A stretch of DNA of 63,369 nt, taken from Chloroflexota bacterium. GTDB taxonomy: Bacteria > Chloroflexota > Anaerolineae > Promineifilales > Promineifilaceae. The position numbers were made by a program, and so were the translations under genes. Positions 1 through 63,369 of the stretch are shown piece after piece. The stretch spans positions 1 through 63,369 of the forward strand of contig JAGNBF010000038.1 of assembly GCA_018004935.1 (NCBI GenBank), in the 5' to 3' direction. The notes below the pieces were generated by a model. It was not told the origin of the DNA. It saw only the letters and a program-made list of their open reading frames with translations, and ran no database searches. How positions within the stretch are numbered: position 1 is the stretch's first letter; every line of letters starts with the position of its first letter.

Positions 1-150
1 CCCCCTACCGATTCCCAAAATCGGGAGAGGGGAACCCCCTCGCCGGGCACAATCGGGGGTCTCCCCCCCGTTTTTGCCCGCCTCAAAAACCCCCCCGCCC
101 CTGGGGGCGGGGCTGGGGGTGGGGGAACTCCACGTAGGCAATCGCCCTAG
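1..150 (-). repeat. Palindromic element family A, partial copy at window start
   Basis: This is a reversed, left-truncated copy of the element described fully at 51745-51926. Its terminal repeat GTAGGCAATCGCCCTA is at 134-149, and a G/C-rich block matching the other copies in reverse (GGGGCGGGG followed by GGGGTGGGGG) lies just left of it. The window starts inside the element, which suggests that the assembly broke in a repeat. Confidence 0.7.
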
Positions 151-231
151 AGCGTCTACCGCTTCATTAACAGTTCAACAATTCAATTGTTCAATAATTA
201 ATTATTCAACTCATTTGAAACACACCCTGTT
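151..231. repeat. Dispersed repeat family F, copy 1
   Basis: About 80 bp closely matching 32484-32560. Shared blocks include a CGCTTCATTAAC-like segment, CAATAATTAATTATTCAACT against the same stretch in copy 2, and the ending TCATTTGAAACACAC. Both copies are A/T-rich, and in this copy the repeat lies directly upstream of the dioxygenase gene. No coding function is seen. Confidence 0.75.
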
Positions 232-276
232 TCCGATTAGCGATATATTCAATTAACTTTGGAAAAGCCGTGGCCT

Positions 277-924
277 ATGTTACTCACTTCTGATCAGATT
301 CATGCGTTTTGCTGTGATGGTTATTTGATTGTGCCCCAGTTTTTCGCGGCCGCAGAAACACAAAGATTGCGCTTAGAAATGGAGCGACTGGTACAGGAAG
401 ATCGCGGCCGCAATGTTATGCCCTCCTTTACCGGCAAAATCAACTACCAGATTACCCCATTGGCGGACAAAAGTGACCTGTTCCGTGATCTCCCCACCCG
501 TCCTGATGTTTTAATTACAGTGGAACAGCTCATTGGCTCCCCGGCGCGGCTCTGGCTGGATCAAATTTTCCTTAAACCGGCCCAGGTGGGGGCTGGCAAT
601 ACCTGGCACATAGACAATGGCCGTTTTCAGGTGGCCGATCCAGCACGGGGGTTGGGTATGTGGATCGCTCTGCATGATTCCAGCCGCGCCAATGGTACGT
701 TGGAACTCATTCCCCGTTCTCACCTCTTACCGCCAGAATCATTTTTGCGCCCCGGTCAGTTTTTACCTACTCCGCCTGAGGGGAGTGAGGCTGTAGCCAT
801 GATTGCCGAAGCGGGGGGTGTCATCTTCTTTAACTTTGGTATCTTGCACTGCACCCGCGATAATCTCTCTGACGCTGACCGGGCGGCTCTGGTGTACCAT
901 TTTTATGCTGAACCAACCGGTTAG
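277..924 (+). CDS. Phytanoyl-CoA dioxygenase (PhyH) family protein
   Basis: A 215-residue Fe(II)/2-oxoglutarate-dependent oxygenase of the PhyH superfamily. The metal triad is visible as H111-x-D113 in TWHID and a distal H191 in GILHC, with R194 three residues later as the likely 2-oxoglutarate-binding arginine. The segment NGTLELIPRSH (139-149) is typical of the family, which hydroxylates small molecules, often lipids or secondary metabolites. The substrate cannot be told from sequence. The ATG at 277 is preceded by GGAAAAG at good spacing. An in-frame TTG at 259 would add six residues. The stop overlaps by 4 bp the stop of the convergent ABC permease gene. Two GCGGCCGC octamers lie in the 5' half. 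Confidence 0.85.
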   Translation: MLLTSDQIHAFCCDGYLIVPQFFAAAETQRLRLEMERLVQEDRGRNVMPSFTGKINYQITPLADKSDLFRDLPTRPDVLITVEQLIGSPARLWLDQIFLKPAQVGAGNTWHIDNGRFQVADPARGLGMWIALHDSSRANGTLELIPRSHLLPPESFLRPGQFLPTPPEGSEAVAMIAEAGGVIFFNFGILHCTRDNLSDADRAALVYHFYAEPTG

Positions 925-3371
925 GGTTTGACGACAATCTGGCGCACGAGTTTGATGAGGGTCAGGTTGAGCGTCTGCCCGATCTGGCGATAGGTGTCCA
1001 GGCTCTGCGGCGACCAGCGCAGAGATAAGACAGGTACATCCAGGGTGAGGGGGGCCGGAGATGCCAGAGGATGAGCCAATGCGGTGCTGGTGGTAATGTC
1101 TAGTTCGCGGGCACTGGTTTGGAACACATCTAATAGGAGCGGGTCGGATGTGGGATCGGCCCAGAGGGTTGCGGCCGCGGCCGCAGACGTTTCTATTACT
1201 ACCACATATGCTGGTTGCAACGGGGGTGAGGGGATCATGGGGTTGAGCCGGGCAAAACTTTCCGGGTCGGCCAGGAGTGCCTGAGCCTCAGCCGGGGTGC
1301 CAGCCCAGGTGATAAACAGCACTGAACGCATGGGGTTGATATTTTGTTCTTGCCAGTTGCGGGCCAGTTCCAGAAGTAAGGCGGTGCTGGCTGTATTGGG
1401 GGGGGTATCGCTTCCTGACTCTACGCGTATTCCCGGATCACACACCAGGACGACGACCATTTCTTCGGCCAGATTGACGCCATAACCGGAGCGGAAGGCG
1501 ATGATGCTGTGCTGGCTGAACAGTTGCGGCCGCGGCAATTGTACGGATAGCGCCACCTGTACCGACCAATCCTGGCGGAACCACCCGGCCCCATTTTGTG
1601 GGGGTGGGGTGAGCAATGTTTCCGGGGTGCGGCCCACATGGCTTAAAAGTTGGGTGGTAGCGGCCTGACTGAGGCGCACAATCGGCAGGGTGGGGTTTCG
1701 CAGGTAATCCGCGGCCGCGTCGGCCGGGTAGAGTGTTTCATCGGCTACGGTGGTTTCATTGGTGAGCCAGAGAACCGCCTGTGCCCCCCGGCGCAAAGCT
1801 TCTGTGGCAAATGTTGGCGGGGCGTTGCCCGTGAGCAACACGGCTACGCGGCCATGTAATGACAATTCTTCCCAGCTATCTGTGCCAGGGGTAAAACCGA
1901 CAAATGTCAGTGGGGCTGTGGCCGCCCCACTGCCACCGTGTCCGGCTACCACAAAGGCAAAATCTGTGCCTGCGGTAAAGGCTGTTTGGGCTTTCCCGGT
2001 GACATCGAGTAAGGTCAAGGTGGGGGTGACAACCGGACTTACCCACATTTGGCCGGTGGTTTGGGGGTAAAAGTAGGTGGTTCCAAACCCTTCTTCTTCA
2101 CGCCAACCCCGTTGCCAGTCCCATTGGGTGAGTTGTTGGGACAGATAGGCCACTGGTTCGTTATGACCTTCACTGTCTAACGCGGCCGCGTTCAGGTTAG
2201 TCAGGGTAGTTGCCTCCGTTTGGGCCTGGGTAGCATCAAAGGCCTGGGCCGCCTGTTCGTAGGAAAATTTTGGCCCGGTGTAATCGAGAATGAAGGCGGA
2301 AATGAGGATGAGCGCGGCCGCGAATAGCACCATCCGCCGCCGCAGGAGAAAGCTGGTATTAAGGCTGGCCCGCTCCAACAAGGTGCGTAACCCTTCGGCA
2401 AACACATTCAGCCCCATTACGGCCACAAAAACCATCAAGGCTGGAGCCAGTAGTTTGTATGGCTGTGCCCGTAAACTATTCACCGCCTGGGAAATGAGCA
2501 TTCCCCACTCGGGCACTTCCGGTAGAGGCACTGGATTACGTGGGGACATAGGTTCGCCCATATCAAATGCAGTACCTCCACCGATAAACACCCCCAGGAA
2601 CCCTAATTCGGCCAGGAGTAACAAGGCCGCACTCATTTCCAAAAAGGCGACAACGAGCAGTTGGGGCAAAATGTTGGGCAAGACATGGCGCACGACAATC
2701 TGTAGACTCCGTAAACCGGTGGCTACGGCGGCTTCAATGTATAACTGCTGGCGGATGACCAGCAGTTCGCTCTGCACTACCTGGGCAATCTCTGTCCAGC
2801 CGGTGAGGGTTAGAGCTACCAGGAAAACGGGCAGACCATTACGGATATCCAGGGCATAGATGAGAATGTAACTGCTAAGTAAGATGGGTAATGAGGTGAT
2901 AATGGCGATGAGGGCGGTAACGGCCTGATCGGGCCAGCGTCCGGCGAACCAACCGGCCAGGCCGCCCAGGAGTGTGCCGAGTAGGACCCGCCCCAAGGTG
3001 ATGTACACGACGGCCACTAAGGTTACTCGCGCTCCATGCAAGATGAGACTGAGCAGATCGTTGCCCCAGTTGTCTGTGCCGAAGGGATATTGGCTGGAAG
3101 GGGGGAAGGGCGGCCGCACCATTTTCCCCAGCTCGCTATCAAAATGGGGAACGACGGAGATGGCGGTGATGTGGGGATCATAGGTGGCCCAGAGGGGGCC
3201 AAAAAGGACGATGAGTAATAACCCGATGACGACGACACTGCCCAGAAGCAAGGGCAGGTTGAAAAGAATGTCGCGCCAGGTGAGGCGGGCACGCGGCCGC
3301 GATGTGAGGGGGGTATGCGGCCGCAGGCGGGTTCGGGGGTTTAGCAAGAAAGAAAAGAAGCGAGATAACAC
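921..3371 (-). CDS. DppC-type ABC permease fused to an extracytoplasmic PA/M28-like module
   Basis: 816 residues, more than twice the usual 280-300 of a DppC/OppC permease. Residues 1-335 are a normal peptide-type permease: an N-terminal membrane segment at 37-60, the Dpp/Opp-specific FGTDNWGND (97-105) and the coupling loop EAAVATG (213-219). A further membrane segment at 347-363 leads into about 450 extra residues, presumably outside the membrane. That part resembles a protease-associated domain (about 470-590) followed by a degenerate M28 aminopeptidase fold (about 604-816). The M28 landmarks are recognisable, for example TASTALLLELAR at 660-671, but the usual metal ligands are replaced: C-D at 644-645 instead of H-x-D, N at 659 instead of D, and AGTPAEAQ instead of the Glu-Glu motif. 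I infer a substrate-binding rather than catalytic role. It starts 10 bp after the partner permease stops. Confidence 0.85.
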   Translation of the reverse strand: MLSRFFSFLLNPRTRLRPHTPLTSRPRARLTWRDILFNLPLLLGSVVVIGLLLIVLFGPLWATYDPHITAISVVPHFDSELGKMVRPPFPPSSQYPFGTDNWGNDLLSLILHGARVTLVAVVYITLGRVLLGTLLGGLAGWFAGRWPDQAVTALIAIITSLPILLSSYILIYALDIRNGLPVFLVALTLTGWTEIAQVVQSELLVIRQQLYIEAAVATGLRSLQIVVRHVLPNILPQLLVVAFLEMSAALLLLAELGFLGVFIGGGTAFDMGEPMSPRNPVPLPEVPEWGMLISQAVNSLRAQPYKLLAPALMVFVAVMGLNVFAEGLRTLLERASLNTSFLLRRRMVLFAAALILISAFILDYTGPKFSYEQAAQAFDATQAQTEATTLTNLNAAALDSEGHNEPVAYLSQQLTQWDWQRGWREEEGFGTTYFYPQTTGQMWVSPVVTPTLTLLDVTGKAQTAFTAGTDFAFVVAGHGGSGAATAPLTFVGFTPGTDSWEELSLHGRVAVLLTGNAPPTFATEALRRGAQAVLWLTNETTVADETLYPADAAADYLRNPTLPIVRLSQAATTQLLSHVGRTPETLLTPPPQNGAGWFRQDWSVQVALSVQLPRPQLFSQHSIIAFRSGYGVNLAEEMVVVLVCDPGIRVESGSDTPPNTASTALLLELARNWQEQNINPMRSVLFITWAGTPAEAQALLADPESFARLNPMIPSPPLQPAYVVVIETSAAAAATLWADPTSDPLLLDVFQTSARELDITTSTALAHPLASPAPLTLDVPVLSLRWSPQSLDTYRQIGQTLNLTLIKLVRQIVVKP

Positions 3372-3381
3372 AAATCACCTG

Positions 3382-4296
3382 TCAGGCCGTTTGTTCACGG
3401 AGGCGTGGGTCAATAAAACGGTAACTAAAATCCAGCCCAAGGCTGATGAGTTGAATGGTCAGCCCTAACGAAAGGGCGATTGCTACGACTAAAATGGGGG
3501 AATTTTCCTGCACGGCTTCCAGTACCCGTAAGCCCACCCCCGGCCAGCCAAAGATAAACTCTACCAGGGGCAGTACCCCCAGGGCAAAACGCAAAGAGAC
3601 GCCAATCGTTGTGAGTACGGGCACAGCCAGATTACGGGCGATGTGCCCCCAGAATAGCCAGCTTGAGGTCAAGCCTTTGGCGCGAGCGGTGCGCACAAAA
3701 TCTTCCTGCATCACCCGACGCAGGGCGATGAAGGTGGCACGCATGATATAAGCTACCGGTTTAGCTGAGAGGACGAGCAGGGGTAAGACCAGGTATTGGA
3801 ACTCCCAACCGAAGCCACCCATGCTGATCCAGCGTCTTTCCAGGGTGTTGTTGAACTGGAGACTGCCGTTTTGTAGGAGAACGGCGATCAAAAAAGATGG
3901 GGCTGATATGCCCACCACGGCCAGGGTGAGCAGGAAGTAACCGCGTATTTTCTGGGGGGTGAGGGCCGCCCACACCCCTAACCCCACTCCGATGATTGTC
4001 GCCAGGAGCAGGGCACGCCAGATGATGCCCAGGCTATTGCCATAGGCAAACCAGAGAATTTCCTTGACGGGGCGTGGCCCAGATATGGTGGGTACAGGTT
4101 CAAGGTTGCCCTGGATGACACCACGGAAGAAGGTGATGGTGTCTTGGGCGGACTGGGTAATGAAGCCTGCTGTGGTCGCGGCCGCGTCTGGTTCACGAGC
4201 CTGCCCCACTAAATGCATTGCCAGGAATAAAAAATAGGCGATAGCCAGTGCGATCACCACCAGGGCCAGTAAGCGTTGTCCTAAAAAACGTAGCAT
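3382..4296 (-). CDS. DppB-type ABC transporter permease
   Basis: 304 residues of the BPD_transp_1 family, the usual partner of a DppC-type subunit in dipeptide/oligopeptide importers. It opens with the typical MLRFLGQRLL and a first membrane helix at about 8-29. It carries the ABC-ATPase coupling loop as DFVRTARAKGL and ends in the DPRLR signature near the C-terminus. I chose the ATG at 4296. A longer reading back to 4410 would overlap the upstream anti-sigma gene and adds sequence unlike any permease. No substrate-binding protein or ATPase gene lies in this window, so those parts must be encoded elsewhere. It follows the anti-sigma gene by 25 bp and precedes the fused permease by 10 bp. Confidence 0.9.
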   Translation of the reverse strand: MLRFLGQRLLALVVIALAIAYFLFLAMHLVGQAREPDAAATTAGFITQSAQDTITFFRGVIQGNLEPVPTISGPRPVKEILWFAYGNSLGIIWRALLLATIIGVGLGVWAALTPQKIRGYFLLTLAVVGISAPSFLIAVLLQNGSLQFNNTLERRWISMGGFGWEFQYLVLPLLVLSAKPVAYIMRATFIALRRVMQEDFVRTARAKGLTSSWLFWGHIARNLAVPVLTTIGVSLRFALGVLPLVEFIFGWPGVGLRVLEAVQENSPILVVAIALSLGLTIQLISLGLDFSYRFIDPRLREQTA

Positions 4297-4321
4297 AAAA
4301 CCGTCATCCGTTTTTGACCTG

Positions 4322-5200
4322 TCAGGGTAGTGTAAAAGAGAGGGCTGTTTGCACAACCTGAACGTTGATGTCCACATAACTGCCGACGGGCCAGGTGGCG
4401 GGTACGGCAATTGTCAGATAAGTAGCCCAGACGTTTTCTTCGTCTACGGTGAAAGAAGCGCAGGTGATACCCGCGCCTTCACTCTGGCATAATCCATTTA
4501 ACCAGAGATGTTGGTCAGCCTGTTCGGGTAGGAAGGTAACTTCGATGTCACTGGGGGTGGGATTGTCATAGACGAGTAAAATCTGGCGTGGCTGGCCGGG
4601 TTTCACCAGCAAAATGTTACTGCTGATCAGTTCGCACCGGGGCGTCTGGCTTTTGTTTCGTTGTTCGCCGGGCTGGGGATAATAGATTACCCCATCACAA
4701 TTGGCATGGTAAAGCCGCACATTTCCCAGGCCAGGGTTGCCCTTAAACTGGTAATGGAGGGTGATGTAACTGTTGGTGGGTGTCGCGGCCGCGGTCACGG
4801 GTTCCTGAGCTACCAGGGTAGGGGTTTCTTCCACGGCTGGTTCGGTGGGGAAGGGGGGGAGCATTAGCCACAGGGCCACACTGAGCACGAGTATGGCGGC
4901 CATTACCCCGGCCCCCCAGCGGAGGGCCAGGCGCAAGGTGTGTTGGTTGCGGCCGCGGTGATACGCCTTTTCCATACGCCTGATGAGATCTTGCTGTTGA
5001 CCGGTTCGGGTGACTGCTTGCGGCCAGCGGCGGGCCAATGCCTCGACCCAGGCCTGATCCTGCTCCAACAGGCGGGTGGCATACGCCCGGCAGGCCGCAC
5101 ACTCAGCCAGATGCGTATTTAACTGCTCATGCTGGAAGTAAGGCACAGGTGTATCCAGAGCGCGGTCTATCAGTTCTTGGGCTTGCCGGTGAGATAACAT
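4322..5200 (-). CDS. Membrane anti-sigma factor with zinc-finger (HC2) domain
   Basis: 292 residues. The N-terminus has the anti-sigma zinc finger H30-x3-C34-x2-C37 in HLAECAAC, known to bind ECF sigma factors. It is followed by one membrane segment at about 97-116 and an extracytoplasmic beta-rich domain of about 170 residues with four cysteines (possible disulphides). The sigma factor gene lies 83 bp upstream on the same strand, the classic arrangement for a sigma/anti-sigma pair. The outer domain probably senses an envelope signal or binds a partner. The next genes downstream are the ABC permeases, unusually placed for targets or sensors of the pair. Confidence 0.85.
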   Translation of the reverse strand: MLSHRQAQELIDRALDTPVPYFQHEQLNTHLAECAACRAYATRLLEQDQAWVEALARRWPQAVTRTGQQQDLIRRMEKAYHRGRNQHTLRLALRWGAGVMAAILVLSVALWLMLPPFPTEPAVEETPTLVAQEPVTAAATPTNSYITLHYQFKGNPGLGNVRLYHANCDGVIYYPQPGEQRNKSQTPRCELISSNILLVKPGQPRQILLVYDNPTPSDIEVTFLPEQADQHLWLNGLCQSEGAGITCASFTVDEENVWATYLTIAVPATWPVGSYVDINVQVVQTALSFTLP

Positions 5201-5283
5201 AAGGATAAGGTTGCCGGTCGGTCAGGGCTTTGGAAATCGTTCGTTTTGAGTCGGTTTCCTGCCCGTGCCAGGACAATGGCTCA

Positions 5284-5862
5284 CTATTCGCGCAGTTTTT
5301 GCTTCAAGTAGCGCCGGGCATAATGCAGGCGGGAGTGTACCGTCCCTTCATTGAGAGTCAGGATTTCCGCGATTTCTAGAGCGGTGAGACCATGAACATA
5401 ACGTAAGATGAAAGGCAGACGGTGTTTTTCGCTCAGGCTATCTATGGTTTGCCAGAGATGACGGTCGGCTTCACGGCGGGTGGCACTTTCTTCTGGGTTT
5501 GGCCCTCCGGTGAGCCAATTCTGTAACTTTTCCAGGGGGGCACGGAGTAGTTGTTGGCGGCGGCGTTTTTGGCCTACCCGACGGCAATGGTTGAGGGTGA
5601 TGGTGTAGAGCCAGGTTTTAAGGCTGGCCTCACCACGAAAACGGGGTAAGGCGCGTGCGGCCGCGATGAACACCTCTTGGGTAGCATCTTCGGCCTCATC
5701 GGGGTCATCTAGCAAAGACAAAGCCAGCCGTTGTACCTGGGCATAATAGGTATGCACCAACATCTCAATCTCGCCGGTGGCTCCATTGGTGATGAGTAAT
5801 TCTTTGGTACGGAGTTTGTCTGGCTGGTCAAGGGCCATGCCAGGGATTATAACGCGGTTCAT
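5284..5862 (-). CDS. ECF-type RNA polymerase sigma factor
   Basis: 192 residues with the two ECF sigma regions. Region 2 (about 35-100) contains the DPDEAEDATQEVFIAAARAL core helix and the KTWLYTITLNHCRR segment. Region 4 (about 130-188) is a helix-turn-helix with LTALEIAEILTLNEGTVHSR. ECF factors direct RNA polymerase to envelope-stress or signal-specific promoters and are held inactive by the adjacent anti-sigma. I chose the ATG at 5862, which does not overlap the upstream lipoprotein gene ending at 5903. An ATG at 5838 is also possible, and neither has a strong ribosome site. The Trp/Leu content of region 2 is normal, and no truncation is seen. Confidence 0.9.
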   Translation of the reverse strand: MNRVIIPGMALDQPDKLRTKELLITNGATGEIEMLVHTYYAQVQRLALSLLDDPDEAEDATQEVFIAAARALPRFRGEASLKTWLYTITLNHCRRVGQKRRRQQLLRAPLEKLQNWLTGGPNPEESATRREADRHLWQTIDSLSEKHRLPFILRYVHGLTALEIAEILTLNEGTVHSRLHYARRYLKQKLRE

Positions 5863-5902
5863 GGTTTTTAAAGGTCTGAGCGGAGTAAAAGAGACTGCCT
5901 CG

Positions 5903-6742
5903 CTACCAATTTTCCTCTGGCTGGGCAACACCCCAGGTGGTGGGCCGCTCCCAGGCGGATGCGGGCGGCCATAATTGTCGCTGTTCCGTGTCCTCGGCTG
6001 TGAGCGAGAGTAGACTCACCAATAGGCGGATGGGGCTGTTGGCACCAGAGACGAGATGGATGGTGTCGTAAGGGATTTGCATTTCAATGGTGGCGGCGTT
6101 TTGGGTGAACGTGGTGGTTGTCCATTTGGGTGTTGGCTCACAGTTTTGCCACAGAATATCGTTACCTTGCCCCCAACACGACCGGGTAGAGAGATGAAAC
6201 CACCAGTTATTGCCATTCCAGGTATCTTGTTCTTTTGGTTTGCTGTCCAGGAATAGTTCTGGAAACAGGGCTAAGGGGTCTTTGTCCAGGCCAGTGTAGG
6301 CCACATAAAGATGAGCTTCGTCATGTAACAGGAATACTTCTACCTGGTTAGCTGTGGCGAGGGGCACGGTCAACGCGGCCGCGTTCGTCCATTCCCCCGT
6401 GCTGAGTTGTCCATCTAAAACCGGGGGTGCGGCCGCGGCGGGAATGATAATATGCGTGACAGCGGGTGTGGGTGTGGGTGAGGCCGCCGGATCACGCGTG
6501 GGGACCCGGGTAGGCGCGAAAAAGACAGGGCCAAACACGGAGCGGCTACGAGTTGGCCGGGGAGTAAGTGCCTGTGTGGTTAAGACGGCGATGACTTCTG
6601 CCTGGCGGGTGAGTGTGGGAGCTATCGCGGCCGCGGTCAGGTCGGCGGGGGTGTCGTTTTGGCAGGCTACCAGCCCCCAGAGAGGCAGTATCAGGCTAAA
6701 AAGGATGAAGGGCAGGAAAGGCGATTTGTGCGATTGAAACAT
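5903..6742 (-). CDS. Lipoprotein with CBM9/DOMON-like domain
   Basis: 279 residues. A lipoprotein signal peptide ends in the lipobox LVAC (Cys at about 27). A Thr/Pro-rich spacer (about 60-95) typical of Chloroflexota surface lipoproteins follows. The C-terminal 180 residues start PPVLDGQLSTGEWTNAA and continue with a LYVAYTG strand, the pattern of the CBM9-like/DOMON beta-sandwich, which in other proteins binds sugars or haem. The ligand cannot be told here. It is the first gene of a leftward run and lies 40 bp upstream of the sigma factor, so it may be an exposed component of the same signalling unit. The start codon ATG at 6742 gives a short positively charged n-region (SHK). Confidence 0.8.
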   Translation of the reverse strand: MFQSHKSPFLPFILFSLILPLWGLVACQNDTPADLTAAAIAPTLTRQAEVIAVLTTQALTPRPTRSRSVFGPVFFAPTRVPTRDPAASPTPTPAVTHIIIPAAAAPPVLDGQLSTGEWTNAAALTVPLATANQVEVFLLHDEAHLYVAYTGLDKDPLALFPELFLDSKPKEQDTWNGNNWWFHLSTRSCWGQGNDILWQNCEPTPKWTTTTFTQNAATIEMQIPYDTIHLVSGANSPIRLLVSLLSLTAEDTEQRQLWPPASAWERPTTWGVAQPEENW

Positions 6743-6769
6743 AACAAATAATGTATCCTGGTTCTTGGG

Positions 6770-6872
6770 AAATTCAGGGGGTTGACACCAGGTGTAGAGG
6801 CTGGCCTTGTGCCTGCCCCCGGTGGGGCAATCACAAGGGTTACCCGTACCTCACGAAACCCCAAAGAACCTG
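6770..6872. repeat. Dispersed repeat family I, copy 1
   Basis: Shares CAGGGGGTTGACACCA with 61058-61073, and a palindromic interior built of GGCTGGCCTTGTGCCTGCCC and a GGGGCAATCACAAGGGTTACC block. In the copy at 61050-61168 the interior is inverted relative to the flanks. Partial copies are at 17172-17240 and 44975-45035. It lies in the upstream region of the lipoprotein gene. Confidence 0.6.
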
Positions 6873-6965
6873 AAAAACGCCACTGTCGAGTAAACAATTA
6901 GAGACATTGCGGCCGCGTAACCTTCAAAAGTCACCAAGGATCAAAGATTAAATAACCTACGAAAC

Positions 6966-7161
6966 TACTGTGGCCGGATAAGCGTTCAGTCGGATTACAT
7001 CAATGGATTAAAAATAAACGGATTTTCCAGAGGTCGTCTTTAATCCATCTCTTTCTAAATCCGTGGAAGTAATCAAAACGGCCTAAAATCATCTCTGAAC
7101 TGAACGGTTACGTGGTTGGCCTCCTGATCGTGCCACCTATCTTATTTCCGAACGATTACTA
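6966..7161. repeat. Family D repeat interrupted by a family B element
   Basis: Outer parts 6966-6977 and 7112-7161 together read as a family D repeat (compare 33714-33785 and 54361-54420: CTGTGGCCGG, TCCTGACCG, GCCACC, TTATTTCTGAACGAT). It is split by the family B element at 6978-7111. Confidence 0.7.
6978..7111. mobile_element. Miniature inverted-repeat element, family B, copy 1
   Basis: 134 bp with terminal inverted repeats TAAGCGTTCAGT (6979-6990) and ACTGAACGGTTA (7099-7110). Inside are further inverted segments (TGGATTAAA with TTTAATCCA; ACGGATTT with AAATCCGT). The flanks GTGGCCGG (6970-6977) and GTGGTTGG (7112-7119) look like an 8-bp target duplication with two transitions, produced when the element entered the surrounding family D repeat. 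No open frame is present, so mobility would depend on a transposase elsewhere. Confidence 0.75.
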
Positions 7162-7189
7162 AAGGCCTGTAAAAGATTAAGTTCCGTCA

Positions 7190-7223
7190 AGACCTGACAG
7201 GTTTTCGGAAACCTGTCAGGTCT
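7190..7223. repeat. Family E core hairpin
   Basis: Perfect inverted repeat: AGACCTGACAGGTTT, a short TCGG-centred loop, then AAACCTGTCAGGTCT. It is the same core as in the 82-bp elements at 49559-49640 and 51597-51678. A half copy (right arm) is at 9441-9465. Confidence 0.85.
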
Positions 7224-7665
7224 AAACCGGGAAGTTATATTTTTACAAACCCTAAGCCCCCCAATTTACCTTTCCCGGAAAGGACCGAACATGCACCACC
7301 CCCATAGCGTAACTTTGACCGCCTCTCTGGGTTCTTAACTGAGGGATGGGAGAAATATCGTTGCCTGGGACAAATACCTGCTTTCCCACCTATCCATCGC
7401 CTTGACAGGTTAGCCCCCTGTCACTAGAATCTTCATCGAGTTTGAGCCGCACCGCCCAACTTATTGAGCCACAGACCCTCTTAGGTGTTACATAACACAG
7501 GTGTTGCACAATCCGAGCCATCCGTTTTATCGTGCCTGTTGCCGGTAAAAGCGCGTGTCTGGAATCCCGTGGGTTGCGCCAAAAATTTGCTCGTAACTCT
7601 ACGATAATTCTTGCCACGCCAGCACTGAACACCAGGCAAAAAGTCCACGAGGGAGTAAAAATCGT

Positions 7666-8715
7666 ATGAGTGTAGCCACAGCCAAACGTAGTAAAAAGGA
7701 AAAACCCGCCTGGGTTCCTGTTGTCGCCCGTTATCAAAATCCTGATGTACGTAAGAGTATCGGTCAGGTACTTAACACGTTTATTCCGTTTCTCATCTTC
7801 TGGTATCTCATGTTCCGCAGTTTGGAAATTAGTTACTGGTTGACTCTATTACTGGCGCTCCCTACCGCCGGTTTTCTTGTCCGTATTTTTATTATCCAAC
7901 ATGACTGTGGTCATAACGCCTTTTTTAAATCGAAAAAGGTCAATGACACCCTCGGTTTTGTTTGTGGGATGATAACCTTAACGCCCTATTATCATTGGCG
8001 GCATCGCCACGCGATTCACCACGCCACCGCCAGCAATCTGGATAAACGGGGCATCGGCGATGTGCCAACAATGACGGTGGAAGAGTACCTGAACGCGCCG
8101 CCGCTGAAAAAACTGGGATATCGGCTGTTTCGTAGCCCATTGGTGATGTTCCTTGTCATTCCCTTCCTGGTTTTCTTTATCTTGAACCGTTTTCCTGCGC
8201 CCAAATCACCCAAACGGGAAAAAGCCAGTGTTCACTGGTCTAATCTGGCTTCGCTCTTATTCTTTGGGGGGATTGCGGCGATTTTTGGGTGGCAAGCGTT
8301 TTTACTTACCTTTTTCCCGGCGACAATGATCGCGGCCGCGTTCGGTACGTGGCTCTTTTTTGTACAACATCAATTTGAAGACACCTATTGGGAACATGAC
8401 CCAGAATGGGATTTCACCCTGGCGGGCATGGAAGGTAGTTCCTACTACCGCTTACCCAAAATTTTACAATGGTTCACAGGCAACATTGGATTTCATCACA
8501 TCCACCATCTCAGCCCGCGCATTCCCAATTATTACCTGGAAAAATGCCATGAGGAAAACCCCATGTTTCAGCGGGTATTAACCTTAACCTTACGTTCCAG
8601 TCTGCACTGTGTCTTCCTCAGCCTATGGGATGAGGAAACAGATACCCTGGTGCGTTTCCGTGACGTGCCCCGCATTCAACAAAGAATGCAAAGCGCTCAG
8701 ACCACTCAAGCCTGA
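7666..8715 (+). CDS. Acyl-lipid (delta-12/omega-6 type) fatty acid desaturase
   Basis: 349-residue integral membrane desaturase. The three di-iron histidine boxes are complete: HDCGH near residue 84, HRHAIHH near 112, and HHIHH near 285. Four or so hydrophobic helices (about 35-70, 150-172, 190-225) place the boxes on the cytoplasmic side. The box types match the DesA/omega-6 group, which introduces double bonds into acyl chains of membrane lipids to adjust fluidity. Substrate position is inferred, not shown. GAGGGAG about 10 bp before the ATG is a good ribosome site. It stands alone, facing away from the lipoprotein and followed by a family A hairpin that could act as terminator. One GCGGCCGC is at 8332. 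Confidence 0.92.
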   Translation: MSVATAKRSKKEKPAWVPVVARYQNPDVRKSIGQVLNTFIPFLIFWYLMFRSLEISYWLTLLLALPTAGFLVRIFIIQHDCGHNAFFKSKKVNDTLGFVCGMITLTPYYHWRHRHAIHHATASNLDKRGIGDVPTMTVEEYLNAPPLKKLGYRLFRSPLVMFLVIPFLVFFILNRFPAPKSPKREKASVHWSNLASLLFFGGIAAIFGWQAFLLTFFPATMIAAAFGTWLFFVQHQFEDTYWEHDPEWDFTLAGMEGSSYYRLPKILQWFTGNIGFHHIHHLSPRIPNYYLEKCHEENPMFQRVLTLTLRSSLHCVFLSLWDEETDTLVRFRDVPRIQQRMQSAQTTQA

Positions 8716-8825
8716 TCTGTCCCTACCCCTGACCCCACCGCCAGAGGTGGGGACCTTATTTGGGCGCGGTTTTTCGGGGCTTTCGCCCCGAAAAACCGCG
8801 CCGTGAAGCTCCCCCTTCCCCACAA
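8716..8825. repeat. Family A element, copy with perfect 18-bp hairpin
   Basis: C-rich leader (CCCCTGACCCCACCGCC then AGGTGGGGA) followed by a hairpin with arms 8763-8780 (GGCGCGGTTTTTCGGGGC) and 8785-8802 (its exact complement), loop TTTC. Placed right after the desaturase stop codon, it may end that transcript. Terminal repeats of the family are not visible in this copy. Confidence 0.8.
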
Positions 8826-8912
8826 TAGCTCTATAGACTTGCGGACTCCCCCGGTGCAAACGGGCAGGGTTACTTTCACCTTGCCCCAGGGCGGGACAGG
8901 CACGGGGTGCGT

Positions 8913-9284
8913 CTACATCTCTGCAATGGGGCGTAGGCGTTTAGCTAGATCGCGCAATTGGGCGGGACTGATGGGTTTGAGCAGAACCAGATCCGATTGT
9001 TGGCGCAGATAGTTGGCCAGACGTGCATCGGCGGTGGCAAACATAACCCGTGTCCGCGTCAGACGCTCATCGGCGCGAATCTGTTGCAGAAGATCCTCAC
9101 CAGAGACATGCGGTAAATGTAAATCCAGGACGACAACTGACGGAACTATTTCGGCTAACCGGGCACGGGCCAGGTCGCCATCGGCAATCAGTTCAGTAAC
9201 AAAATCGGCGGCTTCCAAGGCATAGGTAAAAATATCACCTAATTTGGGGTCATCTTCAATAATTAAGGCTAAGGGTTTGCTCAT
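8913..9284 (-). CDS. Receiver-only response regulator (CheY-like), second in operon
   Basis: 123 residues, a single receiver domain. The acidic pair is IIEDD near residue 8, the phospho-acceptor Asp is in VVVLDLHLP, the Thr switch is FATAD, and the conserved Lys is in LLKPIS. There is no output domain, so it acts through a partner protein. Start ATG at 9284 has GGGAGAT seven bases upstream; an earlier start at 9311 is less likely. It follows another receiver gene by 191 bp and the giant histidine kinase, all leftward. Confidence 0.9.
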   Translation of the reverse strand: MSKPLALIIEDDPKLGDIFTYALEAADFVTELIADGDLARARLAEIVPSVVVLDLHLPHVSGEDLLQQIRADERLTRTRVMFATADARLANYLRQQSDLVLLKPISPAQLRDLAKRLRPIAEM

Positions 9285-9475
9285 GCAATATCTCCCAATA
9301 AATGACAGCAATTCTCAATTTGGTTTACTCCTGGCGTTGGCCGTTTTCGCGAGCGGGTGAACAGCCTGAAAAGCGGTTCTACGGCTTGGGCCATTTTTCG
9401 GGTGTGTTTTTGGCGATCAACGGTTTTTGAGAATGGCTGAGGTTTTCAGAAACCTGTCAGGTCTACCAGGTCATA

Positions 9476-9874
9476 TTATGATGTCGGAGTCACCGTATCA
9501 GGTGTGTCCGGCGTGTCAGGGTGCAGTTTGGCGGCTATAGTGCGTAGGGAAGCAACACTCATGGGTTTAAAAAGGACATGATCAACCTGGGCTTTTATGG
9601 ATTGGGCCAGGTTCAGGTCGGCGGTTACCACAATGATGGGTACGGAAGCCAGACGGTTATCCGCACGAATATGGCGCAATATCTCTACCCCAGAGACGGA
9701 TGGCAGGTGCAGGTCGAGTAAAATAATGCTTGGCGTACCCGTGGCCAGATAAGCCAGAGCTTCGGCCCCATCGTTGATCACCTGTGTAATAAATCCGGCC
9801 TGGTGTAGAACGATTTCCAGGATATTACCCAATCTGGTATCGTCTTCAATAATAAGAGCGATTGACTCGGTCAT
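9476..9874 (-). CDS. Receiver-only response regulator (CheY-like), coupled to kinase
   Basis: 132 residues. Receiver landmarks are IIEDD near residue 8, Asp in IILLDLHLP, VVTAD and the Lys in LFKPMS. A C-terminal tail rich in Asp-Thr-Pro (PDTPDTPDTV) follows. The start codon overlaps the stop of the histidine kinase in an ATGA arrangement (9871-9874), so translation is probably coupled and this is the likely direct phospho-acceptor of that kinase. About 40 percent similar by eye to the downstream receiver, suggesting tandem duplication. Confidence 0.92.
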   Translation of the reverse strand: MTESIALIIEDDTRLGNILEIVLHQAGFITQVINDGAEALAYLATGTPSIILLDLHLPSVSGVEILRHIRADNRLASVPIIVVTADLNLAQSIKAQVDHVLFKPMSVASLRTIAAKLHPDTPDTPDTVTPTS

Positions 9875-12800
9875 TCAGTCAGGTCTTGCTGGGTTAGGAG
9901 GGGCAATAAGATGGTGAAGGTGCTTCCATGCCCCACTTCACTTATCAGGGTAATACGACCTTTCATCAGGTCGGTTAATTGTTTGACAATAGATAAACCC
10001 AGACCCGTACCTCCATGTTCACGGGTGATTGAACCATCTACTTGGCGGAATGGCTCGAAAATATAGGACTGGGCTTCTTGGGGGATGCCCCGGCCCGTAT
10101 CGGTGACTTCTATGGCCCAATGCTGGGCATCGGGGCGGTAAAGAGAGGCCCGAACTTCTCCAGATTTGGTGAATTTGATGGCGTTACCCAGAAGGTTGAT
10201 CAGCATTTGTTGGAGACGCCGTTCATCCCCATAGACCATATCTGGGAGTTCGGGTGATAGGGTTGTGGTAAAGGTCAACCCTTTGCGTTGGGCTAGTACA
10301 GCCATTTTGGCCTCGGCTTGTTGGAGTAAGCTGTCGGGGGCAAATAATTCCAGGTGTAATTGGGCGATATTGCCTTCAAATTGGGCTTCATCCAGTAATT
10401 CACCCACGAGTGTGGTTAGATATTCGGTGCTGTCAATTACTTCATTGGCGATCTGTTTTTGCTTGGATGAGAGGGGGCCGAAGATGTCATCACGGAGTAA
10501 TTCGGTGTAACCCAGGATGGCACCCAGGGGGGTGCGCAGTTCATGGCTTACTTTGGCCAGTAGTTGGCCTTTGAAGCGACTGGCTTCGAGGGCCTGGTCG
10601 CGGGCGATGGCCAGCCGGTCTTCTGCTCGTTTGCGCTCAATCAGGTGGCCAAAGGTACTACCCAGTAGAGAGATGAGTTCGGCTTCATAGGGGCGGGGTA
10701 GTTTTCCTGTGCGGAAGTTATCACAGATGAGATAGCCGATGGCTTTGTGACCATTCCACAACGCGGCCGCGGCCTTCCAGCCTTCTCTCATTTCCTGGTC
10801 ATTGTCATAGAGGGGGGCATTTTCCCATAAGCGGGCATGGTTGGGGGCCTGCACAATTTCTACCGTCCAATGATTCGCCGTGACGGTTTCCTGATAATGG
10901 CGTTCATCCTGTACCTGGCCTTCTGAGCCGACCCGGTAGGTGCCCCACAGGGTATGGGTGGGGTCATCTAACAAAAACAGCCCCACGCGGTCTAATCCAA
11001 GCCGATGCTGGGAAAGATTAATCATCTGGGTATAGAGATGCTGACTATCATCTATCTCACTGAGCAATAAATGAATCTCTTGTAAAGATTTCATATCGGC
11101 CAGGAAGGAGCGGTTCTGTTCTTCCGCCTGTTTGCGGTCCAGAATACCCGCCAGTGTGTCGGCTACGGCGCGTAAGAAGCGGATATCTCTTTCGGCTTTT
11201 TGATAACCCGCCGGTAGGTAGAGCACGATTACCCCTAATATTTTTTCGCCCGAGAGGATAGGGATGTTGTAATGACCATGATCTTCCATACCATCATAAC
11301 GGATTTCGTGACGAGTATCTACGTGTTGGGCAAATTGCAATTGGTGGGTTGCGGCCGCGCGGCCGCATAAACATTGCCCTACGGCTACCTTATGGCACAA
11401 CGTTTGTATCTGGGTATCCAGGTTCCGGTGTGCCTTGAGCGTAAGAAATTTCTTTTCCCCCTCTAGCAGAAAAACACCCCCCTGCGGTTTAAGATTAAGC
11501 CAGGAAACAGAAAGAATTTCGTCCAAAATAGTGGTAAGCAATTCCTCTAGCGGAGCCTGACCAATATCAATCTGTAAAATCGTCGTTAATATATGCTGTT
11601 CCTGGTTTAGCTGTTGTAATGAATGTTCTATCCGTTTCCGCTCCGCAATTTCTTTAAGGGCAGAATCATACAAATTGGCATTATCGAGTACCAGTGCGGC
11701 CAGTTGCGCAAATAACACACCTGTTTCAATCTGTTCGGGACTAAATGAATAACCCGTTTTGGTGCGTCCCAGAGCCAAAACACCAATACAAGTATCTCTG
11801 ATGGTCACGGGGAAATCCGCTACTGCCTGGAGCGGATTGACATTATAAATATCACGATGGTCTGGCCAGGCGGAGTAATTTTCCAAAATCACCGGCTGGC
11901 GGGTGTCATGAGCCTGCCACGTCAGGCGAGCTGTATGCCGATCAACCCGATCTCCCACCTGATAGTATTGATTTGGTGTATGAGCGCGTACCACCATCTC
12001 ATCCCCTTCTTTGAGCATGATTTCACCCAAAGGGGCATCTAACAAAACGCAAGCCCGCTCCACGATGGCGGGCAGAAGTTCATCAAGGCTTTGCCGATTG
12101 AGTAAATCCAATGTTGTTTGGTGCAAAATAGAAAGGTATTTATTTTGCCGCTGGAGTTGCTCTTGTAGTTGTTTTTGGGCCGTAATATCTTCGTTGATGG
12201 CTACATAATTTGTTACCTGCCCTGCCTGATTCATCACTGGGGCAATCGTCGCTGATTGCCAATACAAAGAGCCATCTTTACGGCGGTTATGCATTTCCCC
12301 CCGCCAGATTTCGCCAGCACTGATTGTTTGCCACAAGGTATCATAAAATTCGGCAGTTTGTTCCCCTGATTTGAGTAAACGAGGATTGTTGCCCCGTACT
12401 TCTGCCTGGGAGTACCCGGTTAATTCCATGAATTTGGGGTTTACATATTCAATGTTACCGTTTGGATCGGTGATGAATATGCCGTTGCCACTTTGTTCAA
12501 TCGCCAGGAAATATTTTTGTAACTCCAGACTACTTTTGACCGCCTGATCATGGGCTTTAGCCAGATCTTGGGTACGTTCGGTAATCCGTTGCTCTAACAG
12601 ATCTCGTTCCTGGCTGAGCAGATTAAGCGCCTGGGTTTCCAGTTGCCAGGCCCGATTCAGGCTACGCAGGAGAATGATAACCGCGGCCATAATAGCTATC
12701 GCGCTGGCGGCAAAGGTCAACAGGCTGGAGATAGCGGCTTGTATCGTCGGCGGTGAGACAGACCCGGTATTAAAGGTGAGTGGTATGAAATTGCCACTGC

Positions 12801-14385
12801 CAATTTGCCACCCCCACAAAGCCATGGTTCCCAAGCCTAATAAGAGAGCGACAATACTTACCCGTAGTTCGGCTAACAAGGCCGCCAAGACAATGAAGGC
12901 CATGAAAAAGGTGAAACTTTCCACGGAATAACCAAAGTTTATTGTTTCAATGAGAGCCAGACTGTAGAGCAGTAGCAGAAAAAGGGTCGTTCTGAAGCGA
13001 AAAGAGATATTTCGGGCCAGACTGAGAAACCATACCAGGCTGATGATAACGCCGAAGGTCAGAATAACTGTGCGTGCCATCATTAACATGGAAGGGAATG
13101 TGAACAGGATGGTCAGTGTGCCCAGAATGGCGATGATGCGTAGGATGATGGTAAAGGCACGTTCCAGGGTCTGAATCCAGCCGGGATTAACATCGGCGGG
13201 TATCTCTAGATCTGGTTTGATGGGGGCAAGGATGAAATTGATGATCCAATTGAGGATAGGGTTGGTGATAAGGGTCTTTTTTTCCGGTGAGGACGTGTCT
13301 GCCGATGAAGAAGTGAGGGCGGTGTTTCTGGACGCAAAACGGAGGGCAGGAACTGCTGTGGGTTGATAGGAGTGTATGGTGATGACCTGGCCCAGGGGGC
13401 GTTCTTGCTGATCATACAAGTGGGTAATCTGAATTTCGTAACGCCGTTGGCCTGCGCCTTCACCAAGGATTAGCTCGTCTGTGATGGCTATGTCTTCCCG
13501 TAGATGTTTCTGGAGATGGGGCCAGGGGCTGAACAGGTCGTTAATTAATTCGCCTATTGCCTGAGAGGATGGCACCCCAATGATGCGTCCGGCGGCGTTG
13601 TTCATGTCGGCCACGCGGCCGCGGCGATCTACCACCATTATCCCATCCAGCATATTCTCGACGATTAGCTCACGGGCAATAGGGGCGATGTCCCCTAGCC
13701 GGTAGCCAAAGATGCCCCAGGCCAGCGCCACCACGGTGATGGTAAAGGCAAATGGTGTGAGATCCAGTCCTGGTACGGGGGTAAACCCGGAAAAATAAAG
13801 AATGTTGCCTATCCACGGGGAGAGAACGGCTAATAATAAAGCAAAGATTTGGGCCTGGTATAAACTTTGTTTGTAGCGCAACGCCCGCAGAATAATGGCT
13901 GTACCCGCGAATAAAAAGAGATAGGAAGAGGCAAAGTGAAGCCAGAACCAGAAGCCATAGGTGACTCCCAGAACCGAGAGATTACCGATCTGATTGATGA
14001 ATATGTCGTCCCAGATGAGTTTATGCCATTCGGTGGTGAGGGCTAAAAAGAGGGTTGTCACAGGGAGAATGATTAACCCATTGAGGAGCCGGGTGTTCCA
14101 GGTTTTCCCTTCACTGGTGTAGGCCAGGGCGAAGCGTAGCCATAGGTAGGGAGCAAAGACAATGCCGATATATTGGCTTTTGCCCCAAAAAACCTTGGTG
14201 GCCAGATTGGCACCGGCAATTTCCAGAGCGTAGCTTAATGACCACTCGGCAATTACCAGGGCACTGAGTGCCAGGACTGTGGCCCCGGGGGTGTGGCGGC
14301 GCGGCCACACGTAAATGGTGACTAAAATAGAAATCACCGCGGCCGCGAATAAGGGCAAGACGTAAGGTGAATATTGAAATTGCAT
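9871..14385 (-). CDS. Multidomain sensor histidine kinase (7TM, PAS, GAF)
   Basis: About 1504 residues. Order: seven-helix HisKA_7TM-type input (about 1-230), a PAS domain (about 240-350), a second cluster of about six hydrophobic helices (about 410-590), a coiled segment, a PAS/PAC (about 640-760, AIEQSGNGIFITDPNG), three GAF-like domains (about 770-1240), the HisKA phospho-acceptor KVSHELRTPLG with His at about 1281, and an HATPase with NAIKF, DTGRGIP and GGTGLGLSIVKQL. Two separate membrane blocks in one kinase are unusual. The ATG at 14385 is my choice; a GTG at 14436 would add 17 residues. It probably senses several cues and signals to the coupled receivers 9476-9874 and 8913-9284. Confidence 0.9.
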   Translation of the reverse strand: MQFQYSPYVLPLFAAAVISILVTIYVWPRRHTPGATVLALSALVIAEWSLSYALEIAGANLATKVFWGKSQYIGIVFAPYLWLRFALAYTSEGKTWNTRLLNGLIILPVTTLFLALTTEWHKLIWDDIFINQIGNLSVLGVTYGFWFWLHFASSYLFLFAGTAIILRALRYKQSLYQAQIFALLLAVLSPWIGNILYFSGFTPVPGLDLTPFAFTITVVALAWGIFGYRLGDIAPIARELIVENMLDGIMVVDRRGRVADMNNAAGRIIGVPSSQAIGELINDLFSPWPHLQKHLREDIAITDELILGEGAGQRRYEIQITHLYDQQERPLGQVITIHSYQPTAVPALRFASRNTALTSSSADTSSPEKKTLITNPILNWIINFILAPIKPDLEIPADVNPGWIQTLERAFTIILRIIAILGTLTILFTFPSMLMMARTVILTFGVIISLVWFLSLARNISFRFRTTLFLLLLYSLALIETINFGYSVESFTFFMAFIVLAALLAELRVSIVALLLGLGTMALWGWQIGSGNFIPLTFNTGSVSPPTIQAAISSLLTFAASAIAIMAAVIILLRSLNRAWQLETQALNLLSQERDLLEQRITERTQDLAKAHDQAVKSSLELQKYFLAIEQSGNGIFITDPNGNIEYVNPKFMELTGYSQAEVRGNNPRLLKSGEQTAEFYDTLWQTISAGEIWRGEMHNRRKDGSLYWQSATIAPVMNQAGQVTNYVAINEDITAQKQLQEQLQRQNKYLSILHQTTLDLLNRQSLDELLPAIVERACVLLDAPLGEIMLKEGDEMVVRAHTPNQYYQVGDRVDRHTARLTWQAHDTRQPVILENYSAWPDHRDIYNVNPLQAVADFPVTIRDTCIGVLALGRTKTGYSFSPEQIETGVLFAQLAALVLDNANLYDSALKEIAERKRIEHSLQQLNQEQHILTTILQIDIGQAPLEELLTTILDEILSVSWLNLKPQGGVFLLEGEKKFLTLKAHRNLDTQIQTLCHKVAVGQCLCGRAAATHQLQFAQHVDTRHEIRYDGMEDHGHYNIPILSGEKILGVIVLYLPAGYQKAERDIRFLRAVADTLAGILDRKQAEEQNRSFLADMKSLQEIHLLLSEIDDSQHLYTQMINLSQHRLGLDRVGLFLLDDPTHTLWGTYRVGSEGQVQDERHYQETVTANHWTVEIVQAPNHARLWENAPLYDNDQEMREGWKAAAALWNGHKAIGYLICDNFRTGKLPRPYEAELISLLGSTFGHLIERKRAEDRLAIARDQALEASRFKGQLLAKVSHELRTPLGAILGYTELLRDDIFGPLSSKQKQIANEVIDSTEYLTTLVGELLDEAQFEGNIAQLHLELFAPDSLLQQAEAKMAVLAQRKGLTFTTTLSPELPDMVYGDERRLQQMLINLLGNAIKFTKSGEVRASLYRPDAQHWAIEVTDTGRGIPQEAQSYIFEPFRQVDGSITREHGGTGLGLSIVKQLTDLMKGRITLISEVGHGSTFTILLPLLTQQDLTE

Positions 14386-14543
14386 TGTCAATGTTTGCTT
14401 GAGCAGGTAATGGTGTTGTGTGTTTAGGCGGGTCACAAGATCGCAATCGGGATGATTATACCCAAACGCAAGTGTAATCCCATGAAACAGTCGTTAGAAT
14501 AGCAAAACGGAGCAAAATTATGCCGCGATTTGATGTTGCTATT

Positions 14544-14690
14544 TAGGGCGATTGCCTACGTGGATTTCCCCACCCCACCCAGGGGCGGGGAACGATTTTC
14601 GGCGCGGTTTGGCAGGCGGACGCCCGCCAAACCGCGCTATTGGGTTTCCCTCTTTCCTCTGAGATTGCAGGGGGGATGGGTCTTCAGCCT
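14544..14690 (+). repeat. Family A element, copy with left terminal repeat
   Basis: Left end TAGGGCGATTGCCTAC at 14544-14559, the C-rich leader CCCCACCCACCC-like block with GGGGCGGGGAA, then a hairpin 14602-14637 with arms GCGCGGTTTGGCAGGCG and CGCCCGCCAAACCGCGC (one mismatch). The right terminal repeat is not found, so the copy is decayed or truncated. Confidence 0.75.
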
Positions 14691-14745
14691 GGGTTTACCC
14701 AATCTGTTACCGCCAACAAAATGTCATTTTATGACCGTGGCAGGT
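14671..14745. repeat. Dispersed repeat family H, copy 1
   Basis: Matches 18333-18408: GGGGGATGGGTCTTCAGCC, then a GTT-CCGC segment, ACAAAATGTCA and TTTATGACCGTGG. In both places it lies between same-strand leftward genes. Confidence 0.75.
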
Positions 14746-14886
14746 ATCAATTATCGGGGTAAGTTATGGCCGCCTGCGGCCGCGGTGGCTTGACCATCGA
14801 ATGGGGTAACTGGACACTTATTCCCTTGCTTGGGCGTTTGCTCGGGTCTGATTGATCTCCTGACTGTGGGGCCAGCCTCCAGGGTA

Positions 14887-16164
14887 TCACACATCGTCCA
14901 TAGCCTGGGCCGTTTGGTACCAGCGCACGGCAAAAACTAACCCCACGATCAATACGATCAGGGCAAAGGGGGCCACAATTACCCCGGCACCTCCCAAAAA
15001 CAGGGCAATGAAGGCGACAAATCCCAGGAATAAGCCGGGTAGCGCGGCCGCGATCATCGCCAGCCATACCTTTACCCAATCAACGGGTCTTTGCCCCCCC
15101 ACTGTACCGGTCTGACCGTTTACCATCACCTGGAAGGTTTGCTCCTGGTATTGATACACAGCCATGTATACCGGTAACAAGATATAGCGCCAGGATTCGT
15201 TACTGAAGTCCAGGTTCATGCTGAAGTTACGAATTTTTTGGGTGCTGGCCTGGCTATAGCAGGCGGATTTGGTTTTTTCACGCATCTGTTCGCGGCCGCG
15301 TTCCCAGCCTTGCTCTAATGGTACGTCATACGCCTGGGCCTGCATCCCGGCCAGAAACTTTGGCTCGTAGGCGGCCAGGGCGTGGGTGTCAAAATTTCCC
15401 AGTTGGTTGAGGAGAATCTGGCTGAGGCGGGACGTGCCTGGCACACACAAATCATCAATTGTGAGGCTGGCCTGACCCGATTCCCAGCGCCAGACCGTTT
15501 GTGTGTGGGTGCGGCGGTTTTTGCCGGAGCCGGTGGTGTAGGTGCGGGTATGCCCTACTTCGGCCTTCCAATCGGCGCGGGTAATGGCATCAAAGGTCCA
15601 GTAAGGCAGGTAAATGGGGGTAAACTCGGCCAGTTTTGCCAGGTCGCGTAAGGAGCCGGGGGTCATCCAGCTACTACCCAGCCACTGCCGTACCTGCCCG
15701 GCACATTGTTCGGCGGTTATTTGGAGGGGAATGAGAAAACGCGGCCGCAAGACATCCTGCGCCGCCTTTTGCTGGATCACCTGGTTGGAACCGCAAAACG
15801 GGCAAGTGTGGGTCAACTCATCGGGGGCCACAATCGTATGTGCGGCACAACGCTGGCACACAATTTCTTTCCGGTCTACCCCCCACCCATGGGATGCCTG
15901 CTGGAGTGTTTCTACCTTGAACTCGAACTCCTCGGCCCCTTTGCCCACGATTTTCTGCTGTGGAGCCTCGTGATACCCACAAAAGGAGCAGGTAAGGCCA
16001 CCGTCTTCGGTGTTGTAACCGGTAATGCCATCACATTGTGGGCAATGGAATTGAATGACTGATTTTAAGCTTTCGTCTTCGGAGGGGGGTGCAGGCATGT
16101 ACACGTCAATGCCCGGTAGAGCCGATTCGGTTTTGATGTAGTGGGGTGGGGGGAAGGTTGTCAT
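14887..16164 (-). CDS. Zinc-ribbon membrane protein of unknown function
   Basis: 425 residues. Two N-terminal zinc ribbons are visible: CPQC with CSFC, and CQRC with CPFC. A central soluble region of about 200 residues follows, and two hydrophobic helices lie near the C-terminus (about 355-410). The general plan (zinc ribbons, cytoplasmic body, C-terminal membrane hairpin) is shared by conserved bacterial hypothetical proteins; I do not recognise a specific function. I chose the ATG at 16164. An open frame continues upstream to 16311 but there it only translates a heptanucleotide repeat (His-His-Ser-Pro units), which is not protein-like. The next gene upstream, 16381-17145, is also a membrane zinc-ribbon protein, so the two may work together. 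Confidence 0.8.
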   Translation of the reverse strand: MTTFPPPHYIKTESALPGIDVYMPAPPSEDESLKSVIQFHCPQCDGITGYNTEDGGLTCSFCGYHEAPQQKIVGKGAEEFEFKVETLQQASHGWGVDRKEIVCQRCAAHTIVAPDELTHTCPFCGSNQVIQQKAAQDVLRPRFLIPLQITAEQCAGQVRQWLGSSWMTPGSLRDLAKLAEFTPIYLPYWTFDAITRADWKAEVGHTRTYTTGSGKNRRTHTQTVWRWESGQASLTIDDLCVPGTSRLSQILLNQLGNFDTHALAAYEPKFLAGMQAQAYDVPLEQGWERGREQMREKTKSACYSQASTQKIRNFSMNLDFSNESWRYILLPVYMAVYQYQEQTFQVMVNGQTGTVGGQRPVDWVKVWLAMIAAALPGLFLGFVAFIALFLGGAGVIVAPFALIVLIVGLVFAVRWYQTAQAMDDV

Positions 16165-16168
16165 GGAA

Positions 16169-16296
16169 GGTGAGTGGGGAGTGGTGAATGGTGAATGGTG
16201 AATGGTGAATGGTGAATGGTGAATGGTGAGTGGTGAGTGGTGAGTGGTGAGTGGTGAGTGGTGAGTGGTGAGTGGTGAGTGGTGAGTGGGGAATGG
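16169..16296. repeat. Heptanucleotide tandem array (GGTGAAT/GGTGAGT)
   Basis: About six GGTGAAT units followed by about nine GGTGAGT units, sharply segregated rather than mixed, lying just upstream of the zinc-ribbon gene start (16164). Unit length 7 keeps a stop-free frame that could extend the protein N-terminus. Copy number is likely to vary between strains by slippage. Confidence 0.95.
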
Positions 16297-16307
16297 TACT
16301 CGATGGA

Positions 16308-16370
16308 TCAATCGTCAATCGTCAATCGTCAATCGTCAATCGTCAATCGTCAATCGTCAATCGTCAATCG
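16308..16370. repeat. Heptanucleotide tandem array (GTCAATC)
   Basis: About nine perfect GTCAATC units, a second and unrelated 7-bp tandem array only about 12 bp from the first, ending about 10 bp before the stop codon of the next gene upstream. Confidence 0.95.
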
Positions 16371-16380
16371 TCCAGTTTGG

Positions 16381-17145
16381 TTATTCTTCAAAACGGGAGT
16401 CATCCAGGCGGTGACGGTGTTTTTCTTCGGGGCTGATGGGGGACTCGGCCACGTGTTCCTGAAGGGATTGGCGTTCGGCTTCTTCCGCGGCCGCGAGCAG
16501 GGCGGGGTGTGCGGCCGCGACAATTGCCCATTTGCCGCAAAAAGGACACCGCTCCAGTTTCCCCAATAGCATATTCGGGCTGAGGAAATGGCGGGGGTAT
16601 GCCCGTTTACAGCGAGGGCAGATGGCCCCACCGGCCATCCCATAATGGCGTACGGCCCCAGGTTCTAATTTATTGCGCCGGGCGGCCCACACTGCGGAAG
16701 CCATCGAAAGTAAGGCGATAACCACAATAAGCCCCAGCACAGGAATCATAAAACTTAGTAGCCCTTCACGGCTCTCTTCTGCACTCATAAAACTGGCCCC
16801 AATCACATTGGCCGTTAACTCCTGGCCGTCACTGGTCGTGCCCACCGCTGACAGGGTGTGATTGCCAGGGGGAAAACTGCCCGTCTGGAATTGCAGGCGG
16901 AAAGGGGGTTCTGTGTCTTCCCCGATGCTGGTTTCATCCAGATAAAAAATGACACTGATCAGGTTGTCTGGGCCACTGGCGTGGATGGAGAATGTCCCTT
17001 CGATGCGGCCGCCGAGGTCCGTACCAAAATCCCGGCTCAGGCGAATACGAAAGTCCGGTTCATCTTGGGCCTGAACCAGGGAGGGAAAATAGCTCAAGAA
17101 CAGCCCTATGGCTAAAAAAAGGGGAATGATATATTTGGGTTTCAT
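16381..17145 (-). CDS. Exported Ig-like protein with membrane segment and cytoplasmic zinc ribbon
   Basis: 254 residues. Signal peptide or first membrane helix at 1-27 (PLFLAIGLFLSYFPSLVQAQ), an extracytoplasmic beta-sandwich of about 100 residues with the Ig-like ending GNHTLSAVGTTSDG, a membrane helix at about 132-152, and a cytoplasmic tail with CPRC and CPFCG zinc-ribbon knuckles and an acidic/basic C-terminus. The start ATG at 17145 has AAAGG upstream; a start at 17199 would give a long atypical leader. Function unknown. Its neighbour 14887-16164 also combines zinc ribbons with membrane helices. Confidence 0.8.
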   Translation of the reverse strand: MKPKYIIPLFLAIGLFLSYFPSLVQAQDEPDFRIRLSRDFGTDLGGRIEGTFSIHASGPDNLISVIFYLDETSIGEDTEPPFRLQFQTGSFPPGNHTLSAVGTTSDGQELTANVIGASFMSAEESREGLLSFMIPVLGLIVVIALLSMASAVWAARRNKLEPGAVRHYGMAGGAICPRCKRAYPRHFLSPNMLLGKLERCPFCGKWAIVAAAHPALLAAAEEAERQSLQEHVAESPISPEEKHRHRLDDSRFEE

Positions 17146-17255
17146 TGTTATAGACCTTTGGCGAATGATTTTGGACTGGCCTTGTGCCTGTCCATTCACC
17201 AGAGGGCAACTATAAGGGTTGCCCCTAACCCCGCCCTTACGTCATGTATTCATGG

Positions 17256-17414
17256 TTAAATCGGTCGGTAATCTTCGGGAAAATCGTCCCGGTTCAGGTC
17301 AGTTTGTGCCTCTAAATAAGCCAGTAAATGGGTGACGGTGAGTTTGAGTATCAGATGCGGCCGCCGTTTACGCGGTTCCCCTTTACCCGGTGGCTGGAAG
17401 AGAAATCCGTCCAT
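17256..17414 (-). CDS. Small hypothetical protein, 52 residues
   Basis: An unremarked 53-codon frame in the otherwise empty gap between the esterase and the Ig-like gene, same strand as both, 56 bp after the esterase stop. It begins MDGFLFQPPGKGEPRKRRPH, continues with an amphipathic LKLTVTHLLAYLEAQTDLN helix and ends acidic (RDDFPEDYRPI). A purine-rich GAAAGAAGAA abuts the ATG rather than sitting at ideal spacing. It includes one GCGGCCGC octamer, a feature mostly found in coding DNA here. It could be a real small protein or chance; no family recognised. Confidence 0.5.
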   Translation of the reverse strand: MDGFLFQPPGKGEPRKRRPHLILKLTVTHLLAYLEAQTDLNRDDFPEDYRPI

Positions 17415-17470
17415 TTCTTCTTTCGTTTGAGAAGATACACCCCCAATTTGTTAAATCTCAACACGCCTCA

Positions 17471-18142
17471 CTACAGGCTAATTTTACCCCACCACGCCTG
17501 TAACGCCTTCATACCGGTGGCATCAAGTTTGTGGCCGGTGTTCATTTCTACCAGGGTGAGGTTGGCTCCCGCGGCCGCGATCAAGTTGGCCCCTTTTTGC
17601 GCTTGTTCATAGGGGACGGTATCGTCTTTCGTGCCAATAGCCATGAAGATGGGCAGATCTTCTAGTGCGGCCGCATTCACACCGTCTACCTGCTCCGGGG
17701 CGAACCCTACCAAGAGGGCGGCCGCCTGGACCAGGCCAGGGTGAAACATGATGGTGGCTAACAGGGCGGCCGCGCCCTGGCTAAACCCCATCAGGTATAT
17801 CCGTTCCGGGTCGGCGTTGTATTGTTGGGGTAATGCGGTTATGAAAGCGGCGATTTGATCCGCGGCCGCGTGAAAATCATGGAGTGTGGGCCAGGGTGGG
17901 GGGCGCTTCTCCAGCCAGGAATAACTGGCTATTCCATCTGCAATTGGGGCACGGGGGGCAACCAGTAGCCAATTTTCTGGTACGGTACGGGAGAATATCC
18001 ACATGACCTCTTCATTGCCTTTATGGCCGTGAATCATTACGAGTGTCGGGTGGGGGCCAGGGGTGTGAGGGCGAGCCAGACGGTGAATTAGGGTCGCGGC
18101 CGCGAGGCCGGATTGCATTAATTCGGAAGCACGTACAAACAT
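17471..18142 (-). CDS. Alpha/beta-hydrolase, carboxylesterase/phospholipase type
   Basis: 223 residues. The nucleophile elbow is GFSQGAA, the acid is the Asp in GTKDDTVP, and the base is the His in TGHKL, in the right order for the carboxylesterase/phospholipase (YpfH/EstB-like) group, which hydrolyses short acyl esters in the cytoplasm. The N-terminal MIHGHKGNEE gives the oxyanion-hole strand. I chose ATG 18142 over 18172. The gene is dense in octamers (six GCGGCCGC copies, several encoding Ala runs such as GAAALLA). It is first in a leftward set with the small ORF and the zinc-ribbon genes. Confidence 0.88.
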   Translation of the reverse strand: MFVRASELMQSGLAAATLIHRLARPHTPGPHPTLVMIHGHKGNEEVMWIFSRTVPENWLLVAPRAPIADGIASYSWLEKRPPPWPTLHDFHAAADQIAAFITALPQQYNADPERIYLMGFSQGAAALLATIMFHPGLVQAAALLVGFAPEQVDGVNAAALEDLPIFMAIGTKDDTVPYEQAQKGANLIAAAGANLTLVEMNTGHKLDATGMKALQAWWGKISL

Positions 18143-18332
18143 ATTCCTATTATGCCATATGACAGGGGACAAAAAAAATGAGGTGTCCCGTAAGCGGGCG
18201 CTTACGAAACACCTCTGGGGGGGGAGCCAAGATGGAGTATATCAAAACTCGAGTGATTGTCAAAAATTTATCGAAAAAAGAACGATTGTCAATTTACTTT
18301 ATTGTAAAATGGGTTAAGTGAAATTTTGCCTG

Positions 18333-18408
18333 AGGGGGATGGGTCTTCAGCCCCGACTTACTCAGCAGTTGCCGCAGACAAAATGTCACTTTATGACCGT
18401 GGTAAGTA
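18333..18408. repeat. Dispersed repeat family H, copy 2
   Basis: Matches 14671-14745: GGGGGATGGGTCTTCAGCC at 18333, then GTTGCCGC, ACAAAATGTCACTTTATGAC, and CGTGG. Confidence 0.75.
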
Positions 18409-18450
18409 TATATGAGCGGTTATGGTACTACGGCAAAGGGGTAGGAAACA

Positions 18451-18479
18451 AAAAAGCCAGGGGATGACCTGGCTTTTTT
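18451..18479 (-). terminator. Rho-independent terminator of the giant surface protein gene
   Basis: Perfect 11-bp stem AAAAAGCCAGG / CCTGGCTTTTT with loop GGATGA, followed in the minus direction by a T-rich run. It sits 30 bp beyond the stop of the gene at 18509. The A/T symmetry means it could also stop plus-strand transcripts. Confidence 0.85.
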
Positions 18480-18508
18480 GTTTTTAGTTTATTGAACCAG
18501 AGGGGTTA

Positions 18509-21500
18509 TTAAAGGGTCTGGGAGCGGCGGCGCAGGATGACGGCGATGCCACTGGCAACCAGCAGGGCGAACATGATAAAAGGTAGGGAAGAGAACGCGC
18601 GGCCGCGTACTCCCACCAATGTCACATCCGTCGGCGTACCAACGATGATCTGTACCAGATCCGTATCTGTACCCGTGTCATCATCGGTGATTGTCAATGT
18701 GGCCGTAAACGTACCCGCCGTCTGATACAAATGGGTGGGTGTTAACGTGCCGGTGATAATCGTACCATCGCCCAGGTCCCAAACAATGTCATGGCTATCC
18801 AACGTGCCAGGGTCAATGAATGAACCGGCAAAGTTGACGACGGTGGCGAAGTCTACGGTTTGATCTGGCCCGGCGTTGACATCAGGATTGACATTGTTCA
18901 CCATCAGCGTTGTTGCATCAGCATCCGTGCCGGTGTCATCATCGGCGATGCCCACGGTGACGGTGTACGAGTCGGCGGGTGTGCCGGTAGGATCATCGTC
19001 CAGGTAGGTGTGGGTTTCGCTGATGGTGGTTGTGCCCGCACCATAGTTGAACGTTTCGGTGATGCCATCACCCCAATCCACGACGACGGCGAAGGTGTCT
19101 AGCACGCCGGGGTCAATGAGGTTAGCGGTGAGCGCGGCCGCGTCGTTTTCATTGACGCTCGCCACAGCCAGGCTATCCAGCACCGGAGCCACGTTGTCCA
19201 CGGTGATCGTCGTCGTCATCACATCCGTACCACCGTTATCATCGCTGAGGATGAGCGTCACGGTGTAGGTGTCAGACGGGGTAGCGGTGGGGTCGTCGTC
19301 CTGGAAGGTGTGGGTTTCGGTGAAGGCGGTGGTCGCGGCCGCGTAGTTAAACGTATCGGTGATACCATCCCCCCAATCCACCGCCAGGGTAAACGTATCC
19401 AACGGGCTGATCTCGTTGATGTTGCCGGTCAACGTCGCCGTATCCCCTTCATTCACACCGGTGGGGAAGGTTACATTGCTCAACGTTGGGGCCTGATTGT
19501 TGACCACTACGGTAACTGTCTGGGTAATCACCCCACTGTCATCGTCACTCAACGACAGGGCCAGACTGAAGTTCGCCAGGAGCAGTTGGCGCAGTAAGCC
19601 ATCATCCAGATATTGATGTGTCTCGATAAAGGCCGTTGTGCCTGCCGGATAGCTGAACGTTTCGGTGATGCCATCGCCCCAACCAACGGTCAGGGTAAAG
19701 GTGTCCTGCGTTCCCACTTCGGCGATGAAACCGGTCAGCGTCACCACCTCGGTTTCGGTAATGGCGGCGGTGGCGGTCACATTATTGAGTGCCGGAGCCA
19801 CATTGTTGACGGTGAGCGTCGCAGTGTCCGTGTGAGAACCGGTGTCATCATCTGTCAAGGTCAACGAAACGGTGTACGAGTCCGACGAGGTGACGGTGGG
19901 ATTGTCATCCAGGAACTGATGGGTTTCGGTGAAGGTGGTGGTTCCGGCAACATAGTTGAACGTCTGCGGAGCCGAACCATCACCCCAGTTGACCACCAGG
20001 CTAAAGGTGTCCAGCGTACCGGGGTCGGTAATCGTACCGGTCAGGGTAGCTGTATCGTCCTCATTGATGGGGGAACTAATGACCAGACTACCCAACGCCG
20101 GAGCCACATTGCTCACGGTCACGCTGGTGGTGTCGGTGTCGTTGCCCGTGTCATCATCGGTGAGCGACAGGCCGATGGTGTAGTTGTCGGACGGGGTGGC
20201 GGTGGGATTATCGTCCAGGTAGGTGTGGGTTTCACTGAAGCTGGTTGTACCCGCCACGTAGTTGAACGTCTGCGGGGCGGAACCATCACCCCAATCTACC
20301 ACCAGGCTGAACGTATCCAATGTGCCGGGGTCGGTGATCGTGCCACTTAGCGTGGTAGAACCGTTCTCGTTGATGTTCGTGGCGGCGACAGCCGAGAGGG
20401 TCGGAGCGACGTTGTTGACCGTTACGGAGGCACTGTCCGTATCGCTACCGGTGTCATCGTCCGTCAGGGTCAGGCTGATGGTGACATTGTCGGAGGGCGT
20501 ACCGGTGGGATTGTCGTCCTGGTAGGTGTGAGTTTCACTGAAGGTGGTGGTTGCGGCCGCGTAGTTAAACGTCTGCGGGGCCGAACCATCCCCCCAATCT
20601 ACCACCAGGCTGAACGTATCCAACGTGCCAGGGTCGGTAATCGTGCCACTCAACGTAACCGCGCTCCCTTCGTTGACATTGGCCGTGGCCGTCACCCCGG
20701 AGAGAGTCGGAGCCACGTTGCTGACGGTGATGGTGTCACTATCCGTGTCACTACCCGTATCATCATCCGTCAAAGTCAGGTTAATCGTCACATTATCCAC
20801 TGGTGTGCCGGTAGGATTGTCATCCAGGTAGGTGTGGGTTTCGCTGAAGCTGTTTGTGCCCGCCGCATAGTTAAACGTCTGCGGGGCCGAACCATCACCC
20901 CAGTTCACCACCAGGCTGAACGTATCCAACGTGCCAGGGTCGGTAATCGTACCGGTCAACGTGGTTGTGCCATTTTCGTTGACGTTGGTTGCGGCCACGG
21001 CTGAGAGCGTCGGCGCAACATTGCTGACCGTAAACGTTGTGTTGTCCGTATCACTACCGGTGTCATCATCGGTGAGCATCAGGCTAATGGTGTAATCGTC
21101 GGACGATGTGCCGGTAGGATTGTCGTCCAGATATTGATGGGTTTCGCTGAAGCTGGTTGTACCCGCCGCATAGTTGAATGTTTGCGGAGCCGAACCATCA
21201 CCCCAGTTCACCACCAGACTGAACGTATCCAACGTGCCAGGGTCGGTAATCGTGCCGGTCAAGGTTGTCGAGCCATTTTCATTGATGTTGGTGGCCGCTA
21301 AGGTTGACAGGCTGGGTGCCACGTTGTTGATGGTGATGGTGTCAGAATCGGTATCACTGCCGGTGTCATCATCAGCCAGCGTGAGGTTCACCGTGTAACT
21401 GTCCGATGCTGTGCCGGTAGGATTGTCGTCCAGGTAGGTGTGTGTCTCGCTGAAGCTGGTTGTTCCGGCGGGATAGTTTAACAACTGTGGCGCGGAACCA

Positions 21501-24500
21501 TCACCCCAGTCCACCGTCAGTGTAAACGTATCCTGTGTGCCCGGATCGGTGATTGTACCGGTGAGGGTTGCCGTGCCGTTTTCGTTGTGGGGTGAGGTGA
21601 TGTTGACACTGCTCAGGCTGGGGGCGATGTTGTTGACGGTGATTGTGGTGCTATCTGTGTCGTTATTGCCAAAGGTATCTGCCAGGGTCAGATTCACCGT
21701 GTAATTGTCGGACGCTGTGCCGGTGGGATTATCGTCCAGATAGGTATGCGTTTCGCTGAAGCTGGCCGTTCCTGCGGGGTAGGTATACACATCGGTAACA
21801 CCATCGCCCCAAACCACCGTCAGGGTGAAACCATCGCCATCAGAGTCTAGCATATTGCCCGTGAGGGTAGTTGAGCCATTTTCGTTGATGGGGCTGGTGA
21901 TAGCCACATTGGACAACACGGGGGGCTGGTTGCGAATGGGGGTGCTGTCACTGCCACAGTTGTCGGCGGGGTTCAGGTCGGTACCATTGGCCCCGTTGTC
22001 ACTGGCGCAGGCGGTGTTGTTGATGACGATGACACCAGGAGCGGGGTTGTCCACGGTGACGACGAAGGTGGCTGTACCGGAACCACCACCACCGGCCAGG
22101 GGACCAACGGTGAGGGTACAGACACTGCCCGCGTTGTTATTCGGTACGCAGACCCAACCGGCGGAACTGGCGGTAGGATTGAAGGTTGTGTTGGCGGGTA
22201 CGGTATCGGTTACGACGACGCCTATGGCCCCCTGGTTGCCTGCATTGGTGTAGGCGATGGTGTAGGTGATGTTTTCACCGGGCAGGAAGTCCAGACCGCC
22301 ATCGTCTTTACCAACCTGGAGATCGGGCGCGGCCGCAATCGGGGTCGTATCCGTATCGCTGTTGTTGCCAGGGGTGGGGTCGGCTCCATTCGTGCCGTCA
22401 TCGGCAATGGAGGCGGTGTTGCTGGTCTGCGTAACGCCTGCCGCTACGGGATTCACAACCGTCACAGCGAAGGTCGCCGTGCCTGTGCCGCCACCACCCG
22501 CCAACGACCCGACCGCCAGGGTACAGGTACTGCCTGCATTATTGTCCGGGACACAACTCCAACCGGCGGTGCTGGCCCCCGCATTGAAGACGGTATTGGC
22601 CGGAACGACATCCGTCAGGGTAATGCCGGTTGCGCCCTGGTTGCCGCTGTTGGTGTAGGTGAGGGTGTAAGCTATCACACCACCCGGTGTGCCAGTCGCC
22701 CCACCATCCGATTTGCTCAACGACAGGTCAGGCACAGCCGTCAGCGGCGTGGTATCGGTGTCGCTGTTGTCGGCGGGGGTGGGGTCGGTTCCGTTCGTGC
22801 CATCATCGGCGACCGAGGCGGTGTTGCTGATTTGTGTGACGCCGCCCGGAACCGGGTTGTTGACGGTCACGGCAAAGGTTACAGATGCCGGGCCACTGGT
22901 GACAGGCACAGCCCCGATGATGATGGTGCAGACACTCCCGGCGTTGTTATTGGGTACGCAACTCCAACCGGCAGTGCTGGCTCCGGCGTTGAAGGTGCTG
23001 TTGGCCGGGACGGTATCGCTGAGGGTCACACCTGTGGCATTCTGGTTGCCTACGTTGTCGTAGCTGAGGGTATAGGCCACCGTGCCGCCGGGTGTGGTCG
23101 TTGCGCCGCCATCATCTTTGGTGAGGGTCATGTCGGGCGCGGCCGCGACCGGTGTCGTATCGCTACTACTGTTGTTGGCAGGCGTGGGATCCGCCCCGTT
23201 CGTGCCGTCATCGGCGACTGAGGCGGTGTTACTGATTTGCGTGACACCACTGGGAACCGGATTCGCAACGGTAACGGCGAAAGTTGCCGAACCAGAACCG
23301 CCGCCGCCAGCGACAGCCCCAATTGCCAGGGTGCAGGTGCTACCCGCGTTGTTATCTGGCACACAACTCCATCCGGCGGTGCTGGCCCCGGCGTTGAAGG
23401 TGCTGTTGGCGGGGACGGTTTCACTGAGCGTGACGCCGCTTGCGCCCTGGTTGCCGTTGTTGGCATAGTTCAAGGTGTAAGCCACCGTACCGCCCGGTGT
23501 GGTTGTCGCACCACCGTCACTCTTGGTGAGGGTCATATCTGGCGTGGCTGTGACCGGGGTGGTGTCACTACTGCTGTTGTTGCCAGGCGTGGGGTCAGCC
23601 CCATTCGCGCCATCGTCGGCGATGGTGGCGGTGTTGCTGATTTGGGTGACACCGGCCGGAATCGGATTGATTACCGTAATAGCGAAGGTAGCCGAACCGG
23701 AACCGGTTGCCGCTACCGCACCCACGGCCAGGGTACAGGTGCTACCGGCGTTGTTGTCAGGGACACAACTCCAGCCTGCGGTGCTAGCTCCCGCGTTGAA
23801 GGTGGCGTTGGCGGGCACGGTTTCACTGAGGGTGACGCCCGTTGCCCCCTGGTTGCCGTTGTTGGCATAGTTGAGGGTATAGGCGACCGTACCACCGGGT
23901 ATGGTTGTCGCGCCGCCATCATTTTTGGTTACGCTGAGTTCGGGCGCGGCATTTACAGGGGTGGTGTCGGTGTCGCTGTTGTTGCCAGGATTGCTGTCTG
24001 GCCCATTTAGCCCATCGTCACCAATGGTGGCGGTGTTGGTGATCTGGTTGACACCGGCGGCGACAGGGTTGATCACCGTAACCGCATATGTGGCCGAGCC
24101 ACTACCAAATCCAGCCACTGCGCCAATCGCCAGGGTACAGGTACTCCCGGCATTGTTGTTGGGGGTACAGGCCCATCCGGCGGTGCTGGCCCCCGCATTG
24201 AAGGTGGTGTTGGCAGGGACGGTTTCGGTGATGACGACGCCGGTTGCGCCCTGGCCGTTTTGATTGGTGTAGACGAGGGTGTAGGCGACTGTGCCACCTG
24301 GGGCGACGGTCGCGCCACCATCGCTCTTCTCGATGGTGAGATCAGGGGTATTGGTGACGGGGGTGGTGTCGGTGCTACTGTTGTTGGCGGGGGTAGGATC
24401 AGCCCCATTATTGCCATCGTCACCGATGGTGGTAGTGTTGCTGATGCTTGGCCCACCGAGGTAGGGATCGTCTACCGTGACAACGAAGATGATGAAACCG

Positions 24501-27500
24501 TTGCCACCACCACCGCCAACCGTGCCAACGGTGATGGTACAGATGCTACCGGCGTTGTTGTTGGGGGCACAGCTCCATCCGGGATTGCTGGCGGTGGGGT
24601 TGAAGGTGCTGTTGGCCGGTACGGTATCGGTGATGACGACGCCGGTGGCGTTCTGGTTGCCGTTGTTGGCGTAGCTCAGGGTGTAAGTGATGAGGTCGCC
24701 GGGTTCAACGGTGATGCCGCCGTCGCTCTTGGTGATGGTGAAGTCGGGCGCGGCATTGATGGGGGTGGTGTCACTGCCGCTGTTGTTGGCGGGGGTGGGA
24801 TCGGCTCCATTTGTGCCATCATCGGCGACTGAGGCGGTGTTGCTGATTTGGGTGACACCAGCGGGAACCGGGTTGATTACCGTCACGGCAAAGGTGGCAC
24901 TACCCGTACCACCGCCACCGGCTACGGCTCCTACGGCCAGGGTACAGGTACTACCGGCGTTGTTATCGGGAATACAAGACCATCCGGCGGTGCTGGCTCC
25001 GGCATTGAAGATGGTGTTGACCGGGACAGTTTCACTGAGGACCACGTTGGAAGCGCCCTGGTCGCCATTGTTGGTGTAGCTCAGGGTGTAAGCGACGGTG
25101 CCACCGGGTGAGCTGGTTGCGCCACCATCACTTTTGGTGAGACTCAGGTCGGGGGTGGCGGTGACAGGTGTGGTGTCACTGCCGTTGTTGTTGCCAGGGG
25201 TAGGATCGGCTCCATTTGTGCCATCATCGGCGACGGTTGCGGTGTTGCTGATTTGGGTGACACCGGCAGGAACCGGGTTCACGACGGTTACAGCGAAGGT
25301 AGCCGAACCGGAGCCACCGCCACCAGCTACGGCTCCAATTGCCAGTGTACAGGTACTTCCGGCGTTGTTGTTGGGCACACAGACCCAACCGGCGGTACTG
25401 GCTCCGGCGTTAAAACTGCTGTTAGCGGGTACGGTTTCGGTCAGGTTCACGCCGGTTGCGCCCTGGTTGCCGTTGTTGGCGTAGTTCAGGGTGTAGGCAA
25501 CGGTGCCGCCGGGGGTTGTGGTTGCCCCGCCATCACTCTTGGTGAGGCTCATGTCCGGTGCGGCGTTGATGGGTGTGGTGTCACTATCGCTGTTGTTGGC
25601 GGGGGTGGGGTCGGCACCGTTCGCGCCATCATCGGCGACCGAGGCGGTGTTGCTGATTTGGGTCACACCGGCCGCAACCGGGTTCACGATGGTGACGGCA
25701 AAGGTGGCTGTTCCACCCGCGTTGCCACCGTTGACTGTGCCCACATTGAGCGTACAGACACTGCCCGCATTGTTATTAGGAACACAGGCCCAACCAGCGG
25801 TGCTGACACCTGCATTAAAGGTGCTGTTGGCGGGCACGGTGTCGGTGAGGGTGACGTTGGCGGCACCCTGGTTGCCGGTGTTGTTGTAACTCAGGGTATA
25901 GGCGACGACACCACCGGGTGTGCCTGTTGCGCCGCCATCACTTTTACTGATAGTCAGATCAGGGTTGGCGGTGATGGGAGTGGTATCGGTGCTGTTGTTG
26001 TTGGCCGGGGTGGGGTCAGTGCCGCCTGTGCCATCGTCGTCAATCGCGGCGGTGTTGCTGACCGCATCCAGACCGGCGGGGGCCGGGTTGTTGACGGTCA
26101 CGGCGAAGGTGGCAGAGGCCGCGGCCGCGCCCACATTCACATTCCCCACATTCAGCGTACACACACTGCCCGCGTTGTTATTGGGTACACAACTCCAACC
26201 GGCGGTACTGGCCCCAGGGTTAAAAGTGGTGCCAACTGGGACGGTATCACTTAACGTCACACCGCTGGCGTGTTGGTTGCCGGTGTTGGAATAGGTGAGG
26301 GTGTAGGGAATGACATCACCCGGCACGGCGGAGGGTATACCACCGTCTGTTTTGACAACATTCAGGTCGGGCGCTGCATCAATTGGTGTGCAGGTAGGAT
26401 TGGCCGCCCCCGCTACACTGGGGTCATCAGAAAGGACGTTACTGAAATTACTGCCGCTAATGGTGGCCTGGTTACAGGTGGTGTTGCTACCTGCCGGGAA
26501 TGGGTTTTGAATGACTACCTGGAAGGTGATGGTGGTTTGTTCGCCAAAGGGCATGGTGAAGGGACCAACGGTTGTGATGGCCTCGGGGGCGCGGGCGGGT
26601 AGGGTGTCATCGTTGGTGGGGGTGGGGGGTGCGGCCGCGTCAAGAATCGCCGCACCCGGCTCCGGTGTCTCTTCAGCAATAGGAGTTGCCGAGGGGCTGG
26701 GTTCAATTCCTAAAGTTGGGTAGGGCACAGGTGGAACAGATGAACCCTCAGAGGTAGCCCCTTCTTCAGAAGATATAGCCGGATTGCCTGAATCGGTGGT
26801 TTCAGATGGATTGATCTCGGCATCTGGGCTAGAGATGTAAACCGGGGCAAATGTTGGCAGTGGCGGATTGGTACAGGTGCCATTAAACGTGGGGACGCTA
26901 CCGGCGACGGTGGCCCCACTATTGGCTCCAGCTAGATTGGCAACGGATGATTGGGTGATCTGTCCCACTGCCGGAGCCGCCCCAATCGTGAAATTAATTA
27001 CGCCGGGGGATCCCAAGGCTCCGTTGTCGTTACCCGTAAGATGATAACAACTGTTGGCTTCATCCTGAGTGATGAGAACGATTTCATCTTCATTCGCATC
27101 TACATCAATGTTGATCAGGTCGTTATCAACAAAACGCACCTGTCCTCTGGGGGTAAATACGCCTAAATCTTCATCTGAGAAATAGCGGAAAGCCTCAGAG
27201 GTGGTTTCTCGGAAAGTGTTACCTTCTACGGTCAGGTATAAGTTGCCCTGATGATCCCGGTTCAGGACCTGCATCCCATCATCCCCGCGGCTGTTCAGGT
27301 CAAAACTGTTGTTCAGGACAGCAATGGTCCAGGTGCGGTTTTCGCCGCCGGTAAACCCATCCAGGCTCAGGCGAACACCATCCCCAAGTCCGGCCGCGGG
27401 ATCCATGCTGACGGTGTTGCCGCTAATGGTGCCGTTGAGATTACCACCGGTTGTTCCGGCTGTGGCTATAATAATCCCTTCGATGGTGTTGGTGAGGGTA

Positions 27501-29728
27501 TTATTGAGGATATCAAATGTAACTAATGCGCCGTTTAAGCTGATGACTTCAATGCCACCCCCCGAGGGAAAATTATCTGGTCCCCCGCCATTGGTGGAGG
27601 TGATGGTGGTGATATTGGCATCATTGGTTCCGCTACTGCCACCCCGGAAGGAGACAGAGACGTATTCGATATTGTCAAAGCTGGTGTTGGTTACATTCAG
27701 TTGAATGCTGGCCGTACCGTTGGAGTCAACCGCGATAGCTGTTCCGCCAAACGTATCGTTGTTATCGGCAAAACTACTACCATTGTTGATATTAATAGTC
27801 AGGGATCCGGAGTTGTTGTTTAGATTTAAGGCACGCTCGTAGAAGTTGGTGACATCTACGTTGTTCAGTGTCAGGATTCCGGTTACGTTAGCCGCCCCTG
27901 CGGTGGAAAACGAAAGGGCGTCTTCTTCATCCGCATTACCAACATTATTGAGGGTGACATTGTTAAGGGTCAGGGTATTGACCAACGTGCCGGAGATGCC
28001 ATGTCGGCCGGTGTTGTTAATTGCCATTGAGTTGAAGGTGATGTTGCTGACATTGTTCAAGAATATGCCATCACCACTGGTATTTTGAATCGTTCCCCCC
28101 GAACCGGCACCGCCTGTTCCGGCAATGGTGAAGAAGCCGCCGGTATTGTTTTCCAGATAAATGCCGTTGACTGGCCCATTGACAGTGGCACTGGTGAAGG
28201 TAACGCCGCTGGCCCCTAGAGTCATGTTGCGGATGTTGATGGCTGTGCCGGTGGTGGTGGTGGCGGTGTTGGTCCCGGTGACGTTGAGTGTGCCACCGCC
28301 GGTGGCGGAGAAGGCGGCATTTGTGCCGGTATTCAGCGAGAGGCCACCGGAGAATGTGATGGTGGCGCCAGTGTTGTTGGTTAGCACAATACCGGTAGCG
28401 GTATTGGTGATGGCCCCACTAAAGGTGGCAGTGCCCCCGGTTTTGTTTTGGATGTTGACGGCTCTGGCGGTGGTGTTGTTGATGGTACCGGCGTAGCTGA
28501 TACCAGCCGTACCGGCATTGACAACGAAGGCATCACTGGAACTGCCGCTGAGTGCCCCGGTTCCCAGGTTGAGGGTACCATTGACGGTGGTCAGGGTGAC
28601 GTTGTTTGTGCCACCGGTGGCGGTAACGGCCGTGAAGGTAGCGTTGGCTGTACCGGTTGTGAGGGAGATGCCCCCGTTATTAGTGTTGATGGTGACGAGT
28701 TGCAAATCGAGGGTGCCGAAGTTGTTGCCAAAGAGGGCGAAGTTCGCGGCCGCGCCCGTGTTGCCAAGCGTTACGCCTTGAATGGTATTGTTTTGGGCCA
28801 GGGTAACATCATGCCCCGCCCCGTTGATAAGGGTGGGGTTGGTGCTAACCGCCGGAAAGGTTGTGCCGGTGGGAGGGGTGAGGCCAGAACAGGTCGCCAG
28901 ATTGGCTCCATGTCCACATAACCTTTGCCCATTTTTAAGCACGAAACCGGCGGTGTAGCTGGCTCCCCGGTTATAAATAAAGATGATGTCATTGATGAAA
29001 CTGGCGGTTTGGGCGGAAGAGAGTGCCTGGAACGGATCAAGGGATGTACCTGTACCCGCACCGGCGGCGTTACTGTCTACCCACCAGATGCGGTTAGCCA
29101 CGTTAAAGGTGACTGTGCCGGTATCGGTGAGGCCATGATTGTCGGTAACGGTGTAGGTAAAGGTATCGTTACCGACGAAACTGGCCGGGGGGCCATAGGT
29201 GAAACTGCCGTCACCATTCAGGGTAACAGTACCACCATTGGTCGTGGTGCAGGGGGCGCAGGAAGCGGTTAAGGCTCCGCCATCGGGGTCTACGTCATTG
29301 GCCAACAACCCTGTGCCGAGGGGGTGGGTGATGTGGGTATTGCCAATGGCGTTGTAGGTGTCATTCACCCCCATGGGGGTGGCCCGCAGAGAACCGGCGA
29401 CAACGGTTACTTCTGTGTCATCGGTTACATCAGTGAAGAGGGTATTGGTGCCGTCAGTATCCCCGCTGTTCGCCACCACGATACTGTATTGCAGGGTATC
29501 ACCCGGGTCGGCATTGGTATCGCCGTCCACATCAATGAACAGGGTATCGGTTTTGGTGGCGGTGATGGTGACGGCCTGAGGGGCAGAGGCGAAGGTTTTG
29601 GCCGCACGGGCTAGCGGGCTACTGGCATTGACCAGGCCAAACATGACCAGTGATAACACAAGGGCCAGTAGTAGCGGTGGCAGTGAATGAAGAGTTTGGC
29701 GTAGGAGTGTATTTTTTTTGTGAAACAT
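18509..29728 (-). CDS. Giant surface protein with beta-helix, 11 DUF11 and 11 PKD-like repeats
   Basis: 3739 residues. N-terminal signal peptide (about 1-43), a DUF11-like strand region, an Ig/cadherin-like domain with GLLANDVDPDGG, a right-handed beta-helix rich in N-N-T and G-T-N repeats (about 210-900), and a Pro/Thr/Ser/Glu linker. Then come eleven DUF11 domains of about 135 residues (about 1119-2596), eleven PKD-like domains of about 97 residues (about 2600-3699) with WGDG and ETHTYLDD motifs, and a C-terminal hydrophobic helix with basic tail RRRSQTL. This is the plan of a cell-surface adhesin anchored by its C-terminus. I chose ATG 29728 with GGGAGA upstream; 29806 would put 26 odd residues before the signal. 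It ends the tail-collar/GNAT/DUF6916 run, 89 bp after its neighbour, and may be co-transcribed with it. Confidence 0.9.
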   Translation of the reverse strand: MFHKKNTLLRQTLHSLPPLLLALVLSLVMFGLVNASSPLARAAKTFASAPQAVTITATKTDTLFIDVDGDTNADPGDTLQYSIVVANSGDTDGTNTLFTDVTDDTEVTVVAGSLRATPMGVNDTYNAIGNTHITHPLGTGLLANDVDPDGGALTASCAPCTTTNGGTVTLNGDGSFTYGPPASFVGNDTFTYTVTDNHGLTDTGTVTFNVANRIWWVDSNAAGAGTGTSLDPFQALSSAQTASFINDIIFIYNRGASYTAGFVLKNGQRLCGHGANLATCSGLTPPTGTTFPAVSTNPTLINGAGHDVTLAQNNTIQGVTLGNTGAAANFALFGNNFGTLDLQLVTINTNNGGISLTTGTANATFTAVTATGGTNNVTLTTVNGTLNLGTGALSGSSSDAFVVNAGTAGISYAGTINNTTARAVNIQNKTGGTATFSGAITNTATGIVLTNNTGATITFSGGLSLNTGTNAAFSATGGGTLNVTGTNTATTTTGTAINIRNMTLGASGVTFTSATVNGPVNGIYLENNTGGFFTIAGTGGAGSGGTIQNTSGDGIFLNNVSNITFNSMAINNTGRHGISGTLVNTLTLNNVTLNNVGNADEEDALSFSTAGAANVTGILTLNNVDVTNFYERALNLNNNSGSLTININNGSSFADNNDTFGGTAIAVDSNGTASIQLNVTNTSFDNIEYVSVSFRGGSSGTNDANITTITSTNGGGPDNFPSGGGIEVISLNGALVTFDILNNTLTNTIEGIIIATAGTTGGNLNGTISGNTVSMDPAAGLGDGVRLSLDGFTGGENRTWTIAVLNNSFDLNSRGDDGMQVLNRDHQGNLYLTVEGNTFRETTSEAFRYFSDEDLGVFTPRGQVRFVDNDLINIDVDANEDEIVLITQDEANSCYHLTGNDNGALGSPGVINFTIGAAPAVGQITQSSVANLAGANSGATVAGSVPTFNGTCTNPPLPTFAPVYISSPDAEINPSETTDSGNPAISSEEGATSEGSSVPPVPYPTLGIEPSPSATPIAEETPEPGAAILDAAAPPTPTNDDTLPARAPEAITTVGPFTMPFGEQTTITFQVVIQNPFPAGSNTTCNQATISGSNFSNVLSDDPSVAGAANPTCTPIDAAPDLNVVKTDGGIPSAVPGDVIPYTLTYSNTGNQHASGVTLSDTVPVGTTFNPGASTAGWSCVPNNNAGSVCTLNVGNVNVGAAAASATFAVTVNNPAPAGLDAVSNTAAIDDDGTGGTDPTPANNNSTDTTPITANPDLTISKSDGGATGTPGGVVAYTLSYNNTGNQGAANVTLTDTVPANSTFNAGVSTAGWACVPNNNAGSVCTLNVGTVNGGNAGGTATFAVTIVNPVAAGVTQISNTASVADDGANGADPTPANNSDSDTTPINAAPDMSLTKSDGGATTTPGGTVAYTLNYANNGNQGATGVNLTETVPANSSFNAGASTAGWVCVPNNNAGSTCTLAIGAVAGGGGSGSATFAVTVVNPVPAGVTQISNTATVADDGTNGADPTPGNNNGSDTTPVTATPDLSLTKSDGGATSSPGGTVAYTLSYTNNGDQGASNVVLSETVPVNTIFNAGASTAGWSCIPDNNAGSTCTLAVGAVAGGGGTGSATFAVTVINPVPAGVTQISNTASVADDGTNGADPTPANNSGSDTTPINAAPDFTITKSDGGITVEPGDLITYTLSYANNGNQNATGVVITDTVPANSTFNPTASNPGWSCAPNNNAGSICTITVGTVGGGGGNGFIIFVVTVDDPYLGGPSISNTTTIGDDGNNGADPTPANNSSTDTTPVTNTPDLTIEKSDGGATVAPGGTVAYTLVYTNQNGQGATGVVITETVPANTTFNAGASTAGWACTPNNNAGSTCTLAIGAVAGFGSGSATYAVTVINPVAAGVNQITNTATIGDDGLNGPDSNPGNNSDTDTTPVNAAPELSVTKNDGGATTIPGGTVAYTLNYANNGNQGATGVTLSETVPANATFNAGASTAGWSCVPDNNAGSTCTLAVGAVAATGSGSATFAITVINPIPAGVTQISNTATIADDGANGADPTPGNNSSSDTTPVTATPDMTLTKSDGGATTTPGGTVAYTLNYANNGNQGASGVTLSETVPANSTFNAGASTAGWSCVPDNNAGSTCTLAIGAVAGGGGSGSATFAVTVANPVPSGVTQISNTASVADDGTNGADPTPANNSSSDTTPVAAAPDMTLTKDDGGATTTPGGTVAYTLSYDNVGNQNATGVTLSDTVPANSTFNAGASTAGWSCVPNNNAGSVCTIIIGAVPVTSGPASVTFAVTVNNPVPGGVTQISNTASVADDGTNGTDPTPADNSDTDTTPLTAVPDLSLSKSDGGATGTPGGVIAYTLTYTNSGNQGATGITLTDVVPANTVFNAGASTAGWSCVPDNNAGSTCTLAVGSLAGGGGTGTATFAVTVVNPVAAGVTQTSNTASIADDGTNGADPTPGNNSDTDTTPIAAAPDLQVGKDDGGLDFLPGENITYTIAYTNAGNQGAIGVVVTDTVPANTTFNPTASSAGWVCVPNNNAGSVCTLTVGPLAGGGGSGTATFVVTVDNPAPGVIVINNTACASDNGANGTDLNPADNCGSDSTPIRNQPPVLSNVAITSPINENGSTTLTGNMLDSDGDGFTLTVVWGDGVTDVYTYPAGTASFSETHTYLDDNPTGTASDNYTVNLTLADTFGNNDTDSTTITVNNIAPSLSSVNITSPHNENGTATLTGTITDPGTQDTFTLTVDWGDGSAPQLLNYPAGTTSFSETHTYLDDNPTGTASDSYTVNLTLADDDTGSDTDSDTITINNVAPSLSTLAATNINENGSTTLTGTITDPGTLDTFSLVVNWGDGSAPQTFNYAAGTTSFSETHQYLDDNPTGTSSDDYTISLMLTDDDTGSDTDNTTFTVSNVAPTLSAVAATNVNENGTTTLTGTITDPGTLDTFSLVVNWGDGSAPQTFNYAAGTNSFSETHTYLDDNPTGTPVDNVTINLTLTDDDTGSDTDSDTITVSNVAPTLSGVTATANVNEGSAVTLSGTITDPGTLDTFSLVVDWGDGSAPQTFNYAAATTTFSETHTYQDDNPTGTPSDNVTISLTLTDDDTGSDTDSASVTVNNVAPTLSAVAATNINENGSTTLSGTITDPGTLDTFSLVVDWGDGSAPQTFNYVAGTTSFSETHTYLDDNPTATPSDNYTIGLSLTDDDTGNDTDTTSVTVSNVAPALGSLVISSPINEDDTATLTGTITDPGTLDTFSLVVNWGDGSAPQTFNYVAGTTTFTETHQFLDDNPTVTSSDSYTVSLTLTDDDTGSHTDTATLTVNNVAPALNNVTATAAITETEVVTLTGFIAEVGTQDTFTLTVGWGDGITETFSYPAGTTAFIETHQYLDDGLLRQLLLANFSLALSLSDDDSGVITQTVTVVVNNQAPTLSNVTFPTGVNEGDTATLTGNINEISPLDTFTLAVDWGDGITDTFNYAAATTAFTETHTFQDDDPTATPSDTYTVTLILSDDNGGTDVMTTTITVDNVAPVLDSLAVASVNENDAAALTANLIDPGVLDTFAVVVDWGDGITETFNYGAGTTTISETHTYLDDDPTGTPADSYTVTVGIADDDTGTDADATTLMVNNVNPDVNAGPDQTVDFATVVNFAGSFIDPGTLDSHDIVWDLGDGTIITGTLTPTHLYQTAGTFTATLTITDDDTGTDTDLVQIIVGTPTDVTLVGVRGRAFSSLPFIMFALLVASGIAVILRRRSQTL
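18630..21930 (-). repeat. Tandem PKD-like coding repeats (about 290-bp unit)
   Basis: About ten units of 285-295 bp plus a final PKD domain inside the giant gene. Each unit encodes L-S-x-V, N-E-N/G, TDPGTxDTFSL, WGDGSAPQTFNY, ETHTYLDDNPTGT, LTDDDTGSDTD. Neighbouring units are nearly identical at DNA level (for example around 20240-20300 and 20860-20930), so recombination and assembly collapse are both possible. Confidence 0.9.
21940..26372 (-). repeat. Tandem DUF11 coding repeats (about 400-bp unit)
   Basis: Eleven units of about 135 codons inside the giant gene, each beginning near PDLxLxKSDGGATxTPGG, with a central STAGWSCVPNNNAGSxCTL and ending ADDGTNGADPTPANN. Two conserved cysteines per unit may form an intradomain disulphide. 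Units vary mainly in a Gly-rich loop. Octamer GCGGCCGC is nearly absent from the centre of the array (23147-26120). Confidence 0.9.
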
Positions 29729-29817
29729 GTGATTCTCCCGATGAAATCTGAGTGGATGGAATTGGGGATGGGCAGAATTGAACAGGCGGGTTTCCCAGTG
29801 ATACAAGTTTTGTTTTG

Positions 29818-30129
29818 TCAGGTGAAGATGGCTTCGTAGCGCATGAACCCTTGTTGGGGGCCTAGTGGTACGAGAAAAATTTCTAGAGGTGACAGGGTGG
29901 CGTGTTCTAATTGGTAAATGTGCTGGGGCAGGTGGGCGTTGCGGGGTAGTTGGGGGTGGTGAAAGGTGAGGGCGAAGGGGTCGCGGCCGCGTTCCCGCCC
30001 GTGGCCCAGTGGTTTTATGTCGGCTAATTGCAGGGTGAGCGTCTCCCCGTTGCTCAGGGCGATGGTGAAATCGGTGCCCAGGTGCGGGGTGAAAACTTCC
30101 AGAGTTAGAGATTCGAGGAATGTAGACAT
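29818..30129 (-). CDS. DUF6916-like small protein
   Basis: 103 residues, matching from memory the DUF6916 pattern: an N-terminal F-x-P-x-x-G-x-x-F strand (FTPHLGTDFTIAL), a central FALTFHHPQ, and a C-terminal IYQLEHATLSPLEIFLVPLG with a final YEAIF strand. Function is unknown; members are often encoded beside tail-collar proteins, as here. It lies 8 bp after the GNAT gene and 89 bp before the giant surface protein gene. One GCGGCCGC octamer encodes part of a basic RERGRD segment. Confidence 0.75.
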   Translation of the reverse strand: MSTFLESLTLEVFTPHLGTDFTIALSNGETLTLQLADIKPLGHGRERGRDPFALTFHHPQLPRNAHLPQHIYQLEHATLSPLEIFLVPLGPQQGFMRYEAIFT

Positions 30130-30137
30130 AAAGTTAT

Positions 30138-30620
30138 TTAAGGGGCTGGGCTGGTGGGGTTCCAGGCCAGGAGATCATAAACGCCCGTTTCGCCTACTTT
30201 GCTGAAACCGAGGCGGGTGTATAACCGATATGCCGGATTGTATTTTTCGACGTGAATGGAGACGGTTTTTTGGCTGGCCTGTCCTTCAGAGAGGATTTGG
30301 GTGAGCAGACGGGCCCCAATCCCCTGCTGGCGATAGTTGGGCAACAAGGCGATGTCCACGATACGGATTTCGTTGGGCCAGCGATCTACATAAAAGCGAC
30401 CAATAGGTTGACCATCTTGTTCAACGATGTCAAATGAGGCGGTTTGATAATAAGTCTGGTAATGGTGGTGTTGGGCGTTGAACTGGGAGGTAAGGAAGGC
30501 CCATTTTTCGGCGTCGCTCCAGGGCACTTGGGCCAATTCGTCGGCGCGTGCGGCCGCGTACAGTTCCAGCAAGAAGGGCAAATCAGATTCTGTGATGGGG
30601 CGCAACAACAGTTCGGCCAT
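30138..30620 (-). CDS. GNAT-family N-acetyltransferase
   Basis: 160 residues. The acetyl-CoA-binding motif A is RQQGIGARLL, preceded by IVDIALLPNY. Motif B, EKYNPAYRLYTRLGFSKVGE, closes the fold. GNAT enzymes move an acetyl group from acetyl-CoA to an amine; the acceptor is not evident. Its position inside the tail-collar/DUF6916 run suggests modification of a product of that run, which is inference. The ATG at 30620 lacks a strong ribosome site; a hairpin lies 15-46 bp upstream. Confidence 0.88.
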   Translation of the reverse strand: MAELLLRPITESDLPFLLELYAAARADELAQVPWSDAEKWAFLTSQFNAQHHHYQTYYQTASFDIVEQDGQPIGRFYVDRWPNEIRIVDIALLPNYRQQGIGARLLTQILSEGQASQKTVSIHVEKYNPAYRLYTRLGFSKVGETGVYDLLAWNPTSPAP

Positions 30621-30634
30621 AGATAGAATGACTA

Positions 30635-30666
30635 AGCCTTCCGAAGATTTGCCTCCTCGGAAGGCT
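30635..30666. other. Intercistronic hairpin
   Basis: Ten-bp perfect stem (AGCCTTCCGA / TCGGAAGGCT) with a 12-nt loop, in the 54-bp gap between the tail-collar gene and the GNAT gene. No T-tract follows on the minus strand, so it is more likely a processing or partial-attenuation structure than a full terminator. The minus-strand loop contains GGAGG, too far from the GNAT start to be its ribosome site. Confidence 0.7.
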
Positions 30667-30674
30667 GGTTAAAC

Positions 30675-31205
30675 TCAGGTGCGGGGTGGGAAAACCCCTT
30701 GCAAAGCGATACAGAAGTAGAACGTCAGGTACGGTTGTAAGTTGTTGTGTGGCGCATCCCCACCCGCTGGAGCTATCACATTGGCGGATAGAGGGGTCAT
30801 ATTATTGGCTGGGCCATAAATGGCCTGAGCCGGGGGCATAACGCCCGTATAATTGCCGCTTGGGGTGCGTGTCCCTTCCTCATCAGTGGCGGCCAAAGAG
30901 GCGGTGAGGGTGTGTGAGTGGGAGGGAATTTCGCTTTCCAACAAGGACACCGTTTCCGAACCCCCTGTTTCACCGAGATCATGCAGGCTGAGACCTGGGC
31001 CTTGACCGGGGTGCATAGGGGCACGCCCTTGCAGATCAGGTAGAGCGAAGTTACTTTTGCCGTTGCCACCGTAGGTTGTGCCGAGAAGAGAGAATAGGGC
31101 GGTGTTTTGGCTAAGGGGCATTAATTGCCCGTCACACCAGGCCCAACCGCGTGGAGCAAAATTAAAGGGGAAAATACGAATTTCAGCGACGAATGGATCA
31201 GCCAT
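30675..31205 (-). CDS. Phage tail-collar domain protein (paralogue 3)
   Basis: 176 residues. Tail_Collar family: opening MADPFVAEIRIFPFNFAPRG, then WAWCDGQLMPLSQNTALFSL, LLGTTYGGNG and FALPDLQGRAP. The second half has SEIPSHSHTL followed by NLQPYLTFYFCIALQG. In phages this domain is in short tail fibres; in bacteria, groups of such proteins (for example the Microcystis MdpB type) are of uncertain function. Start 31205 has AGGAGGT at ideal spacing. It is third of three adjacent paralogues. Confidence 0.9.
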   Translation of the reverse strand: MADPFVAEIRIFPFNFAPRGWAWCDGQLMPLSQNTALFSLLGTTYGGNGKSNFALPDLQGRAPMHPGQGPGLSLHDLGETGGSETVSLLESEIPSHSHTLTASLAATDEEGTRTPSGNYTGVMPPAQAIYGPANNMTPLSANVIAPAGGDAPHNNLQPYLTFYFCIALQGVFPPRT

Positions 31206-31224
31206 AGGACATTTACCTCCTGGA

Positions 31225-31725
31225 TCAGGTGGGGGATGGGAAAATTCCAAACAAGGAAATGATAAAGTCTACGCACAAATAAGGTTGGAAGTTGGTGTGT
31301 GGCTGGCTTCCGCCCACAGAGGAGATGGCCGTGGCGGCCATGTTGGCAAATGGGGCTGATGAGACATACACATCAACGGTTGGCGTAGCCAGGACATTGT
31401 TGCCGGGGTTGTTGTCAGAGGCATTACCAGTGGAAGCCAGAAAGGGATGGGAGTGGGCAGGGATTTGGGTGACTGTCAAGGTAATTTCTTCTGCACCGCC
31501 GGTCTCAGCCAGGATAAAGCCGTTGCCCTGGTGGATGGGAATGCGGCCGCGCAGGTCGGGCAGGGCGAAGGTTTCCTGACCGTCGCCACCATAAGTTGTA
31601 CCAATCAATTGGAAAAGCGTTTCGTTTTCCGCGATAGATATCAGTTGCCCTTCACAAAACATCCAGCCTGCGGGGGCAAAGTTGCCTGCAAACATACGAA
31701 TTTCACCGACATAAGGTTGGGCCAT
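31225..31725 (-). CDS. Phage tail-collar domain protein (paralogue 2)
   Basis: 166 residues with the same family marks: MAQPYVGEIRMFAGNFAPAG, WMFCEGQLISIAENETLFQL, IGTTYGGDG and FALPDLRGRIP, and C-terminal NFQPYLCVDFIISLFG. Start 31725 has AAGGAGA ten bases upstream. It differs from its neighbours in the middle histidine segment (QIPAHSHPF) and lacks the usual Gly-Glu-rich tail of paralogue 1, so the three have diverged since duplication. The order and spacing suggest one transcript of collar genes. Confidence 0.9.
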   Translation of the reverse strand: MAQPYVGEIRMFAGNFAPAGWMFCEGQLISIAENETLFQLIGTTYGGDGQETFALPDLRGRIPIHQGNGFILAETGGAEEITLTVTQIPAHSHPFLASTGNASDNNPGNNVLATPTVDVYVSSAPFANMAATAISSVGGSQPHTNFQPYLCVDFIISLFGIFPSPT

Positions 31726-31745
31726 AGTAGTCTGTCTCCTTGTTA

Positions 31746-32246
31746 TCAAGTTGGCGACGGGAAAATACCCTGTAGCGCAATGCAGAATGAGAGGGTCAAG
31801 AAGGGTTGCATATTCAGGTGAGCTTGAGACCCCCCGGTAGCTTTAGCCACACCTGCGTTCATGGCCGCTAAACTGGAGGCTGGGGCATATACCTGCACCG
31901 CGGAACGGCTGTAAACATTATTGGTGGGTGCGTTTGTGGTGGCGTTGTTGTTGCTGGCCGAGGCGACATGGGTATGGGTTGGCAGTTCAGAAATGGAGAG
32001 GGTGTGGGCCTGTTCGCCGGCCCGTTCACCGAGGGTGTGACCACTGCCGACATGGATGGGGGTGCGGCCGCGTAAGTCCGGTAGGGCAAAATTGACCCGA
32101 CCATCACCGCCAAAGGTTGTGCCTAACAAAGAAAAGAGGGCCTGGTTCTGGTTGATGGGGAGTAACTGTCCGTTGCACAACGCCCAGCCACGTGGTGCAA
32201 ACACAAAACTCATAATGCGAATTTCGGACAAGAAAGGTTCAGCCAT
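31746..32246 (-). CDS. Phage tail-collar domain protein (paralogue 1)
   Basis: 166 residues. MAEPFLSEIRIMSFVFAPRG, WALCNGQLLPINQNQALFSL, LGTTFGGDGRVNFALPDLRG, then SELPTHTHV and LNMQPFLTLSFCIALQG. Start 32246 has AAGGAGA at good spacing. It is first of the collar trio and probably the first gene of the run down to the giant surface protein (32246 to 18509). No other phage genes (capsid, terminase, portal) are near, so these are not evidence of a prophage. Confidence 0.9.
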   Translation of the reverse strand: MAEPFLSEIRIMSFVFAPRGWALCNGQLLPINQNQALFSLLGTTFGGDGRVNFALPDLRGRTPIHVGSGHTLGERAGEQAHTLSISELPTHTHVASASNNNATTNAPTNNVYSRSAVQVYAPASSLAAMNAGVAKATGGSQAHLNMQPFLTLSFCIALQGIFPSPT

Positions 32247-32815
32247 ATTGGTTCTCCTTAAATAAGTGTCGAGCGATCAGAGGAAAGGGTGATAAAAACA
32301 AAGCCGTATTGTTTAGACGATAGGGACCTCCTGGAAAACGGTTTCCGGTTTGGTTTGTTGACATGGTACAGGTTAGCTTTACAAATCTGTAGGACGGTTT
32401 GGCAAAGGTGTGTTTCATTTCGGTTGAGAGGAAGAAAATAATTAATCGGTGAATTTGGGAATTGTTGAATGATTAACGAGAGGAACGTCTATCGCTTCAT
32501 TAACCATTCAACAATTCAGCAGTTCAACAATTAATTATTCAACTCATTTGAAACACACTCTTTACCAAATCACCCTACAAAATGTCAGGCACAGTTTACC
32601 GACTTTTACACCATACCGGCTTGTTCTATACTGGCAATGAATCTAATCTGACATTTTTACAGCGATGGCACGATCAAAGATCGGCCACAGCCAGTATATG
32701 ATGAAGATGTGACAGTGTAACGATCTGGCACGAAGTGAAGACACAAAACGAACACGAATTGATTACCAGGAATCGTGACAGGCAATGATGATAAGAGGCA
32801 GTTTGGCCTATTGGG
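32247..32815. other. Gene-free upstream region of the collar run
   Basis: Contains repeat F copy 2 (32484-32560), an inverted repeat 32461-32515 built on ATTGTTGAATG and CATTCAACAAT, and AT-rich DNA likely to hold the promoter of the collar run. No gene is seen. Confidence 0.75.
32484..32560. repeat. Dispersed repeat family F, copy 2
   Basis: About 80 bp matching 151-231, with ATCGCTTCATTAAC and TTAATTATTCAACTCATTTG followed by AAACACAC. Differences are mostly substitutions in the centre. Confidence 0.75.
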
Positions 32816-33121
32816 TTAACTGGTTAGCCAGGTGCTTTTGTCTTTGGTGTAAAGCGTAAAGCCAAAGCCCCAGTAGACCAATTGAGCCGCTAAACGACCG
32901 TCTGTTTCAATTACAGCCGACTCAACCGCATAAACAGAGGTGAAATCGGTGATCAAGACCCAGGTTTTACCCCCGTCGGTGGATTCAAACAGCTTACCAT
33001 CGGGTGTACCACGGTAAACGGGTCGGCTTCCCGTCGCGGCCGCGGCCGGAGTTGCCGGAATACCCAACATACCTATCAGGGCGGCCGCCCCAGAAATAAC
33101 TAAGAACTCGCGTCTGTTCAT
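32816..33121 (-). CDS. Tat-signal Asp-box protein of unknown function
   Basis: 101 residues. The N-terminus MNRREFLVISGAAALIGMLG is a twin-arginine signal (NRREFL) with hydrophobic core and an Ala-rich cleavage region (TPAAAA), so export in folded form is likely. The mature part contains one Asp-box, STDGGKTW, which normally marks a beta-propeller blade, here alone in about 70 residues. The size is too small for a propeller. It lies upstream of the tail-collar run on the same strand but 570 bp away, so a separate unit. Two GCGGCCGC octamers lie in the signal peptide region. Confidence 0.75.
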   Translation of the reverse strand: MNRREFLVISGAAALIGMLGIPATPAAAATGSRPVYRGTPDGKLFESTDGGKTWVLITDFTSVYAVESAVIETDGRLAAQLVYWGFGFTLYTKDKSTWLTS

Positions 33122-33325
33122 CTATCGCCTGCCTATTGGTATAGTAGAGAAGTTATGGGTGAGCCAAACCCCCAAACATGTTAATAGATGTGGTGGTACA
33201 AAATTGAATCGTATCTATACAGGTAGGGCACAGCGATGCCTGAGCATGTCAAAGGCGGAGCCGGACTTCGGCATGCTCAGCCCTTGAGGACGTGTATAGT
33301 TACACTGAATCCGGGTTCGTTCGCA

Positions 33326-33380
33326 AGCAACTTTTGAGTTTGCTGTAGCCGGTCTCCTGACCGCGCCACCCAGCTTAATT
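33326..33380. repeat. Family D repeat
   Basis: Contains CTTTTGAGTTTGCTGTAGCC, GGTCTCCTGACCG and GCCACCCAG. Other copies: 33714-33785, 54361-54420, the split copy at 6966-7161, and an inverted part at 49787-49824. Confidence 0.75.
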
Positions 33381-33713
33381 TTGACCACAAACACCCAAAA
33401 AATTCAACCTATCTGTTTGTTAACTGGCTTTGGTGACTATTGGATCAAGCATAAGTTTAAAGTAACGACCTGATTGTGCCATAGTACTTCTTACTTTAAG
33501 AAGCATATCTGAAACAGCCAAGGTCACTTACACATGATGACGGTCACGAAACTTTCAAACCCATTATTTCTCGTCAGGTAATAATGACCATAACAGAGAA
33601 GCGTGATTGAAACGTGAATCAGTTACCACCTAAATAATCGTTCGTTTTTATGTAAGCATTCAGTTACCCCGCCCGGCGGTCAAACCGCCAAGTTCAATGG
33701 ACGAAGCCCTACG

Positions 33714-33785
33714 CAAATAACTTTTGAGTTTACTGTGACCACTCTCCTGACCGAGCCACCCACGTTATTTCTGAACGATGATTAA
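33714..33785. repeat. Family D repeat
   Basis: Contains CTTTTGAGTTTACTGTGACC, CTCTCCTGACCGAGCCACC and CACGTTATTTCTGAACGATG. It is the cleanest copy for comparison with the interrupted one at 6966-7161. Confidence 0.75.
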
Positions 33786-33944
33786 GGTTATCCAAACGCC
33801 ACAACCTGTTCGCCTGGTTGCCTTGCCCTGTGGCCCCTCCGGTGGGAAATGAGGCAGTGGTGAAATGATTAGGCCAATCCCCGTTTTTTAAGGCAAGCAA
33901 AATCGGGGGTTTTTGTCGTTTAAAAAATTAATCAGGTAATGGAA

Positions 33945-34200
33945 TCCCCCCCACCCCTAACCTCGCCCCCAGGGGCGGGGAACTTTTCTAAGGGGCATTT
34001 TTCGGGGCATTCGCCCCGAAAAATGCCCCCTTGGAATTCCCCCCTTCCCGGGGGAATCGGCAGGGGGGATGGGGTCAATGAAGGCGTTACCCGATTAAAA
34101 ATTTAATGAACAAACACTCCCGATTTTGCTCGCCGAGTGGGTTCCCTCTCCCGATTTCGGGAATCGTCAGGGGGATGGGTTCATTCTGGGGAGTAGGCAA
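33945..34200 (+). repeat. Family A element with perfect 17-bp hairpin
   Basis: Leader CCCCCCACCCCTAACC then CCCCCAGGGGCGGGGAA, hairpin arms 33992-34008 (GGGGCATTTTTCGGGGC) and 34013-34029 (exact complement), and a right part with GGGGGATGGGTTCATT and GTAGGCAA near 34193. The right terminal repeat is decayed and the left one is not found. Confidence 0.75.
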
Positions 34201-34210
34201 TCTACAAAGT

Positions 34211-34249
34211 GTTAAGCACCGTTTGCCGACATTTGAACCACGCCTAAAT
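34211..34249. repeat. Dispersed repeat family J, copy 1
   Basis: GTTAAGCACCGTTTGCCGAC, A, TTTGAACC, A, CGCC. The copy at 52046-52079 differs at three positions. Both are preceded by TACAAA. Confidence 0.7.
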
Positions 34250-34311
34250 TGAGAATTGTGGGGTGTCAATCCCCTCAATTCCCAAAGAACCTAAATCGTT
34301 TATAATGGGGT

Positions 34312-34469
34312 GTACGCGTTCAGTTATCCCGCCCGGTGGTCAAACCACCGGGCGAATGTACCAGAGCTTTACGGGCTAAAACCCCAGGCCAACGGCCTTT
34401 GTAATGATAGCCCACTCGTTTTACGGCCGGGCGGGTTTGGCGGATGAATTTATATGACTGAACGGTTAC
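34312..34469 (+). mobile_element. Miniature inverted-repeat element, family B, copy 2
   Basis: 158 bp. Ends GTACGCGTTCAGT (34312-34324) and ACTGAACGGTTAC (34457-34469). It is flanked by a perfect 9-bp direct repeat TAATGGGGT (34303-34311 and 34470-34478), the signature of transposition. Inside, a hairpin CCCGGTGG-TCAAA-CCACCGGG pairs where copies at 53536 and 49670 have CCCGGCGG with CCGCCGGG, a compensated change. No open frame. Confidence 0.85.
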
Positions 34470-34668
34470 TAATGGGGTTGATGGTTTTTTGCACATGTTG
34501 TAACTACTTGAGTTTAGAGTTCAGAGCCAGAGTTAGAGGGTTTTCCAGAGTAATTTCCTCTCACTCTCTCCTGTCGCTCTAAACTCCAGTAATTACTATA
34601 TTTTTTGTTCCATATGCCTGTCAAAAGGGGATAACACTATGTATAACCACCAGAAGAGGATGTCATCA

Positions 34669-36231
34669 ATGAGTAAGCTGGGGAAGAATGGGTGGTCTTT
34701 TTTCTTGCTCTTGTGTCTGGTGTGGCTGGGAGTCGCCTGTGGTGGGACGGCCAGTACGGAAGAAGTGCCTACGCTTGTTAATATCGCAGAAGTGCCCACA
34801 GAAGCCCCGACACTTTTGCCTACGTCAACTTTGCCCCCTACTTCGACACCGGTGACGCCGGTTACGATGACACCCACCCAGACGCCGCTCCCAGATGACG
34901 CGGCCGCGACGCCGCTCTCAACCTTGCCCCCCACCAATACAATTGCCACTCCGGCTGTCATTCCCACACACACCCGGGCTATTCCCACAAATACACCCCG
35001 CATTCCTACCAGCACATTTACTCCCCTGGCGACCTTTACCTTTACCCCTTCGCCGACGCCTACAGTTACGAACACCCCCACACCCAATCCTATTGTCTGG
35101 CAGGGTGAATATTTTAATAACCGGGATTTATCGGGCGCGGCCGCGGCCGTGCGTGATGATGCTAACTTGAGCTTTAACTGGGGTACAGGAACCCCCATCA
35201 ACAACTTACCTGTAGATAATTTTTCTGTCCGCTGGACACGGGTAGTACAACTGGCCCCGGCTACTTACCGCTTCTATGCCCGCGCCGATGATGGGGTACG
35301 TATCTGGATTGACAATGAACAGATCATCAATGAATGGCATGATGCCACACCCCAAACTTATAGCGTGGAACGCACGGTAGCCGCCGGTAATCACACCATC
35401 AAGGTGGAGTACTTCGAAAACATTGGTACGGCTCAAATACAGGTGTGGTGGGAGCAATCAGGGCAATTCCCCCAGTGGCGCGGTGAATATTTCAATAACG
35501 CCACCCTCAGCGGCGCAGTCGTTCTTCTCCGTAATGATGCGGATATTAACTTTAACTGGGCGGGCAGTGCTCCAGACTCCAGCCTTCCTAGTGACAATTT
35601 CTCCGCCCGTTGGACTCGCACCATGAGTTTTAACGCCGGACATTACCGCTTTAGTGCCACCGTGGATGATGGTGCACGTGTTTACCTGGATAGTGTGCTT
35701 ATTATTGATGAGTGGCGTGATGGGTCAGAACGCACCGTTACTGTGGAACTGGATGTGACAGCGGCGACCCATTTGCTTCAGGTGGAATATTACGACCGGA
35801 GTGGGGATGCCCGCATTCGCGTCTGGTGGGAATTCTTAAATAGCGGTTATCCCGATTGGCAAGGGGAGTATTGGACTAATACTTCCCTGAATGGCACCCC
35901 CACCGTCACTCGTAATGATGTGGCGATTGATTTCGACTGGGGCACGGGTGCTCCCGCAAATGGCATTCCTGCGGATAATTTCAGCGTTCGCTGGACACGA
36001 ACCGTTAACCTGACCGGTGGTCGCTATCGGTTCCACACTGAGGTGGATGATGGGGTACGGGTATATATAGATGGGAATCTCATCATTAATGAGTGGCATG
36101 GCTATACCGCACCCCCAATTTACGAAGCGGAAGTGAATCTGGGGAACGGCAACCACGCAATTACTGTTGAGTATTTGGAGTTGGAGCAGGGGGCGTGGAT
36201 TAGCTTCACTTATCAGCGGATAGGAGATTAA
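34669..36231 (+). CDS. Lipoprotein with three PA14-type domains
   Basis: 520 residues. Lipoprotein signal [20 protein letters not shown] ending in the lipobox GVAC, then a Thr/Pro-rich stalk of about 120 residues, then three tandem PA14-like domains (nucleotides about 35098-35456, 35476-35831, 35857-36228). Each has a start W-x-GEY-x-N, a central D-N-F-S-x-R-W-T-R, DDGxRxxID and a final xVEYxE. PA14 domains are beta-barrels that bind glycans on surface proteins; the ligand is unknown. The ATG at 34669 gives the best signal peptide; 34639 and 34660 are possible. It stands alone, followed by repeats. Confidence 0.88.
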
Positions 36232-36256
36232 GGCGTTTAGGAATGGGAATTGTGCT

Positions 36257-36313
36257 GTCAACGGGCATAATCTGACATTTTTCGCCGTGTTGGTTTATCG
36301 CCGCGTCGGGTAT
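36257..36313. repeat. Dispersed repeat family G, copy 1
   Basis: CAACGGGCATAATCTGACAT followed by TTTTCGCC and, after a short variable part, TCGCCGCGTCGGGTAT. Copy 2 is at 42692-42754. Here it directly follows the PA14 gene. Confidence 0.75.
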
Positions 36314-36324
36314 ATCTGAGGCAT

Positions 36325-36425
36325 CCCCCACCCCTAACCCCGCCCCAGAGGCGGGGAACTTTTTCTCGTGTCATTTTTCGCGGACGGGCGCCCGCGAAAA
36401 ATGACACGAAGCCTGTATTATTGCG
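36325..36425. terminator. Family A hairpin between convergent genes
   Basis: C-rich leader (CCCCCACCCCTAACCCCGCC) then GGCGGGGAACT, and a hairpin 36367-36408 with arms CGTGTCATTTTTCGCGG and complement CGCGAAAAATGACACG, about 17 bp. It lies between the ends of the PA14 lipoprotein (36231) and aldehyde dehydrogenase (36438) genes, where it could terminate both. It belongs to repeat family A; its stem sequence differs from the other copies but still pairs. Confidence 0.75.
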
Positions 36426-36437
36426 GAAATGGGTACT

Positions 36438-38099
36438 TTATTTTTTGCTACGTTTAAAGGCAAAAGCAATCGCGGCCGCGGCCGCTACCCCGGCCACCCC
36501 TGTTACCAATCCCACCGGAACGCGCTTGGGCTGATGACCATTTGGGCCAGACTGAGCCTCGGGCGGGGTCGGGGTTGGTGCTTCTTTTTTACCAAACAGT
36601 TGTTGTAGCGGCCGCAACTTCTGCTCCAGTGTTACCCCAAACACCAGATGAACAATGGCTGATCCCAACCAGTAATAACCAGGATCACGCATCCGCGTAG
36701 CCAAATCCAACGAAGCTGGGGGTTGGCCGATGGCGTAGGAGCGGAGTTGGGTGAACTGTAACACCTCTTGTGCACCATGTGAGCGGGCCGTACCCGATTT
36801 CTTTACCCCGCCAAAGGGCAAATGGGCCACAGCATAATGGGCCAACGCATCATTGATCACCACTGACCCTACCTCTAGCTGATCGGCGACGCGGCGAGCA
36901 TGGGCAATGCTTTTTGACCAGACAGACGCGCTGAGGCCATATTCACTATCATTGGCCAGGCGGATGGCTTCAGCCTCATCCTTGACTTTCATCACGGGGA
37001 TGATGGGGCCAAAGGTCTCTTCCCGCATGAGCTTCATGTCATGGGTCACATCCACAATGACCGTCGGCTCCACATAATTACCCTTGATTTTGCCCCCTGT
37101 CAGCACCCAGGCTCCTTTGGCTTTGGCATCTTCCAGGTGGTCGCGGCAAATATTAACCTGTCTTTCCAGAGTTAATGGGCCAGAATGGTAGGGGCTTTCC
37201 TTTTCGGTAGAGTACCCCATAGTGTATTTTTCCGCTTCGGCCACGATTTTTTGTAGGAATTCGTGGTAGCGGGATTCGATAACGTAGATGCGCTCGACGG
37301 CAACACAGCTTTGCCCGGCGTTGTAACACGCCCCCCACACGCCCCAACGTGCGGCCGCGGCAACATCCGCATCTTCTAACACAATCATGGCATCCTTGCC
37401 CCCCAATTCAAACAAATGGGGAATGAGGTCTGGGGCGCACGCGGCCGCGACCTTTTGCGCCGTCGCCGTAGAGCCGGTGAGGTAGACGAGATCAGGCCGG
37501 GCGGCCACTGCGGCCGCGCCCACCGTACCATCCCCATGCAGAACCCGGACAAACGGGGCCAGTTCGGGAACCCGCTTAAACAACTCTTCCATCAATTTGC
37601 CCACGGCCGGGGTTACTTCCGAGGGTTTCAGCAGAACGGTGTTGCCCGCCAGCAAAGCCGAAACGACAAAGGGCATCGCCAGTTCAAATGGGTAATTCCA
37701 GGGGCTAATCACCACCACTGTGCCGAAGGGATGGGGTTGGGTGAAGTAAAACTTAAAGAAATAGAGGCCAGGGAAGACGATCCGCCGACCCAGCCAGCGG
37801 GAGGCGTGATTGAGGTAACGATGTATCCGTTCCACTGTCATCGTCACTTCAATCAACCCATCCTGACGACTCTTGCCGGTGCTCTGATTGATGACAGTGC
37901 TGATTTCGTCTGTGGCATCAATAATCACTTTCTGGAGTTTACGCAAAATCCGCGCACGCTCGGCGACTGTTTTGTGTCTCCAGATGACCGAAGCCTGACG
38001 CATTTCATGCATGGCCCGGGTCACTTCATCTGGTGTCGCCATGGTTACTTCGCCAAATTTTGCACCTGTACCGGGATTGATAAAGGGGATTGTTTTCAT
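36438..38099 (-). CDS. Aldehyde dehydrogenase with C-terminal membrane anchor
   Basis: 553 residues. Aldehyde dehydrogenase superfamily: NAD(P) and catalytic marks are SPWNYPFELAMPF, the glutamate in FELGGKDAM, and the catalytic cysteine in GQSCVAVER. The body ends near 480, typical of class 3/fatty aldehyde types. The extra C-terminus of about 70 residues has a Pro/Gln-rich linker and a hydrophobic anchor VTGVAGVAAAAAIAFAFKRS with basic tail, like the tail-anchored fatty aldehyde dehydrogenases. It oxidises aldehydes to acids; substrate inferred as long-chain. ATG 38099 has CAGGAG seven bases upstream. The GMC oxidoreductase lies 68 bp upstream on the same strand. Seven GCGGCCGC octamers. 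Confidence 0.9.
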   Translation of the reverse strand: MKTIPFINPGTGAKFGEVTMATPDEVTRAMHEMRQASVIWRHKTVAERARILRKLQKVIIDATDEISTVINQSTGKSRQDGLIEVTMTVERIHRYLNHASRWLGRRIVFPGLYFFKFYFTQPHPFGTVVVISPWNYPFELAMPFVVSALLAGNTVLLKPSEVTPAVGKLMEELFKRVPELAPFVRVLHGDGTVGAAAVAARPDLVYLTGSTATAQKVAAACAPDLIPHLFELGGKDAMIVLEDADVAAAARWGVWGACYNAGQSCVAVERIYVIESRYHEFLQKIVAEAEKYTMGYSTEKESPYHSGPLTLERQVNICRDHLEDAKAKGAWVLTGGKIKGNYVEPTVIVDVTHDMKLMREETFGPIIPVMKVKDEAEAIRLANDSEYGLSASVWSKSIAHARRVADQLEVGSVVINDALAHYAVAHLPFGGVKKSGTARSHGAQEVLQFTQLRSYAIGQPPASLDLATRMRDPGYYWLGSAIVHLVFGVTLEQKLRPLQQLFGKKEAPTPTPPEAQSGPNGHQPKRVPVGLVTGVAGVAAAAAIAFAFKRSKK

Positions 38100-38167
38100 A
38101 GCGTGCTCCTGTATAAGAAAGGAACTCATAGGAACTGTGGGAACTTGGCAGTCAGCAGTCAGCGTTC

Positions 38168-39961
38168 CTACGCCTTCTTTTGCCACAACTTCATCGCCAC
38201 CATCGCCACGGGGATGGCCGCGGCCGCGATCACGGCCAACGCGACTGGCACATTGACCTTTTTGGGCTGGCTGTGGCCGTTGCTATGACCGTTGGCCCCG
38301 TGCCCGTTGACGAGATGGGGATAACGCGTCTGCCAGGGTTGCGCGGCCGCGGGGACTTTGCTCATCGCCCGCTCGGCCATCGCCGTGATGGTCAGGCTGG
38401 GGTTCACCCCCAAATTGGCCGGGATGACCGAGCCATCTACCACGTACATGCCAGGATAGTTGAACACCTCATGGTTCAGGTCTACCACCCCTCTGGTCTC
38501 GTCCTGCCCAATACCACAACCCCCGAGAATGTGGGCGGTGGATGGGGTATCGAGCAAGGCTTCGTTGATGGTGCTCTGGGGGATGCCGTTGACCCGCTCG
38601 GCGAACATGTTGAGCACCTGCCGCCCGGCGTCAATGACGGCGGGAATGGGCAGGGATTTGTCCCGTTCGCTGACAAGCCCTTTGAAGAAGAGGGTAAACA
38701 GGTTGCGGCCGCGGCTCAAATGCATTCGGTTCTCTACCGTCTGCATCACAAGCAAAATCGTGCCATCCCGCGCCCAGTCGGGCAAAATCCGCGCCTTCAA
38801 CAAATCATACGGGTTACGCAAACCATAAGCGACAAAACCCAACATCCGGCGCAGTGGCCCACCCTTCAAATCAGTCAATGGCACGGCCAGATTCCGCAAC
38901 AGCGACGAGCCACGCGGGTAGCGCACAGGCTCCACACTCGTCACCTCATCAATCCAAAAGTGGGACGTAATCGCTACCCCCTGCGAGAAATCGTCACTCT
39001 CTTCCCGTGCCGTCACCCCTAGCAGAGCCTCACTGTTGCTCCGCACCATCTTACCTAGCCGCGCCGATAGTTTGGGCAGGGATTGGGTCTCATTCCGCAG
39101 ACGCAGGAGCAAATTCAGCGTCCCCAACACCCCCGCCGCTACCACCACATTGCGCGTCCGCACCACCGTTTTCGGTTTGATCAACCAGGCAGTTGTCCGC
39201 TCATACACAATTTCATACCGTGCCCCGTCCGGTTCCCCTTCTGGTAGAGGCCGAATATCCACCACATTGGCTTCCGGGCGCACTTCCGCCCCCCACTTCT
39301 CCGCCAGATACAGGTAATTTTTGTCCAGCGTGTTTTTAGCGTTGTGGCGGCAACCAACCATACAACCGCCACAATGGATACACCCGGCCCGGTCTGGCCC
39401 TTCGCCATCGAAGTACGGATCGGGCACGGTTTTGCCCTGTTCACCAAAGAAAATCGCCACCGGCGTGGGCTTGAAGGTGTGTTCTTGCCCTAACTCGGTG
39501 GCGATCTCTTTCAAAATATAGTCGGCGGCCCAAAATTTGGGGTTGGGCACAACACCGAGCATCCGGTTGGCGGTGTCGTAATGGGGTTCCAACTCGGCTT
39601 CCCAATCCGCCAGCCCCTTCCATTCCTCGGCCTCGAAGAAGGTTTGGCCCGGTTTGATGTGGGTGCTGGCGTAGACCAGACTGCCGCCGCCCACCCCGGA
39701 ACCGTTAAGGATGAGGATGTCATTGAGAAAATTCAGCCCCATGTAGCCAAAGCAACGTAGGGCGGGCATCCAGAGAAATTTAGGCACATTCCAGTTCGTT
39801 TTGGGGAAATCCTCGGCGTTGTACCGTTTGCCCCGCTCCAGGACGAGGACACGATACCCCTTTTCGGTCAGGCGCATGGCCGAGACACTACCGCCAAAAC
39901 CGGAACCGACGATCACATGGTCAAACGTATCACCAGCGGGGACGGATTTGTTCAGGTGCAT
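38168..39961 (-). CDS. GMC-type FAD oxidoreductase with C-terminal membrane anchor
   Basis: 597 residues. N-terminal FAD-binding VIVGSGFGGSVSAMRL (about 16-31) with GVGGGSLVY further on; a cysteine-rich CIHCGGCMVGC at about 193-203, seen in the cholesterol-oxidase-like/glucose-methanol-choline family; C-terminal GMC motif region with AHILGGCGIG, and NPSLTITAMAERAM. The last 25 residues (VPVALAVIAAAAIPVAMVAM plus KLWQKKA) are a membrane anchor after an N/H/G-rich linker. Together with the anchored aldehyde dehydrogenase downstream it suggests a membrane-bound route alcohol to aldehyde to acid, perhaps for fatty alcohols or sterol-like substrates (inference). No recognisable signal peptide. Confidence 0.88.
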   Translation of the reverse strand: MHLNKSVPAGDTFDHVIVGSGFGGSVSAMRLTEKGYRVLVLERGKRYNAEDFPKTNWNVPKFLWMPALRCFGYMGLNFLNDILILNGSGVGGGSLVYASTHIKPGQTFFEAEEWKGLADWEAELEPHYDTANRMLGVVPNPKFWAADYILKEIATELGQEHTFKPTPVAIFFGEQGKTVPDPYFDGEGPDRAGCIHCGGCMVGCRHNAKNTLDKNYLYLAEKWGAEVRPEANVVDIRPLPEGEPDGARYEIVYERTTAWLIKPKTVVRTRNVVVAAGVLGTLNLLLRLRNETQSLPKLSARLGKMVRSNSEALLGVTAREESDDFSQGVAITSHFWIDEVTSVEPVRYPRGSSLLRNLAVPLTDLKGGPLRRMLGFVAYGLRNPYDLLKARILPDWARDGTILLVMQTVENRMHLSRGRNLFTLFFKGLVSERDKSLPIPAVIDAGRQVLNMFAERVNGIPQSTINEALLDTPSTAHILGGCGIGQDETRGVVDLNHEVFNYPGMYVVDGSVIPANLGVNPSLTITAMAERAMSKVPAAAQPWQTRYPHLVNGHGANGHSNGHSQPKKVNVPVALAVIAAAAIPVAMVAMKLWQKKA

Positions 39962-40208
39962 AGGACAATACCTTTTGGAAGCTAGAGGGCAGAGCCAGAG
40001 TTAGAGGAATTCTATCTCCGGCTAAACTCTGACTCAATGGTTAAGCGAGAGCTAAAGCCAGGACGAGGTTTTTTCCTCTAGCTCTCGCTCTAGCTCCATC
40101 CTCTTATAACACAGTGCGTTATAATTTTAGCCTTTTCGCAGGAATTGTCTATGTGAGTTTGGGAGGGAAAGAACTGAGGGATGGATAGATATACTTGAAG
40201 GGATCAAG
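39962..40208. other. Short intergenic repeat region upstream of the GMC gene
   Basis: Holds AGAGCCAGAGTTAGAGG (shared with 34523-34540) and a long imperfect inverted repeat GCGAGAGCTA / TAGCTCTCGC around 40044-40095 with TTTTTT between its arms. The inverted repeat could act as terminator of the restriction gene at its left end. Confidence 0.6.
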
Positions 40209-41309
40209 TTACGGTACAACAATTTCATTGATAGGTCTACTCTCTGCCAGGCGTTTGAGTAACTGTTGTAAGTCCGGCTTGATGGGAGTGCGGATCATGT
40301 CCTGAAAACTGGGTTCACTACGAATTCCTGTGGCAATTGGGCCAGCATAAAGTTGATGATCTTTTAATTCGATGATATCAGTAGGGTTTTGTTGTTGGCT
40401 ACCATACGAGAAACTGAGCATATTGACTTCCGACGAATGGGTGGTAATGAATTGCCGCAAATCCAAAGCTGTGGACGCCGAAATATAGTCGGCTAATGTA
40501 TCTTGCACTAACCACACAGCCTTACCGCCCCAATGCAGGGCTACTTCTGATTTGACGATCAACTGGCTGACCATTCTCGCCCAAACTTGTCGCTTGTTAA
40601 TAGATGGAGCATTGTGTGGTCGTGCTAACAAAGCATCTTCAAAAGCCTGCGCAATGGTCGTTCGCTGAGCCTTATTCCCCCCAGATGTGCTAGAAGTCAT
40701 AATTTCAATGATGCCAGGTATACCAACCGGGCAATCTTCTACAAAATCTTCGTCGTTGTGCCTGATGATAGTATACCCGCCTTGCACAAATACTTTGCGC
40801 CATAACGCCCACGGTGCGAAAAAGGTCGCCAACTGGCTTTGACTAACCGAAGCAATAGGCATCACAATGTAATCGAAGGTATAGTCGAAAGTTTTCGTAA
40901 GACCTTGCCTGGTTTCCGCAAACTTCAGTTTAACCTCTGACCAGACACCCAGCCGTGTACCGGATGGAAAGCCTAATATCCGCACAAGTTCTGCCTCTAC
41001 ATTCATCTGATAGGCTCGTTTGAATGCCTTTTTGCTCCCTAAGATCAGCAACCGCCGAGGACAAACAACCCAGGGTGTTTCATCTTCACGTAGTTGAATG
41101 GAACATACACCAACCGCTACAACTCTCCGCTCTCCAAAATAGGTTTTGAGTAGTTCATTTCTCGTCAAATCTACCTGTGAAGAATAACGATTGCCACCCC
41201 CATCACAAGGCCCCCCCATAAATGGGCAATGTGCAGTATGCCGGGTTTCTTCTGCTATTGGGGTTTTGACGGATAAGGGGTAACCAAATAGTTCATAGAT
41301 TTGGGGCAT
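40209..41309 (-). CDS. NotI-family type II restriction endonuclease
   Basis: 366 residues, close to NotI (383). Points seen in both by recall of the NotI sequence: an N-terminal FG-Y/H start, a Cys-Pro-Phe (C28) in AHCPF, a second Cys (C35), GVC (C69), W-x-V-C-P-x-R-x-L (C83, WVVCPRRLL), an F-D-Y/W segment (D146), and GI-IEIMT (E202; NotI has EIQT). NotI uses a Cys4 iron site and a PD-(D/E)XK fold; the four cysteines here match in order. The Asp-to-Glu spacing is longer than in NotI, so an insertion is likely. It starts 17 bp inside the methyltransferase gene, AAGG spaced before ATG 41309. It lies in the longest stretch without GCGGCCGC. Exact specificity is not shown by sequence. Confidence 0.8.
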   Translation of the reverse strand: MPQIYELFGYPLSVKTPIAEETRHTAHCPFMGGPCDGGGNRYSSQVDLTRNELLKTYFGERRVVAVGVCSIQLREDETPWVVCPRRLLILGSKKAFKRAYQMNVEAELVRILGFPSGTRLGVWSEVKLKFAETRQGLTKTFDYTFDYIVMPIASVSQSQLATFFAPWALWRKVFVQGGYTIIRHNDEDFVEDCPVGIPGIIEIMTSSTSGGNKAQRTTIAQAFEDALLARPHNAPSINKRQVWARMVSQLIVKSEVALHWGGKAVWLVQDTLADYISASTALDLRQFITTHSSEVNMLSFSYGSQQQNPTDIIELKDHQLYAGPIATGIRSEPSFQDMIRTPIKPDLQQLLKRLAESRPINEIVVP

Positions 41310-42420
41310 TAAACACCTTGATGATTTCTGTGGCAAGGGCATGAGCAACTGGTGGTGGGACAGAATTAGCGACCTGGCGATGTTGATCCAGGCGACGCGC
41401 ACGCCCAGAACGTCCACGAATAGGGCCACGGAGAATATATTCATCCGGGTAGCCATGAATACGCATATATTCACGGGGGGTTAGATAGCGATTATCTGTA
41501 GGGTGAAAAAATATTTCGCCACAACGCAATGTATTAGACGGTTCTTGTCTTGAAAGTCGTTTGAACTTGGTTGTGTCTTTTTTCGTCAAATTACAGCGTT
41601 GTTCCTTGGGCAAATGGTGTTGTGCCGCTAAATGCGAACCTTCCGGGACACCATTGATGCGAAAACGGTCACCACTCGGCGTAACATCTAAGTGGCTGTT
41701 TTCAGGAATATATCCATTTTGCGGATAGGGGGAACCCAAACCATTGAGTACTTCGCCTACTGTTATAAACGGAGGCAAAGAAAAGAGGGGTGTCGTTTTA
41801 CCTTGTGCATTATGGGTGGGTTCTGGGAATTGGTAATTATTTGGTCTAAGGGTGGCTACAATAAACACCCTCTGGCGAAGTTGAGCCACACCATATTCGG
41901 CAGAGTTAACAACCTTCCATTTAGGCACATAACCTAATACTTCTAGTTCTAGCAACAGTTGTTCAAAAGCTCCCCCAGGCTTACCGTTTTCATCAGGTGA
42001 ATTAAGTAAACCCTTCACTTGTTCAATGAGAATGGCACGGGGCTTAAAGATTGCCGCAAAACGTGTCATTTCAAAGAGCAATAAACCACGTGAATCATTC
42101 AGACTGTGCCGTTTACCAATTTGGGAAAATGCTTGACAAGGGGGACCGCCACATAATAAATCCAATTGACCACTGGCTAAGGATAGTTCAGCCATTAGCA
42201 TAGCAGGATCGATCTGGCGAATGTCTTTTTCAATTACTTTTGTCTGCAATTGTTCGCGCTGAATATTGTCACGGAGCGTTTCGCAGGCATAGGGATCGAG
42301 TTCAACACAGGCCAATACATCGAATCCAGCTTGCCTGACACCAATATCCATCCCCCCTGCTCCCGAAAATAAGGATAAGGCTCTGAACTTGTTTTTCGTC
42401 GTTACAATTGCATTTTCCAT
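41293..42420 (-). CDS. DNA cytosine-5 methyltransferase
   Basis: 375 residues with ordered C5-methyltransferase motifs: I LSLFSGAGGMDIG (15-27), IV GGPPCQAFS with catalytic C95, VI as IEQV (E133; the common form is ENV), VIII YGVAQLRQRVFIVA (176-189), a variable target-recognition region, and IX/X ending in QVANSVPPPVAHALA near 360. It methylates carbon 5 of a cytosine in a specific DNA site. Paired with the overlapping endonuclease gene, it is probably the protective methylase of a type II system. Composition is more A/T-rich than neighbours and it contains no GCGGCCGC, consistent with recent transfer. Confidence 0.93.
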   Translation of the reverse strand: MENAIVTTKNKFRALSLFSGAGGMDIGVRQAGFDVLACVELDPYACETLRDNIQREQLQTKVIEKDIRQIDPAMLMAELSLASGQLDLLCGGPPCQAFSQIGKRHSLNDSRGLLLFEMTRFAAIFKPRAILIEQVKGLLNSPDENGKPGGAFEQLLLELEVLGYVPKWKVVNSAEYGVAQLRQRVFIVATLRPNNYQFPEPTHNAQGKTTPLFSLPPFITVGEVLNGLGSPYPQNGYIPENSHLDVTPSGDRFRINGVPEGSHLAAQHHLPKEQRCNLTKKDTTKFKRLSRQEPSNTLRCGEIFFHPTDNRYLTPREYMRIHGYPDEYILRGPIRGRSGRARRLDQHRQVANSVPPPVAHALATEIIKVFNAPNL

Positions 42421-42479
42421 GCGAAAATTTTAGCACACATGCTCTAAGGGGAAAACCTTTGCGCGGCCGCATCCTGCAC

Positions 42480-42660
42480 CCTACCTCTTCTTTACTAGCC
42501 TCAGTGTGGAGCCGTTTGATACCAGTCCAATCTATCCGCGGCCGCGACAGGTTGCGCTTATCAAGATACCATAGGGCGGTGCGGCGGGCGTCTCGTAACG
42601 GGCATAGGGGAATCGTTTTGGGATAATCCAACTCCCGTCACTCCCCATAAGCCTATCTAC
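42480..42660 (-). pseudogene. Remnant paralogue of the gene at 46686-47135
   Basis: On the minus strand the translation RDARRTALWYLDKRNLSRPR and IDWTGIKRLHTEA lines up with RDARRAAQRYLDKRNLPRPQ and IDWSGIKRLHAEA at the C-terminus of the intact protein. The preceding part is frameshifted and the N-terminal half is missing. It sits beside the restriction-modification pair and may mark an edge of a rearrangement. Confidence 0.75.
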
Positions 42661-42691
42661 CATAAACTACCCCTGTAGAACTATATACTGG

Positions 42692-42754
42692 CAACGGGCA
42701 TAATCTGACATTTTTTCGCCCTGTCCCCCCCTCGCTTTGTCGCCGCGTCGGGCA
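42692..42754. repeat. Dispersed repeat family G, copy 2
   Basis: Same as 36257-36313: CAACGGGCATAATCTGACAT, TTTTTCGCC and later TCGCCGCGTCGGGCAT. Here it lies upstream of the beta-propeller lipoprotein gene. Confidence 0.75.
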
Positions 42755-42794
42755 TCGCTTCTCTCGTCGGCCTTGCCCTCATTGAGGTATTCCT

Positions 42795-44945
42795 ATGAGA
42801 AAATTTCTCTTTTGCTGTCTACTGATAAGCACACTGTTGGGTTGCCGTCCCTCTGAACGCGCAACACCCTATCCCTCTACTGCCACACCGCTCCTTCTGC
42901 CAACAGACACGGTGGACACAGTCGCGCCTACCCCTTCAGCCGAACCAATGGCGACGCCTATACCCTTGCCCACGGCCTCTCTTCCGCCCACACTTTCCCC
43001 CACCCTCGCGCCTCTATTCATCCCCACAGCTTCCCCTAACCTTGCCAGCCATAGCCCAACCCTCTTTGCCGATTGGGTCTATGGGGAGCGTTTAGGCGGC
43101 TGGCCGACTCATCTGGCAGTGGTTGAACCTTATCTTTACACCATTGTTGGCCGTGATACGCTGGTGATCGCCAATCGTGATGGGAATTCATTCTTTGCGC
43201 CCGTTAGCCAGCTTTATTTGGGCCAGGGGCGTGTCGAGGAGCTTGGGGTAGAAAATGGGATCGCCTATGTAACAAGGGTAACGGCCAGTATTGATGTCAG
43301 TAATCGGGCATTGATCCTCATTGATGTGGGTGACGCGGCCGCGCCCCATATCCTTTCTAGCTGGTCAGAGCCATTCAACAAGGCCACCATTGACAATAAC
43401 CTGGCCTATTTGGGCGAAGGCGACGTTCCTTACTATGATCCCGGTTTACGCATCCTAGACCTGAACAACCCCAATCAGGTGAAAGCTCTGGGTTGGCTAC
43501 CTTTGCCAACCCCTGTCGGAGCCGTCGCCATTGCCCCGCCGTATGCGTACATAAGTGACGGGTCAACCCTCTACATCGCCGATATAAGCCAGGCGGCATC
43601 CCCTTCCCTGGTTGGTTCTGTTGCCCTAACACCTTTACCAGATGGCACTCCCTGGCCTTATCTGGATACACAAGTAGCCCTACTCGAAAACCGCATCCTG
43701 GCCCGCACCGGTCAGGAGCTATACCTGCTTGATCGCCATAACCCTACCCAACCCCAAATTGTGGCTCATTATGACCAGGTACACCTGATGACTGCTGGCA
43801 ACCAGCAGGCTTTTTTTTCTACCCCGACGGGGTTTTATGGCAGTGATGTACTGTATTCCCTGACCGCAGAGCAGACCGAATTGGGTGAACCCGTCCTGGC
43901 TTCTGTTGGCCCCTTGAACGATCTGGCGACCACGGGTGATTCGTTTTACACCCTGGACAATTACACGGTTTATCAGATCAATCCTGACCCGGATAATCCC
44001 GCACAAACAGGTGTGAATGAGGTTTATTTTCCCCCATCTTTTAGCGCGGAAGCTATCACCCTCATAGACGAACATCTGTATATCGCCACAGAGAGTCGCA
44101 TCGTCGGTTGGGATGTCAGCCATCCTTTGCAACCAAACCGATCAGACATCTCTTTTTTGGGATCAACCACACACATCAGGGCTATTGGGGATTATCTGAT
44201 CGATCTGGAGCAAGATGATCTGGCCCAACAAACGGTTTTGACCATACACGACAGCCGCAAAGACGAAACCTCATCATGGATCAGCAGTCTAACCCTACCC
44301 AATGTCACCCATGTCCAATCCATACACCAGATAGGCAGTCAACTGTATCTGGCTGTGCCCACTCAGGGGGTGCTCATTGTGGATCTGACAGACTTGTACC
44401 AACCCTATCACCTGGCATCCATTCCTTTGCCAGACATCTCAGGGATGGTGGGGGGGAACAACACCCTGTATACGGCCAATGGCAGTCAGATTCAGGTATG
44501 GGATGTCCATGACCCGGCCTTGCCTGTGCCTATCAGTAGTCTGGCGATGGTTGACGCCAATACCGACCACACCTACGGCATTTCGGATATGGTTTTAGAT
44601 GGTCAATGGCTTTATGTAGCCCTGGGGGGATTTGAAATGGCGGTGGTGGATGCCAGCAGTGCCGAACAGCTTACCCTTCAGGAAATTGTACCGCTGGATA
44701 TGACCTACGGATTAACGATTACGGGTAACTACCTGTTTGGTTTTACCCCGAATCCAGTCACCTATGAGCTAGATTTGGTTATCAGTTCGCTCCCCCTCAC
44801 GGGCACAGAAAAAAGATTCATGTCCATACCGGCCATCTTGCCAGAGTCCCCAGGGCAGTTGACCAGCCGTATTGTTCTGGTGGGTGATGTTGTATTTGTC
44901 GCGGCTGGAGCCAATGGGGTACAGATGATTCAACTTCTGCCTTGA
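42795..44945 (+). CDS. Beta-propeller lipoprotein with LVIVD-type repeats
   Basis: 716 residues. A lipoprotein signal ends in LLGC (Cys at about 17), then a Thr/Pro-rich stalk to about 95. The rest is a series of blades with the form L-x-I-x-D-x-x-x-P-x-x-P: LILIDVGDAAAPHIL, LRILDLNNPNQVKAL, LYIADISQAASPSLV, LYLLDRHNPTQPQIV, IVGWDVSHPLQPNRS, VLIVDLTDLYQPYHL, IQVWDVHDPALPVPI and MAVVDASSAEQLTL. Such LVIVD-repeat propellers are exposed binding proteins, often with unknown ligands. The ATG at 42795 has a weak ribosome site (GAGGTATTCCT). Convergent with the hydrolase ending at 45044. Confidence 0.85.
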   Translation: MRKFLFCCLLISTLLGCRPSERATPYPSTATPLLLPTDTVDTVAPTPSAEPMATPIPLPTASLPPTLSPTLAPLFIPTASPNLASHSPTLFADWVYGERLGGWPTHLAVVEPYLYTIVGRDTLVIANRDGNSFFAPVSQLYLGQGRVEELGVENGIAYVTRVTASIDVSNRALILIDVGDAAAPHILSSWSEPFNKATIDNNLAYLGEGDVPYYDPGLRILDLNNPNQVKALGWLPLPTPVGAVAIAPPYAYISDGSTLYIADISQAASPSLVGSVALTPLPDGTPWPYLDTQVALLENRILARTGQELYLLDRHNPTQPQIVAHYDQVHLMTAGNQQAFFSTPTGFYGSDVLYSLTAEQTELGEPVLASVGPLNDLATTGDSFYTLDNYTVYQINPDPDNPAQTGVNEVYFPPSFSAEAITLIDEHLYIATESRIVGWDVSHPLQPNRSDISFLGSTTHIRAIGDYLIDLEQDDLAQQTVLTIHDSRKDETSSWISSLTLPNVTHVQSIHQIGSQLYLAVPTQGVLIVDLTDLYQPYHLASIPLPDISGMVGGNNTLYTANGSQIQVWDVHDPALPVPISSLAMVDANTDHTYGISDMVLDGQWLYVALGGFEMAVVDASSAEQLTLQEIVPLDMTYGLTITGNYLFGFTPNPVTYELDLVISSLPLTGTEKRFMSIPAILPESPGQLTSRIVLVGDVVFVAAGANGVQMIQLLP

Positions 44946-44974
44946 TCGGAGTTCGAGACACCACGATTTCTGGG

Positions 44975-45035
44975 TTTTGGGGATTTCGCGGGGTACGGGC
45001 AACCCTTGTAGTTACCCCACACTGGGCAGGCATCG
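44975..45035. repeat. Dispersed repeat family I, partial copy
   Basis: GGGCAACCCTTGTAGTTACC with CCACACTGGGCAGGCA, between convergent genes. It resembles the GGGCAACCCTTGTGGTTGCC block of 61082-61101. Confidence 0.55.
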
Positions 45036-45043
45036 CGGCCGCA

Positions 45044-46684
45044 TCAGCCAATCGTCTGGGTGAGAATGAGCGCCGAAGGGTGAGCCGGGTCGTGGAAGAT
45101 GGTTTGTTCGGCGGGATGGAGCGTTTGGGCGGTGGCGATGGGTTCACCCGTGCCAGGGTTGCGCGACCAGCGCGGAAAGGCCCCGCTGGAAACTTGCACC
45201 CGCAAGCGATGCCCTTTTTTGAACTGATAAGCCATCGGCCAGAGTTCGATGACCAGTTTGAGTGTGCCATCGGCTTCTGGCGCGGGCTGACCCGGAACGA
45301 TCCGGCAAAGCTGGTCGGTGATGTTGGTGGATTTACCGGCAGGGTCTACATCACACAGCCGGACAAAGAAATCGGTGTGGGCGCGGCTGGATTGCACGTA
45401 TAACTCGGCGGTCACTGCGCCAATATATTCTTCGGCTTGTTCCAGGGGAGCACTTGTGTAAAGCAAAACATCAGACCGCGCTTCCAGAGGGCGGTTGTCT
45501 TTGGCCCCGGTGCTTTTGGCCATGCTGGCCCCGCCCACACTGGGAGTGGGGCTGTTGGGGTCATAACGGTAATGGTCAGGGGCAGAGGTGGGGGGTGGAG
45601 CGGGGGAGAGTGTACCCTGGGGTTGGAGATGCCAGCGCCGCGGCCGCGTACCCGTCATCGGCCAATCTGGGTATTCCCGCCATTCATTGGCCCCCATCAC
45701 AAAGAGGCGCACCGGGGCCTGGCGCAACCCCGCACGATCCCCCAGCAGATGGGCACGGAACCAGGCCAGCGATTCGCGCAAAGCCACCGGCATCAGCGGC
45801 AGATCGGTATGCGCCCAGGGGCCAATCGTCAGATAGGGCTGTTGTCCTGCCTGCCGCAACATCTGGTAATCCCGTAACGTCTGGGGCAAAAAAATGTCAT
45901 ACCACCCGCCGATCATCAGGTTGGGGGCGGTGATGTGGGGCACATCGGCGGTGAAATCCACGGCCAACCACCATTCATCACCGGGTTGATCATGGCTGAT
46001 CCAATCCTGCCAGAACTGCACCGGGTGGCCCAACATCGTTTTGGGGGCATCAATCAGGGGTAAGGTGCGATAACCGGGCATGTTGCTATCTTCGCTCCGC
46101 AACGACGCCACGAAATCACGCCAGGAGCGTTTTTCCTGGGTGTGCATGGCCACAGCCCAGCTTAAGCCGGATTCCAACCAGAACGCTTCGCCGGGATAGA
46201 TGATGCTCCGAAATTCGGCACTGGTGATCCAGGTGGACATGGCCTGTAGTTCTGGCCCGGCCTCGCGGGCCACCGACCATTGGGTTAAACCCAGGTAGCT
46301 GGGGCCGACGGTAGCCAGTTGGCCGTTGAACCAGGGTTGTTGTTTGATCCAGGCCACAGTCGCCAGGCCATCGGCACGCTCGTGGCGAAAGGGGTTGAAG
46401 TCGCCCCCGGAGCCAAATGTGCCACGACAGCTTTGTACCACCGCCCGGAAACCCCGCTCGGCAAAGGTACGCCCCAGCAACAGGCCGAAGAGACCGGCCC
46501 GGCCATAGGGAGAGCGGGCGAGGATGGTGGGCAGTTGATCGCGGCCGCGTGGGGCATAGATATCTGTCAGCAGTGACACCCCATCCGGGGCAGACACGGC
46601 AATATCACGCTCTACCACCAGATCATAGGTCTCGGCTGGGGGCAATTTGGCTAAACGGGCTAACAAACGACTCATGAAACTCAT
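45044..46684 (-). CDS. CocE/NonD-family alpha/beta hydrolase (peptidase S15 type)
   Basis: 546 residues. The N-terminal fold has YAPRGRDQLPTILARSPYGR, QSCRGTFGSGG and the nucleophile in GPSYLGLTQW; Asp and His of the triad are probably in the DIFLPQTL and GPWAHTDLP region. The C-terminal beta domain (about 330-546) is the jelly-roll of X-Pro dipeptidyl peptidase/CocE enzymes. Such proteins hydrolyse acyl esters or amides (cocaine esterase, alpha-amino ester hydrolase, X-Pro peptidase); substrate undetermined. Start ATG 46684 has AAGGGAA six bases before it and follows the previous stop by one base, so it is translated with the small gene upstream. Confidence 0.9.
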   Translation of the reverse strand: MSFMSRLLARLAKLPPAETYDLVVERDIAVSAPDGVSLLTDIYAPRGRDQLPTILARSPYGRAGLFGLLLGRTFAERGFRAVVQSCRGTFGSGGDFNPFRHERADGLATVAWIKQQPWFNGQLATVGPSYLGLTQWSVAREAGPELQAMSTWITSAEFRSIIYPGEAFWLESGLSWAVAMHTQEKRSWRDFVASLRSEDSNMPGYRTLPLIDAPKTMLGHPVQFWQDWISHDQPGDEWWLAVDFTADVPHITAPNLMIGGWYDIFLPQTLRDYQMLRQAGQQPYLTIGPWAHTDLPLMPVALRESLAWFRAHLLGDRAGLRQAPVRLFVMGANEWREYPDWPMTGTRPRRWHLQPQGTLSPAPPPTSAPDHYRYDPNSPTPSVGGASMAKSTGAKDNRPLEARSDVLLYTSAPLEQAEEYIGAVTAELYVQSSRAHTDFFVRLCDVDPAGKSTNITDQLCRIVPGQPAPEADGTLKLVIELWPMAYQFKKGHRLRVQVSSGAFPRWSRNPGTGEPIATAQTLHPAEQTIFHDPAHPSALILTQTIG

Positions 46685-46685
46685 A

Positions 46686-47135
46686 TTATTTCCCTTTGTT
46701 CCTGGCTTCGGCGTGGAGCCGTTTGATGCCTGACCAATCTATTTGCGGCCGCGGCAAATTGCGCTTATCGAGATACCGTTGGGCGGCACGGCGGGCGTCT
46801 CGGATGAGGCGCAGACTGCCCAGGGGATTGCTGTCCATACCGGGGATGATTTTCTGCGGCCGCAAGACCCACCCCCCTTCCCCTTCTTCACGTGCCAACT
46901 CCCCCACCACACTGTAGCCGTGCAAATTCCACAATTGGGCATCGTGGTGGTGACTCATCAAACTGGCCGGGCCAGGTTGAGCCACCACCTCCGGCGGCAA
47001 TTGAACCCGGATCACCTGCCGCGCCCCATCCGCCTGCGGCACACAACGCACACTCAACGGAAATCCTTCAGCATCTACAAACGATAAAACCGAACTTTCA
47101 TATTTAGCAATAGCTTTGACAATTTCGTTCCACAT
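46686..47135 (-). CDS. PNPOx-like small protein of unknown function
   Basis: 149 residues. The first part (IAKYESSVLSFVDAEGFPLSV) resembles the opening strands of FMN-binding split-barrel (pyridoxamine 5'-phosphate oxidase-like) proteins, as in its neighbour 47206-47706. The C-terminus (RDARRAAQRYLDKRNLPRPQ) is basic. It is duplicated as a remnant at 42480-42660. Start ATG 47135 has AAGGA upstream; the stop is one base before the CocE-like gene start. Cofactor binding is not shown. Confidence 0.7.
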   Translation of the reverse strand: MWNEIVKAIAKYESSVLSFVDAEGFPLSVRCVPQADGARQVIRVQLPPEVVAQPGPASLMSHHHDAQLWNLHGYSVVGELAREEGEGGWVLRPQKIIPGMDSNPLGSLRLIRDARRAAQRYLDKRNLPRPQIDWSGIKRLHAEARNKGK

Positions 47136-47192
47136 GAGCAAATCCTTGGAGAAGCATTTCAGCATTTCAGCCGGTCAGCATTTCAGCTTTTG

Positions 47193-47235
47193 GCTGACTA
47201 GCTGACTAGCTGACTAGCTGACGGGCTGACTGGCT
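47193..47235. repeat. Octanucleotide tandem array GCTGACTA
   Basis: About five units of GCTGACTA, the last two degenerate (GCTGACGG, GCTGACTG), beside three ATTTCAGC repeats at 47156-47190. The array contains the stop codon and last codons (SARQLVS) of the neighbouring gene at 47206. Confidence 0.9.
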
Positions 47236-47706
47236 AAAATCCCCGGACGGCCACCAGCGGATGGTCTGCGGCCGCACGGTGATCACAATGCGCATGTAAT
47301 ACCAGTCGGTCAGGTAGCGCATGAGGGGGTTACTGCTGTACAGGCGCGAGGCCGGTTGCCGCCCAAAGATGGTGTCACGCCAATAATCTTCCAGGCCAGC
47401 GACAGAAGTGATGATTTTATCGGGTGCGGCCGCGAGGCCCTGCACCAAAACCGCCGGTGGATTACTCAGCCCACTGGCCGTCGGGTTAGAGAAAAGCAAG
47501 GCCACATGGGGGTTGCGCCGGATGTTGAACGCCTTTTGCGGGTAGGCGATGGACGTGGTGAGCAAAAATTGTTCCTGCTCCGGCAAATAACGAGCCGATG
47601 TGGGCCAGGCCAATGGGGTTCCATCGCGGCCAATGGTGGAAAACTCACAGGTCCTAAATTCACGAAAAACGGCGAGAACTTCTGGGGGGAGTATCATAGG
47701 GATCAT
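47206..47706 (-). CDS. Pyridoxamine 5'-phosphate oxidase-like flavoprotein
   Basis: 166 residues of the FMN-binding split-barrel superfamily. The typical strands are CEFSTIGRDGTPLAWPTS, FLLTTSIAYPQKAFNIRRNP and HVALLFSN. It is probably an FMN- or F420-dependent oxidoreductase; reaction unknown. Start ATG 47706 follows AGGAGA closely; an ATG at 47697 has better spacing. The last seven residues come from an octanucleotide repeat, so the natural C-terminus may have been replaced. Confidence 0.85.
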   Translation of the reverse strand: MIPMILPPEVLAVFREFRTCEFSTIGRDGTPLAWPTSARYLPEQEQFLLTTSIAYPQKAFNIRRNPHVALLFSNPTASGLSNPPAVLVQGLAAAPDKIITSVAGLEDYWRDTIFGRQPASRLYSSNPLMRYLTDWYYMRIVITVRPQTIRWWPSGDFSQSARQLVS

Positions 47707-47789
47707 GGTCTCCTAACCTGGACAAGCCAGAATCAAAAAGATGGGCACAGAGGTATACGGAGATTTGTAAATTCTCCTACGAAAATGTA

Positions 47790-47834
47790 GGGCGATTTTA
47801 TAAATCGCCCAGTGGACAATTTACCAAATTGTCC
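47790..47834. repeat. Twin perfect hairpins
   Basis: GGGCGATTT-TAT-AAATCGCCC at 47790-47810 and GGACAATTT-ACC-AAATTGTCC at 47814-47834, both 9-bp stems with 3-nt loops, separated by AGT. A longer stem-loop follows at about 47870-47930 (GACGTACA / TGTACGTC enclosing GGTGGAGAC / GTCTCTACC). They fill the gap between two leftward genes. Confidence 0.85.
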
Positions 47835-47932
47835 TACAAATTTTCCACCTGTAAATTTTTCGGTGACGTACAGGGTGGAGACATCAGTCTCTACCCCACG
47901 ATACCCCCCTATCTTGTACGTCCCCAGATTAT

Positions 47933-48307
47933 TTACACCAGGAAACTTTTCATTAAGACCACCACCTGCTCATAGCTGGTTCTGAGTTCTTGTTTCAGGG
48001 CTTCCCACTCAATCGAAGTCACGGCTTGTAACTGCCAGCTTTCGTCCCAGTTTACTTTGCCTACCGTCTCGCCCCGCATGTACTGAGCCAAAACATCTAT
48101 GTAAAAACGGACATGATTCACCTGGGCGGCGATGCTGGCGCAACGTACCGACACCGGGCGTGACGCTTCTTCAGCAGAGAGGGTCGCCAGCGTCTCAAAT
48201 AATGATGTGCCTCGATCCAGGTAATGTCCCTGGACCTGTTCAAAGGTTTCTCGTACCAGGGAATACAACGGTTCGGTGAAGCGTTCAAGAGGTATTTGTT
48301 GGGTCAT
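47933..48307 (-). CDS. Truncated DinB-like protein
   Basis: 124 residues, shorter than the usual 150-170 of DinB/YfiT four-helix proteins. The first helices are recognisable (LYSLVRETFEQVQGHYLDRG, then SIAAQVNHVRFYIDVLAQYM with the first metal-type His), but the last helix with the H-x-x-x-H ligands is missing. DinB proteins are metal-dependent transferases, often for bacillithiol or mycothiol; this one is probably inactive or altered. ATG 48307 is the likely start; the upstream frame to 48583 lacks family character and overlaps the TPR gene. Confidence 0.65.
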   Translation of the reverse strand: MTQQIPLERFTEPLYSLVRETFEQVQGHYLDRGTSLFETLATLSAEEASRPVSVRCASIAAQVNHVRFYIDVLAQYMRGETVGKVNWDESWQLQAVTSIEWEALKQELRTSYEQVVVLMKSFLV

Positions 48308-48441
48308 GATGTTACGCTCTGAAGCCCCATCCCCCAGTGATTCCAGGCAGATAGGGAACCCGATAAGTGGGCCAAAGGGGGGTGCATTAGAGAATTCGCT
48401 GTTCTTCCCCGAAGGTGGGAAGTGGATGCGGCCGCAATGCC

Positions 48442-49515
48442 CTAACAGAGCGCGTCCAGGTGGGAAAGGATACGTTCGGGGTGTTTGAGGCGCAACGCGG
48501 CCGCACGGGTATCCGCAATTGCCTGGGTCACGGGTTCGCCTAGTTGGACCAGCAAGCGGCAAATTTCCAGGCGGCACTGGCATTCGGTAGCCAGTTGGCC
48601 GGTGTTGACCAGTTCGTTCAGTTGTTGTTGGCGGAGGGCCAGCGCCTGGGCTGGTTGACCCAGGGCCGAATGATAACCGCAGAGAGCGTCATAATAATCA
48701 GTGGGGGGTTTGCCCGGCCAACGTTCGGCTTGGGTGAGGGCCTGCCGGGCGTAACGTTTGGCGGGTATGGGCTGTTCCTGGTGTGCGGCCGCGCATGCCT
48801 GCCAGGCCGCATAAATAAACCGGTGCGCTGTCCAGGACCAATAACTACGTTCAATCGCCTTCATCCCCAGCCGGGCATATTCGGCCAGTTTGGGCCAATC
48901 CTGCATCTTAAAGACAATGGCACACAATCCCAGGTACACGTTTACCCGGTAATCATCTTTATCTTCTTCGGCACGATCTTCTAACCGGGCCATACGGCCT
49001 AACTCCACCGCCAACGCTTTTTCCAGGTTCCCTTTTTTCAGTTCAAACTGGGCGCGTTTTCCCAGTAAGCAGTGATAACACTCAACTTTGGGGTGGATTT
49101 CGGCTTCCATATATTGCAGAGCCTGCTCAATCTGTGTGGCGTAACCCAGCGGATCAATGCCCATATAGGCCCGGATCAGATCTTCATGCACGCAGATCCG
49201 TTGGGGACAGTCGCTCATAGCTGGTTTACGGGCGGCGACAGTGGCCTGAACCGCTTTGGCAAGGGCTTGATTGTATTCGCCCTTGTCGGCCATGAGGGTT
49301 AGCAGGTGCAGGTGGGTAAAACAAAGTTCCCACCAGGGTTCGTTAAGTTGCCGGGCCAGGACTAATCCTTCATCCAGCAAACTCAGTTGCCAGTTAGGGT
49401 CTACATCTTCTGCCCGATTGGCGGCATAGAAAAGTTCTATCAGGTGTAAGCGCTCCAGGTCTTGAGCCTCATATACCTGCCGATGATATTCGTCTACCCA
49501 TTGCCAGATGCTCAT
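48442..49515 (-). CDS. TPR-like helical protein
   Basis: 357 residues, almost entirely paired helices of TPR spacing, such as EYNQALAKAVQATVAARKPA, NLEKALAVELGRMARLED, WPKLAEYARLGMKAIERS, PIPAKRYARQALTQAERW and QPAQALALRQQQLNELVN. It has no signal peptide, so it is cytoplasmic. TPR proteins act as adaptors or scaffolds; partner unknown. Four octamers, three in the C-terminal half. It precedes the DinB-like gene on the same strand by 134 bp. Confidence 0.8.
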   Translation of the reverse strand: MSIWQWVDEYHRQVYEAQDLERLHLIELFYAANRAEDVDPNWQLSLLDEGLVLARQLNEPWWELCFTHLHLLTLMADKGEYNQALAKAVQATVAARKPAMSDCPQRICVHEDLIRAYMGIDPLGYATQIEQALQYMEAEIHPKVECYHCLLGKRAQFELKKGNLEKALAVELGRMARLEDRAEEDKDDYRVNVYLGLCAIVFKMQDWPKLAEYARLGMKAIERSYWSWTAHRFIYAAWQACAAAHQEQPIPAKRYARQALTQAERWPGKPPTDYYDALCGYHSALGQPAQALALRQQQLNELVNTGQLATECQCRLEICRLLVQLGEPVTQAIADTRAAALRLKHPERILSHLDALC

Positions 49516-49558
49516 ACAGCTATTCTAACGCAGAATTGAGGAAAGGGGAGTGAGGTAG

Positions 49559-49640
49559 GAGTATATCCACGTTTTGTGGGAGGCCTGACAGGTTTTAGAA
49601 ACCTGCCAGGTCTGTGCCCCACGATTTATGGGTGTACTCA
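49559..49640. mobile_element. 82-bp miniature inverted-repeat element, family E, copy 1
   Basis: Ends GAGTATATCCA and TGGGTGTACTCA, an inner hairpin (GCCTGACAGGTTT / AAACCTGCCAGGT) and the shared words CGTTTTGTGGG and GTGCCCCACGATTTATGGG. It is flanked by a perfect 8-bp direct repeat TGAGGTAG (49551-49558, 49641-49648). Same length as the copy at 51597-51678. Confidence 0.88.
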
Positions 49641-49669
49641 TGAGGTAGTAATTCTCAATTTGGCCTGAA

Positions 49670-49912
49670 CGTCTAAAAATGCCGAGGCCGCCCAGTCGTA
49701 AAACGGGCCGGGCTATGGTTACGAAGGTCGTTGGCCTACTGTTTTAGCCCCTAGTAGTGCGACAGACAAGATTTGTCGGTTGGAAGGTGGTGGCACGGTC
49801 AGGAGACCGGCCACAGCTATTCGACGGAATAAGTTTGTTGAACTACTAGGGCCTGGTACTGATAGCCCGGCGGTTTGACCGCCGGATGGATTAACGGAAC
49901 GTTTATCGTTCA
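49670..49912 (-). mobile_element. Family B element, inverted, interrupted copy
   Basis: Reads in reverse the interior of 53536-53777: GGGCCGGGCTATGGTTACGA, then GTTGGCCTACTGTTTTAGCC, and CCCGGCGGTTTGACCGCCGG. Between GTTTTAGCCC and TAGGGC it is broken by the element at 49751-49849. The empty site is preserved at 53536-53777 as GTTTTAGCCCGTAGGGCTGG (read in reverse). Confidence 0.75.
49751..49849. mobile_element. 99-bp inverted-repeat element, nested
   Basis: Terminal repeats CTAGTAGT (49751-49758) and ACTACTAG (49842-49849). The interior carries a reversed family D segment (CGGTCAGGAGACCGGCCACA). It is inserted in the family B copy, as shown by comparison with the uninterrupted copy. Confidence 0.75.
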
Positions 49913-50015
49913 AACTGAGAATTGCGGGGAGTGAGAGACATGGCTCTCGCTCGTCCCTTTAAGCTCAAGCTCTCCGTTCCCGTGGCTAAAATCGCCAGGA
50001 ATTATGCGTCATTCC

Positions 50016-51350
50016 TTATTGTTCTGGTTCTAGCCGGTTGAATAGGGATGTGCTGTACTGAATGGCTTTCAGGCGGCGATGTCGTTCCCAGGCAAAGTAG
50101 ACGGTGTCCAGGGCCATACGCCCATACTGACCCATTGCCTTGAGGAAGTGGCCTACCCCGGTGAGGCCGGAAGCGGAGCCATAACGGCGGCGCAGGTAAT
50201 CTTGGCCTGGGAAACAGTAGGTGGTTAAATCTAAAACCCGAATGGGGCGTAGGATGAAGGCCCCATTGGTGATGAGCAGAAAGTGCCACCATTTACTTTG
50301 CCGTTCCCCCTGGTATTGGGCGAGGGTGTACTCTACCATTTTGTTCATGGCGAAACGGGTCACGCGGCCGCATGCTTCCCCCCGTAATTCTGCCAATACC
50401 CAGTCAGGTACGGGCGTTGCCAGAAATTCCTGGCATACCTGTAAAACCGGGCCGGTCATCTCTACAATGCCCCATTGTTGGGAGAGCCGCACAATTTGTT
50501 GCCAGGCCGCTTTATCAGGCGTTAATTGTTTAATGGCTTCAGCGATATCTACAAAGTACATGAGCATTCCATCCCCCAGGATGATGCGGGCCAGTTCGGG
50601 ATGTTGCCAGGTGCTGGGCAGATAGACTGCATGTTTAACCAGGTGGATGATGAGGGTCAGGATGAAATCGGGTAGTGCCTGGTTGCGCACGGGCAGACCC
50701 AGAAGTGTGCCAGGGGTGGCCCGATCCATCATGGCTTCGTAATTGATTGTCTGGCGGGTGAGGGGATGATCTAAGGCCCAATGGATTTCGTACCAGACGC
50801 GTAAATCAGCGGTGGAGCGTTGTTGGTGCAGGTGGTGGCGTTCGTAATAGGCATCTTGCATGAGGTTGGGCCAGAAGGCGTCTACCTCTATCTGTTTCAG
50901 GAGTTCCATCACGGCGGCCACATCGCGATGGCGCACCAGGAGATCTATATCGCCGCCAGGGCGCATGGCTTCATCACCGTAGAGGTTGAGGCAGGTGATC
51001 AGCCCTTTGATGATAACGATTTCTAGCCCGGCCGCGGCCGCGAGGGGGAGAAACCGTTGTAGTGATTCTTTGAACCATTGGGCACGCAGGCGATATAACG
51101 CGGCCGCGTCGTCTAAGGCCGTTCTGGCTATCGCGGGTAGGCGATCAAGCTGGCCTGTTTCCTCTAGTACTCGGGGTAACAAGGTGTGCATGCGGTTTTG
51201 CACCCCGACTGTGACCAGCCGAGGCCAATCCAGATTGTCCGGGGCTATCAGGGGAGATGGTTCTCGCCATTGGTTGACACATTGCCAGAGAAACGTTTCC
51301 TCAGGAGTTAGCGAAGCTCGTTTTATCATAGGGTCAGGTGATTGATACAT
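50016..51350 (-). CDS. Nucleotidyltransferase-fold protein (NTP_transf_5 type)
   Basis: 444 residues. The central core AAGLEIVIIKGLITCLNLYG followed by MRPGGDIDLLV matches the NTP_transf_5 (PF14907) nucleotidyltransferase-like family, where GGDIDLLV supplies metal-binding Asp residues. The rest is helical. Members are common in surface polysaccharide and exopolysaccharide clusters, fitting the nearby flippase, but the transferred group is unknown. ATG 51350 used; 51329 is also possible. Three octamers are present. Confidence 0.8.
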   Translation of the reverse strand: MYQSPDPMIKRASLTPEETFLWQCVNQWREPSPLIAPDNLDWPRLVTVGVQNRMHTLLPRVLEETGQLDRLPAIARTALDDAAALYRLRAQWFKESLQRFLPLAAAAGLEIVIIKGLITCLNLYGDEAMRPGGDIDLLVRHRDVAAVMELLKQIEVDAFWPNLMQDAYYERHHLHQQRSTADLRVWYEIHWALDHPLTRQTINYEAMMDRATPGTLLGLPVRNQALPDFILTLIIHLVKHAVYLPSTWQHPELARIILGDGMLMYFVDIAEAIKQLTPDKAAWQQIVRLSQQWGIVEMTGPVLQVCQEFLATPVPDWVLAELRGEACGRVTRFAMNKMVEYTLAQYQGERQSKWWHFLLITNGAFILRPIRVLDLTTYCFPGQDYLRRRYGSASGLTGVGHFLKAMGQYGRMALDTVYFAWERHRRLKAIQYSTSLFNRLEPEQ

Positions 51351-51458
51351 AATTGCGGTATCTTCTCGTAACTATAGCATTTACGATTGACGATTTTAGA
51401 TTTACGCTTGGGAACACGCTGGTTAACGTCTCACAAAACCCAGAATCTTTATCTTAAG

Positions 51459-51552
51459 GTAAGCGTTCAGTCCCTCTGGTGCGAAAGCCTTCCCAAGGTT
51501 TCGGGAAAGGTGTTGACCAGTGGAACAAACCTTGGGAAGGCTGAACGCTTAC
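51459..51552. mobile_element. Family B element, short copy with long hairpin
   Basis: 94 bp. Ends GTAAGCGTTCAGT and CTGAACGCTTAC, interior palindrome AGCCTTCCCAAGGTTT / AAACCTTGGGAAGGCT. It is flanked by a perfect 7-bp direct repeat TCTTAAG (51452-51458, 51553-51559). The interior differs from copies 34312-34469 and 53536-53777, so only the ends define the family. Confidence 0.8.
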
Positions 51553-51596
51553 TCTTAAGCTCTATAGTTACGCCACGCCAGGGTAAACGTTCACTC

Positions 51597-51678
51597 GAAT
51601 ATACCCACGTTTTGTGGGAGACCTGACAGGTTTCTAAAACCTGTCAAGTCTGTGCCCCACGATTTATGGGTATACTCT
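51597..51678. mobile_element. 82-bp miniature inverted-repeat element, family E, copy 2
   Basis: Ends GAATATACCCA and TGGGTATACTCT, inner hairpin GACCTGACAGGTTT / AAACCTGTCAAGTC, and shared CGTTTTGTGGG and GTGCCCCACGATTTATGGG. It is flanked by a perfect 8-bp direct repeat GTTCACTC (51589-51596, 51679-51686). Confidence 0.9.
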
Positions 51679-51744
51679 GTTCACTCTATCCATAACAAGA
51701 GTTTTGTTCTCTGAGCGAACTCTCCGGAAATTGTTAGAATCTAG

Positions 51745-51926
51745 TAGGGCGATTGCATACGCGGATTTGCCCCACCCCTAACCCCGCTCCCAGGGGCGGG
51801 GAATTTTTTAAGAGCCGTTTTTCGCGGGCATTCACCCGTGAAAAACGGCTCAAGTTGGTTCTTTTCCCTTCCTGGCGGGAATCGTTAAGGCGGTGGGTTC
51901 ATTGGGGTGAGTAGGCAATCGCCCTG
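51745..51926 (+). mobile_element. Family A miniature element, complete copy with target duplication
   Basis: 182 bp. Terminal repeats TAGGGCGATTGCATAC (51745-51760) and GTAGGCAATCGCCCT (51911-51925). Leader CCCCACCCCTAACCCCGCTC with GGGGCGGGGAA, hairpin arms 51812-51828 (GAGCCGTTTTTCGCGGG) and 51835-51851 (CCCGTGAAAAACGGCTC; one G-U pair in RNA), then TGGCGGGAATCGTTAAGGCG. It is flanked by a 10-bp direct repeat TAGAATCTAG (51735-51744, 51927-51936). Confidence 0.9.
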
Positions 51927-52045
51927 TAGAATCTAGCCGGTTAATTGTGCCACCCCCAACAGGGGTTTACAAATTAGAGGGGGATGGGTTTTGTTCCAGG
52001 CAATAAAATTGGGGCATGGTTCAGGTAAGTTTTACAAATTTAACG

Positions 52046-52079
52046 GTTAAGCACCATTTGCCGACTTTTGAACCGCGCC
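52046..52079. repeat. Dispersed repeat family J, copy 2
   Basis: GTTAAGCACCATTTGCCGAC, TTTTGAACCGCGCC; matches 34211-34249. Confidence 0.7.
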
Positions 52080-52252
52080 AAAATTTGGTACTTTGGATTC
52101 AACGGTGAGTCTACTGCAAAAAGCCCGGTTTCCGACTAATTTAACCGTCGCTCCCAGAGAAAAAGAACCCGGGCTTTTAACTGTTTTGACCTTTTTTCGG
52201 TGGACGCAATGGTTATCTGTTAATGCCTGAAAAGTGAAGGTAACGATCATTC

Positions 52253-53539
52253 ATGCTCGCTTTCATCCGCCATTATTTTAGTCCTACGTTGCGTCAGGTT
52301 ATCCTCCTTTTTCTCATTGATATGGGGACGAATGTTGTTGACTATGCCTTCCATTTTTATCTGGGCTGGGTATTACAGCCAACGGATTTTGCTATTGTCC
52401 AGACGGTGAATTCGGCTTTGTTGGTAGCGGTGACGGTATTTGGGATGAACCAACCGGCGGTGGCCCGCCTGGTAGCAACGGCGGCTGGGGATGAGGTCCA
52501 AGGGCGAGCCATTTTTCAGACCTTTTTGGGGCAAAGTAGCTGGTTGGGGCTGGCATTGGTGGGGCTGATTGGGGCGGGGCGGGGGCTGATTGCCTCATGG
52601 CTGAATGTACCACCGATGGCTGTGGCAATTGCGGCCGCGATGCTCTGGTTTGCGCTTACTCGTCCGGTGGTGGCAGGTATGCTTCAGGCACGGCAACAAT
52701 TTTGGGCTTACGGTGGCTCACGTACTGTGTATGCCGTGAGCCGATTGGGGTTGGCTCTGATTTTACTCACTGTCTGGACGTCAAATGCCAATCTGGCCCT
52801 GATCACCTTACCTTTAGGGGCGTTGGCGGCGCTTTTGGCCGGGTTGTGGGCTTTGGGCGGGTCTGTCTGGCGGCGAACACCCCGCCTGGCCCGGAATGTG
52901 GTTGTAGAGGGGTGGCGGCTTTCGTTGGGGGCGTTGGTGGCTTATGGGGCCTTTATGTTTTTGCAGAGTGTAGATGTGATTTGGGTGAACCGAATGTTTG
53001 CGCCGGAGGACGCGGCCGCGTTCTCGGCTGTGGTTTTGTTCCGTCGTTTATTAGCCGTGTTGCCGGGGGCTGTGGTTGTGATTATGTATCCGCGTGCGGC
53101 CGCGCTTGTGGCCCAGGGGCAGTCACCGGCACGCCTGCTCCGCCTTACCACCTTGGGCATTACCCTGCCGACATTACTCCTGACGCTGGTCTATTTTGCC
53201 TTTGGTGACACATTGATGGCGGTGAGTTTTGGCGGTAAATACCTGCAAGCCGCCCCGCTGTTGGGGTGGATGGGGGTGGCGATGTTGGGGCATGGGCTGG
53301 TGACGATGTGGTTGAACTTTTTTCTGGTAACGCGGCCGCTGGGTTATGTGGTGGCTCTGGTTGTTGCGGCCGCGGGGCATTTGTTGCTCCTCACCCTCTT
53401 CGGGACCACTTTAGCTCGTGTCACTCTCATTTTTGGTTTGACTGGGTTATTATTAACCAGTATAGGTCTGGGCTTTTATGATTTGTCTCAGAGGCGTGCC
53501 AGGCCGGGAAAATGGACGAAGGTTAATGGAACAGTGTAA
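52253..53539 (+). CDS. Polysaccharide flippase-type membrane protein (MOP/Wzx-like)
   Basis: 428 residues with about 12 hydrophobic helices and the opening FSPTLRQVILLFLIDMGTNV, AFHFYLGWVL typical of polysaccharide biosynthesis MATE/MOP exporters, which move lipid-linked oligosaccharides across the membrane. The loop MNQPAVARLVAT follows helix 2. It has five GCGGCCGC octamers, mostly encoding Ala runs in helices (AIAAAMLW, EDAAAFSA, PRAAALVA, VAAAGHLL). A weak AAGGTAA precedes the ATG. No glycosyltransferase is adjacent. Confidence 0.85.
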   Translation: MLAFIRHYFSPTLRQVILLFLIDMGTNVVDYAFHFYLGWVLQPTDFAIVQTVNSALLVAVTVFGMNQPAVARLVATAAGDEVQGRAIFQTFLGQSSWLGLALVGLIGAGRGLIASWLNVPPMAVAIAAAMLWFALTRPVVAGMLQARQQFWAYGGSRTVYAVSRLGLALILLTVWTSNANLALITLPLGALAALLAGLWALGGSVWRRTPRLARNVVVEGWRLSLGALVAYGAFMFLQSVDVIWVNRMFAPEDAAAFSAVVLFRRLLAVLPGAVVVIMYPRAAALVAQGQSPARLLRLTTLGITLPTLLLTLVYFAFGDTLMAVSFGGKYLQAAPLLGWMGVAMLGHGLVTMWLNFFLVTRPLGYVVALVVAAAGHLLLLTLFGTTLARVTLIFGLTGLLLTSIGLGFYDLSQRRARPGKWTKVNGTV

Positions 53540-53777
53540 ACGTTCCGTTACTCCACCCGGCGGTCAAACCGCCGGGCTATCCGTACCCAGCCCTACGGGC
53601 TAAAACAGCAGGCCAATGGCCTTCGTGACCATAGCCCGGCACATGAGAAAGTTCCCCGCTCCTCGGGGCGGGGTTAGGGGCGGGGGATACCATGTTACCT
53701 GACTGTTTTTTTAAACGACAAACGGCCTGGGTAACAATACGGACGGCGTGGATGAATTTACATGACTGAACGGTTAC
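53536..53777 (+). mobile_element. Family B element with a nested family A fragment
   Basis: Ends GTAAACGTTCCGT (53536-53548) and ACTGAACGGTTAC (53765-53777), hairpin CCCGGCGG-TCAAA-CCGCCGGG near 53557, interior shared with 34312-34469, and an inserted reversed family A piece at about 53645-53700 (TTCCCCGCTCCTCGGGGCGG). Flanking GGAACAG (53528-53534) and GGAGCAG (53778-53784) may be a worn target duplication. It overlaps the end of the flippase gene and reaches the region just before the phosphatase start. Confidence 0.75.
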
Positions 53778-53806
53778 GGAGCAGGCTGAATTTCGCCGAG
53801 AATCCT

Positions 53807-54295
53807 ATGAAAACATTACTTATTTTGCGTCATGCCAAATCGAGTTGGGCCAATGTGAATCAAACGGATCATGAACGGCCGCTGAATGGACGGGGGAAAA
53901 AGGATGCCCCGCAGGTGGGGCGGGTACTTAAGGAAAAACAGATCACCCCAGATCTGATTATTACCTCTACCGCGGAACGAGCTTTGGCGACGGCGGAAGC
54001 GGCCGCGATCAGCAGTGATTATGACCATGAGTTAAAACTAGATGGTCGGCTTTACCTTGCCCCTGTTTTCACTTACCTGGCCGTTTTGCGTGAACTGGGC
54101 ACTGGCCCGGCCTGTGTCATGGTTGTAGGCCACAATCCCGGGTCAGAAGATCTGGTGTATCATCTAACGGACGAACCAGAGTTGATGCCTACAGCCGCCC
54201 TGGCCTGCATCACACTACCCCTGGCCCATTGGTCGGAGCTAGATGAAAAGGTGAAAGGGAAATTGGTGTGGTCATGGCGGCCGCACGATGAATGA
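53807..54295 (+). CDS. SixA-type histidine phosphatase
   Basis: 162 residues. The phosphohistidine motif LRHAKSSW (RHA at about 8) and the second active-site region VVGHNPGSE are intact, with IITSTAERALATAEA between, the pattern of SixA-like phosphatases that remove phosphate from phosphohistidine of histidine kinases or phosphotransferases. I chose ATG 53807; the frame continues upstream to 53762 but that part is the end of a mobile repeat. A GCGGCCGC octamer encodes part of the C-terminal WRPHDE. Nothing in the neighbourhood shows the substrate. Confidence 0.85.
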   Translation: MKTLLILRHAKSSWANVNQTDHERPLNGRGKKDAPQVGRVLKEKQITPDLIITSTAERALATAEAAAISSDYDHELKLDGRLYLAPVFTYLAVLRELGTGPACVMVVGHNPGSEDLVYHLTDEPELMPTAALACITLPLAHWSELDEKVKGKLVWSWRPHDE

Positions 54296-54360
54296 AGAGG
54301 ATTTTGTTAGGGCTAAGCCGGTTGCCTGGGCTTGTCGAAGGCCGTTGGTTTTGACAGGCT

Positions 54361-54420
54361 CAACCAACTTGCTGTGGCCGGTCTCCTGACCGCACCACTC
54401 ACGTTATTTCTGAACGATGC
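54361..54420. repeat. Family D repeat
   Basis: CTTGCTGTGGCCGGTCTCCT, GACCGCACCACTCACG and TTATTTCTGAACGATG, directly abutting the stop codon of the leftward gene at 54421. Confidence 0.75.
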
Positions 54421-57400
54421 CTAAGCGGCTTTCTTTTTCACTGCCCGTTCGGCTCCATTACTCTCATACAACTTACTCAGGCTTTTGTTTCGGGCGACCC
54501 ATAACCCCACCAGGCCAATCTTCAATTCATAAAGCGAGGTAGCATCATCCCCCAGCTCGCGCAAGATGTCTCGTTGCCCCAACCGGTTCAGGGCGATAGT
54601 CACTTCGGCGGGGGTGAGTTGGATGTTGTATTTACTCAGGTATTGGAGCAGATCAGAGGGGTGGAAGGGGCGCTCACGATCCATCAGATGTGCGGCCGCG
54701 GTGAGGAGCGCTCGTTCAGCTTGTGATGATTGTTGCCACAAGTACGCAAAATGGGCCTCGCCCAAACTCAACATCTGATCCAGCGTGGCGTTTACATCCG
54801 AGATGGTGATGTAAGGGTTTTTTTGCTCGTTGGCCCGGTTGACCAGGGTATAACAAACAAGTTGCAGGAAGTAAGGATGACCGGCCGTCACCCGCAAGAT
54901 CTTCTCCAGGGCCAGATCATCATAAACCAGGTGCGGGCTAACTGGTTCTGTGATCAGCCGGGTTGCGGCCGCGGTGTCCAGAAAACCGATTTCCCCATGT
55001 AAGGCAATATTAAACAAAACAGACCAGTAATCACTGCTCATCTCTTCTAGCCGGTGTGTGCCCACAAACACAAAACTCAGCCCTTCCGCATGTTGCATCA
55101 GGTGGCGCAGGTAGGTGAAAAACGTCGGTGGCAAAATGCCATCATTGACCAGGTTTTGGAATGCTTCAAACTCATCAAACACAAGCAGGAGAGTTGTGCC
55201 AGGAGGTAAGAGCGCCTGGGCGGAGGGAATAAATTGCCGTTGGAAGAGATGGGTAGGATTTTCATTCCAGACCGCTCGGTCTGGTATCTCTATGGCAAAC
55301 CCTTTGGTGGCTAAGGCATCGGCAATGGCCCAGGCCAGGTCATAAAACAGGGCGGCCATCCCTTCTACCACGCCCAATGATTGGCAATCAATATACACCA
55401 CCAGCAGGTTTTCGGGCAGATGTTGATCTAACCGTAACAGGGCGGATGTTTTGCCGGTGCGCCGCTGTCCTACCATGATCAGGACTCGATTTTGCTCGCT
55501 GTGGCGCACGTTTTCGGCAATAAAGTGGAAAAACCGTTCCCGCCCTACAAACAGGGGGCTATTACGGCGGAGCGGTGTGCCCGGCGAATACGGGTTCATA
55601 ATGGCGGTAAAATCACGTGCGGGAGGCAAGAGGTGCACCATGTCGGCAAATTCCACCGTTTTGCGGGTACGGTGGCGGTCATCGTAAATAACCTCACACA
55701 CCAGACGGAAGCGGTCTGTTACCCGGGGGGCGATGGTAAAACTGATGGGGCGGCCGCGACCAGGCGGTAAAAAGGGAAAGGTTTGATCAGGGCTGTGGCG
55801 GTCAAAGGCCGGACTTTCGGCCAGGGAAATAATGACGTTTTCGGCGGGGGCGCGGCCGCTATTTTTGATCTCCAGGGTCACTTCCGTCTCATCACCGGCC
55901 ACAAGCCGCCGGGTTTTAAGCCGAACTTCCAGGCTGGCCTGACCTTGAATCTCCTCGGTAGCGGCTGTGACCAACCCCAACCAACGCGCTGTTATAGCTG
56001 TTACCAGACATTTTTCGATCCGGTTTACCTGCCAGGTCACCCGCTCTTGTAACTGTAATAACAATGTTTCGGCGTCGCGCAAGTAAACCAGGCGATCCCC
56101 GGCTTCTTCGACACGCTCACTGTCACTGATGCGGGTGATGATGGGGAGAAGGGCATCTAGCGACATGGCGGGTCGTTCGGCGCGGCCGCGAATTCGTAAC
56201 GCTTCGCCCAATTGCGGCCGCAACAAACTTAACTCCGTAATCGAAGGGGCCGTCAGTAACTGCTGGGCCGTCTTAAACGTGGCCTGCCACGAAGCCAGGT
56301 CACGCCAGATGGGTGCCATCTGCTTGCCTTCTTCCAGGGCACCCAAAATAATGGGCAACCCGGCTTCTGGTCGCCCTGTGAGCAAGAACAACCCATCCAC
56401 CAGCCCCGCCAGAGCCGGATTCCCCTCTAGCCGGGCCTGATTGGCCAGTCCCAGCAAAAAGCCAGGGGCATCGGCATTCAAGTTATAGGCCACCTTTATC
56501 ATGTTAAGAGTGGCATCCGGCTGTTGCAGTAAGCGCCGATAAAAGCGGCGTGCCCGGACATCCGGTTGCCAGGTCCGACGCATAAACGCACCGCCAAACC
56601 CCACCAACAAAGTTACCAAAACCCCCGCCAGTACCCACATCCCTGTCCTGTCTTCCCGTTGCACCACCAGCGGGGGCGGGCCAACCATTGGCTCGACCAG
56701 ACCAGAGTGGACATCATCATGATAAATGAAGCGGTATTGCACCCCGGCGGTGGTGGCCGGTGGCTCAATCAGCCAGAAAAGAGATTCATTGCGTTGCGCT
56801 GTTTGTTCCCCCTGCGATACCCAGGTATTGCTTACCGGATCAAACACTTCAAGCCGTATCCCGACAACCTCATTTTCTTCGATATTAATGACCGATATGT
56901 TCAGGCTGTAACCGGCTTCATTGGCTTCGGCCAGGCTGTTAAAGAGCAATGGGGCGCGGTTGACCTGCTTCTGGAACAGGCGCACCACTCCCGTCTCGGT
57001 GATGGCTACCAGTTCATCGGGCTGATCGGCCTGTCGCTGTATCCCTGTAAGCCAGAAAATTTCCCCCGCCATTTCTAACTGATCCCACAGATCGCGCTCA
57101 TCGGCGGTGTAGAGGTACACCACACCATCCCGATTGCCCACAGCAATATCTGGCACAATGTCACCGTTGAGGTCGCCCCAATAAAAGGCGGTAATTCGCC
57201 CCGGTTCGGTGAGTCGCCAGGTCTCGGAGGGGGATGGTTCATTGACATAGGCCAGCCGGATCAGGTCCCCCTCTTCCGTGACTACATAGAGGGAGTTGCC
57301 GCCGACGAAGCTGTTGATCGGTGTGCGATTACTCTGGTACTCCCATAATGAGCGCCCTTCGGCCCCCAGGCCCTGGATAATGCCATCTTGCCCGGTTACG

Positions 57401-59559
57401 ATCAGTTGCGAAGGCGGCAGGCCCTCTGGGGTGAGGGTTTGCAGGTTGACGACGTTTTGCAGGTAAGCCAGTTGATTTTTAGGCAGGCCTTTGTTGCTGA
57501 GGAAATGGAGCAGATTTGATTGGGTAATGGCGACTAATTCGCGGCGGTCGCCCCGATTGAGATCGAACCATAATAATTGATCCACGCGACCGGTGAGGCT
57601 GGTTTGCCAGAGGCGCTCTCCGGTGAGAGAGTAGGCTAGGATTTGTCCGTCAATGGTGCCAATGAGAATTTCCGGGCGACCTTCTTCGTTGATGTCGGCG
57701 ATGAGCAGGCTGGTAATGAAGACGGGAAGCTGGATGCCTGCCCCCCAGACGGGATCGGGCTGACCATCGTTGGGGCGGAGGACGGTGATGTGACCGGTGT
57801 AGCTTTGCACGCCACGCGGGTTGGTGCGGCTCTGGTTGTAAACGACGACCAGCCCCGGCTGGCGTTTGCTATCGGTGTAAGCCAGGGCAGTCTGCCAGAT
57901 GATGCCATCCATTTCGGTAAACCAGCGGCGGTTGCCGCTGTTGCTTTCGATGAGGTAGAGGATACCTCCTTCGGTACCAATGAGGAGTTCTTCCTGACCG
58001 TCATCTTCTACATCGAGAACCAGGGCGGTCTGCGGCCGCGTGTCCAAACGGAAATTCCATAATTCCTGGTTGCGTCCGGGGCCAAAACCGGGATCCAGCA
58101 GTTCTAACGAGCCATAACCGGCCAGAAGTAATTCCTCCCGCCCATCCTGGTTAATATCTACCAGGCGGGACAACCCAGTGAAGGAAGTTGTAGTGAAATT
58201 GGTGCTGAGGATGCGTCCCTCGTTGCTAAGCAGGAGTAGATGAGCTGGTTCGGTAGCGGTGAGGTCGTCAGCGTTCAGTAGAATATCTTCACGGGTGGGA
58301 GCGGGGGCTAAGTCGGTGATGTTGGGGTTGGCTTCATTTTCGGCCAGGTCATCGGGGCCGAGGGGGGGGAGTACGGGACTGGCTTCGGTGGCGGTGGTTA
58401 AGAGGGGTTCTTCTCCGGCGGCCAGGGTAACGGCTAAGGCAATAGGTTGTACCTCAGTGGTGGGGTTGGGAGAAATGGTAACGACACCTTGCTCCGGGGT
58501 GGGGGCCAGTTGATTATCCCAAAAGGTGCGGCCGCTACTGGTGTAGGCGATAAGTCGCCCGACGGTTGTGCCCACTAACAGATGGGGGATGCCATCCAGG
58601 GGGGCCATTTGTAGGGCCGAAATAGGTTTGTTGGGGGTGCGAAACCAGCGTTCGGTGTTGCGCTGACTATCAATGTAATGAACGCGGCCGCGGTCTGTGC
58701 CTACCACAATATCTTGCGGCTGTTCTGGGTCAAAATTGGTGAATGTCAGGGCGGTAATCTGCCCTTCCACCGCCCGATCCCATATGGCTGTTCCCTGCGT
58801 ATTGAGGAGTGCCAGTTCACTATAGCTCCCACTGGTAAGATAACTGACAGCAACTTCGGGTAAGCCATCGCGGTTGGTGTCCCCAATTTGCACCAGGGGG
58901 GCGGGTTGGCTGGCGGGACGGGCGTAGCCAGTATACCGCCACACCAATTGCCCGGTTGTACTGTAGAGTCGGAGTTGACCGGAACTCAGCGCCACTAATA
59001 TTTCGTCTACCCCATCCTGGTTGTAATCCATAATTACCAGACTGACGGGGGTTACGGGCATGAGGCGCGTCCAACGTTCGTTGCCGGTTTCATCAAGCAG
59101 GCTCAGGTGGGATAGGGTGACGAAGGCAATACTGCGGCCGCGTTCGTTCGCTCCGTTGCGATCCACTGTTTGTAACTGGAGAATGCGAGCTGGGGCGGTA
59201 TAACTGCTGGGCCAGAGCGGTTGCCCCCCAGAGCTAAGGGCCGTGATTTTGGTGCCATCTGCGACCAAGACAAATTCCGCAAAATTATCATCGTTTAGGT
59301 CAGCGACTTCGAGCGAGGTAATCTGGCCCGTGGCGTCGTATTGCCAATAAGCGGGGGAAATGGTCTGGCTATGGGCGGGGGTAGGGGTAAAAAACAAGTA
59401 AGCGGTGAATAGCAGGCAAAGAAGTGTAAGCGGTCGGCGATAACGCCTGAGTCGTAAAGATCCCCCATGCCAGGCCCAAAAGAGGCAACGCTCCAGCATT
59501 TTTTGAAGGTCTATAGCGTCTTGGCGGGTACTCTTTCCCATGGCGTTACGGTTCGTCAT
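54421..59559 (-). CDS. Membrane beta-propeller fused to a STAND-like ATPase
   Basis: 1712 residues. N-terminal signal anchor (about 38-60, PLTLLCLLFTAYLFFTPTPA), then an extracytoplasmic region of about 850 residues with FG-GAP/PQQ-like propeller repeats (DxNxDGxxEI, as in DYNQDGVDEILVALSSG and DINEEGRPEILIG), and one membrane helix (about 965-990, WVLAGVLVTLLVGFGGAF). The cytoplasmic part has a CARDB-like segment (VTLEIKNSGRAPAENVIISL) at about 1230 and an ATPase with Walker A VGQRRTGKTS (near 1360), Walker B LLLVFDEFE (near 1456) and a C-terminal winged helix. It overlaps the upstream AAA regulator gene by 14 bp (or starts at 59541 with a 4-bp gap). I infer a signal receptor whose ATPase reports propeller binding to the partner. 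Eleven or more octamers. Confidence 0.88.
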   Translation of the reverse strand: MTNRNAMGKSTRQDAIDLQKMLERCLFWAWHGGSLRLRRYRRPLTLLCLLFTAYLFFTPTPAHSQTISPAYWQYDATGQITSLEVADLNDDNFAEFVLVADGTKITALSSGGQPLWPSSYTAPARILQLQTVDRNGANERGRSIAFVTLSHLSLLDETGNERWTRLMPVTPVSLVIMDYNQDGVDEILVALSSGQLRLYSTTGQLVWRYTGYARPASQPAPLVQIGDTNRDGLPEVAVSYLTSGSYSELALLNTQGTAIWDRAVEGQITALTFTNFDPEQPQDIVVGTDRGRVHYIDSQRNTERWFRTPNKPISALQMAPLDGIPHLLVGTTVGRLIAYTSSGRTFWDNQLAPTPEQGVVTISPNPTTEVQPIALAVTLAAGEEPLLTTATEASPVLPPLGPDDLAENEANPNITDLAPAPTREDILLNADDLTATEPAHLLLLSNEGRILSTNFTTTSFTGLSRLVDINQDGREELLLAGYGSLELLDPGFGPGRNQELWNFRLDTRPQTALVLDVEDDGQEELLIGTEGGILYLIESNSGNRRWFTEMDGIIWQTALAYTDSKRQPGLVVVYNQSRTNPRGVQSYTGHITVLRPNDGQPDPVWGAGIQLPVFITSLLIADINEEGRPEILIGTIDGQILAYSLTGERLWQTSLTGRVDQLLWFDLNRGDRRELVAITQSNLLHFLSNKGLPKNQLAYLQNVVNLQTLTPEGLPPSQLIVTGQDGIIQGLGAEGRSLWEYQSNRTPINSFVGGNSLYVVTEEGDLIRLAYVNEPSPSETWRLTEPGRITAFYWGDLNGDIVPDIAVGNRDGVVYLYTADERDLWDQLEMAGEIFWLTGIQRQADQPDELVAITETGVVRLFQKQVNRAPLLFNSLAEANEAGYSLNISVINIEENEVVGIRLEVFDPVSNTWVSQGEQTAQRNESLFWLIEPPATTAGVQYRFIYHDDVHSGLVEPMVGPPPLVVQREDRTGMWVLAGVLVTLLVGFGGAFMRRTWQPDVRARRFYRRLLQQPDATLNMIKVAYNLNADAPGFLLGLANQARLEGNPALAGLVDGLFLLTGRPEAGLPIILGALEEGKQMAPIWRDLASWQATFKTAQQLLTAPSITELSLLRPQLGEALRIRGRAERPAMSLDALLPIITRISDSERVEEAGDRLVYLRDAETLLLQLQERVTWQVNRIEKCLVTAITARWLGLVTAATEEIQGQASLEVRLKTRRLVAGDETEVTLEIKNSGRAPAENVIISLAESPAFDRHSPDQTFPFLPPGRGRPISFTIAPRVTDRFRLVCEVIYDDRHRTRKTVEFADMVHLLPPARDFTAIMNPYSPGTPLRRNSPLFVGRERFFHFIAENVRHSEQNRVLIMVGQRRTGKTSALLRLDQHLPENLLVVYIDCQSLGVVEGMAALFYDLAWAIADALATKGFAIEIPDRAVWNENPTHLFQRQFIPSAQALLPPGTTLLLVFDEFEAFQNLVNDGILPPTFFTYLRHLMQHAEGLSFVFVGTHRLEEMSSDYWSVLFNIALHGEIGFLDTAAATRLITEPVSPHLVYDDLALEKILRVTAGHPYFLQLVCYTLVNRANEQKNPYITISDVNATLDQMLSLGEAHFAYLWQQSSQAERALLTAAAHLMDRERPFHPSDLLQYLSKYNIQLTPAEVTIALNRLGQRDILRELGDDATSLYELKIGLVGLWVARNKSLSKLYESNGAERAVKKKAA

Positions 59560-60865
59560 TCAGCGGCGGCCGCAGGGCATATCCCACGCCCCGTTCACTG
59601 ACGATCCAGTTGCCAAACGGTTCAATGGCCCGACGCAGGCGTTTGATGAGGGTTTTCAGACGATCTGCTGGGTCTTTGATGATGTTATTGCCCCACACGG
59701 CCATCTCTAATTCTTCCCCATGAACCACATCATTCATCTGTTTACCCAGGCATACCAAAATGTCGAATTGGGATGTGGTGAGATTGATTTCCTGGCCGTT
59801 GGCTTTGACCTGGTGTTTTTGCGGATCGATGACAAATGGGCCAGCCTGGATCAGCCCCTCTACCTGTTGGCGACGAATAAACCGGCGCAAGATTTCACTG
59901 GTGTAGCGGTAGCCCTGTTCTGAGGGACTGAGCAGGCATTGTTGTTCTAACATACGTAGAATGTCTACCGGCCCATCACTGATTGCCAGGGTGTATTGGG
60001 CCTCAGGGGTGAGGTTTTGCCACAAGTAACTCAGGTGAGATTCGGACTCAATTTCGATGGGGGTGTCCAGAGTTTCTAGATCGGCCACGGCGCTATCTGC
60101 CAACATCTGGAAGATATGGTACCCGGCCACGTGTAGAAAAAATGGATGGGGACCTACCAGGTAGTGAATATGGCTGATAATCTCCGGGCTGAAATGGACA
60201 CCCGTGCCCTCTAGCCGGGATAACATCAGTTCGCGGGCTTCGGTTTCATTCATCAACCCCAGGGGGAGTGTGACAAAGATGTTGAAAAAGGGCGAACTCA
60301 GGATTTTCTCGTCAGCGGTGATGAGGAAGAGGGGGTGCTGACTGGCGGTAAGATAGGCCAGGCCATATTTGGTCGTAAGACCCCGCAGGCGGGCAAAGAA
60401 GTAGGGGGTCAGTTGTTCGTTGCTGGCGAGTAGTTCAAATTCATCAAGCAGAACGACAACACCTATCCCCTGCTGTGTAACCTGGTGAAGGGTGCGGTCC
60501 AGGGCACGGTAACTATCACCATTGGGTGGCGGTGCGAGGGGGATATGGGCGGTCGCGGCCGCGTCCTGCAACCCCGTCAGAAATACCTCATACACCTCTT
60601 CCGGCGGCGACCCCCCTAACTCCTGGCAATCTACCAGGACAAAAAGCATCTGGGGTGGGGCTAAATTGAACGGTGCCCGTACTTCTGGGCGGCATAGGTG
60701 AAGGAAAAGTGAGCTTTTACCAATGCGGCGGGGGCCGATCAGGGAAACACTCTGCCCGTTGCGTAGTAAACCTAAAATTTGGGCCGTCTCAGCCGAGCGG
60801 CCAAAGAAATGTTGGGCATGACGGATAGCGCCACGATGATAAAACGGGTTTTCCAGATTGTTCAT
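59546..60865 (-). CDS. AAA-type ATPase with OmpR-like winged-helix DNA-binding domain
   Basis: 439 residues. N-terminal STAND-like ATPase with Walker A GPRRIGKSS (43-51), Walker B GVVVLLDEFELL (about 145-156) and a sensor region. The C-terminus (about 345-435) is a Trans_reg_C winged helix: ANGQEINLTTSQFDILVCLG, DRLKTLIKRLRRAI and SERGVGYALRP. So it couples nucleotide binding to DNA binding. Start ATG 60865 has AAAGG upstream; a start at 60904 is possible. It is followed with 14-bp overlap by the membrane propeller-ATPase, which has the same ATPase type, arguing that the two form one signalling pair. There is no receiver or kinase domain in either. Confidence 0.88.
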   Translation of the reverse strand: MNNLENPFYHRGAIRHAQHFFGRSAETAQILGLLRNGQSVSLIGPRRIGKSSLFLHLCRPEVRAPFNLAPPQMLFVLVDCQELGGSPPEEVYEVFLTGLQDAAATAHIPLAPPPNGDSYRALDRTLHQVTQQGIGVVVLLDEFELLASNEQLTPYFFARLRGLTTKYGLAYLTASQHPLFLITADEKILSSPFFNIFVTLPLGLMNETEARELMLSRLEGTGVHFSPEIISHIHYLVGPHPFFLHVAGYHIFQMLADSAVADLETLDTPIEIESESHLSYLWQNLTPEAQYTLAISDGPVDILRMLEQQCLLSPSEQGYRYTSEILRRFIRRQQVEGLIQAGPFVIDPQKHQVKANGQEINLTTSQFDILVCLGKQMNDVVHGEELEMAVWGNNIIKDPADRLKTLIKRLRRAIEPFGNWIVSERGVGYALRPPLNDEP

Positions 60866-61049
60866 AACCAGCCTTTTATGAAATATAGACACAGGGTAGG
60901 GCAATTTGCTGAGGACTGAGTGACTTCAGAGTGCCCACTTTTTCATCTCTTTGAATGCGTGCCATTGTAACACAATCCGGGCAAACGTGAATGGTTTAGT
61001 GGCAAATTGGTGACAACCAGTACAGTTTAGCAAAAATAAAAACGTATCT

Positions 61050-61168
61050 TCGGGATTTCAGGGGGTTGACACCATCTGTATGGGCAACCCTTGTGGTTGC
61101 CCTCGGCGGGGCAGGCACAAGGCCAGCCCCTACATGTAGCCGCACCCCACGAATTCCGAAAGACCCAT
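61050..61168. repeat. Dispersed repeat family I, copy 4
   Basis: CAGGGGGTTGACACCA at 61058-61073, GGGCAACCCTTGTGGTTGCC at 61082 and GGGGCAGGCACAAGGCCAGC at 61109, with flanks matching 6770-6872 but the inner block inverted. Confidence 0.65.
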
Positions 61169-61201
61169 AAAAACCGGGTTTTTCGGAAAAACCCGGTTTT
61201 T
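61169..61201. terminator. Perfect 15-bp hairpin with A/T ends
   Basis: AAAAACCGGGTTTTT, loop CGG, AAAAACCCGGTTTTT. Symmetrical and able to stop transcription in both directions. It interrupts the 3' end of the decayed hsdM sequence. Confidence 0.8.
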
Positions 61202-61814
61202 AGGCGGATGTCATCCAGGGAGCGCAGGGGTTGGGGTCTGTAAAAGTAGCGGGTGAAGCTACTCTCGTGACCAATTTTCTGGCTGGGGGGGTCTACCCAG
61301 GCGTCCGGGGCATGGGGCAACACCTCACGCCAGATGAACGCGGCGATGCCACCCGGCTCCAACAGAGGTATCTGTTCGGTGTCGCGTAAATCGCTTTCTC
61401 GGCTAACGGTTGCAGGGCAGACAGGAAGGTATTGAAGTTGGTATGAGGGGCAGGGCCGAGGATGGTAGCGGCCTGGACTATGAGTTGGGCCAGGGCCTCT
61501 TCCCCGGCGTCGGCGTAGGCCAGATGGAAGGGGTGCGGCTGGCCGGGGTCAGGTCTACGAGGCGCAGGGAGCGTTCGACGGTTACTTTGGCTTAATCAAA
61601 AGCGGCATTGGGGAAGATGATTGTCCGCGGCCGCGTCTTCCCCCTTGAGCAAGGAGTTGGCTGTGGCGATGGCATAGGTTGCGGCGTTGATTTCCTGGCC
61701 GTAGAGGTGGGTGGCGACCTGTTTGCTATGTTGCCTGGCCAAAGCCTGCCAGGTTTCCTCAACCACCGTCCTTACGTTGGGGAAGCGTAGGCGGCTAAAA
61801 ACAAAAAAAGCCAC
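61196..61814 (-). pseudogene. Decayed type I restriction methylase (hsdM) fragment
   Basis: Two separated pieces on the minus strand resemble HsdM. One is HLYGQEINAATYAIATANSL with LLKGEDAAADN (61605-61760 area), the conserved N6-methylase region. The other is REVLPHAPDAWVDPPSQKIG followed by HESSFTRYFYRPQPLRSLDD (61209-61330), the usual HsdM C-terminus ending in the IRLK of the former IRADI. They are in different frames with stops between, and the N-terminal third and catalytic NPPF motif are missing. This is a relic of a type I system. Confidence 0.7.
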
Positions 61815-62126
61815 CTCGCGATGACTCTTTTTCTGGTAAGGCTTTGCACCTCACCACTGTACTTTTTGTTTCACAGCCAGGCTGACGACCATAGTGGAAA
61901 CAGAAAGGTTTAGGACATTAACAACTATTTTTAAGGTTTTTTATCGTGACCGATTGTGTCAGCAATTGTGTGTGTACCAGATGTCATTGTACGTACACAG
62001 CGGCACGATAAAAAAAAGGCCATCAGCGAGAATCAGTCGCTGATGGCCGGGTGTCTTCCACACGGATGGGCATGGGTAGACGCTTTCAGTCTACCCTACT
62101 CCCTCTTTACTTTCAAGGAGTGAAGT
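61815..62126. other. Intergenic region with orphan terminator-like hairpin
   Basis: No gene. The only clear structure is the hairpin at 62018-62048. The rest is A/T-rich and may hold the promoter of the downstream membrane-protein genes. Confidence 0.7.
62018..62048 (-). terminator. Hairpin with T-run on the minus strand
   Basis: Perfect 11-bp stem GGCCATCAGCG / CGCTGATGGCC, loop AGAATCAGT, followed on the minus strand by at least seven T. No minus-strand gene ends here now, so it may be left from a lost gene or shield the region from antisense transcription. Confidence 0.75.
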
Positions 62127-62705
62127 ATGAGTGAGGTATTGGCGATCTTTAACGCGATTTCTGATTTTGTTTTGGCCGGGTTGATGCTCGTGCTCATGGG
62201 GGCATTGCTCTATCTGCTGTTTCTGGCCCTCATCACAATGGTGCGTAACAAGCAACCACGCTGGGATGCGATTGCCTATGTCCTGGCTATTCTCTTCCTG
62301 GGGCTGGCGATGTGGCGGTTCTTCCCCACGATTGCCGTGCGGACGATTCGTGTATCCCTGGAAGAGTCCCGACCGGAAATATTGTTGCTCCAGGACGAGA
62401 TCCGGCGCTGGCTGCCCAGGCTTGAGGTGACATTGCCCGCGGCCGCGCCCACTATCAGCAGTACACCCGTTCCGGATACAGCTTTGGTTATCCCGTTGGT
62501 GACCCCAACAATGACCGAACCGGCCATCACCATGACGGCAACGTTCCCTATTTCGGCCACACTGCTTCCGGCCACGGCAACACCGTATCCGACTTACACT
62601 CCCTGGCCCACACCCACACCAGTGCCTACGGCTACGCCCTGCCTGGTCAACGTGAACGGGCACTGGTTGGTCTGTCCACCTACACCGATGATCGGAGGGA
62701 ATTAA
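62127..62705 (+). CDS. Small membrane protein with Thr/Pro-rich tail
   Basis: 192 residues: two hydrophobic helices (about 8-38 and 48-66), a helical segment, and a Thr/Pro-rich C-terminal half (TPYPTYTPWPTPTPVPTATP) ending with two Cys in CLVNVNGHWLVC. A clear GGAGTG ribosome site precedes the ATG. The order helices then Thr/Pro stalk suggests that the tail is outside the cell. No family recognised. First of three adjacent membrane-protein genes. Confidence 0.75.
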   Translation: MSEVLAIFNAISDFVLAGLMLVLMGALLYLLFLALITMVRNKQPRWDAIAYVLAILFLGLAMWRFFPTIAVRTIRVSLEESRPEILLLQDEIRRWLPRLEVTLPAAAPTISSTPVPDTALVIPLVTPTMTEPAITMTATFPISATLLPATATPYPTYTPWPTPTPVPTATPCLVNVNGHWLVCPPTPMIGGN

Positions 62706-62706
62706 G

Positions 62707-63061
62707 ATGAAAGAGTTTTGGTTGATGGGACGAGCCATCGCGGCCGCAATTCGGTTAAACAGTCGGCAAATGCTGACATTGGGCCTCATCTTCGGGCTTA
62801 TTATGGGCCTGGTGGTTGGCCTGACCGTGGGTTGGATCATCTGGCCGGTGGGCTATGCGGGTGAGGTCTCCATTTCCCAAGTGCTATACGTGGAGATGGT
62901 GGCTGATTTGTTTGCTTTTGACCGCAACCAGGCCCGCGTGAAGCAGGCAATGGCCTGGCCGGACGCGGCCGCGACAACCTGCGTCATGATGCAATACTCA
63001 ACCGATGAGGACCGACGGGTGCGTTTGTGGATGATTTTGCTGGTGTTAGACGAGGAGTGTC

Positions 63062-63069
<8 letters not shown>
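62707..63069 (+). CDS. Small membrane protein
   Basis: 120 residues: one long hydrophobic region (about 22-47, LTLGLIFGLIMGLVVGLTVG) with Gly at regular spacing, then a soluble C-terminal part. GGAGG stands before the ATG, which follows the previous stop by one base. Two GCGGCCGC octamers encode AIAAAI and DAAAT. Unknown function; co-transcribed with its neighbours. Confidence 0.75.

Positions 63070-63369
<300 letters not shown>

What the first reader, a model, noticed from the sequence alone, without database searches (positions are those of the whole stretch)
346..62971. Genome-style over-representation of the NotI octamer GCGGCCGC
About 104 copies in 63 kb by eye, where composition alone predicts about two. 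They are spread evenly through unrelated genes on both strands and in all codon frames, which rules out a repeated gene as the cause. Most are YGCGGCCGCR. The core CGGCCG without the outer G/C is rare, so selection or a copying bias acts on the full eight bases. The nearest known parallel is the cyanobacterial HIP1 palindrome; I know of no description of this octamer as a HIP-like element in Chloroflexota.
Basis: seen in the sequence. Interest (0 to 1): 0.92.

Follow-up and report, generated by a model that had tools for sequence, protein, structure and literature searches.

The report
Octamer filling nearly every permitted place
In this uncultured bacterium one eight-letter DNA palindrome sits at about nine in ten of the places where its proteins allow it, relatives do the same with slightly different palindromes, and some viruses carry them too, which points to a strong unknown force that rewrites DNA at one exact sequence.

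Summary
The count is right: 104 GCGGCCGC in the window, 12,040 in the 7.98-Mb genome against 2 for the reversed octamer; about 60-fold over order-1 expectation in a 393-kb sample. Of 400 phylum genomes drawn, no other exceeds 2,136. It is one dialect of a family-wide trait. In this Anaerolineae family the core CGGCCG is hyper-abundant and the outer base pair differs by lineage: ACGGCCGT in most sampled genera, TCGGCCGA in two genomes, GCGGCCGC here, any outer pair in some, no excess in three. The octamer is near saturation: it occupies 620 of 691 places (90%) where the protein sequence permits it here, and 802 of 897 in 14 ACGGCCGT genomes. In one genus, where encoded residues are unchanged, sites are kept in 241 of 247 comparisons (controls 48-62%). 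Dialect tripeptides are 4-6 times over-represented in proteins. Some phage contigs carry it too. Enrichment is alike in coding and intergenic DNA; spacing is random. Closest known kind: cyanobacterial HIP1. A conserved, mostly solitary methyltransferase, here beside a NotI-family endonuclease gene, is the best candidate agent, with exceptions. The mechanism (methylation-directed repair ratchet) is inferred; there are no methylation data.

The parts
346..62972 (.). 104 copies of GCGGCCGC (palindrome), spread through the window; 96 of 105 places permitted by the predicted genes are occupied
38713..42462 (.). largest stretch of the window without the octamer (between copies at 38705 and 42463); holds the restriction-modification pair below
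   Evidence: positions
41293..42420 (-). C5-cytosine DNA methyltransferase (375 aa, PF00145 E 1.5e-62); 0 of 2 permitted places carry the octamer; not thought to be the driver
40209..41474 (-). ORF (421 aa from first GTG; true start probably further in) overlapping the methyltransferase gene; PADLOC REase_II E 4.6e-6; four cysteines align with NotI-family endonucleases although no Pfam match is found; 0 of 1 permitted place carries the octamer

Best explanation
GCGGCCGC is the local dialect of a HIP1-like, family-wide, sequence-specific DNA-shaping force. Shown: the force acts on core CGGCCG plus, in most lineages, a lineage-specific outer base pair; in genes it fills about 90% of the places where the protein permits the octamer; within a genus it preserves a site as long as the encoded residues stay the same; dialect-specific tripeptides are common in the proteins; it is blind to gene, frame and spacing; and some phage and mobile-element contigs carry it. 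Inferred: a palindrome-specific DNA protein, most likely the conserved ~670-aa amino-methyltransferase found in most of the family (here directly beside a NotI-family endonuclease gene), marks the octamer, and repair or recombination guided by that mark favours the strand that carries the complete octamer. Near-matches are then ratcheted to the full octamer and decay is reversed on any DNA replicated in the cell. A change in the protein's preference for the outer base pair would give a new dialect.
For: Family-wide core with outer-pair dialects. Saturation: 620/691 here, 802/897 in 14 ACGGCCGT genomes, 115/151 in two TCGGCCGA genomes, control octamer 0/469. Sites kept 241/247 when residues are unchanged, controls 48-62%. 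Tripeptide footprint by dialect. Same fold excess in and between genes, random spacing. Phage contigs filled: L409 11/13, L361 31/32, L398 36/38. Candidate agent: one methyltransferase matching 40 of 51 genomes, in 29 of 30 octamer-dialect genomes v 9 of 15 others, P 0.0035 without kinship correction; NotI-family endonuclease gene (PF12183, E 5.5e-11) directly upstream of it here. In genus g3, G007 has the enzyme and an octamer, G008 lacks it and has only the hexamer.
Against: No methylation or enzyme data. The methyltransferase is not found in G042, which has a full ACGGCCGT dialect (33/39), nor in five g22 genomes and G008, which have the hexamer; it is present in g17, where the excess is weak, and as a fragment in G014, which has none. 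The enzyme here is closer to those of ACGGCCGT genomes (G016 64%, G025 63%) than to those of TCGGCCGA genomes (G007 48%, G026 50%), so enzyme similarity does not predict the outer pair. Within this genome and G004 the octamers share no position in the one gene compared between dialects. Retention between more distant genomes is low, 15% v 6.5%. Repair genes were not examined.
Confidence: 0.4

Rival explanations
1. Direct selection for the mark: the octamer (perhaps methylated) identifies self DNA to a nuclease, or binds a chromosome-organising protein, so each extra copy is favoured and each loss purged.
For: Near-frozen sites in g2 (241/247), amino-acid changes tolerated to gain sites, phage contigs that carry the host-type octamer, NurA nuclease gene beside the methyltransferase in 5 of 20 loci.
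Against: Would need effective selection on some 12,000 separate copies; no spacing or gene-type preference; occupancy stops only at the protein limit, with no sign that enough copies are enough.
Confidence: 0.25
2. DNA-uptake drive: competent cells take up DNA bearing the octamer, and recombination spreads it, as for uptake sequences of Neisseriaceae and Pasteurellaceae.
For: Lineage dialects around a fixed core, about 1.5 per kb, effect on proteins.
Against: Perfect palindrome; near-complete filling of permitted places; phage contigs are filled as well. Competence genes were not searched.
Confidence: 0.1
3. It is the protected recognition site of a working restriction-modification system (NotI-like endonuclease plus methyltransferase) that selects for the site itself.
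For: A NotI-family gene adjoins the conserved methyltransferase here and in G016, and its motif is seen in G023; NotI cuts GCGGCCGC (recalled).
Against: Only 2 of 20 loci examined have the endonuclease gene (several loci end near the gene), yet the other genomes are saturated too; a site that is cut should be avoided by phages, but phage contigs are full of it.
Confidence: 0.08
4. Artefact or by-product of base composition, codon or amino-acid usage, repeats or assembly.
For: The commonest frame is alanine-rich GCG GCC GCN, 364 of 588 copies within genes.
Against: Frames needing rarer codons are enriched at least as much, 128 v 3.1 and 96 v 1.6; same O/E between genes; GCCGCGGC, permitted at the same 439 alanine places, fills 53; every one of the 21 sampled pieces has 0.9-2.4 copies per kb.
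Confidence: 0.02

Closest known systems
HIP1 (GCGATCGC) and alternate HIPs of cyanobacteria (Elhai 2015, PMC4390886; abstract, sections 7 and 12, part 1 of section 18, and passages seen)
   Same: GC-rich palindromic octamer at about one per kb; the excess belongs to the whole octamer more than to its parts; alternate sequences in some lineages; methyltransferases as suspected agents. HIP1 on two cyanobacterial plasmids also fills most permitted places: 27/42 and 54/81.
   Different: Other phylum; core CGGCCG not CGATCG; outer pair A-T, T-A or G-C by lineage, so the G-methyl-C rule proposed by Elhai cannot be general; filling reaches 90%; Elhai expects the ratchet to stop at about one site per 1000 nt, whereas here only the protein limit is seen; no conserved C5 methyltransferase.
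DNA uptake sequences and their dialects (Neisseriaceae, Pasteurellaceae; Frye 2013 PMC3630211 seen as listing and start of abstract; PMC1939737 as passages)
   Same: About one copy per kb, dialects among related genera, drift toward the motif.
   Different: Uptake sequences are not palindromes (passage in PMC1939737); here the motif is a perfect palindrome, close to saturation, and also on phage contigs.
NotI-type restriction-modification (PF12183)
   Same: The octamer here is the NotI site (recalled), and a NotI-family gene adjoins the conserved methyltransferase here and in G016.
   Different: A restricted site is normally avoided; here it is near saturation. The plasmid NotI-family genes looked at sit beside C5 or adenine methylases, not beside this enzyme. 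Specificity untested.
Chi / KOPS-type chromosome motifs
   Same: Over-represented octamers with a role in handling self DNA (recalled).
   Different: Those are strand-biased and not palindromic (recalled).

Membership tests
Highly iterated palindrome (HIP) | A palindromic octamer far above expectation over the whole genome | tested here: met
   12,040 copies, control 2; 61-fold at order 1
Highly iterated palindrome (HIP) | Dispersed in unrelated coding and intergenic sequence, not part of a longer repeat | tested here: met
   flanks only weakly biased beyond one base
Highly iterated palindrome (HIP) | Cyanobacterial HIP1 sequence GCGATCGC itself | tested here: not met
   0 of 198 permitted places carry GCGATCGC
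Highly iterated palindrome (HIP) | A methyltransferase that modifies the sequence or its core | tested here: inconclusive
   conserved candidate in most genomes with exceptions; specificity unknown
DNA uptake sequence | Non-palindromic motif with preferred uptake by competent cells | tested here: not met
   motif is a perfect palindrome; uptake itself not testable with these tools
NotI family (PF12183), protein on contig C49 (L323:9861-10664) | Profile match above the curated cut-off | tested here: met
   42.7 bits, cut-off 22
NotI family (PF12183), window ORF 40209-41474 | Profile match above the curated cut-off | tested here: not met
   no Pfam match up to E 10, although the four cysteines align
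Restriction site of a NotI-like system | Octamer cut when unmodified and protected when modified | not testable with these tools
   needs expressed enzyme

The most novel reading that the evidence does not exclude
A bacterial family runs a cell-wide, sequence-specific conversion machine that rewrites near-matches on chromosomes, phages and other mobile DNA into one lineage-specific octamer until only protein function stops it, changing amino acids on the way. Its outer base pair drifts like a dialect as the specificity of a DNA-marking enzyme changes.
Probability: 0.4. Interest if true: 0.95.

Novelty: new variant of a known kind. Interest (0 to 1): 0.87.

Why it matters
What HIP1 is for has been open since its description in 1995 (title seen in a reference list). 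This family offers natural experiments: the same core with different outer pairs in related lineages, two states inside one genus (G007 and G008), apparent losses (G022, G014, G015), and phage contigs with the same motifs. Near-saturation gives a simple quantity (fraction of permitted places filled) that can help to separate repair bias from selection, and shows that a DNA-level force can write tripeptides into a proteome. In practice it could assign phages to hosts and flag recently acquired genes.

Tried and rejected
1. Window C5 methyltransferase and its endonuclease as the driver: 63-65% relatives lie in G038, G025 and G013, whose GCGGCCGC counts are below their control counts, and the pair itself lacks the octamer at all 3 permitted places.

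2. A universal C5 methyltransferase: PF00145 matches 24 of 51 family genomes; G001, G004, G005, G020 and G029, with 0.79-0.97 occupancy, have none.

3. A conserved classical N4/N6 methyltransferase: at E 1e-20 34 of 51 have PF01555; the solitary one on contig C95 has only one further relative over most of its length, at 28%. Weak permuted hits led to the conserved enzyme.

4. A shared C5 methyltransferase (66-76% identical in G008, G033, G048 and G049, all hexamer-type) as the hexamer enzyme: dropped, because plasmid dcm-annotated enzymes are 55-61% identical in the 12 rows listed of 4,024, and G047 showed none as close while G051 has no PF00145 match.

5. Even spacing as a functional signal: distances are exponential-like.

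6. Conversion of dialect at fixed places: this genome and L213 (= G004) share no octamer position in the one gene compared, Tex; not shown.

7. Positional conservation beyond the genus is weak: in 7 other ACGGCCGT genomes (63% nucleotide identity) 15% of sites kept v 6.5% of controls; g17 hexamers 24% v 17%. rpoB alone looked stronger between genera, 69% v 14%, but rests on few positions; the rpoC half of that script found no sequence.

8. PDB sequence searches of the endonuclease candidates gave no relative.

9. Left out: the ACGGCCGT pool uses 14 genomes picked for amount of sequence; per-genome values for 22 are (21 of 22 at 0.67-0.97; G027 0.31, 4 of 13). State labels of 45 genomes were set by hand; fragments (G012, G014, G018, G030) counted as presence. 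Genes in scripts come from a simple codon score, not a trained gene finder.
Full report
OBSERVATION. The window holds 104 GCGGCCGC. Its genome (7.98 Mb, 229 contigs, 96.6% complete) holds 12,040, or 1.51 per kb, and 2 of the reversed octamer. In a 393-kb sample the octamer is 61 times the order-1 expectation (604 v 9.9), 37 times order 2, 20 times order 3 and 7 times order 4; at order 6 the expectation is 562, because the motif supplies most of its own 7-mers. It ranks first among the 256 palindromic octamers at orders 1 to 4. Most one-step neighbours are near or below expectation; the largest excesses are GTGGCCGC (17 v 10.4) and GCCGCCGC (14.5 v 9.9). Enrichment is alike in coding (578 v 7.5) and intergenic (65 v 0.97) DNA and exceeds codon expectation in each frame (364 v 11.4, 128 v 3.1, 96 v 1.6). 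Distances between copies are close to exponential (CV 1.04, n = 631). Flanks favour Y before and R after; C...G is the commonest pair, 269 of 604.

ONLY THIS GENOME HAS THIS OCTAMER AT THIS LEVEL. Among 51 other genomes of its family the highest count is 1,959. Of 400 phylum genomes, this one included, the next highest has 2,136.

A FAMILY-WIDE TRAIT WITH DIALECTS. Stretches of 1.7-20 kb from 40 family genomes (35 analysed), joined by rpoB regions to cover 45 genomes, show the core CGGCCG in excess in most, with an outer pair that differs by lineage. ACGGCCGT: g2, g4, g5, g6, g8, g9, g12, g13, g15, g16, g19, g20. TCGGCCGA: G007 (g3) and G026 (g14). GCGGCCGC: this genome. Any outer pair: G008 (g3) and g22; weaker in g17 and g21. 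No excess: G022 (g11), G014 and G015 (g7). On an rpoB tree the ACGGCCGT genomes fall in one group (support 0.80) that also holds the octamer-less G022; the TCGGCCGA genomes fall with G008; the place of this genome beside g22 has support 0.08. Over 400 phylum genomes ACGGCCGT reaches at most 471 outside the family (only three family genomes were drawn: this one 83, G036 646, G033 549). Nine named Chloroflexota loci outside (L214-L222; L219 only 3.2 kb) show no dialect-octamer excess. Locus L213, an Anaerolineae MAG (ACE_CHL11, JAHBVI010000119.1), equals G004 base for base over a 1,123-nt overlap, which places the family in Anaerolineae. That it is GTDB Promineifilaceae is my guess, untested.

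SATURATION. For each predicted gene I listed every place where synonymous codons could spell the octamer and asked how often they do. This genome: 620 of 691 places not overlapped by another copy, 90%; window alone 96 of 105; control octamer CGCCGGCG 0 of 469. Fourteen ACGGCCGT genomes pooled: 802 of 897, 89%. G007 and G026: TCGGCCGA 115 of 151. By genome, 21 of 22 ACGGCCGT genomes reach 0.67-0.97, G027 only 0.31 (4 of 13); the other three outer pairs in these genomes stay at 0-0.19. In G008 the hexamer fills 131 of 169 places whatever the outer bases, in three g22 genomes 0.56-0.65, in four g17 genomes 0.32-0.49; in three octamer-less family genomes and seven outside loci 0-0.24, the highest being 11 of 45 in G014. 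Codon usage alone would give this genome about 60 of 735. Of the missed places 53 are overlapped by another copy and 9 are one base away. HIP1 on cyanobacterial plasmids, the only yardstick I could fetch, fills 27 of 42 and 54 of 81.

MAINTENANCE. In regions around the methyltransferase gene of five g2 genomes (143 ordered gene pairs), when the encoded residues are the same the octamer is kept in 241 of 247 comparisons (160/160, 59/65, 22/22 by frame) against 62, 52 and 48% for permuted octamers of the same composition; comparisons share genomes and are not independent. When residues differ it is lost in 49 of 57. Among 7 other ACGGCCGT genomes retention is 15% v 6.5% and for g17 hexamers 24% v 17%, so places turn over. 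In Tex this genome and G004 share no octamer position.

PROTEIN FOOTPRINT. Tripeptides that spell a dialect are over-represented where that dialect is used: Thr-Ala-Val 491 v 79 expected in ACGGCCGT genomes (order-permuted mean 89) but 0.80-1.36-fold in the other four groups; Ala-Ala-Ala 439 v 103 here, 1.07-1.71-fold in the others; Ser-Ala-[Asp/Glu] 74 v 19 in TCGGCCGA genomes, 0.85-1.35-fold in the others. Gain through amino-acid change is the simplest reading.

MOBILE DNA. Permitted places filled: L361 31/32, L398 36/38, L349 30/38, L357 14/17, L409 11/13; GCGGCCGC in L568 7/12 and in L061, a stretch of this genome with phage-type methylase genes, 14/18. L409 has terminase, portal and head-protease matches and L568 terminase and portal; the one L398 protein tested had none, and L361 looks like a plasmid or integrative element by eye. 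A site that is cut in the host should be avoided by its phages, so classical restriction at the octamer is unlikely.

CANDIDATE AGENT. C5 methylases match 24 of 51 family genomes and strong N4/N6 methylases 34 of 51; the saturated G005 and G029 have neither, G020 only an N4/N6 hit just under that limit. A weak PF01555 signal revealed a ~670-aa, circularly permuted amino-methyltransferase; 40 of 51 genomes have a match (G021 only a weak one), full-length ones at 48-64% identity. In most of the 20 loci examined it stands without a recognised partner, next to MoxR-like or tRNA-dihydrouridine-synthase-like and other genes (names by eye); NurA (PF09376) is downstream in 5. In this genome (contig C49) and G016 a NotI-family endonuclease gene precedes it (PF12183, E 5.5e-11 and 8.9e-53), and G023's locus has the same cysteine motif. 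NotI cuts GCGGCCGC (recalled), the dialect here. Presence: 29 of 30 octamer-dialect genomes, 9 of 15 others, Fisher P 0.0035 with hand-set labels and no kinship correction. Against: not found in G042 (full dialect), in five g22 genomes and in G008 (hexamer); present in g17 (weak) and as a fragment in G014 (none); and its similarity does not follow dialect. GCGGCCGC holds no adenine, so only cytosine modification is possible inside it.

MECHANISM. Elhai (2015; part 1 of section 18 read) proposed that a methylated G-C step directs mismatch repair so that HIPs accumulate by a ratchet up to about one per 1000 nt, the range of repair. A ratchet fits gain through amino-acid change, near absence of decay, indifference to frame, and presence on phage DNA. 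Two details do not fit: the outer pair need not be G-C, and accumulation appears to stop only where proteins stop it. I therefore favour a ratchet keyed to the local recognition sequence of a marking enzyme (0.4) over direct selection for the mark (0.25). Every step from enzyme to ratchet is inference.

THE WINDOW'S OWN R-M PAIR. A C5 methylase (41293-42420) and an overlapping endonuclease ORF (40209-41474) with the NotI four-cysteine pattern lie in the window's longest octamer-free stretch, and none of their 3 permitted places is filled. The pair also occurs in G013, G025 and G038. It looks recently acquired and is probably not the cause.

NOVELTY. The kind (HIP) is known; the phylum, the core, the dialects, the degree of saturation, the proteome footprint and the filled phage contigs were not found in the held literature. 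Other papers on uptake sequences were seen as listings and starts of abstracts or passages.

Noticed in passing
own genome sample, 425 kb: Many other six-base palindromes are strongly avoided: GAGCTC 0 v 56, CTGCAG 1 v 91, GCCGGC 6 v 152, CGCGCG 2 v 70, GGGCCC 7 v 282, and GCWGC (GCAGC 68 v 800), as if under heavy past restriction.
   Followed up: partly
G000 contig C126, locus L031:674-1468: EcoO109I-type restriction endonuclease (PF14511, E 3.9e-80) beside an N4/N6 methyltransferase.
   Followed up: no
G000 contig C145, locus L032:709-2571: Methyltransferase of 620 aa with a homing-endonuclease-associated repeat (PF18780) at its end.
   Followed up: no
L323:6576-7781 and loci L327, L328, L333, L340: NurA-domain nuclease gene directly downstream of the conserved methyltransferase in this genome, G007, G026, G031 and G025; possible link to its function.
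   Followed up: partly
G014, G033, G038 and G022: The reversed control CGCCGGCG is itself high in some relatives (G038 2,417; G033 1,607; G014 1,077; 7 v 0.5 in 13 kb of G022), so another palindrome may be in excess there.
   Followed up: no
window 18509-29806: Predicted gene of about 3,766 codons on the minus strand, the longest in the window; not annotated here.
   Followed up: no
viral loci L361, L398, L349, L357, L409, L568: Uncultured viral or mobile contigs whose octamer dialect suggests hosts in this family.
   Followed up: partly

What the first reader, a model, noticed from the sequence alone, without database searches (positions are those of the whole stretch)
34303..34478. Family B element with a 9-bp target duplication and compensated hairpin
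The copy at 34312-34469 lies between two TAATGGGGT repeats. Its inner hairpin CCCGGTGG/CCACCGGG corresponds to CCCGGCGG/CCGCCGGG at 53557 and 49865, a paired change. The copy at 51459-51552 shares only the ends, with a different interior hairpin and TCTTAAG duplications. So only the ends are needed for mobility, and the cargo is exchangeable.
Basis: seen in the sequence. Interest (0 to 1): 0.72.

Follow-up and report, generated by a model that had tools for sequence, protein, structure and literature searches.

The report
IS66-type mini-transposons (MITEs) with swappable interiors
The 158-bp sequence is one copy of a large family of tiny, gene-less jumping DNAs in a Chloroflexota bacterium that share only a 12-13 bp end; full-length jumping genes of the IS66 family with the same end exist in related bacteria, so the mini-elements were most likely moved by such an enzyme even though none was found in this genome's assembly.

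Summary
Window 34312-34469 is a 158-bp element between TAATGGGGT repeats (34303-34311, 34470-34478). The own genome has 370 exact GTAASCGTTCAGT ends (reversed control 0). In a 1.78-Mb sample, of 198 elements 71 carry exact 8-bp, 14 exact 9-bp, 2 exact 7-bp and 1 exact 10-bp target duplications; mismatched flank pairs give 0.06%. Three nested copies leave a clean empty site when removed. Several unrelated interiors (158, 94, 119-136 bp and others) share only the 12-bp end. The partner exists in relatives: single-ORF IS66-family insertion sequences (NF033517, 274 bits) with the same ends and 8-bp duplications. No IS66 transposase was found in the own assembly. So these are type-II MITEs of the IS66 family (ISBst12-like), mobilised in trans: a new member of a known kind. 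The "compensated hairpin" is real but weak evidence of function. In the 158-bp type the paired change is one subfamily difference; the other stem pairs decay, with G-U as common as A-C mismatches. The 94-bp type shows a small significant excess of paired changes. In passing: a second MITE inserts at the centre of unrelated hairpins, and GCGGCCGC is 66-fold over-represented.

The parts
34303..34311 (+). target-site duplication, left copy TAATGGGGT
   Evidence: sequence
34312..34469 (+). B1-type MITE, 158 bp
   Evidence: edges from genome-wide matches; 51 aligned copies
34312..34324 (+). left terminal repeat GTACGCGTTCAGT
   Evidence: consensus GTAASCGTTCAGT from 176 ends
34332..34352 (+). inner hairpin CCCGGTGG-TCAAA-CCACCGGG
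34457..34469 (-). right terminal repeat GTAACCGTTCAGT (minus strand)
34470..34478 (+). target-site duplication, right copy TAATGGGGT
   Evidence: sequence
51459..51552 (+). B2-type MITE, 94 bp, TCTTAAG duplications at 51452-51458 and 51553-51559; inner arms 51488-51501 / 51527-51540
53536..53777 (+). B1 copy carrying a nested, partly lost other element; ends GTAAACGTTCCG and GTAACCGTTCAG
49665..49906 (-). diverged B1 copy (left border approximate) interrupted by another repeat (CCTAGTAGT...ACTACTAGG)
33652..33713 (+). 5' part of a B1 copy (GTAAGCATTCAGTTACCCCGCCCGGCGG...), interrupted
6978..7111 (+). B3-type MITE, 134 bp

Best explanation
The element is a type-II MITE: a short, gene-less transposon whose only essential part is a 12-13 bp inverted end, GTAASCGTTCAG(T). 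A transposase of the IS66 family, ISBst12-like single-ORF group, recognises these ends in trans and inserts whatever lies between them into new sites, duplicating 8 (sometimes 9) bp of target. Shown: multiple copies, exact borders, target duplications, empty sites in nested copies, several unrelated interiors, and full IS66 elements with the same ends and 8-bp duplications in related Chloroflexota. Inferred: that the IS66 transposase is the actual mover, that 12-13 bp are sufficient, and that the partner was present in this lineage and has been lost or is missing from the assembly.
For: 370 exact 13-bp ends in the own genome, 0 in the reversed control. Of 198 complete elements in 1.78 Mb, 71 have exact 8-bp and 14 exact 9-bp duplications; mismatched flank pairs give 38 of 58,806. 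Three nested insertions restore a whole B3 element when the inner copy and one duplication are removed, e.g. L016:1501-1657 in L016:1477-1761. IS66 elements with GTAACCGTTCAG ends: L100/L237 (1558 bp, duplication AGCCAGCG), L238 (1558 bp, GATTTTCG), L098 (1596 bp, one end GTAAGCGTTCAG), and multi-copy ends in G021, which also holds dozens of MITE-type ends. Family assignment NF033517 at 274 and 276 bits, cut-off 180; PF03050 E about 1e-29 to 1e-30. The two ends of each IS share only about 12-15 bp, the same stretch that the MITEs share. All 4 relatives with a transposase at least 60% identical have these ends (18 of 59 overall; P about 0.007). ISDge4, an ISBst12-group IS66 element seen to transpose, has ends GTGACTACTCAGCA and GTAACTGCTCAGCA and an 8-bp duplication (PMC12898284).
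Against: No IS66 transposase was found in the own assembly with PF03050, NF033517 at E up to 1, or tblastn with the relative's protein. L098 shows no target duplication. Seven of the 59 relatives with at least 2 of these ends (G024, G034, G010, G008, G028, G032, G006) also lack a close intact transposase. No experiment shows mobilisation. The association test counts ends that belong to the IS elements themselves.
Confidence: 0.88

Rival explanations
1. The hairpins are the functional part: the elements are structured RNAs or regulators that happen to be spread by transposition, and paired changes reflect selection on the fold.
For: Both types fold better than shuffles (z -3.4 and -6.2). In the 94-bp type, 4 double-change cells (3 events) against 0.6 in shuffles, 7 of 5000. 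The arms of that type change as little as the end repeats (0.039 against 0.034; rest 0.056 without subfamily sites).
Against: G-U mismatches are no more common than A-C mismatches in B1 hairpin H1 (27 against 23) and in B2 (14 against 12), so no RNA strand is favoured. B1 arms are not more conserved than the rest. No Rfam match in the window. Different types have unrelated interiors.
Confidence: 0.12
2. The ends are mobilised by a different, undetected transposase of this genome, and the likeness to IS66 ends is convergent.
For: No IS66 gene in the assembly. The shared end is only 12-13 bp.
Against: Twelve matched bases at both ends plus the same 8-bp duplication in several relatives. No convincing long element with these ends was found in 1.78 Mb of the own genome. 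DDE_Tnp_1 transposases are also undetected.
Confidence: 0.07
3. REP/REPIN-like palindromes spread by a RAYT (Y1) transposase.
For: Small palindromic repeats in high copy.
Against: 8-9 bp target duplications and true terminal inverted repeats are not features of Y1-mediated spread, by general knowledge of that family.
Confidence: 0.02

Closest known systems
IS66 family, ISBst12 group (e.g. ISDge4 of Deinococcus geothermalis, PMC12898284)
   Same: Ends GTAACTGCTCAGCA against GTAASCGTTCAGT; 8-bp duplication; the partner IS has a single transposase ORF without tnpA/tnpB
   Different: The elements here carry no transposase and the own assembly has none; 9-bp duplications also occur
Type-II prokaryotic MITEs (review PMC10969869)
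   Same: Short, non-coding, multi-copy, likeness to the autonomous element limited to the ends
   Different: Partner family is IS66, for which the papers searched gave no MITE; several unrelated interiors on one end
MITEPsy1/2/3 and MITECca01 (PMC3189936, PMC6053426, PMC9769881)
   Same: Short elements (100-240 bp); MITEPsy1, MITEPsy2 and MITECca01 share ends with a named IS (for MITEPsy3 the mover is only 'probably' ISPsy25); MITEPsy3 and MITECca01 are in high copy
   Different: Partners are IS5 (MITEPsy1), Tn3 (MITEPsy2), IS630 (MITEPsy3) and IS982 (MITECca01), not IS66

Membership tests
MITE (type II) | short, non-coding, terminal inverted repeats, many copies | tested here: met
   51 B1, 40 B2 and 24 B3 copies aligned; 12-13 bp ends
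MITE (type II) | target-site duplication and clean empty site | tested here: met
MITE (type II) | likeness to an autonomous element only in the ends | tested here: met
   IS66 ends in L100, L238, L098, L134 against MITE ends
IS66 family / ISBst12 group (for the partner element) | IS66 DDE transposase above curated cut-off | tested here: met
   NF033517 274 and 276 bits, PF03050 103 and 108 bits
IS66 family / ISBst12 group (for the partner element) | GTAA-type ends and 8-bp duplication | tested here: met
   L100 and L238; L098 lacks a visible duplication
IS66 family / ISBst12 group (for the partner element) | single ORF, no tnpA/tnpB | tested here: met
   1558-1596 bp elements nearly filled by one 490-498 aa frame
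IS66 family (for the MITEs themselves) | moved by an IS66 transposase | not testable with these tools
   needs a transposition assay; no such gene in the own assembly
Structured RNA family | match to a known family or strand-specific pair maintenance | tested here: not met
   no Rfam match; G-U about equals A-C

The most novel reading that the evidence does not exclude
In the 94-bp type the inner arms are a second, co-evolving part of the transposon end. Lineages change the arm sequence on both sides together (G021: ACTTGACAAG/CTTGTCAAGT and ACCTGACAGG/CCTGTCAGGT; G026: ACTTTTGAAG/CTTCAAAAGT), so a folded single-stranded or cruciform form takes part in IS66-type transposition, or a palindrome-copying repair process keeps the arms matched.
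Probability: 0.2. Interest if true: 0.6.

Novelty: new member of a known kind. Interest (0 to 1): 0.42.

Why it matters
IS66-family transposition is poorly characterised. A natural set of hundreds of mini-elements that share only 12-13 bp with the IS66 partner points to a minimal end and gives ready-made substrates to test it. It also shows one end sequence adopting several unrelated interiors in one bacterial genome, and a MITE load that persists where no matching transposase is detected.

Tried and rejected
A full-length element with these ends in 1.78 Mb of the own genome: none convincing. IS66 and DDE_Tnp_1 in the whole own assembly: none. Contig starts as hidden IS66 copies: 1 of 20 starts inside a B element, none in an IS66 end. 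Structured RNA: no Rfam match, no G-U excess. A k-mer clustering of interiors merged unrelated types because of nesting and was replaced by length and anchor grouping. Papers on IS66-derived MITEs: none found in the held library, which lacks most subscription journals.

Full report
What is there. The window is contig C180 of a 7.98-Mb genome. The relatives that carry the partner element are named Chloroflexota and Anaerolineae assemblies. The copy in question is 158 bp, 34312-34469, flanked by TAATGGGGT on both sides. Searching the genome with it plus flanks gives 40 scored places (this copy and 39 others, the scoring limit), most of which match over the element and stop at or within a few bases of its borders. 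The end GTAACCGTTCAGT occurs 100 times exactly, GTAAGCGTTCAG 288 times, and GTAASCGTTCAGT 370 times; the reversed control has none.

Mobility. In 1.78 Mb of fetched own sequence (chosen around hits, so biased) 198 complete elements were found; 71 have an exact 8-bp, 14 a 9-bp, 2 a 7-bp and 1 a 10-bp duplication. Pairing left and right flanks of different elements gives 38 matches in 58,806. Three copies sit inside another element; taking out the inner copy and one duplication gives a whole 120-136 bp element with both ends. The end consensus over 176 ends is strong for 12 positions and fades from position 13.

Interiors. At least four main types share this end in the own genome: B1 (155-162 bp, this copy), B2 (94 bp, the 51459 copy), B3 (119-136 bp) and a type with the inner arm AGAAGTTGAACTTTT. 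Relatives have others. No coding function is apparent in any. Many larger copies are B elements with other repeats nested inside.

The partner. In relatives, PF03050 finds IS66 transposases, and three full elements have these ends: L100 (=L237, 1558 bp, 8-bp duplication AGCCAGCG), L238 (1558 bp, GATTTTCG) and L098 (1596 bp, no duplication visible). G021 has several copies ending at contig ends, with the same end, in a genome with many MITE-type ends. The proteins exceed the NCBIfam IS66 cut-off. ISDge4, a member of the ISBst12 group seen to transpose, has closely similar ends and an 8-bp duplication (PMC12898284). The own assembly holds no IS66 transposase by three searches, nor any DDE_Tnp_1. 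Short-read metagenome assemblies often lose multi-copy insertion sequences while keeping shorter MITEs (general knowledge), so the absence may be technical; contig starts gave no sign of IS66 ends.

The hairpin. The other eight pairs of that stem show one double change against 53 single ones, with G-U and A-C mismatches about equal, and the arms are not more conserved than the rest. In 40 B2 copies there are 4 double-change cells from 3 events against 0.6 expected by shuffling (7 of 5000), again without G-U excess, and the arms are nearly as conserved as the ends. The shuffles do not keep relatedness, so this is suggestive only. Between lineages of 93-95 bp elements in other genera the arms differ but stay complementary. 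This could reflect selection on a folded DNA form, matching of both ends to one binding protein, or palindrome-copying repair; the data do not separate these.

Verdict. A type-II MITE family of IS66/ISBst12 type, mobilised in trans: a new member of a known kind.

Noticed in passing
window 33913-34113; L032:1607 and 3574, L026:7078, L176:5528, L034:13882 and others: A second MITE-like family (about 200 bp, ends TTGT...ACAA, long inverted ends) sits at the centre of unrelated hairpins. The script lists 46 entries, most copies once per strand (about 25 distinct); 32 of 46 have at least 8 of 12 flanking bases paired around the insertion against 0.35% of random positions, and the central base is the same on both sides in 30 of 46. 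By a related stem score, B elements show this in 0 of 88 cases. It looks like structure-directed insertion, perhaps with a 1-bp duplication.
   Followed up: partly
whole own genome sample; 104 times in the window: GCGGCCGC (NotI site) occurs 2678 times in 1.78 Mb against 41 expected, also inside coding-looking sequence, while four of six other GC palindromes or words tested are at 0-1 (GCCCGGGC 22; CGGCCGCG 1809, which overlaps the same repeat). Relatives do not show it at this level. It resembles the HIP1 iterated palindrome of cyanobacteria.
   Followed up: partly
window 33211-33303; L032:13027, L182:16664: 93-94 bp elements with other ends (GTATCTATACAG, GTAACTATACAG) but a layout like the 94-bp B2 type, some with 8-bp duplications.
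   Followed up: no
window 49559-49639 and 51597-51677: Another repeated palindromic element, GAGTATATCCACGTTTTGTGGGAGGCCTGACAGGTTT..., two copies 89% alike.
   Followed up: no
L003:7540-7642, L041:2633-2735: 103-bp elements with ends GTAACTATTCAG and 8-bp duplications, closer to the ISDge4 ends GTGACTACTCAGCA/GTAACTGCTCAGCA.
   Followed up: no

Follow-up and report, generated by a model that had tools for sequence, protein, structure and literature searches.

Lineage dialects of a HIP1-like CGGCCG palindrome and a predicted NotI-superfamily restriction-modification pair in a family of Chloroflexota

The restriction endonuclease NotI cuts the octamer GCGGCCGC. What HIP1 does, and whether methylation creates it, have been open questions since its description in cyanobacteria. 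HIP1 is GCGATCGC with the core CGATCG, alternate HIPs also occur in cyanobacteria, and the near-misses of cyanobacterial HIP1 pile up at the outer letter and not in the core (Elhai 2015, PMC4390886). Here we analysed a stretch of 63,369 bases (the window) from a Chloroflexota genome of 7.98 Mb (G000; other G numbers are comparison genomes) and found that GCGGCCGC is one of several dialects of a CGGCCG element present across its family, a Chloroflexota counterpart of HIP1. Like HIP1 and the alternate HIPs, the elements of this family are GC-rich 8-base palindromes at roughly one to two per kb with a fixed 6-base core and a variable outer letter, have alternate versions in single lineages, and come with candidate methyltransferases. 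They differ from HIP1 in belonging to another phylum, in their core (CGGCCG, not CGATCG), in having three outer letters within one family, and in their candidate enzyme, a DUF1156-like protein whose gene is linked to one for a NotI-type endonuclease. The original prediction for this DNA had drawn the comparison with HIP1, which was apt in spirit, including the role given to the CGGCCG core, and had tentatively linked the octamer to a NotI-like endonuclease and methyltransferase pair encoded in the window. On balance we favour a different reading, which we consider moderately likely as a whole: the pair is a mobile NotI-superfamily system rather than the octamer's main partner, GCGGCCGC is a dialect of a CGGCCG palindrome targeted by a methyltransferase, most likely a DUF1156-like enzyme, and replacement of that enzyme's gene at a second locus, on contig C49, may have switched the dialect.

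The octamer was abundant throughout the window and the genome.

1 to 63,369, no strand: GCGGCCGC at 104 places across the window, about 1.6 per kb

Only 1.8 copies were expected in the window, and no shuffle gave more than 4. A 393 kb sample of G000 contained 589 copies versus 9.9 expected, and the whole genome contained 12,040 versus 2 for the reversed control CGCCGGCG, which is itself depleted. The predicted enrichment of NotI sites therefore held in the window and genome-wide and, as with HIP-type elements, GCGGCCGC is a palindromic octamer far above expectation across the genome. Amplification to such a level was found solely in G000 among 52 family genomes and 199 class genomes. Outer-letter near-misses were not enriched in G000 (0.71 of expectation), as specificity for eight bases would give, which suggests that the full octamer is the unit there. 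Other palindromes were avoided to an extreme degree in the 393 kb sample (GAGCTC 0 vs 52, GGGCCC 6 vs 277, GTCGAC 1 vs 56), and GCCGGC occurred just 51 times in the 7.98 Mb.

Across the family, the CGGCCG core is constant and the outer letters are a lineage dialect. ACGGCCGT was present at 2,887–15,176 copies in 29 of the 52 family genomes, and G205 had a third dialect, TCGGCCGA (49 in 40 kb, 46 times expectation). Genome G151 carried CGGCCG with any flanks and no flank preference (269 in 56 kb vs 23 expected). Whole-genome counts of CGGCCG exceeded those of the reversed control GCCGGC in most family members, with ratios of 13,814:51 in G000, 21,019:132 in G151, and 21,935:4,294 in G203. Near-misses in the ACGGCCGT and TCGGCCGA genomes reached 2.3–4.9 times expectation at the outer letter (G220, G209, G203, G225, and G205) and stayed around expectation at the inner letters. 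A solitary C5 methyltransferase was found in G238, G239, and G151, all three rich in bare CGGCCG. A literature search on ACGGCCGT, NotI-site enrichment in Chloroflexi, and the NotI methyltransferase returned nothing relevant, within a coverage that leaves out most subscription journals. HIP1-like behaviour in a second, unrelated clade, with several dialects in one family, makes the question of what such elements do testable.

The predicted restriction-modification genes lie in an octamer-free part of the window.

40,209 to 41,309, minus strand: NotI-fold type II restriction endonuclease gene, about 366 aa (from the open reading frame, relatives, the AF2 model, and hhalign)
41,293 to 42,420, minus strand: C5-cytosine DNA methyltransferase gene, 375 aa (PF00145 DNA_methylase, E 1.6e-62)
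38,713 to 42,462, no strand: octamer-free stretch with both genes and the greater part of the adjacent gene (38,168–39,961)

Both genes are on the minus strand and the methyltransferase gene overlaps the start of the endonuclease gene by 17 bases, which, with the PF00145 match, agrees with the prediction that the endonuclease is encoded with a C5-cytosine methyltransferase. Alignment with relatives placed the endonuclease start at the ATG at 41,309; the mechanical start of the open reading frame (GTG, 41,474) is too early. The G+C content of the two genes was 0.458 vs 0.545 for the remainder of the window. The 3,758 bases between octamer starts around the pair form the largest gap in the window, and gaps this long made up 4 of 568 sampled in G000. 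Elsewhere in the window, a lipoprotein-like open reading frame on the plus strand (34,639–36,231) contains three similar blocks that look PA14-like by eye only.

An AF2 model of the endonuclease (pLDDT 92) aligned in VIA-align with NotI bound to DNA (3c25; Z 19.6, 241 residues, rmsd 2.9) and with NotI lacking DNA (3bvq; Z 18.6), with 241–244 residues aligned across the two entries and the third-ranked entry at only Z 4.8. Foldseek alone returned no NotI match for this model. In hhalign, the profile of the window family matched seven NotI-family proteins at 99.0% probability (E 3.8e-18), and that set of seven retrieved NotI 3bvq from the PDB at E 3.6e-9. Neither the window endonuclease nor three close orthologues matched Pfam PF12183 (NotI) up to E 1, and when the PDB was searched by sequence with this family, NotI came up at E 0.7–2 only; a flagellar protein match in that search (E 8.7e-4 to 0.023) was taken as chance. 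Judged from the predicted structure and the profile comparison, the endonuclease is a member of the NotI superfamily, which bears out the original assignment.

The residues named in that assignment also recurred. In an alignment of 57 sequences, built from 80 public relatives, C28, C35, and C83 were invariant and C69 nearly so (the Cys4 cluster), and WIVCPRRL and EIMTSSTSGG were conserved. The proposed EI(Q/M)T motif kept its position, but its alternative residues did not hold within the family, which invariably has EIMT, with M for the Q of NotI. D146 and E202 were invariant, as was M204 where NotI relatives have the invariant Q of ExQ; D146, E202, and M204 are candidate catalytic residues. 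The window enzyme thus resembles NotI (3bvq, 3c25; PF12183) in fold, in the Cys4 cluster, and in the positions of the FDYxxV and EIxT motifs, and differs in falling below Pfam detection, in its 18% identity over the structural alignment, in the M of ExQ, and in a long insertion at 160–198. The pair represents a large, widely spread branch of the NotI superfamily that Pfam misses. NotI-family systems on plasmids of Sedimenticola thiotaurini and Pseudomonas amygdali have a C5 methyltransferase followed by a NotI-type endonuclease, as in the window, but the methyltransferases are only 29% identical to that of the window and the endonucleases at best 25%, over part of the protein. On plasmids of Thermus brockianus and Burkholderia cepacia, NotI-family endonucleases adjoin a gene annotated as DNA adenine methylase, so the targets of those enzymes should contain an A.

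Close copies of the pair were rare in the family, occurring in three of the 51 other genomes (G230, G220, and G209; 4/52 with G000). Their methyltransferases were 61–65% identical to that of the window with a conserved target-recognition region, and the orthologous endonuclease followed in the same order, with overlap or adjacency as in G000. By this conserved gene order the pair is a predicted type II restriction-modification unit. A first scan for related loci with a two-sequence alignment gave no matches; in all, about 100 relatives are scattered over many phyla. The octamer-free, low-G+C stretch, the rarity in the family, and the relatives in many phyla make the pair look imported, as though a mobile restriction-modification system had entered a genome already studded with octamers. 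A Vsr mismatch endonuclease gene (PF03852, E 8.2e-30) adjoins the window-type pair in G230 (L024, 2574–3056), and a Vsr-like gene adjoins a C5 methyltransferase in G067 (L211, 2575–3033).

The pair-bearing relatives contained 692 (G230), 465 (G220), and 99 (G209) copies of GCGGCCGC. G220 and G209 were instead rich in ACGGCCGT, G230 had neither octamer dialect, and the CGGCCG excess in G230 (2.9) matched that of pair-free sister genomes (2.97, 2.82). This survey of relatives did not support the window pair as the octamer's partner, given its presence in so few genomes and the unamplified GCGGCCGC in the other three, and the pair is probably not the main reason for the abundance of NotI sites in G000. 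CGGCCG and GCGGCCGC showed no notable avoidance in 77–80 pair-bearing loci. GGGCCC was the lowest palindrome in these loci (0.20–0.26 of second-order expectation) and was considered as the pair's target, but it was equally rare in G067 and G114, relatives without the pair, and its avoidance is uninformative.

The likeliest enzyme for the octamer is a DUF1156-like methyltransferase, some 660 aa long, whose PF01555 matches are split; the link is correlational. Using tblastn, we found it in six of seven ACGGCCGT genomes, chosen for having few other methyltransferases (G203, G223, G221, G208, G167, and G225), with copies 51–57% identical to that of G000; the G221 copy is split over two contigs and the G208 copy is partial. 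The seventh, G232 (78% complete), had no tblastn match. Four genomes without an octamer dialect (G211, G217, G234, and G194) had no PF01555 match, an absence that is not firm because the detection margin is narrow and DUF1156-like proteins score weakly (4.6e-4 in G203). The contrast of 6/7 with 0/4 has a hypergeometric probability of 0.015, calculated by hand from genomes that are related and counts that are not independent. The simple presence of PF01555 or PF00145 failed as a correlate of the octamer, and ordinary PF01555 enzymes were nearly missing from some of the octamer-richest genomes, such as G203. No endonuclease gene was found beside the DUF1156-like gene in G203, G223, G167, or G225, the four with intact neighbourhoods, where the neighbours read were housekeeping-like genes, and in G000, G212, and G218 it directly adjoins a NotI-type endonuclease recognised by Pfam. 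Presence in genomes with iterated palindromes and linkage to NotI-type nucleases are two independent lines that point to nCGGCCGn as the putative target. The weakest step of the explanation is action on cytosine: the enzyme has a DPPY motif, which is commoner in adenine methyltransferases, and since GCGGCCGC contains no A, it would have to methylate C there. That some genomes have hardly any other methyltransferases, and that the candidate lies next to a NotI-type nuclease, also helps to make the role of the palindrome testable.

The G000 copy of this enzyme lies on contig C49 (L011) next to a second NotI-type endonuclease.

13,973 to 13,761, minus strand: remnant of another DUF1156-like methyltransferase copy, 71 codons
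13,663 to 12,860, minus strand: second NotI-type endonuclease of G000 (Pfam NotI, E 5.5e-11)
12,824 to 10,794, minus strand: complete DUF1156-like methyltransferase

The next gene on this strand encodes 401 aa and is also the downstream neighbour of the methyltransferase in G225 (45% identical). The remnant is 71% identical to the G225 methyltransferase and 68% to the neighbouring complete copy. This arrangement suggests that the locus of an ancestral orphan methyltransferase took up a NotI-type unit by recombination. In the mechanism that we favour, the iterated palindrome would be the target of a methyltransferase, and methylated palindromes would be favoured or created and would accumulate by a HIP1-like process. 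An incoming unit of NotI-type endonuclease and methyltransferase would have replaced the C49 copy and, as a single event, may have turned the dialect from ACGGCCGT into GCGGCCGC. In the window pair, the C5 methyltransferase would protect, and the NotI-fold nuclease would cut, one common target. The NotI-linked unit is present in G212 and G218, where the dialect is still ACGGCCGT, and no in-place conversion of ACGGCCGT to GCGGCCGC was seen at orthologous leuB sites. We propose only tentatively the fuller version, in which the orphan DUF1156-like methyltransferase sets the palindrome dialect of the family and capture of a NotI-type unit at its locus rewrote the dialect of an entire chromosome, with roughly 12,000 sites passing from ACGGCCGT to GCGGCCGC.

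Three other accounts of the octamer bear on this reading. The model of the original prediction, in which GCGGCCGC or CGGCCG is the recognition site of the window's C5 methyltransferase and the octamers serve that enzyme's mark, is improbable in our judgement. It draws on the kinship of the endonuclease with an enzyme that cuts GCGGCCGC, and GTGGCCGC, which differs from GCGGCCGC by C-to-T at position 2, occurred 37 times in 393 kb vs 20.8 expected, weakly as 5-methylcytosine at that position would lead one to expect. Against it are the three relatives with closely similar methyltransferases and no amplified GCGGCCGC, one of which (G230) lacks any octamer dialect despite carrying the pair, the imported look of the window locus, and the 14 of 29 ACGGCCGT genomes with no detectable C5 methyltransferase. 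The palindrome could also be a binding site for a chromosome protein (segregation, replication, nucleoid, or uptake), with methyltransferases merely tracking lineages. A genome-wide density of one to two sites per kb would suit such a role, as would the failure to find the DUF1156-like enzyme in G232 and the placement of coding octamers mostly in one frame (252/397), which implies that they are tolerated within proteins. We nevertheless regard a binding site as unlikely: the CGGCCG core matches targets of the NotI/EagI type, genes for NotI-type endonucleases adjoin that of the candidate methyltransferase in three genomes, and modification enzymes change dialect easily.

Each dialect may instead have an enzyme of its own, DUF1156-like in the octamer genomes and an orphan C5 methyltransferase with bare CGGCCG, each independently driving its own palindrome, with the window pair perhaps among several drivers. 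G151, G238, G239, and G067, with 19,000–22,000 copies of CGGCCG, share a cluster of C5 methyltransferases (66–76% identical; L210, L212, and L228), and no endonuclease lay beside these genes in the loci read. These are only four genomes, picked after the fact, and G067 has a high G+C content and a high GCCGGC control (12,539), and we hold this arrangement to be possible but doubtful. The reading with a DUF1156-like methyltransferase as the family's likeliest enzyme and the window pair as a later arrival remains the one that we prefer.

Other iterated palindromes turned up as well. In G216 (L278–L281), TGCCGGCA occurred 27 times in 23 kb, 21 times expectation, and CGGCCG was strongly depleted (1 vs 17.7). 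Three genomes of genus g36 in the same class (G028, G062, and G090) each hold about 4,200 copies of CGCCGGCG in some 3 Mb, so that CGCCGGCG is probably a further iterated palindrome, in a different family.

What the first reader, a model, noticed from the sequence alone, without database searches (positions are those of the whole stretch)
49551..51686. 82-bp mobile element with two copies, each with its own perfect 8-bp target duplication
49559-49640 and 51597-51678 have equal length, shared ends and core, and different flanking duplications (TGAGGTAG and GTTCACTC). This is strong proof of transposition of a very small element. The core AGACCTGACAGGTTT hairpin occurs again without ends at 7190-7223 and as a half at 9441-9465.
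Basis: seen in the sequence. Interest (0 to 1): 0.75.

Follow-up and report, generated by a model that had tools for sequence, protein, structure and literature searches.

The report
Tiny promoter-seeking transposon in Chloroflexota
It is an 81-base, gene-less jumping element, present in dozens of copies, that seems to borrow the enzyme of a bacterial Mutator-like transposon (ISKra4 group) and, like that group, mostly lands about 16 bases upstream of gene promoters.

Summary
27 of 55 two-ended copies have an exact 9-bp duplication, 11 more have 8 of 9, and uninterrupted paralogous sites exist. It is a MITE with ends GAGTATA...TATACTC around a 33-bp hairpin.

The partner is very probably an ISKra4-group (prokaryotic Mutator-like) IS. 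In relative G029, near-identical ends (20 of 23 each side) flank a transposase N-terminus and, on another contig, an ISKra4 C-terminus. That IS's middle is unassembled, and no ISKra4 transposase is in the own assembly.

The MITE shows the promoter-upstream targeting published for ISKra4-group ISs: 41 of 55 copies have a sigma70-like promoter whose -35 starts 15-18 bp from an end, against a mean of 7.3 at control offsets. Neither window copy does.

The hairpin core is a separate dispersed repeat and also the core of a second MITE family here. No ISKra4-type MITE was found in the held papers.

The parts
49559..49639 (+). MITE copy 1, 81 bp
49550..49558 (.). left target duplication of copy 1 (GTGAGGTAG; 8 of 9)
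49640..49648 (.). right target duplication of copy 1 (ATGAGGTAG)
49581..49613 (.). core hairpin of copy 1
51597..51677 (+). MITE copy 2, 81 bp
51588..51596 (.). left target duplication of copy 2 (CGTTCACTC; 8 of 9)
51678..51686 (.). right target duplication of copy 2 (TGTTCACTC)
51619..51651 (.). core hairpin of copy 2
7163..7252 (.). member of a second MITE family (3-bp TAA duplication) with the same core hairpin at 7190-7223
9441..9465 (.). decayed half of the core hairpin

Best explanation
The feature is a non-autonomous miniature transposable element (MITE), 81 bp long, with two ~23-bp imperfect inverted ends around a 33-bp hairpin. Shown: many copies, exact 9-bp target duplications, paralogous empty sites, and a sharp peak of sigma70-like promoter sequences whose -35 box starts 15-18 bp beyond the element end. 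Inferred: it is mobilised in trans by a DDE transposase of the ISKra4 group (p-MULT 4, prokaryotic Mutator-like), which binds the ends, makes the 9-bp staggered cut and is steered to sites just upstream of promoters, presumably by contact with the transcription-initiation machinery as proposed in print for TnGBS. The inner hairpin is a captured, independently dispersed palindromic repeat and probably not needed by the transposase, because MITEs with like ends in other genera carry other cores.
For: 9-bp duplications: 27 of 55 exact, 11 of 55 with one mismatch, 0 of 2970 mispaired controls with 0-1 mismatch. Empty paralogous sites. Near-identical ends on an IS in G029: left end followed by a transposase N-terminus on four contigs, right end preceded by an ISKra4 C-terminus; 20 of 23 identity on each side, IS ends 19 of 23 to each other. 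A distant relative of the N-terminus is an ISKra4-like protein, 202.7 bits. Promoter-like site with -35 at 15-18 bp: 41 of 55 copies against a control mean of 7.3, max 16; 45 of 110 flanks in 45 sequence clusters against mean 7.4, max 17; matrix-free counts agree. Same address at 3 of 5 junctions of the G029 IS and 5 of 7 MITEs of other genera. ISKra4-group targeting, 8-9-bp duplications, 18-39-bp IRs with terminal C are in PMC3942029.
Against: No ISKra4 transposase in the own assembly. The G029 IS is in pieces on separate contigs and its two ends were not seen on one molecule. Both window copies are among the 14 of 55 without a promoter at the expected place. 12 of 55 copies have 3 or more mismatches in the 9-bp flanks. 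The promoter matrix is an E. coli one from memory; no transcription start was measured. ISLre2, which also targets promoters, was not searched in the own genome.
Confidence: 0.87

Rival explanations
1. It is a MITE of another DDE family with 8-9-bp duplications (IS256, ISLre2, IS1, IS4 and so on); the likeness to the G029 IS ends is convergent or reflects only distant kinship of the ends.
For: No ISKra4 transposase in the own assembly. ISLre2 elements also make 8-9-bp duplications and target promoters (PMC3942029), and the ISLre2 profile weakly matches the same protein (35 bits).
Against: IS256 has no match in the own genome. Identity of 20 of 23 at both ends to an IS whose C-terminus matches ISKra4.
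Confidence: 0.1
2. It is a selected regulatory or RNA hairpin, or a REP-like repeat copied by recombination, and not a transposon.
For: The strand folds far better than shuffles (z -9.4), sits near promoters, and its core alone is widespread.
Against: Exact 9-bp duplications, empty sites, insertions with either end towards the promoter, and IS-like ends. No Rfam match in the 2.6-kb region.
Confidence: 0.02
3. It is an ISKra4-type MITE, but the promoter association results from selection (insertions survive only between genes) and not from targeting.
For: 48 of 55 sites do not lie in a spanning ORF of 150 aa or more.
Against: The peak is only 4 bp wide (15-18 bp) and absent at every other offset; general intergenic survival would not give a fixed distance.
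Confidence: 0.05

Closest known systems
ISKra4 group of p-MULT 4 (prokaryotic Mutator-like ISs; PMC3942029, passages and one section read)
   Same: End sequence like that of an ISKra4-type IS in a relative, 9-bp duplications, terminal C, promoter 15-18 bp from the end, promoters on both sides with near-symmetrical ends.
   Different: No transposase gene, 81 bp, and a hairpin core that the G029 IS left end lacks; no full IS in the own assembly.
TnGBS / ISLre2 (p-MULT 3; PMC3942029)
   Same: Insertion 15-17 bp upstream of -35, 8-9-bp duplications.
   Different: Those are whole ICEs/ISs, mostly with the right end facing the promoter; here either end may face it, the right more often (27 to 10). 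Not tested for sequence kinship.
Bacterial MITEs in general (recalled)
   Same: Short, palindromic, multi-copy, mostly between genes, no coding capacity.
   Different: A defined promoter address, and a core hairpin shared with an unrelated MITE family.
REP palindromes (recalled; PMC3733652 seen in a search listing only)
   Same: The 33-bp core alone is a short dispersed palindrome.
   Different: The whole element makes 9-bp duplications; no link to a RAYT was tested.

Membership tests
MITE | terminal inverted repeats, no coding capacity, many copies | tested here: met
   81 bp, inverted ends, 55 two-ended copies
MITE | target-site duplication and empty sites | tested here: met
   27 of 55 exact 9-bp duplications; paralogous empty sites
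MITE | ends match an autonomous element | tested here: met
   20 of 23 on both sides to the G029 IS, whose ends lie on separate contigs
ISKra4-group-derived element | partner transposase of the ISKra4 family | tested here: inconclusive
   C-terminus at the G029 right end matches NF033572, E 2.1e-9; interior unassembled; none in the own assembly
ISKra4-group-derived element | 8-9-bp duplication, 18-39-bp IRs, terminal C | tested here: met
   against PMC3942029
ISKra4-group-derived element | insertion upstream of sigmaA promoters (several members of the group) | tested here: met
   41 of 55 copies, 45 of 110 flanks; both window copies fail
ISKra4-group-derived element | transposition by a circular intermediate | not testable with these tools
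   needs an experiment
IS256 (p-MULT 1) | IS256-type transposase in the genome | tested here: not met
   PF00872: 0 matches, control genomes ring
ISLre2 (p-MULT 3) | ISLre2 transposase with these ends | not tested
   no genome search left

The most novel reading that the evidence does not exclude
Two linked novelties are not excluded. (a) The MITE is a mobile regulatory cassette: a Mutator-like transposase's promoter address delivers a long DNA palindrome to a fixed place ~16 bp upstream of the -35 of some 40 promoters, where it could insulate or modulate them as a set. (b) The 33-bp hairpin is a modular unit with its own means of spread, captured by unrelated transposon ends (ISKra4-type, and a family with 3-bp duplications), so that MITEs of different families share one core while their terminal bases change.
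Probability: 0.3. Interest if true: 0.75.

Novelty: new variant of a known kind. Interest (0 to 1): 0.55.

Why it matters
Promoter-seeking transposition by prokaryotic Mutator-like enzymes has been described for whole ISs and ICEs. Here a gene-less 81-bp element shows the same address in dozens of places, so the terminal bases plus a transposase in trans are probably enough for it, and one genome offers about 40 sites at which to measure what a hairpin 16 bp upstream of -35 does to expression. It also makes it testable how one hairpin became the core of different transposon families.

Tried and rejected
IS256 as the partner was rejected because there was no Transposase_mut match in the own genome. 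An autonomous copy in the own genome was looked for among unpaired GAGTATANCCA sites; 14 extra own-genome places were fetched, and a scan of the loci then held found no IS-sized element with 9-bp duplications (only the 20 loci and earlier fetches were scanned). An end-pattern scan of IMG/VR gave 0. The GTDB scan gave 10 stretches; nine are Chloroflexota MAGs, and the tenth (Pseudomonadales, L179) shows no second end in the 400 bp read and looks like chance. The 25-aa N-terminal peptide gave no profile match. Delimiting the ends of 12 ISKra4-matching loci worked for 1 of 12 (L212, GGGTGCATTA ends, 9-bp duplication), and none of these 12 has GAGTAT ends paired with a duplication. A test for inverted flanks around free core hairpins has little power, since one of three MITE positive controls failed it; it is not relied on. 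Rfam: nothing.

Rows dropped before counts: 2 of 57 two-ended candidates (L142 with 13 end mismatches, L153 with 9) were left out of all 55-copy counts. About a dozen one-ended or decayed copies lie outside the 55. A first tally counted copies on both strands twice and is not used.

Full report
What is there. The window holds two 81-bp copies, 49559-49639 and 51597-51677, 89% alike, each flanked by a 9-bp repeat with a mismatch in its first base. Among 55 two-ended copies from the genome (7.98 Mb, 229 contigs), 27 have exactly 9 duplicated bases and none has 10. Eleven more have 8 of 9, 5 have 7 of 9 and 12 have 6 or fewer. Of 2970 pairings of one copy's left flank with another's right flank, none reaches 8 of 9. 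End patterns allowing 3 mismatches occur 55 (right) and 60 (left) times, and the reversed control patterns 0 times.

Transposition. Joined flanks of copy L032 match uninterrupted repeats elsewhere (L081 92% over 115 bp, L071 95% over 77 bp, L018 96% over 69 bp), which contain the 9-bp target once or nearly so. L021 gives a similar result at lower identity. The 43 copies of 81 bp taken for the consensus average 94.7% identity to it and 7 are identical to it, so the family moved recently. Some copies are interrupted by other sequence (L081, L085, L086, L087, L089).

Anatomy. The sequence folds as one near-continuous hairpin (-26.1 kcal/mol as DNA, z -9.4). The ends are GAGTATAYCCACGTTTTGTGGG and, read inwards from the other side, GAGTATACCCATAAATCGTGGGG. 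The centre is AGACCTGACAGGTTT-3 nt-AAACCTGTCAGGTCT. The loop is TAG in 21 and its reverse complement CTA in 19 of 55 copies (12 did not fit the loop pattern), so the core occurs in both orientations.

The partner. IS256 is absent. The pattern GAGTATNNCANNNNNNYGTGGG occurs in 6 of 57 related genomes. In G029 four contigs carry GAGTATAGCAACGTTTTGTGGGG, followed by an ORF starting MARPMSRKERKATFMKQAEQMFEEL, all running into the contig end. Its weak relatives in other families of the class include a 484-codon frame, L194, that scores 202.7 bits with NCBIfam ISKra4 (cut-off 205). The ISKra4 profile then found, at the edge of another G029 contig, a transposase C-terminus (E 2.1e-9) followed by a stop and CCCCACGATTCGTGGCTATACTC, the matching right end. 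IS and MITE ends agree at 20 of 23 on both sides, and the two IS ends at 19 of 23. The profile hits 29 of 61 relatives searched but not the own assembly. The interior of the G029 IS is missing too, so loss of multi-copy sequence in assembly is a likely reason, but that is inference. The window's own organism is therefore a member of the Chloroflexota near these, by inference.

Promoter address. PMC3942029 (passages, section 11) reports that TnGBS, ISLre2 and several ISKra4-group elements insert upstream of sigmaA promoters, and that 13 such ISs with 83-100% complementary IRs have promoters on both sides. I tested this on the MITE. Scores for a sigma70-like promoter (matrix recalled) read outwards from each end show a peak 4 bp wide, with -35 starting 15-18 bp from the end. 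41 of 55 copies score 4 or more on at least one side, against a mean of 7.3 (max 16) over control offsets 22-94 in the same flanks. By flank it is 45 of 110 against mean 7.4, sd 3.3, max 17, and the 45 fall in 45 different sequence clusters. Without any matrix, TTGA begins at offset 16 in 11 and at 17 in 6 of 110 flanks, and TATAAT-like boxes begin at offset 39 in 15 and at 40 in 4; every other offset has 0 to 3 for either motif. The right end alone faces a promoter in 27 copies, the left alone in 10, both in 4 and neither in 14. Of 45 promoter-bearing flanks 27 have a codirectional ORF start 50-350 bp out, against 18 of 63 others. The G029 IS shows the address at 3 of 5 junctions, and MITEs of other genera at 5 of 7. 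Both window copies are among the 14 without such a promoter. Copy 1 abuts another repeat (49650-49923), which may have displaced it.

The core. The 33-34-bp hairpin is not specific to this MITE. With the MITE as query 46 of 98 genomes (own included) match; the listed matches outside the own genome and G008 cover essentially the core, a sharply bounded unit in unrelated flanks. In the stretches of the own genome held here (about 377,000 distinct 31-mers) 30 cores fitted a pattern; reading them, those outside this MITE lie in a second family with ends GGGCCTGTAAAAGATTAAGTTCC.../...AACCC and mostly TTA or TAA duplications, or a variant of it, including window 7163-7252. G008 carries the same 81-bp architecture but GAGTATGGCA at both ends. 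G044, G013 and G014 carry like ends around other cores. Ends and core thus vary independently. A text search for two 12-mers of the core found 4 papers, none on bacterial repeats by title and abstract.

Novelty. ISKra4 with MITE gave 4 papers and with 'miniature inverted' 2. I read passages of one (PMC9208149), which describe no ISKra4 MITE; of the others I saw only the listing. Further searches showed none in their listings, and PMC3942029 holds no word beginning 'MITE' (its one 'nonautonomous' passage was not read). MITEs and promoter-targeted ISKra4 elements are each known; a promoter-addressed MITE of this group was not found in this library, which lacks most subscription journals.

Noticed in passing
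window 7163-7252; L045:572, L068:334, L070:4179, L073:3335: A second MITE family with the same hairpin core, GGG-type ends and TTA/TAA duplications; a variant with other ends is at L072:971 and L151:2102. The likeness to IS5-type ends is recalled, not tested.
   Followed up: partly
window 51459-51552: A short element with 12-bp perfect inverted ends GTAAGCGTTCAG, an inner hairpin AGCCTTCCCAAGGTTT and a 7-bp TCTTAAG repeat on both sides; IS66-like by recall. A like element interrupts a copy of the 81-bp MITE in L081 with CTAAAACC on both sides.
   Followed up: partly
window 49650-49923: A 274-bp repeat with 13-bp inverted ends AATTCTCAATTTG directly beside copy 1; the same end lies beside several other copies (L008, L065, L032).
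   Followed up: no
relatives, for example L109-L136: The 33-34-bp hairpin stands alone with sharp borders in many genera of the class; how it spreads is unknown.
   Followed up: partly
window 18509-29806, minus strand: An open reading frame of 3765 codons with many long antisense frames, which suggests a repetitive giant protein.
   Followed up: no

What the first reader, a model, noticed from the sequence alone, without database searches (positions are those of the whole stretch)
51735..51936. Complete family A mobile element with terminal repeats and a 10-bp target duplication
The element 51745-51926 has matching ends (TAGGGCGATTGC and GCAATCGCCCT) and sits between two copies of TAGAATCTAG. 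With no coding capacity this is a miniature inverted-repeat element moved by an unseen transposase. Other copies lie at 1-150, 8716-8825, 14544-14690, 33945-34200, 36325-36425 and in part at 53645-53700.
Basis: seen in the sequence. Interest (0 to 1): 0.78.

Follow-up and report, generated by a model that had tools for sequence, protein, structure and literature searches.

The report
ISAs1-ended miniature transposon in Anaerolineae
It is a 182-base parasitic DNA fragment with no genes of its own, present in scores of copies in this Chloroflexota (Anaerolineae) genome, whose ends and 10-base target duplication match insertion sequences of the ISAs1 family found in related bacteria, so an ISAs1 transposase most likely moved it.

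Summary
Window 51745-51926 is a 182-bp two-ended element between perfect 10-bp repeats (TAGAATCTAG). Its ends occur 192 times in the 8-Mb genome, against 1 for the reversed control. Of 47 two-ended copies with both flanks readable, 29 have a 10-bp duplication with at most one mismatch; random flank pairs give 0.55%. A paralogous site without the element has one target copy.

The unseen transposase can be named. Intact insertion sequences in relatives carry the same ends and encode ISAs1-family transposases; one has a perfect 10-bp duplication. No ISAs1 transposase was found in the window's own genome assembly.

Positions 1-149 and 14544-14690 carry one true end, and 34129-34202 is an end fragment. 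At 8716-8825, 33945-34080, 36318-36415 and 53648-53722 only the internal hairpin repeat is present, a separate host family.

In other Anaerolineae the same 18-bp ends enclose unrelated, genome-specific cores. Verdict: an ordinary kind of element (a MITE), newly assigned to ISAs1, with two unusual features: exact 10-bp tandem re-insertion and an exchangeable hairpin.

The parts
51735..51744 (.). left target-site duplication TAGAATCTAG
   Evidence: identical to 51927-51936; 10-bp duplication general over copies
51745..51926 (+). complete ISAs1-ended MITE, 182 bp, subfamily A1
51745..51762 (+). left terminal inverted repeat TAGGGCGATTGCATACGC
   Evidence: same 18-bp end on ISAs1 elements of relatives
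51782..51801 (+). GC-rich hairpin 1 followed by a T run (terminator-like; scan count no higher than in shuffles)
51812..51851 (+). hairpin 2, long palindrome exchanged as a unit between copies
51909..51926 (-). right terminal inverted repeat, reads CAGGGCGATTGCCTACTC on the - strand
51927..51936 (.). right target-site duplication TAGAATCTAG
1..149 (-). copy cut by the contig start, one true end at 138-149
14544..14690 (+). copy with intact left end and lost right end
34129..34202 (+). right-end fragment (..GGGTTCATTCTGGGGAGTAGGCAATC)
36318..36415 (+). core repeat without ISAs1 ends (host hairpin repeat)
8716..8825 (+). core repeat without ISAs1 ends
33945..34080 (+). core repeat without ISAs1 ends, flanked by a different imperfect terminal repeat (..TTAATCAGGTAATG / CGTTACCCGATTAA..)
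53648..53722 (-). partial core repeat without ISAs1 ends, same left flank type as 33912-33986

Best explanation
51745-51926 is a non-autonomous ISAs1-family MITE. An ISAs1 transposase, supplied in trans, recognises the 18-bp terminal repeats (YAGGGCGATTGCATACTC). It joins the ends to a target cut with a 10-bp stagger, so host repair leaves a 10-bp direct repeat. Nothing between the ends appears to be needed: in each host lineage the two ends have come to enclose a different intergenic hairpin repeat, and the pair has then multiplied. Shown: ends, copy number, 10-bp duplication, paralogous empty site, and ISAs1 elements with the same ends in relatives. Inferred: trans-mobilisation itself, and that the partner IS was once in this genome but is now lost or missing from the assembly.
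For: 192 ends in the genome against 1 reversed control. 23 of 47 copies with a perfect 10-bp duplication and 29 with at most one mismatch, against 0.55% of random flank pairs. Paralogous site without the element and with one target copy, 93% identical across the junction. Six copies of the young A2 subfamily are identical over 183 bp at different places. In relative G038 a 1407-bp element has ends CAGGGCGATTGCATACTA/C and a 378-aa transposase that scores 400 bits to the ISAs1 model, cut-off 70. In G024 a 1253-bp ISAs1 element has TAGGGCGATTGCATGA ends and a perfect 10-bp duplication. ISAs1 elements in G031, G015 and G007 have closely similar ends.
Against: No ISAs1 transposase or fragment in the window's own assembly, so the partner is known only from other genera. 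The G038 element, which has the best-matching ends, lacks a target duplication. About a third of the two-ended copies have no recognisable duplication, as expected for old or recombined copies but not proven.
Confidence: 0.9

Rival explanations
1. The unit is a static intergenic hairpin repeat (REP-like or terminator-like) kept by selection; the terminal repeats are part of its structure and it does not transpose.
For: The core exists without the ends in many copies, and its hairpin shows strong paired changes. Hairpin 1 is followed by a T run.
Against: 10-bp target duplications that differ from site to site, a paralogous site without the element, identical copies at unrelated sites, and the same ends around unrelated cores in other genomes.
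Confidence: 0.05
2. A transposase of another family (for example one of the other DDE families giving about 10-bp duplications) moves the element, and the likeness of the ends to ISAs1 elements is secondary.
For: No ISAs1 gene in the window's own assembly.
Against: No PF01609 (DDE_Tnp_1) match of any kind in this genome either. 14-18 identical bases at both ends of ISAs1 elements in several genera, with the same 10-bp duplication length in the best-preserved one.
Confidence: 0.05

Closest known systems
ISAs1 insertion-sequence family (NCBIfam NF033564; Pfam PF13808 + PF01609)
   Same: Terminal repeats beginning Y/CAGGGC and a 10-bp duplication, as on intact ISAs1 elements of relatives.
   Different: 182 bp, no gene; no ISAs1 transposase found in the same assembly.
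Bacterial type I MITEs (non-autonomous elements that share their inverted repeats with an IS; described this way in PMC3542288)
   Same: Short, non-coding, multi-copy, terminal inverted repeats shared with an IS, target duplication.
   Different: Only the roughly 18-bp ends match the IS; the interior is a host hairpin repeat, different in each genome. The partner IS was found only in relatives.
REP-like extragenic palindromes (as surveyed in PMC3733652, title and abstract only)
   Same: The core without ISAs1 ends is a high-copy extragenic palindrome.
   Different: The only Y1 transposase match in the genome is a single weak one, and no link to the core was tested.

Membership tests
MITE (type I) | short, without coding capacity | tested here: met
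   182 bp; lies between the ORFs ending/starting at 51350 and 52253 with no ORF of 100 aa or more over it
MITE (type I) | terminal inverted repeats | tested here: met
   18-bp ends
MITE (type I) | target-site duplication of fixed length that varies in sequence | tested here: met
   10 bp
MITE (type I) | multiple copies | tested here: met
   192 ends, 89 BLAST matches including partial ones
MITE (type I) | same ends as an autonomous IS | tested here: met
   in relatives only
MITE (type I) | mobilised in trans by that IS | not testable with these tools
   needs a transposition assay
ISAs1 insertion sequence (autonomous member) | ISAs1 transposase gene inside the element | tested here: not met
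   element has no gene; none found in own assembly. It is therefore filed as a derivative, not a member.
ISAs1 insertion sequence (ends only) | ends and duplication length of the ISAs1 clade found in relatives | tested here: met

The most novel reading that the evidence does not exclude
One ISAs1 end pair has repeatedly, in at least five Anaerolineae lineages, come to enclose the host's own intergenic hairpin repeats and turn them into MITEs. In this genome the long central palindrome is swapped as a unit, always keeping near-perfect pairing, either by arm-copying template switching or by selection on the hairpin.
Probability: 0.35. Interest if true: 0.5.

Novelty: new member of a known kind. 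Interest (0 to 1): 0.33.

Why it matters
It names the transposase family behind one of the most abundant repeats of this Anaerolineae lineage and separates the mobile unit from the hairpin repeat inside it. The same 18-bp ends around unrelated cores in several genera make a natural test of what an ISAs1 transposase needs. The paired changes in the central hairpin, with hardly any one-sided intermediates, bear on how extragenic palindromes keep their two arms matched.

Tried and rejected
PF13808, PF01609 and NF033564 in the own genome: nothing. Y1/RAYT transposase as the mover: one weak unrelated match, and the element has target duplications, which Y1 transposons do not make (general knowledge). 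Viral contigs: one match to the end sequence, inside an unrelated sequence without a partner end, taken as chance. Rfam: no match over the element. The idea that the adjacent copies come from transposed dimers: rejected, because the 10-bp spacers differ between loci and equal the outer duplication where it could be read. Literature: no description of ISAs1 MITEs in Chloroflexota turned up in the held library, which is not proof of absence. ISAs1 target-duplication length was not confirmed from a paper; it rests on the elements seen here. A PDB search with the transposase found no solved relative.

Full report
What is there. The window is contig C180 of a 7.98-Mb, 229-contig genome. Exact two-ended copies with the same ends outside this genome were found only in Anaerolineae/Chloroflexota MAGs (that scan covers a limited length range). 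Element 51745-51926 is flanked by TAGAATCTAG at 51735-51744 and 51927-51936. It lies in the roughly 900-bp space between two divergent ORFs, 50016-51350 (-) and 52253-53539 (+).

More than chance. YAGGGCGATTGC occurs 192 times in the genome, and its reversed control once. BLAST with the element gives 89 matches (only 40 candidates scored, and some matches are the internal palindrome alone). From the fetched stretches I collected 49 distinct two-ended copies, most of 180-184 bp; 47 have both flanks readable. 23 have a perfect 10-bp duplication and 29 have at most one mismatch. Flank identity peaks sharply at length 10: 0.74, against 0.22-0.35 at lengths 6-9 and 11-14. Random flank pairs reach at most one mismatch in 537 of 97,865 trials.

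Empty site. At C112:68672-68854 a copy sits in a dispersed repeat. Two other copies of that repeat (L163 and L189) lack the element, hold one copy of the 10-bp target with two differences, and are 93% and 87% identical across the junction. This is a paralogous, not an orthologous, empty site.

The transposase. The window's own assembly has no PF13808, PF01609, NF033564 or ISAs1-protein match. The end AGGGCGATTGCNTACTC is found in eight of 58 relatives besides the own genome. In one of them (G038) the two ends flank 1407 bp with a 378-aa ORF, which matches PF13808 + PF01609 and the ISAs1 model at 400 bits. ISAs1 elements in G024 (1253 bp, perfect 10-bp duplication), G031, G015 and G007 have the same or closely similar ends and are ISAs1 by model. 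More distant ISAs1-like elements (about 30% identity) mostly have CAGGG-type ends and also 10-bp duplications (L111, L110, L098).

Ends are shared, cores are not. Two-ended elements of 121, 130, 164, 184, 195 and 205 bp in relatives share only about 15-22 terminal bases (up to 30 at lower identity) with the window's family and with the IS. The exception is G013/G028, whose cores are related at 72%. In G022 the core has about 15 near-identical copies, most of them in the end-bearing element, and about 28 diverged copies at 73-83% identity; whether each diverged copy lacks the ends was not checked one by one. In G013 there are five identical end-bearing copies and several short diverged matches. 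In the window's genome the core is a separate high-copy repeat: most of the best core matches lack the ends. The direction (host repeat captured by IS ends) is inferred; the reverse (old MITEs that lost their ends) is possible for some copies.

Tandem copies. Six adjacent pairs are separated by exactly 10 bp; only three other close pairs were seen, at -2, 45 and 60 bp. In L041 the sequence GTTAGGGGGA stands left of, between and right of two copies. In the other loci where an outer duplication could be read it equals the spacer (one mismatch in L037). In L199 a copy is inserted inside the end of another, with duplication GGGCGATTGC. So the 10-bp target, or a resident end, is reused: the element does not avoid its own copies.

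The central hairpin. Over 26 aligned sequences 98% of cells pair. 13 of 16 pairs of hairpin 2 change on both sides, and one-sided changes occur in only two cells of that hairpin. Slid controls pair 40-60%. The loop also appears in inverted form (ATTC/GAAT, TTCG/CGAA). Whole-cassette exchange plus arm-to-arm copying explains this as well as selection does. It is a property of the core repeat, with or without ISAs1 ends, and is not evidence that the MITE itself has a function.

Verdict. It is a new member of a known kind. The unusual parts (host-repeat cores, exact tandem re-insertion, exchangeable palindrome) lift it slightly above routine.

Noticed in passing
window 33912-34105 and 53648-53722: The same hairpin core also lies between a different imperfect terminal repeat (left ..AAAAAATTAATCAGGTAATG, right CGTTACCCGATTAAAAATTT..), possibly a second MITE family sharing the core; the left flank is also seen at L140.
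   Followed up: partly
window 51597-51677 and 49559-49639: 81-bp repeat, 89% identical, itself partly palindromic (GAGTATAYCCACGTTTTGTGGGAG..CCCCACGATTTATGGGTRTACTC), found again next to MITE copies in other contigs (L034, L041).
   Followed up: no
window 150-228 and 32483-32561: A 79-bp repeat (GAGCGTCTACCGCTTCA..) lies directly beside a MITE end at 150, at L027 and at L163, but stands without the end at 32483: the MITE and this repeat may have spread together as a block.
   Followed up: partly
window 18874-26258: Long arrays of about 300-bp and 405-bp repeats with spacing in multiples of three, apparently one or two large repeat-domain proteins.
   Followed up: no
window 16150-16370: Runs of the 7-bp units TGGTGAR and TCAATCG side by side.
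   Followed up: no
L076 1585-2817: Beside the G038 ISAs1 element lies a 410-aa ORF that looks like an integrase-type (DDE) transposase; nested mobile elements could explain the missing target duplication of that IS.
   Followed up: no
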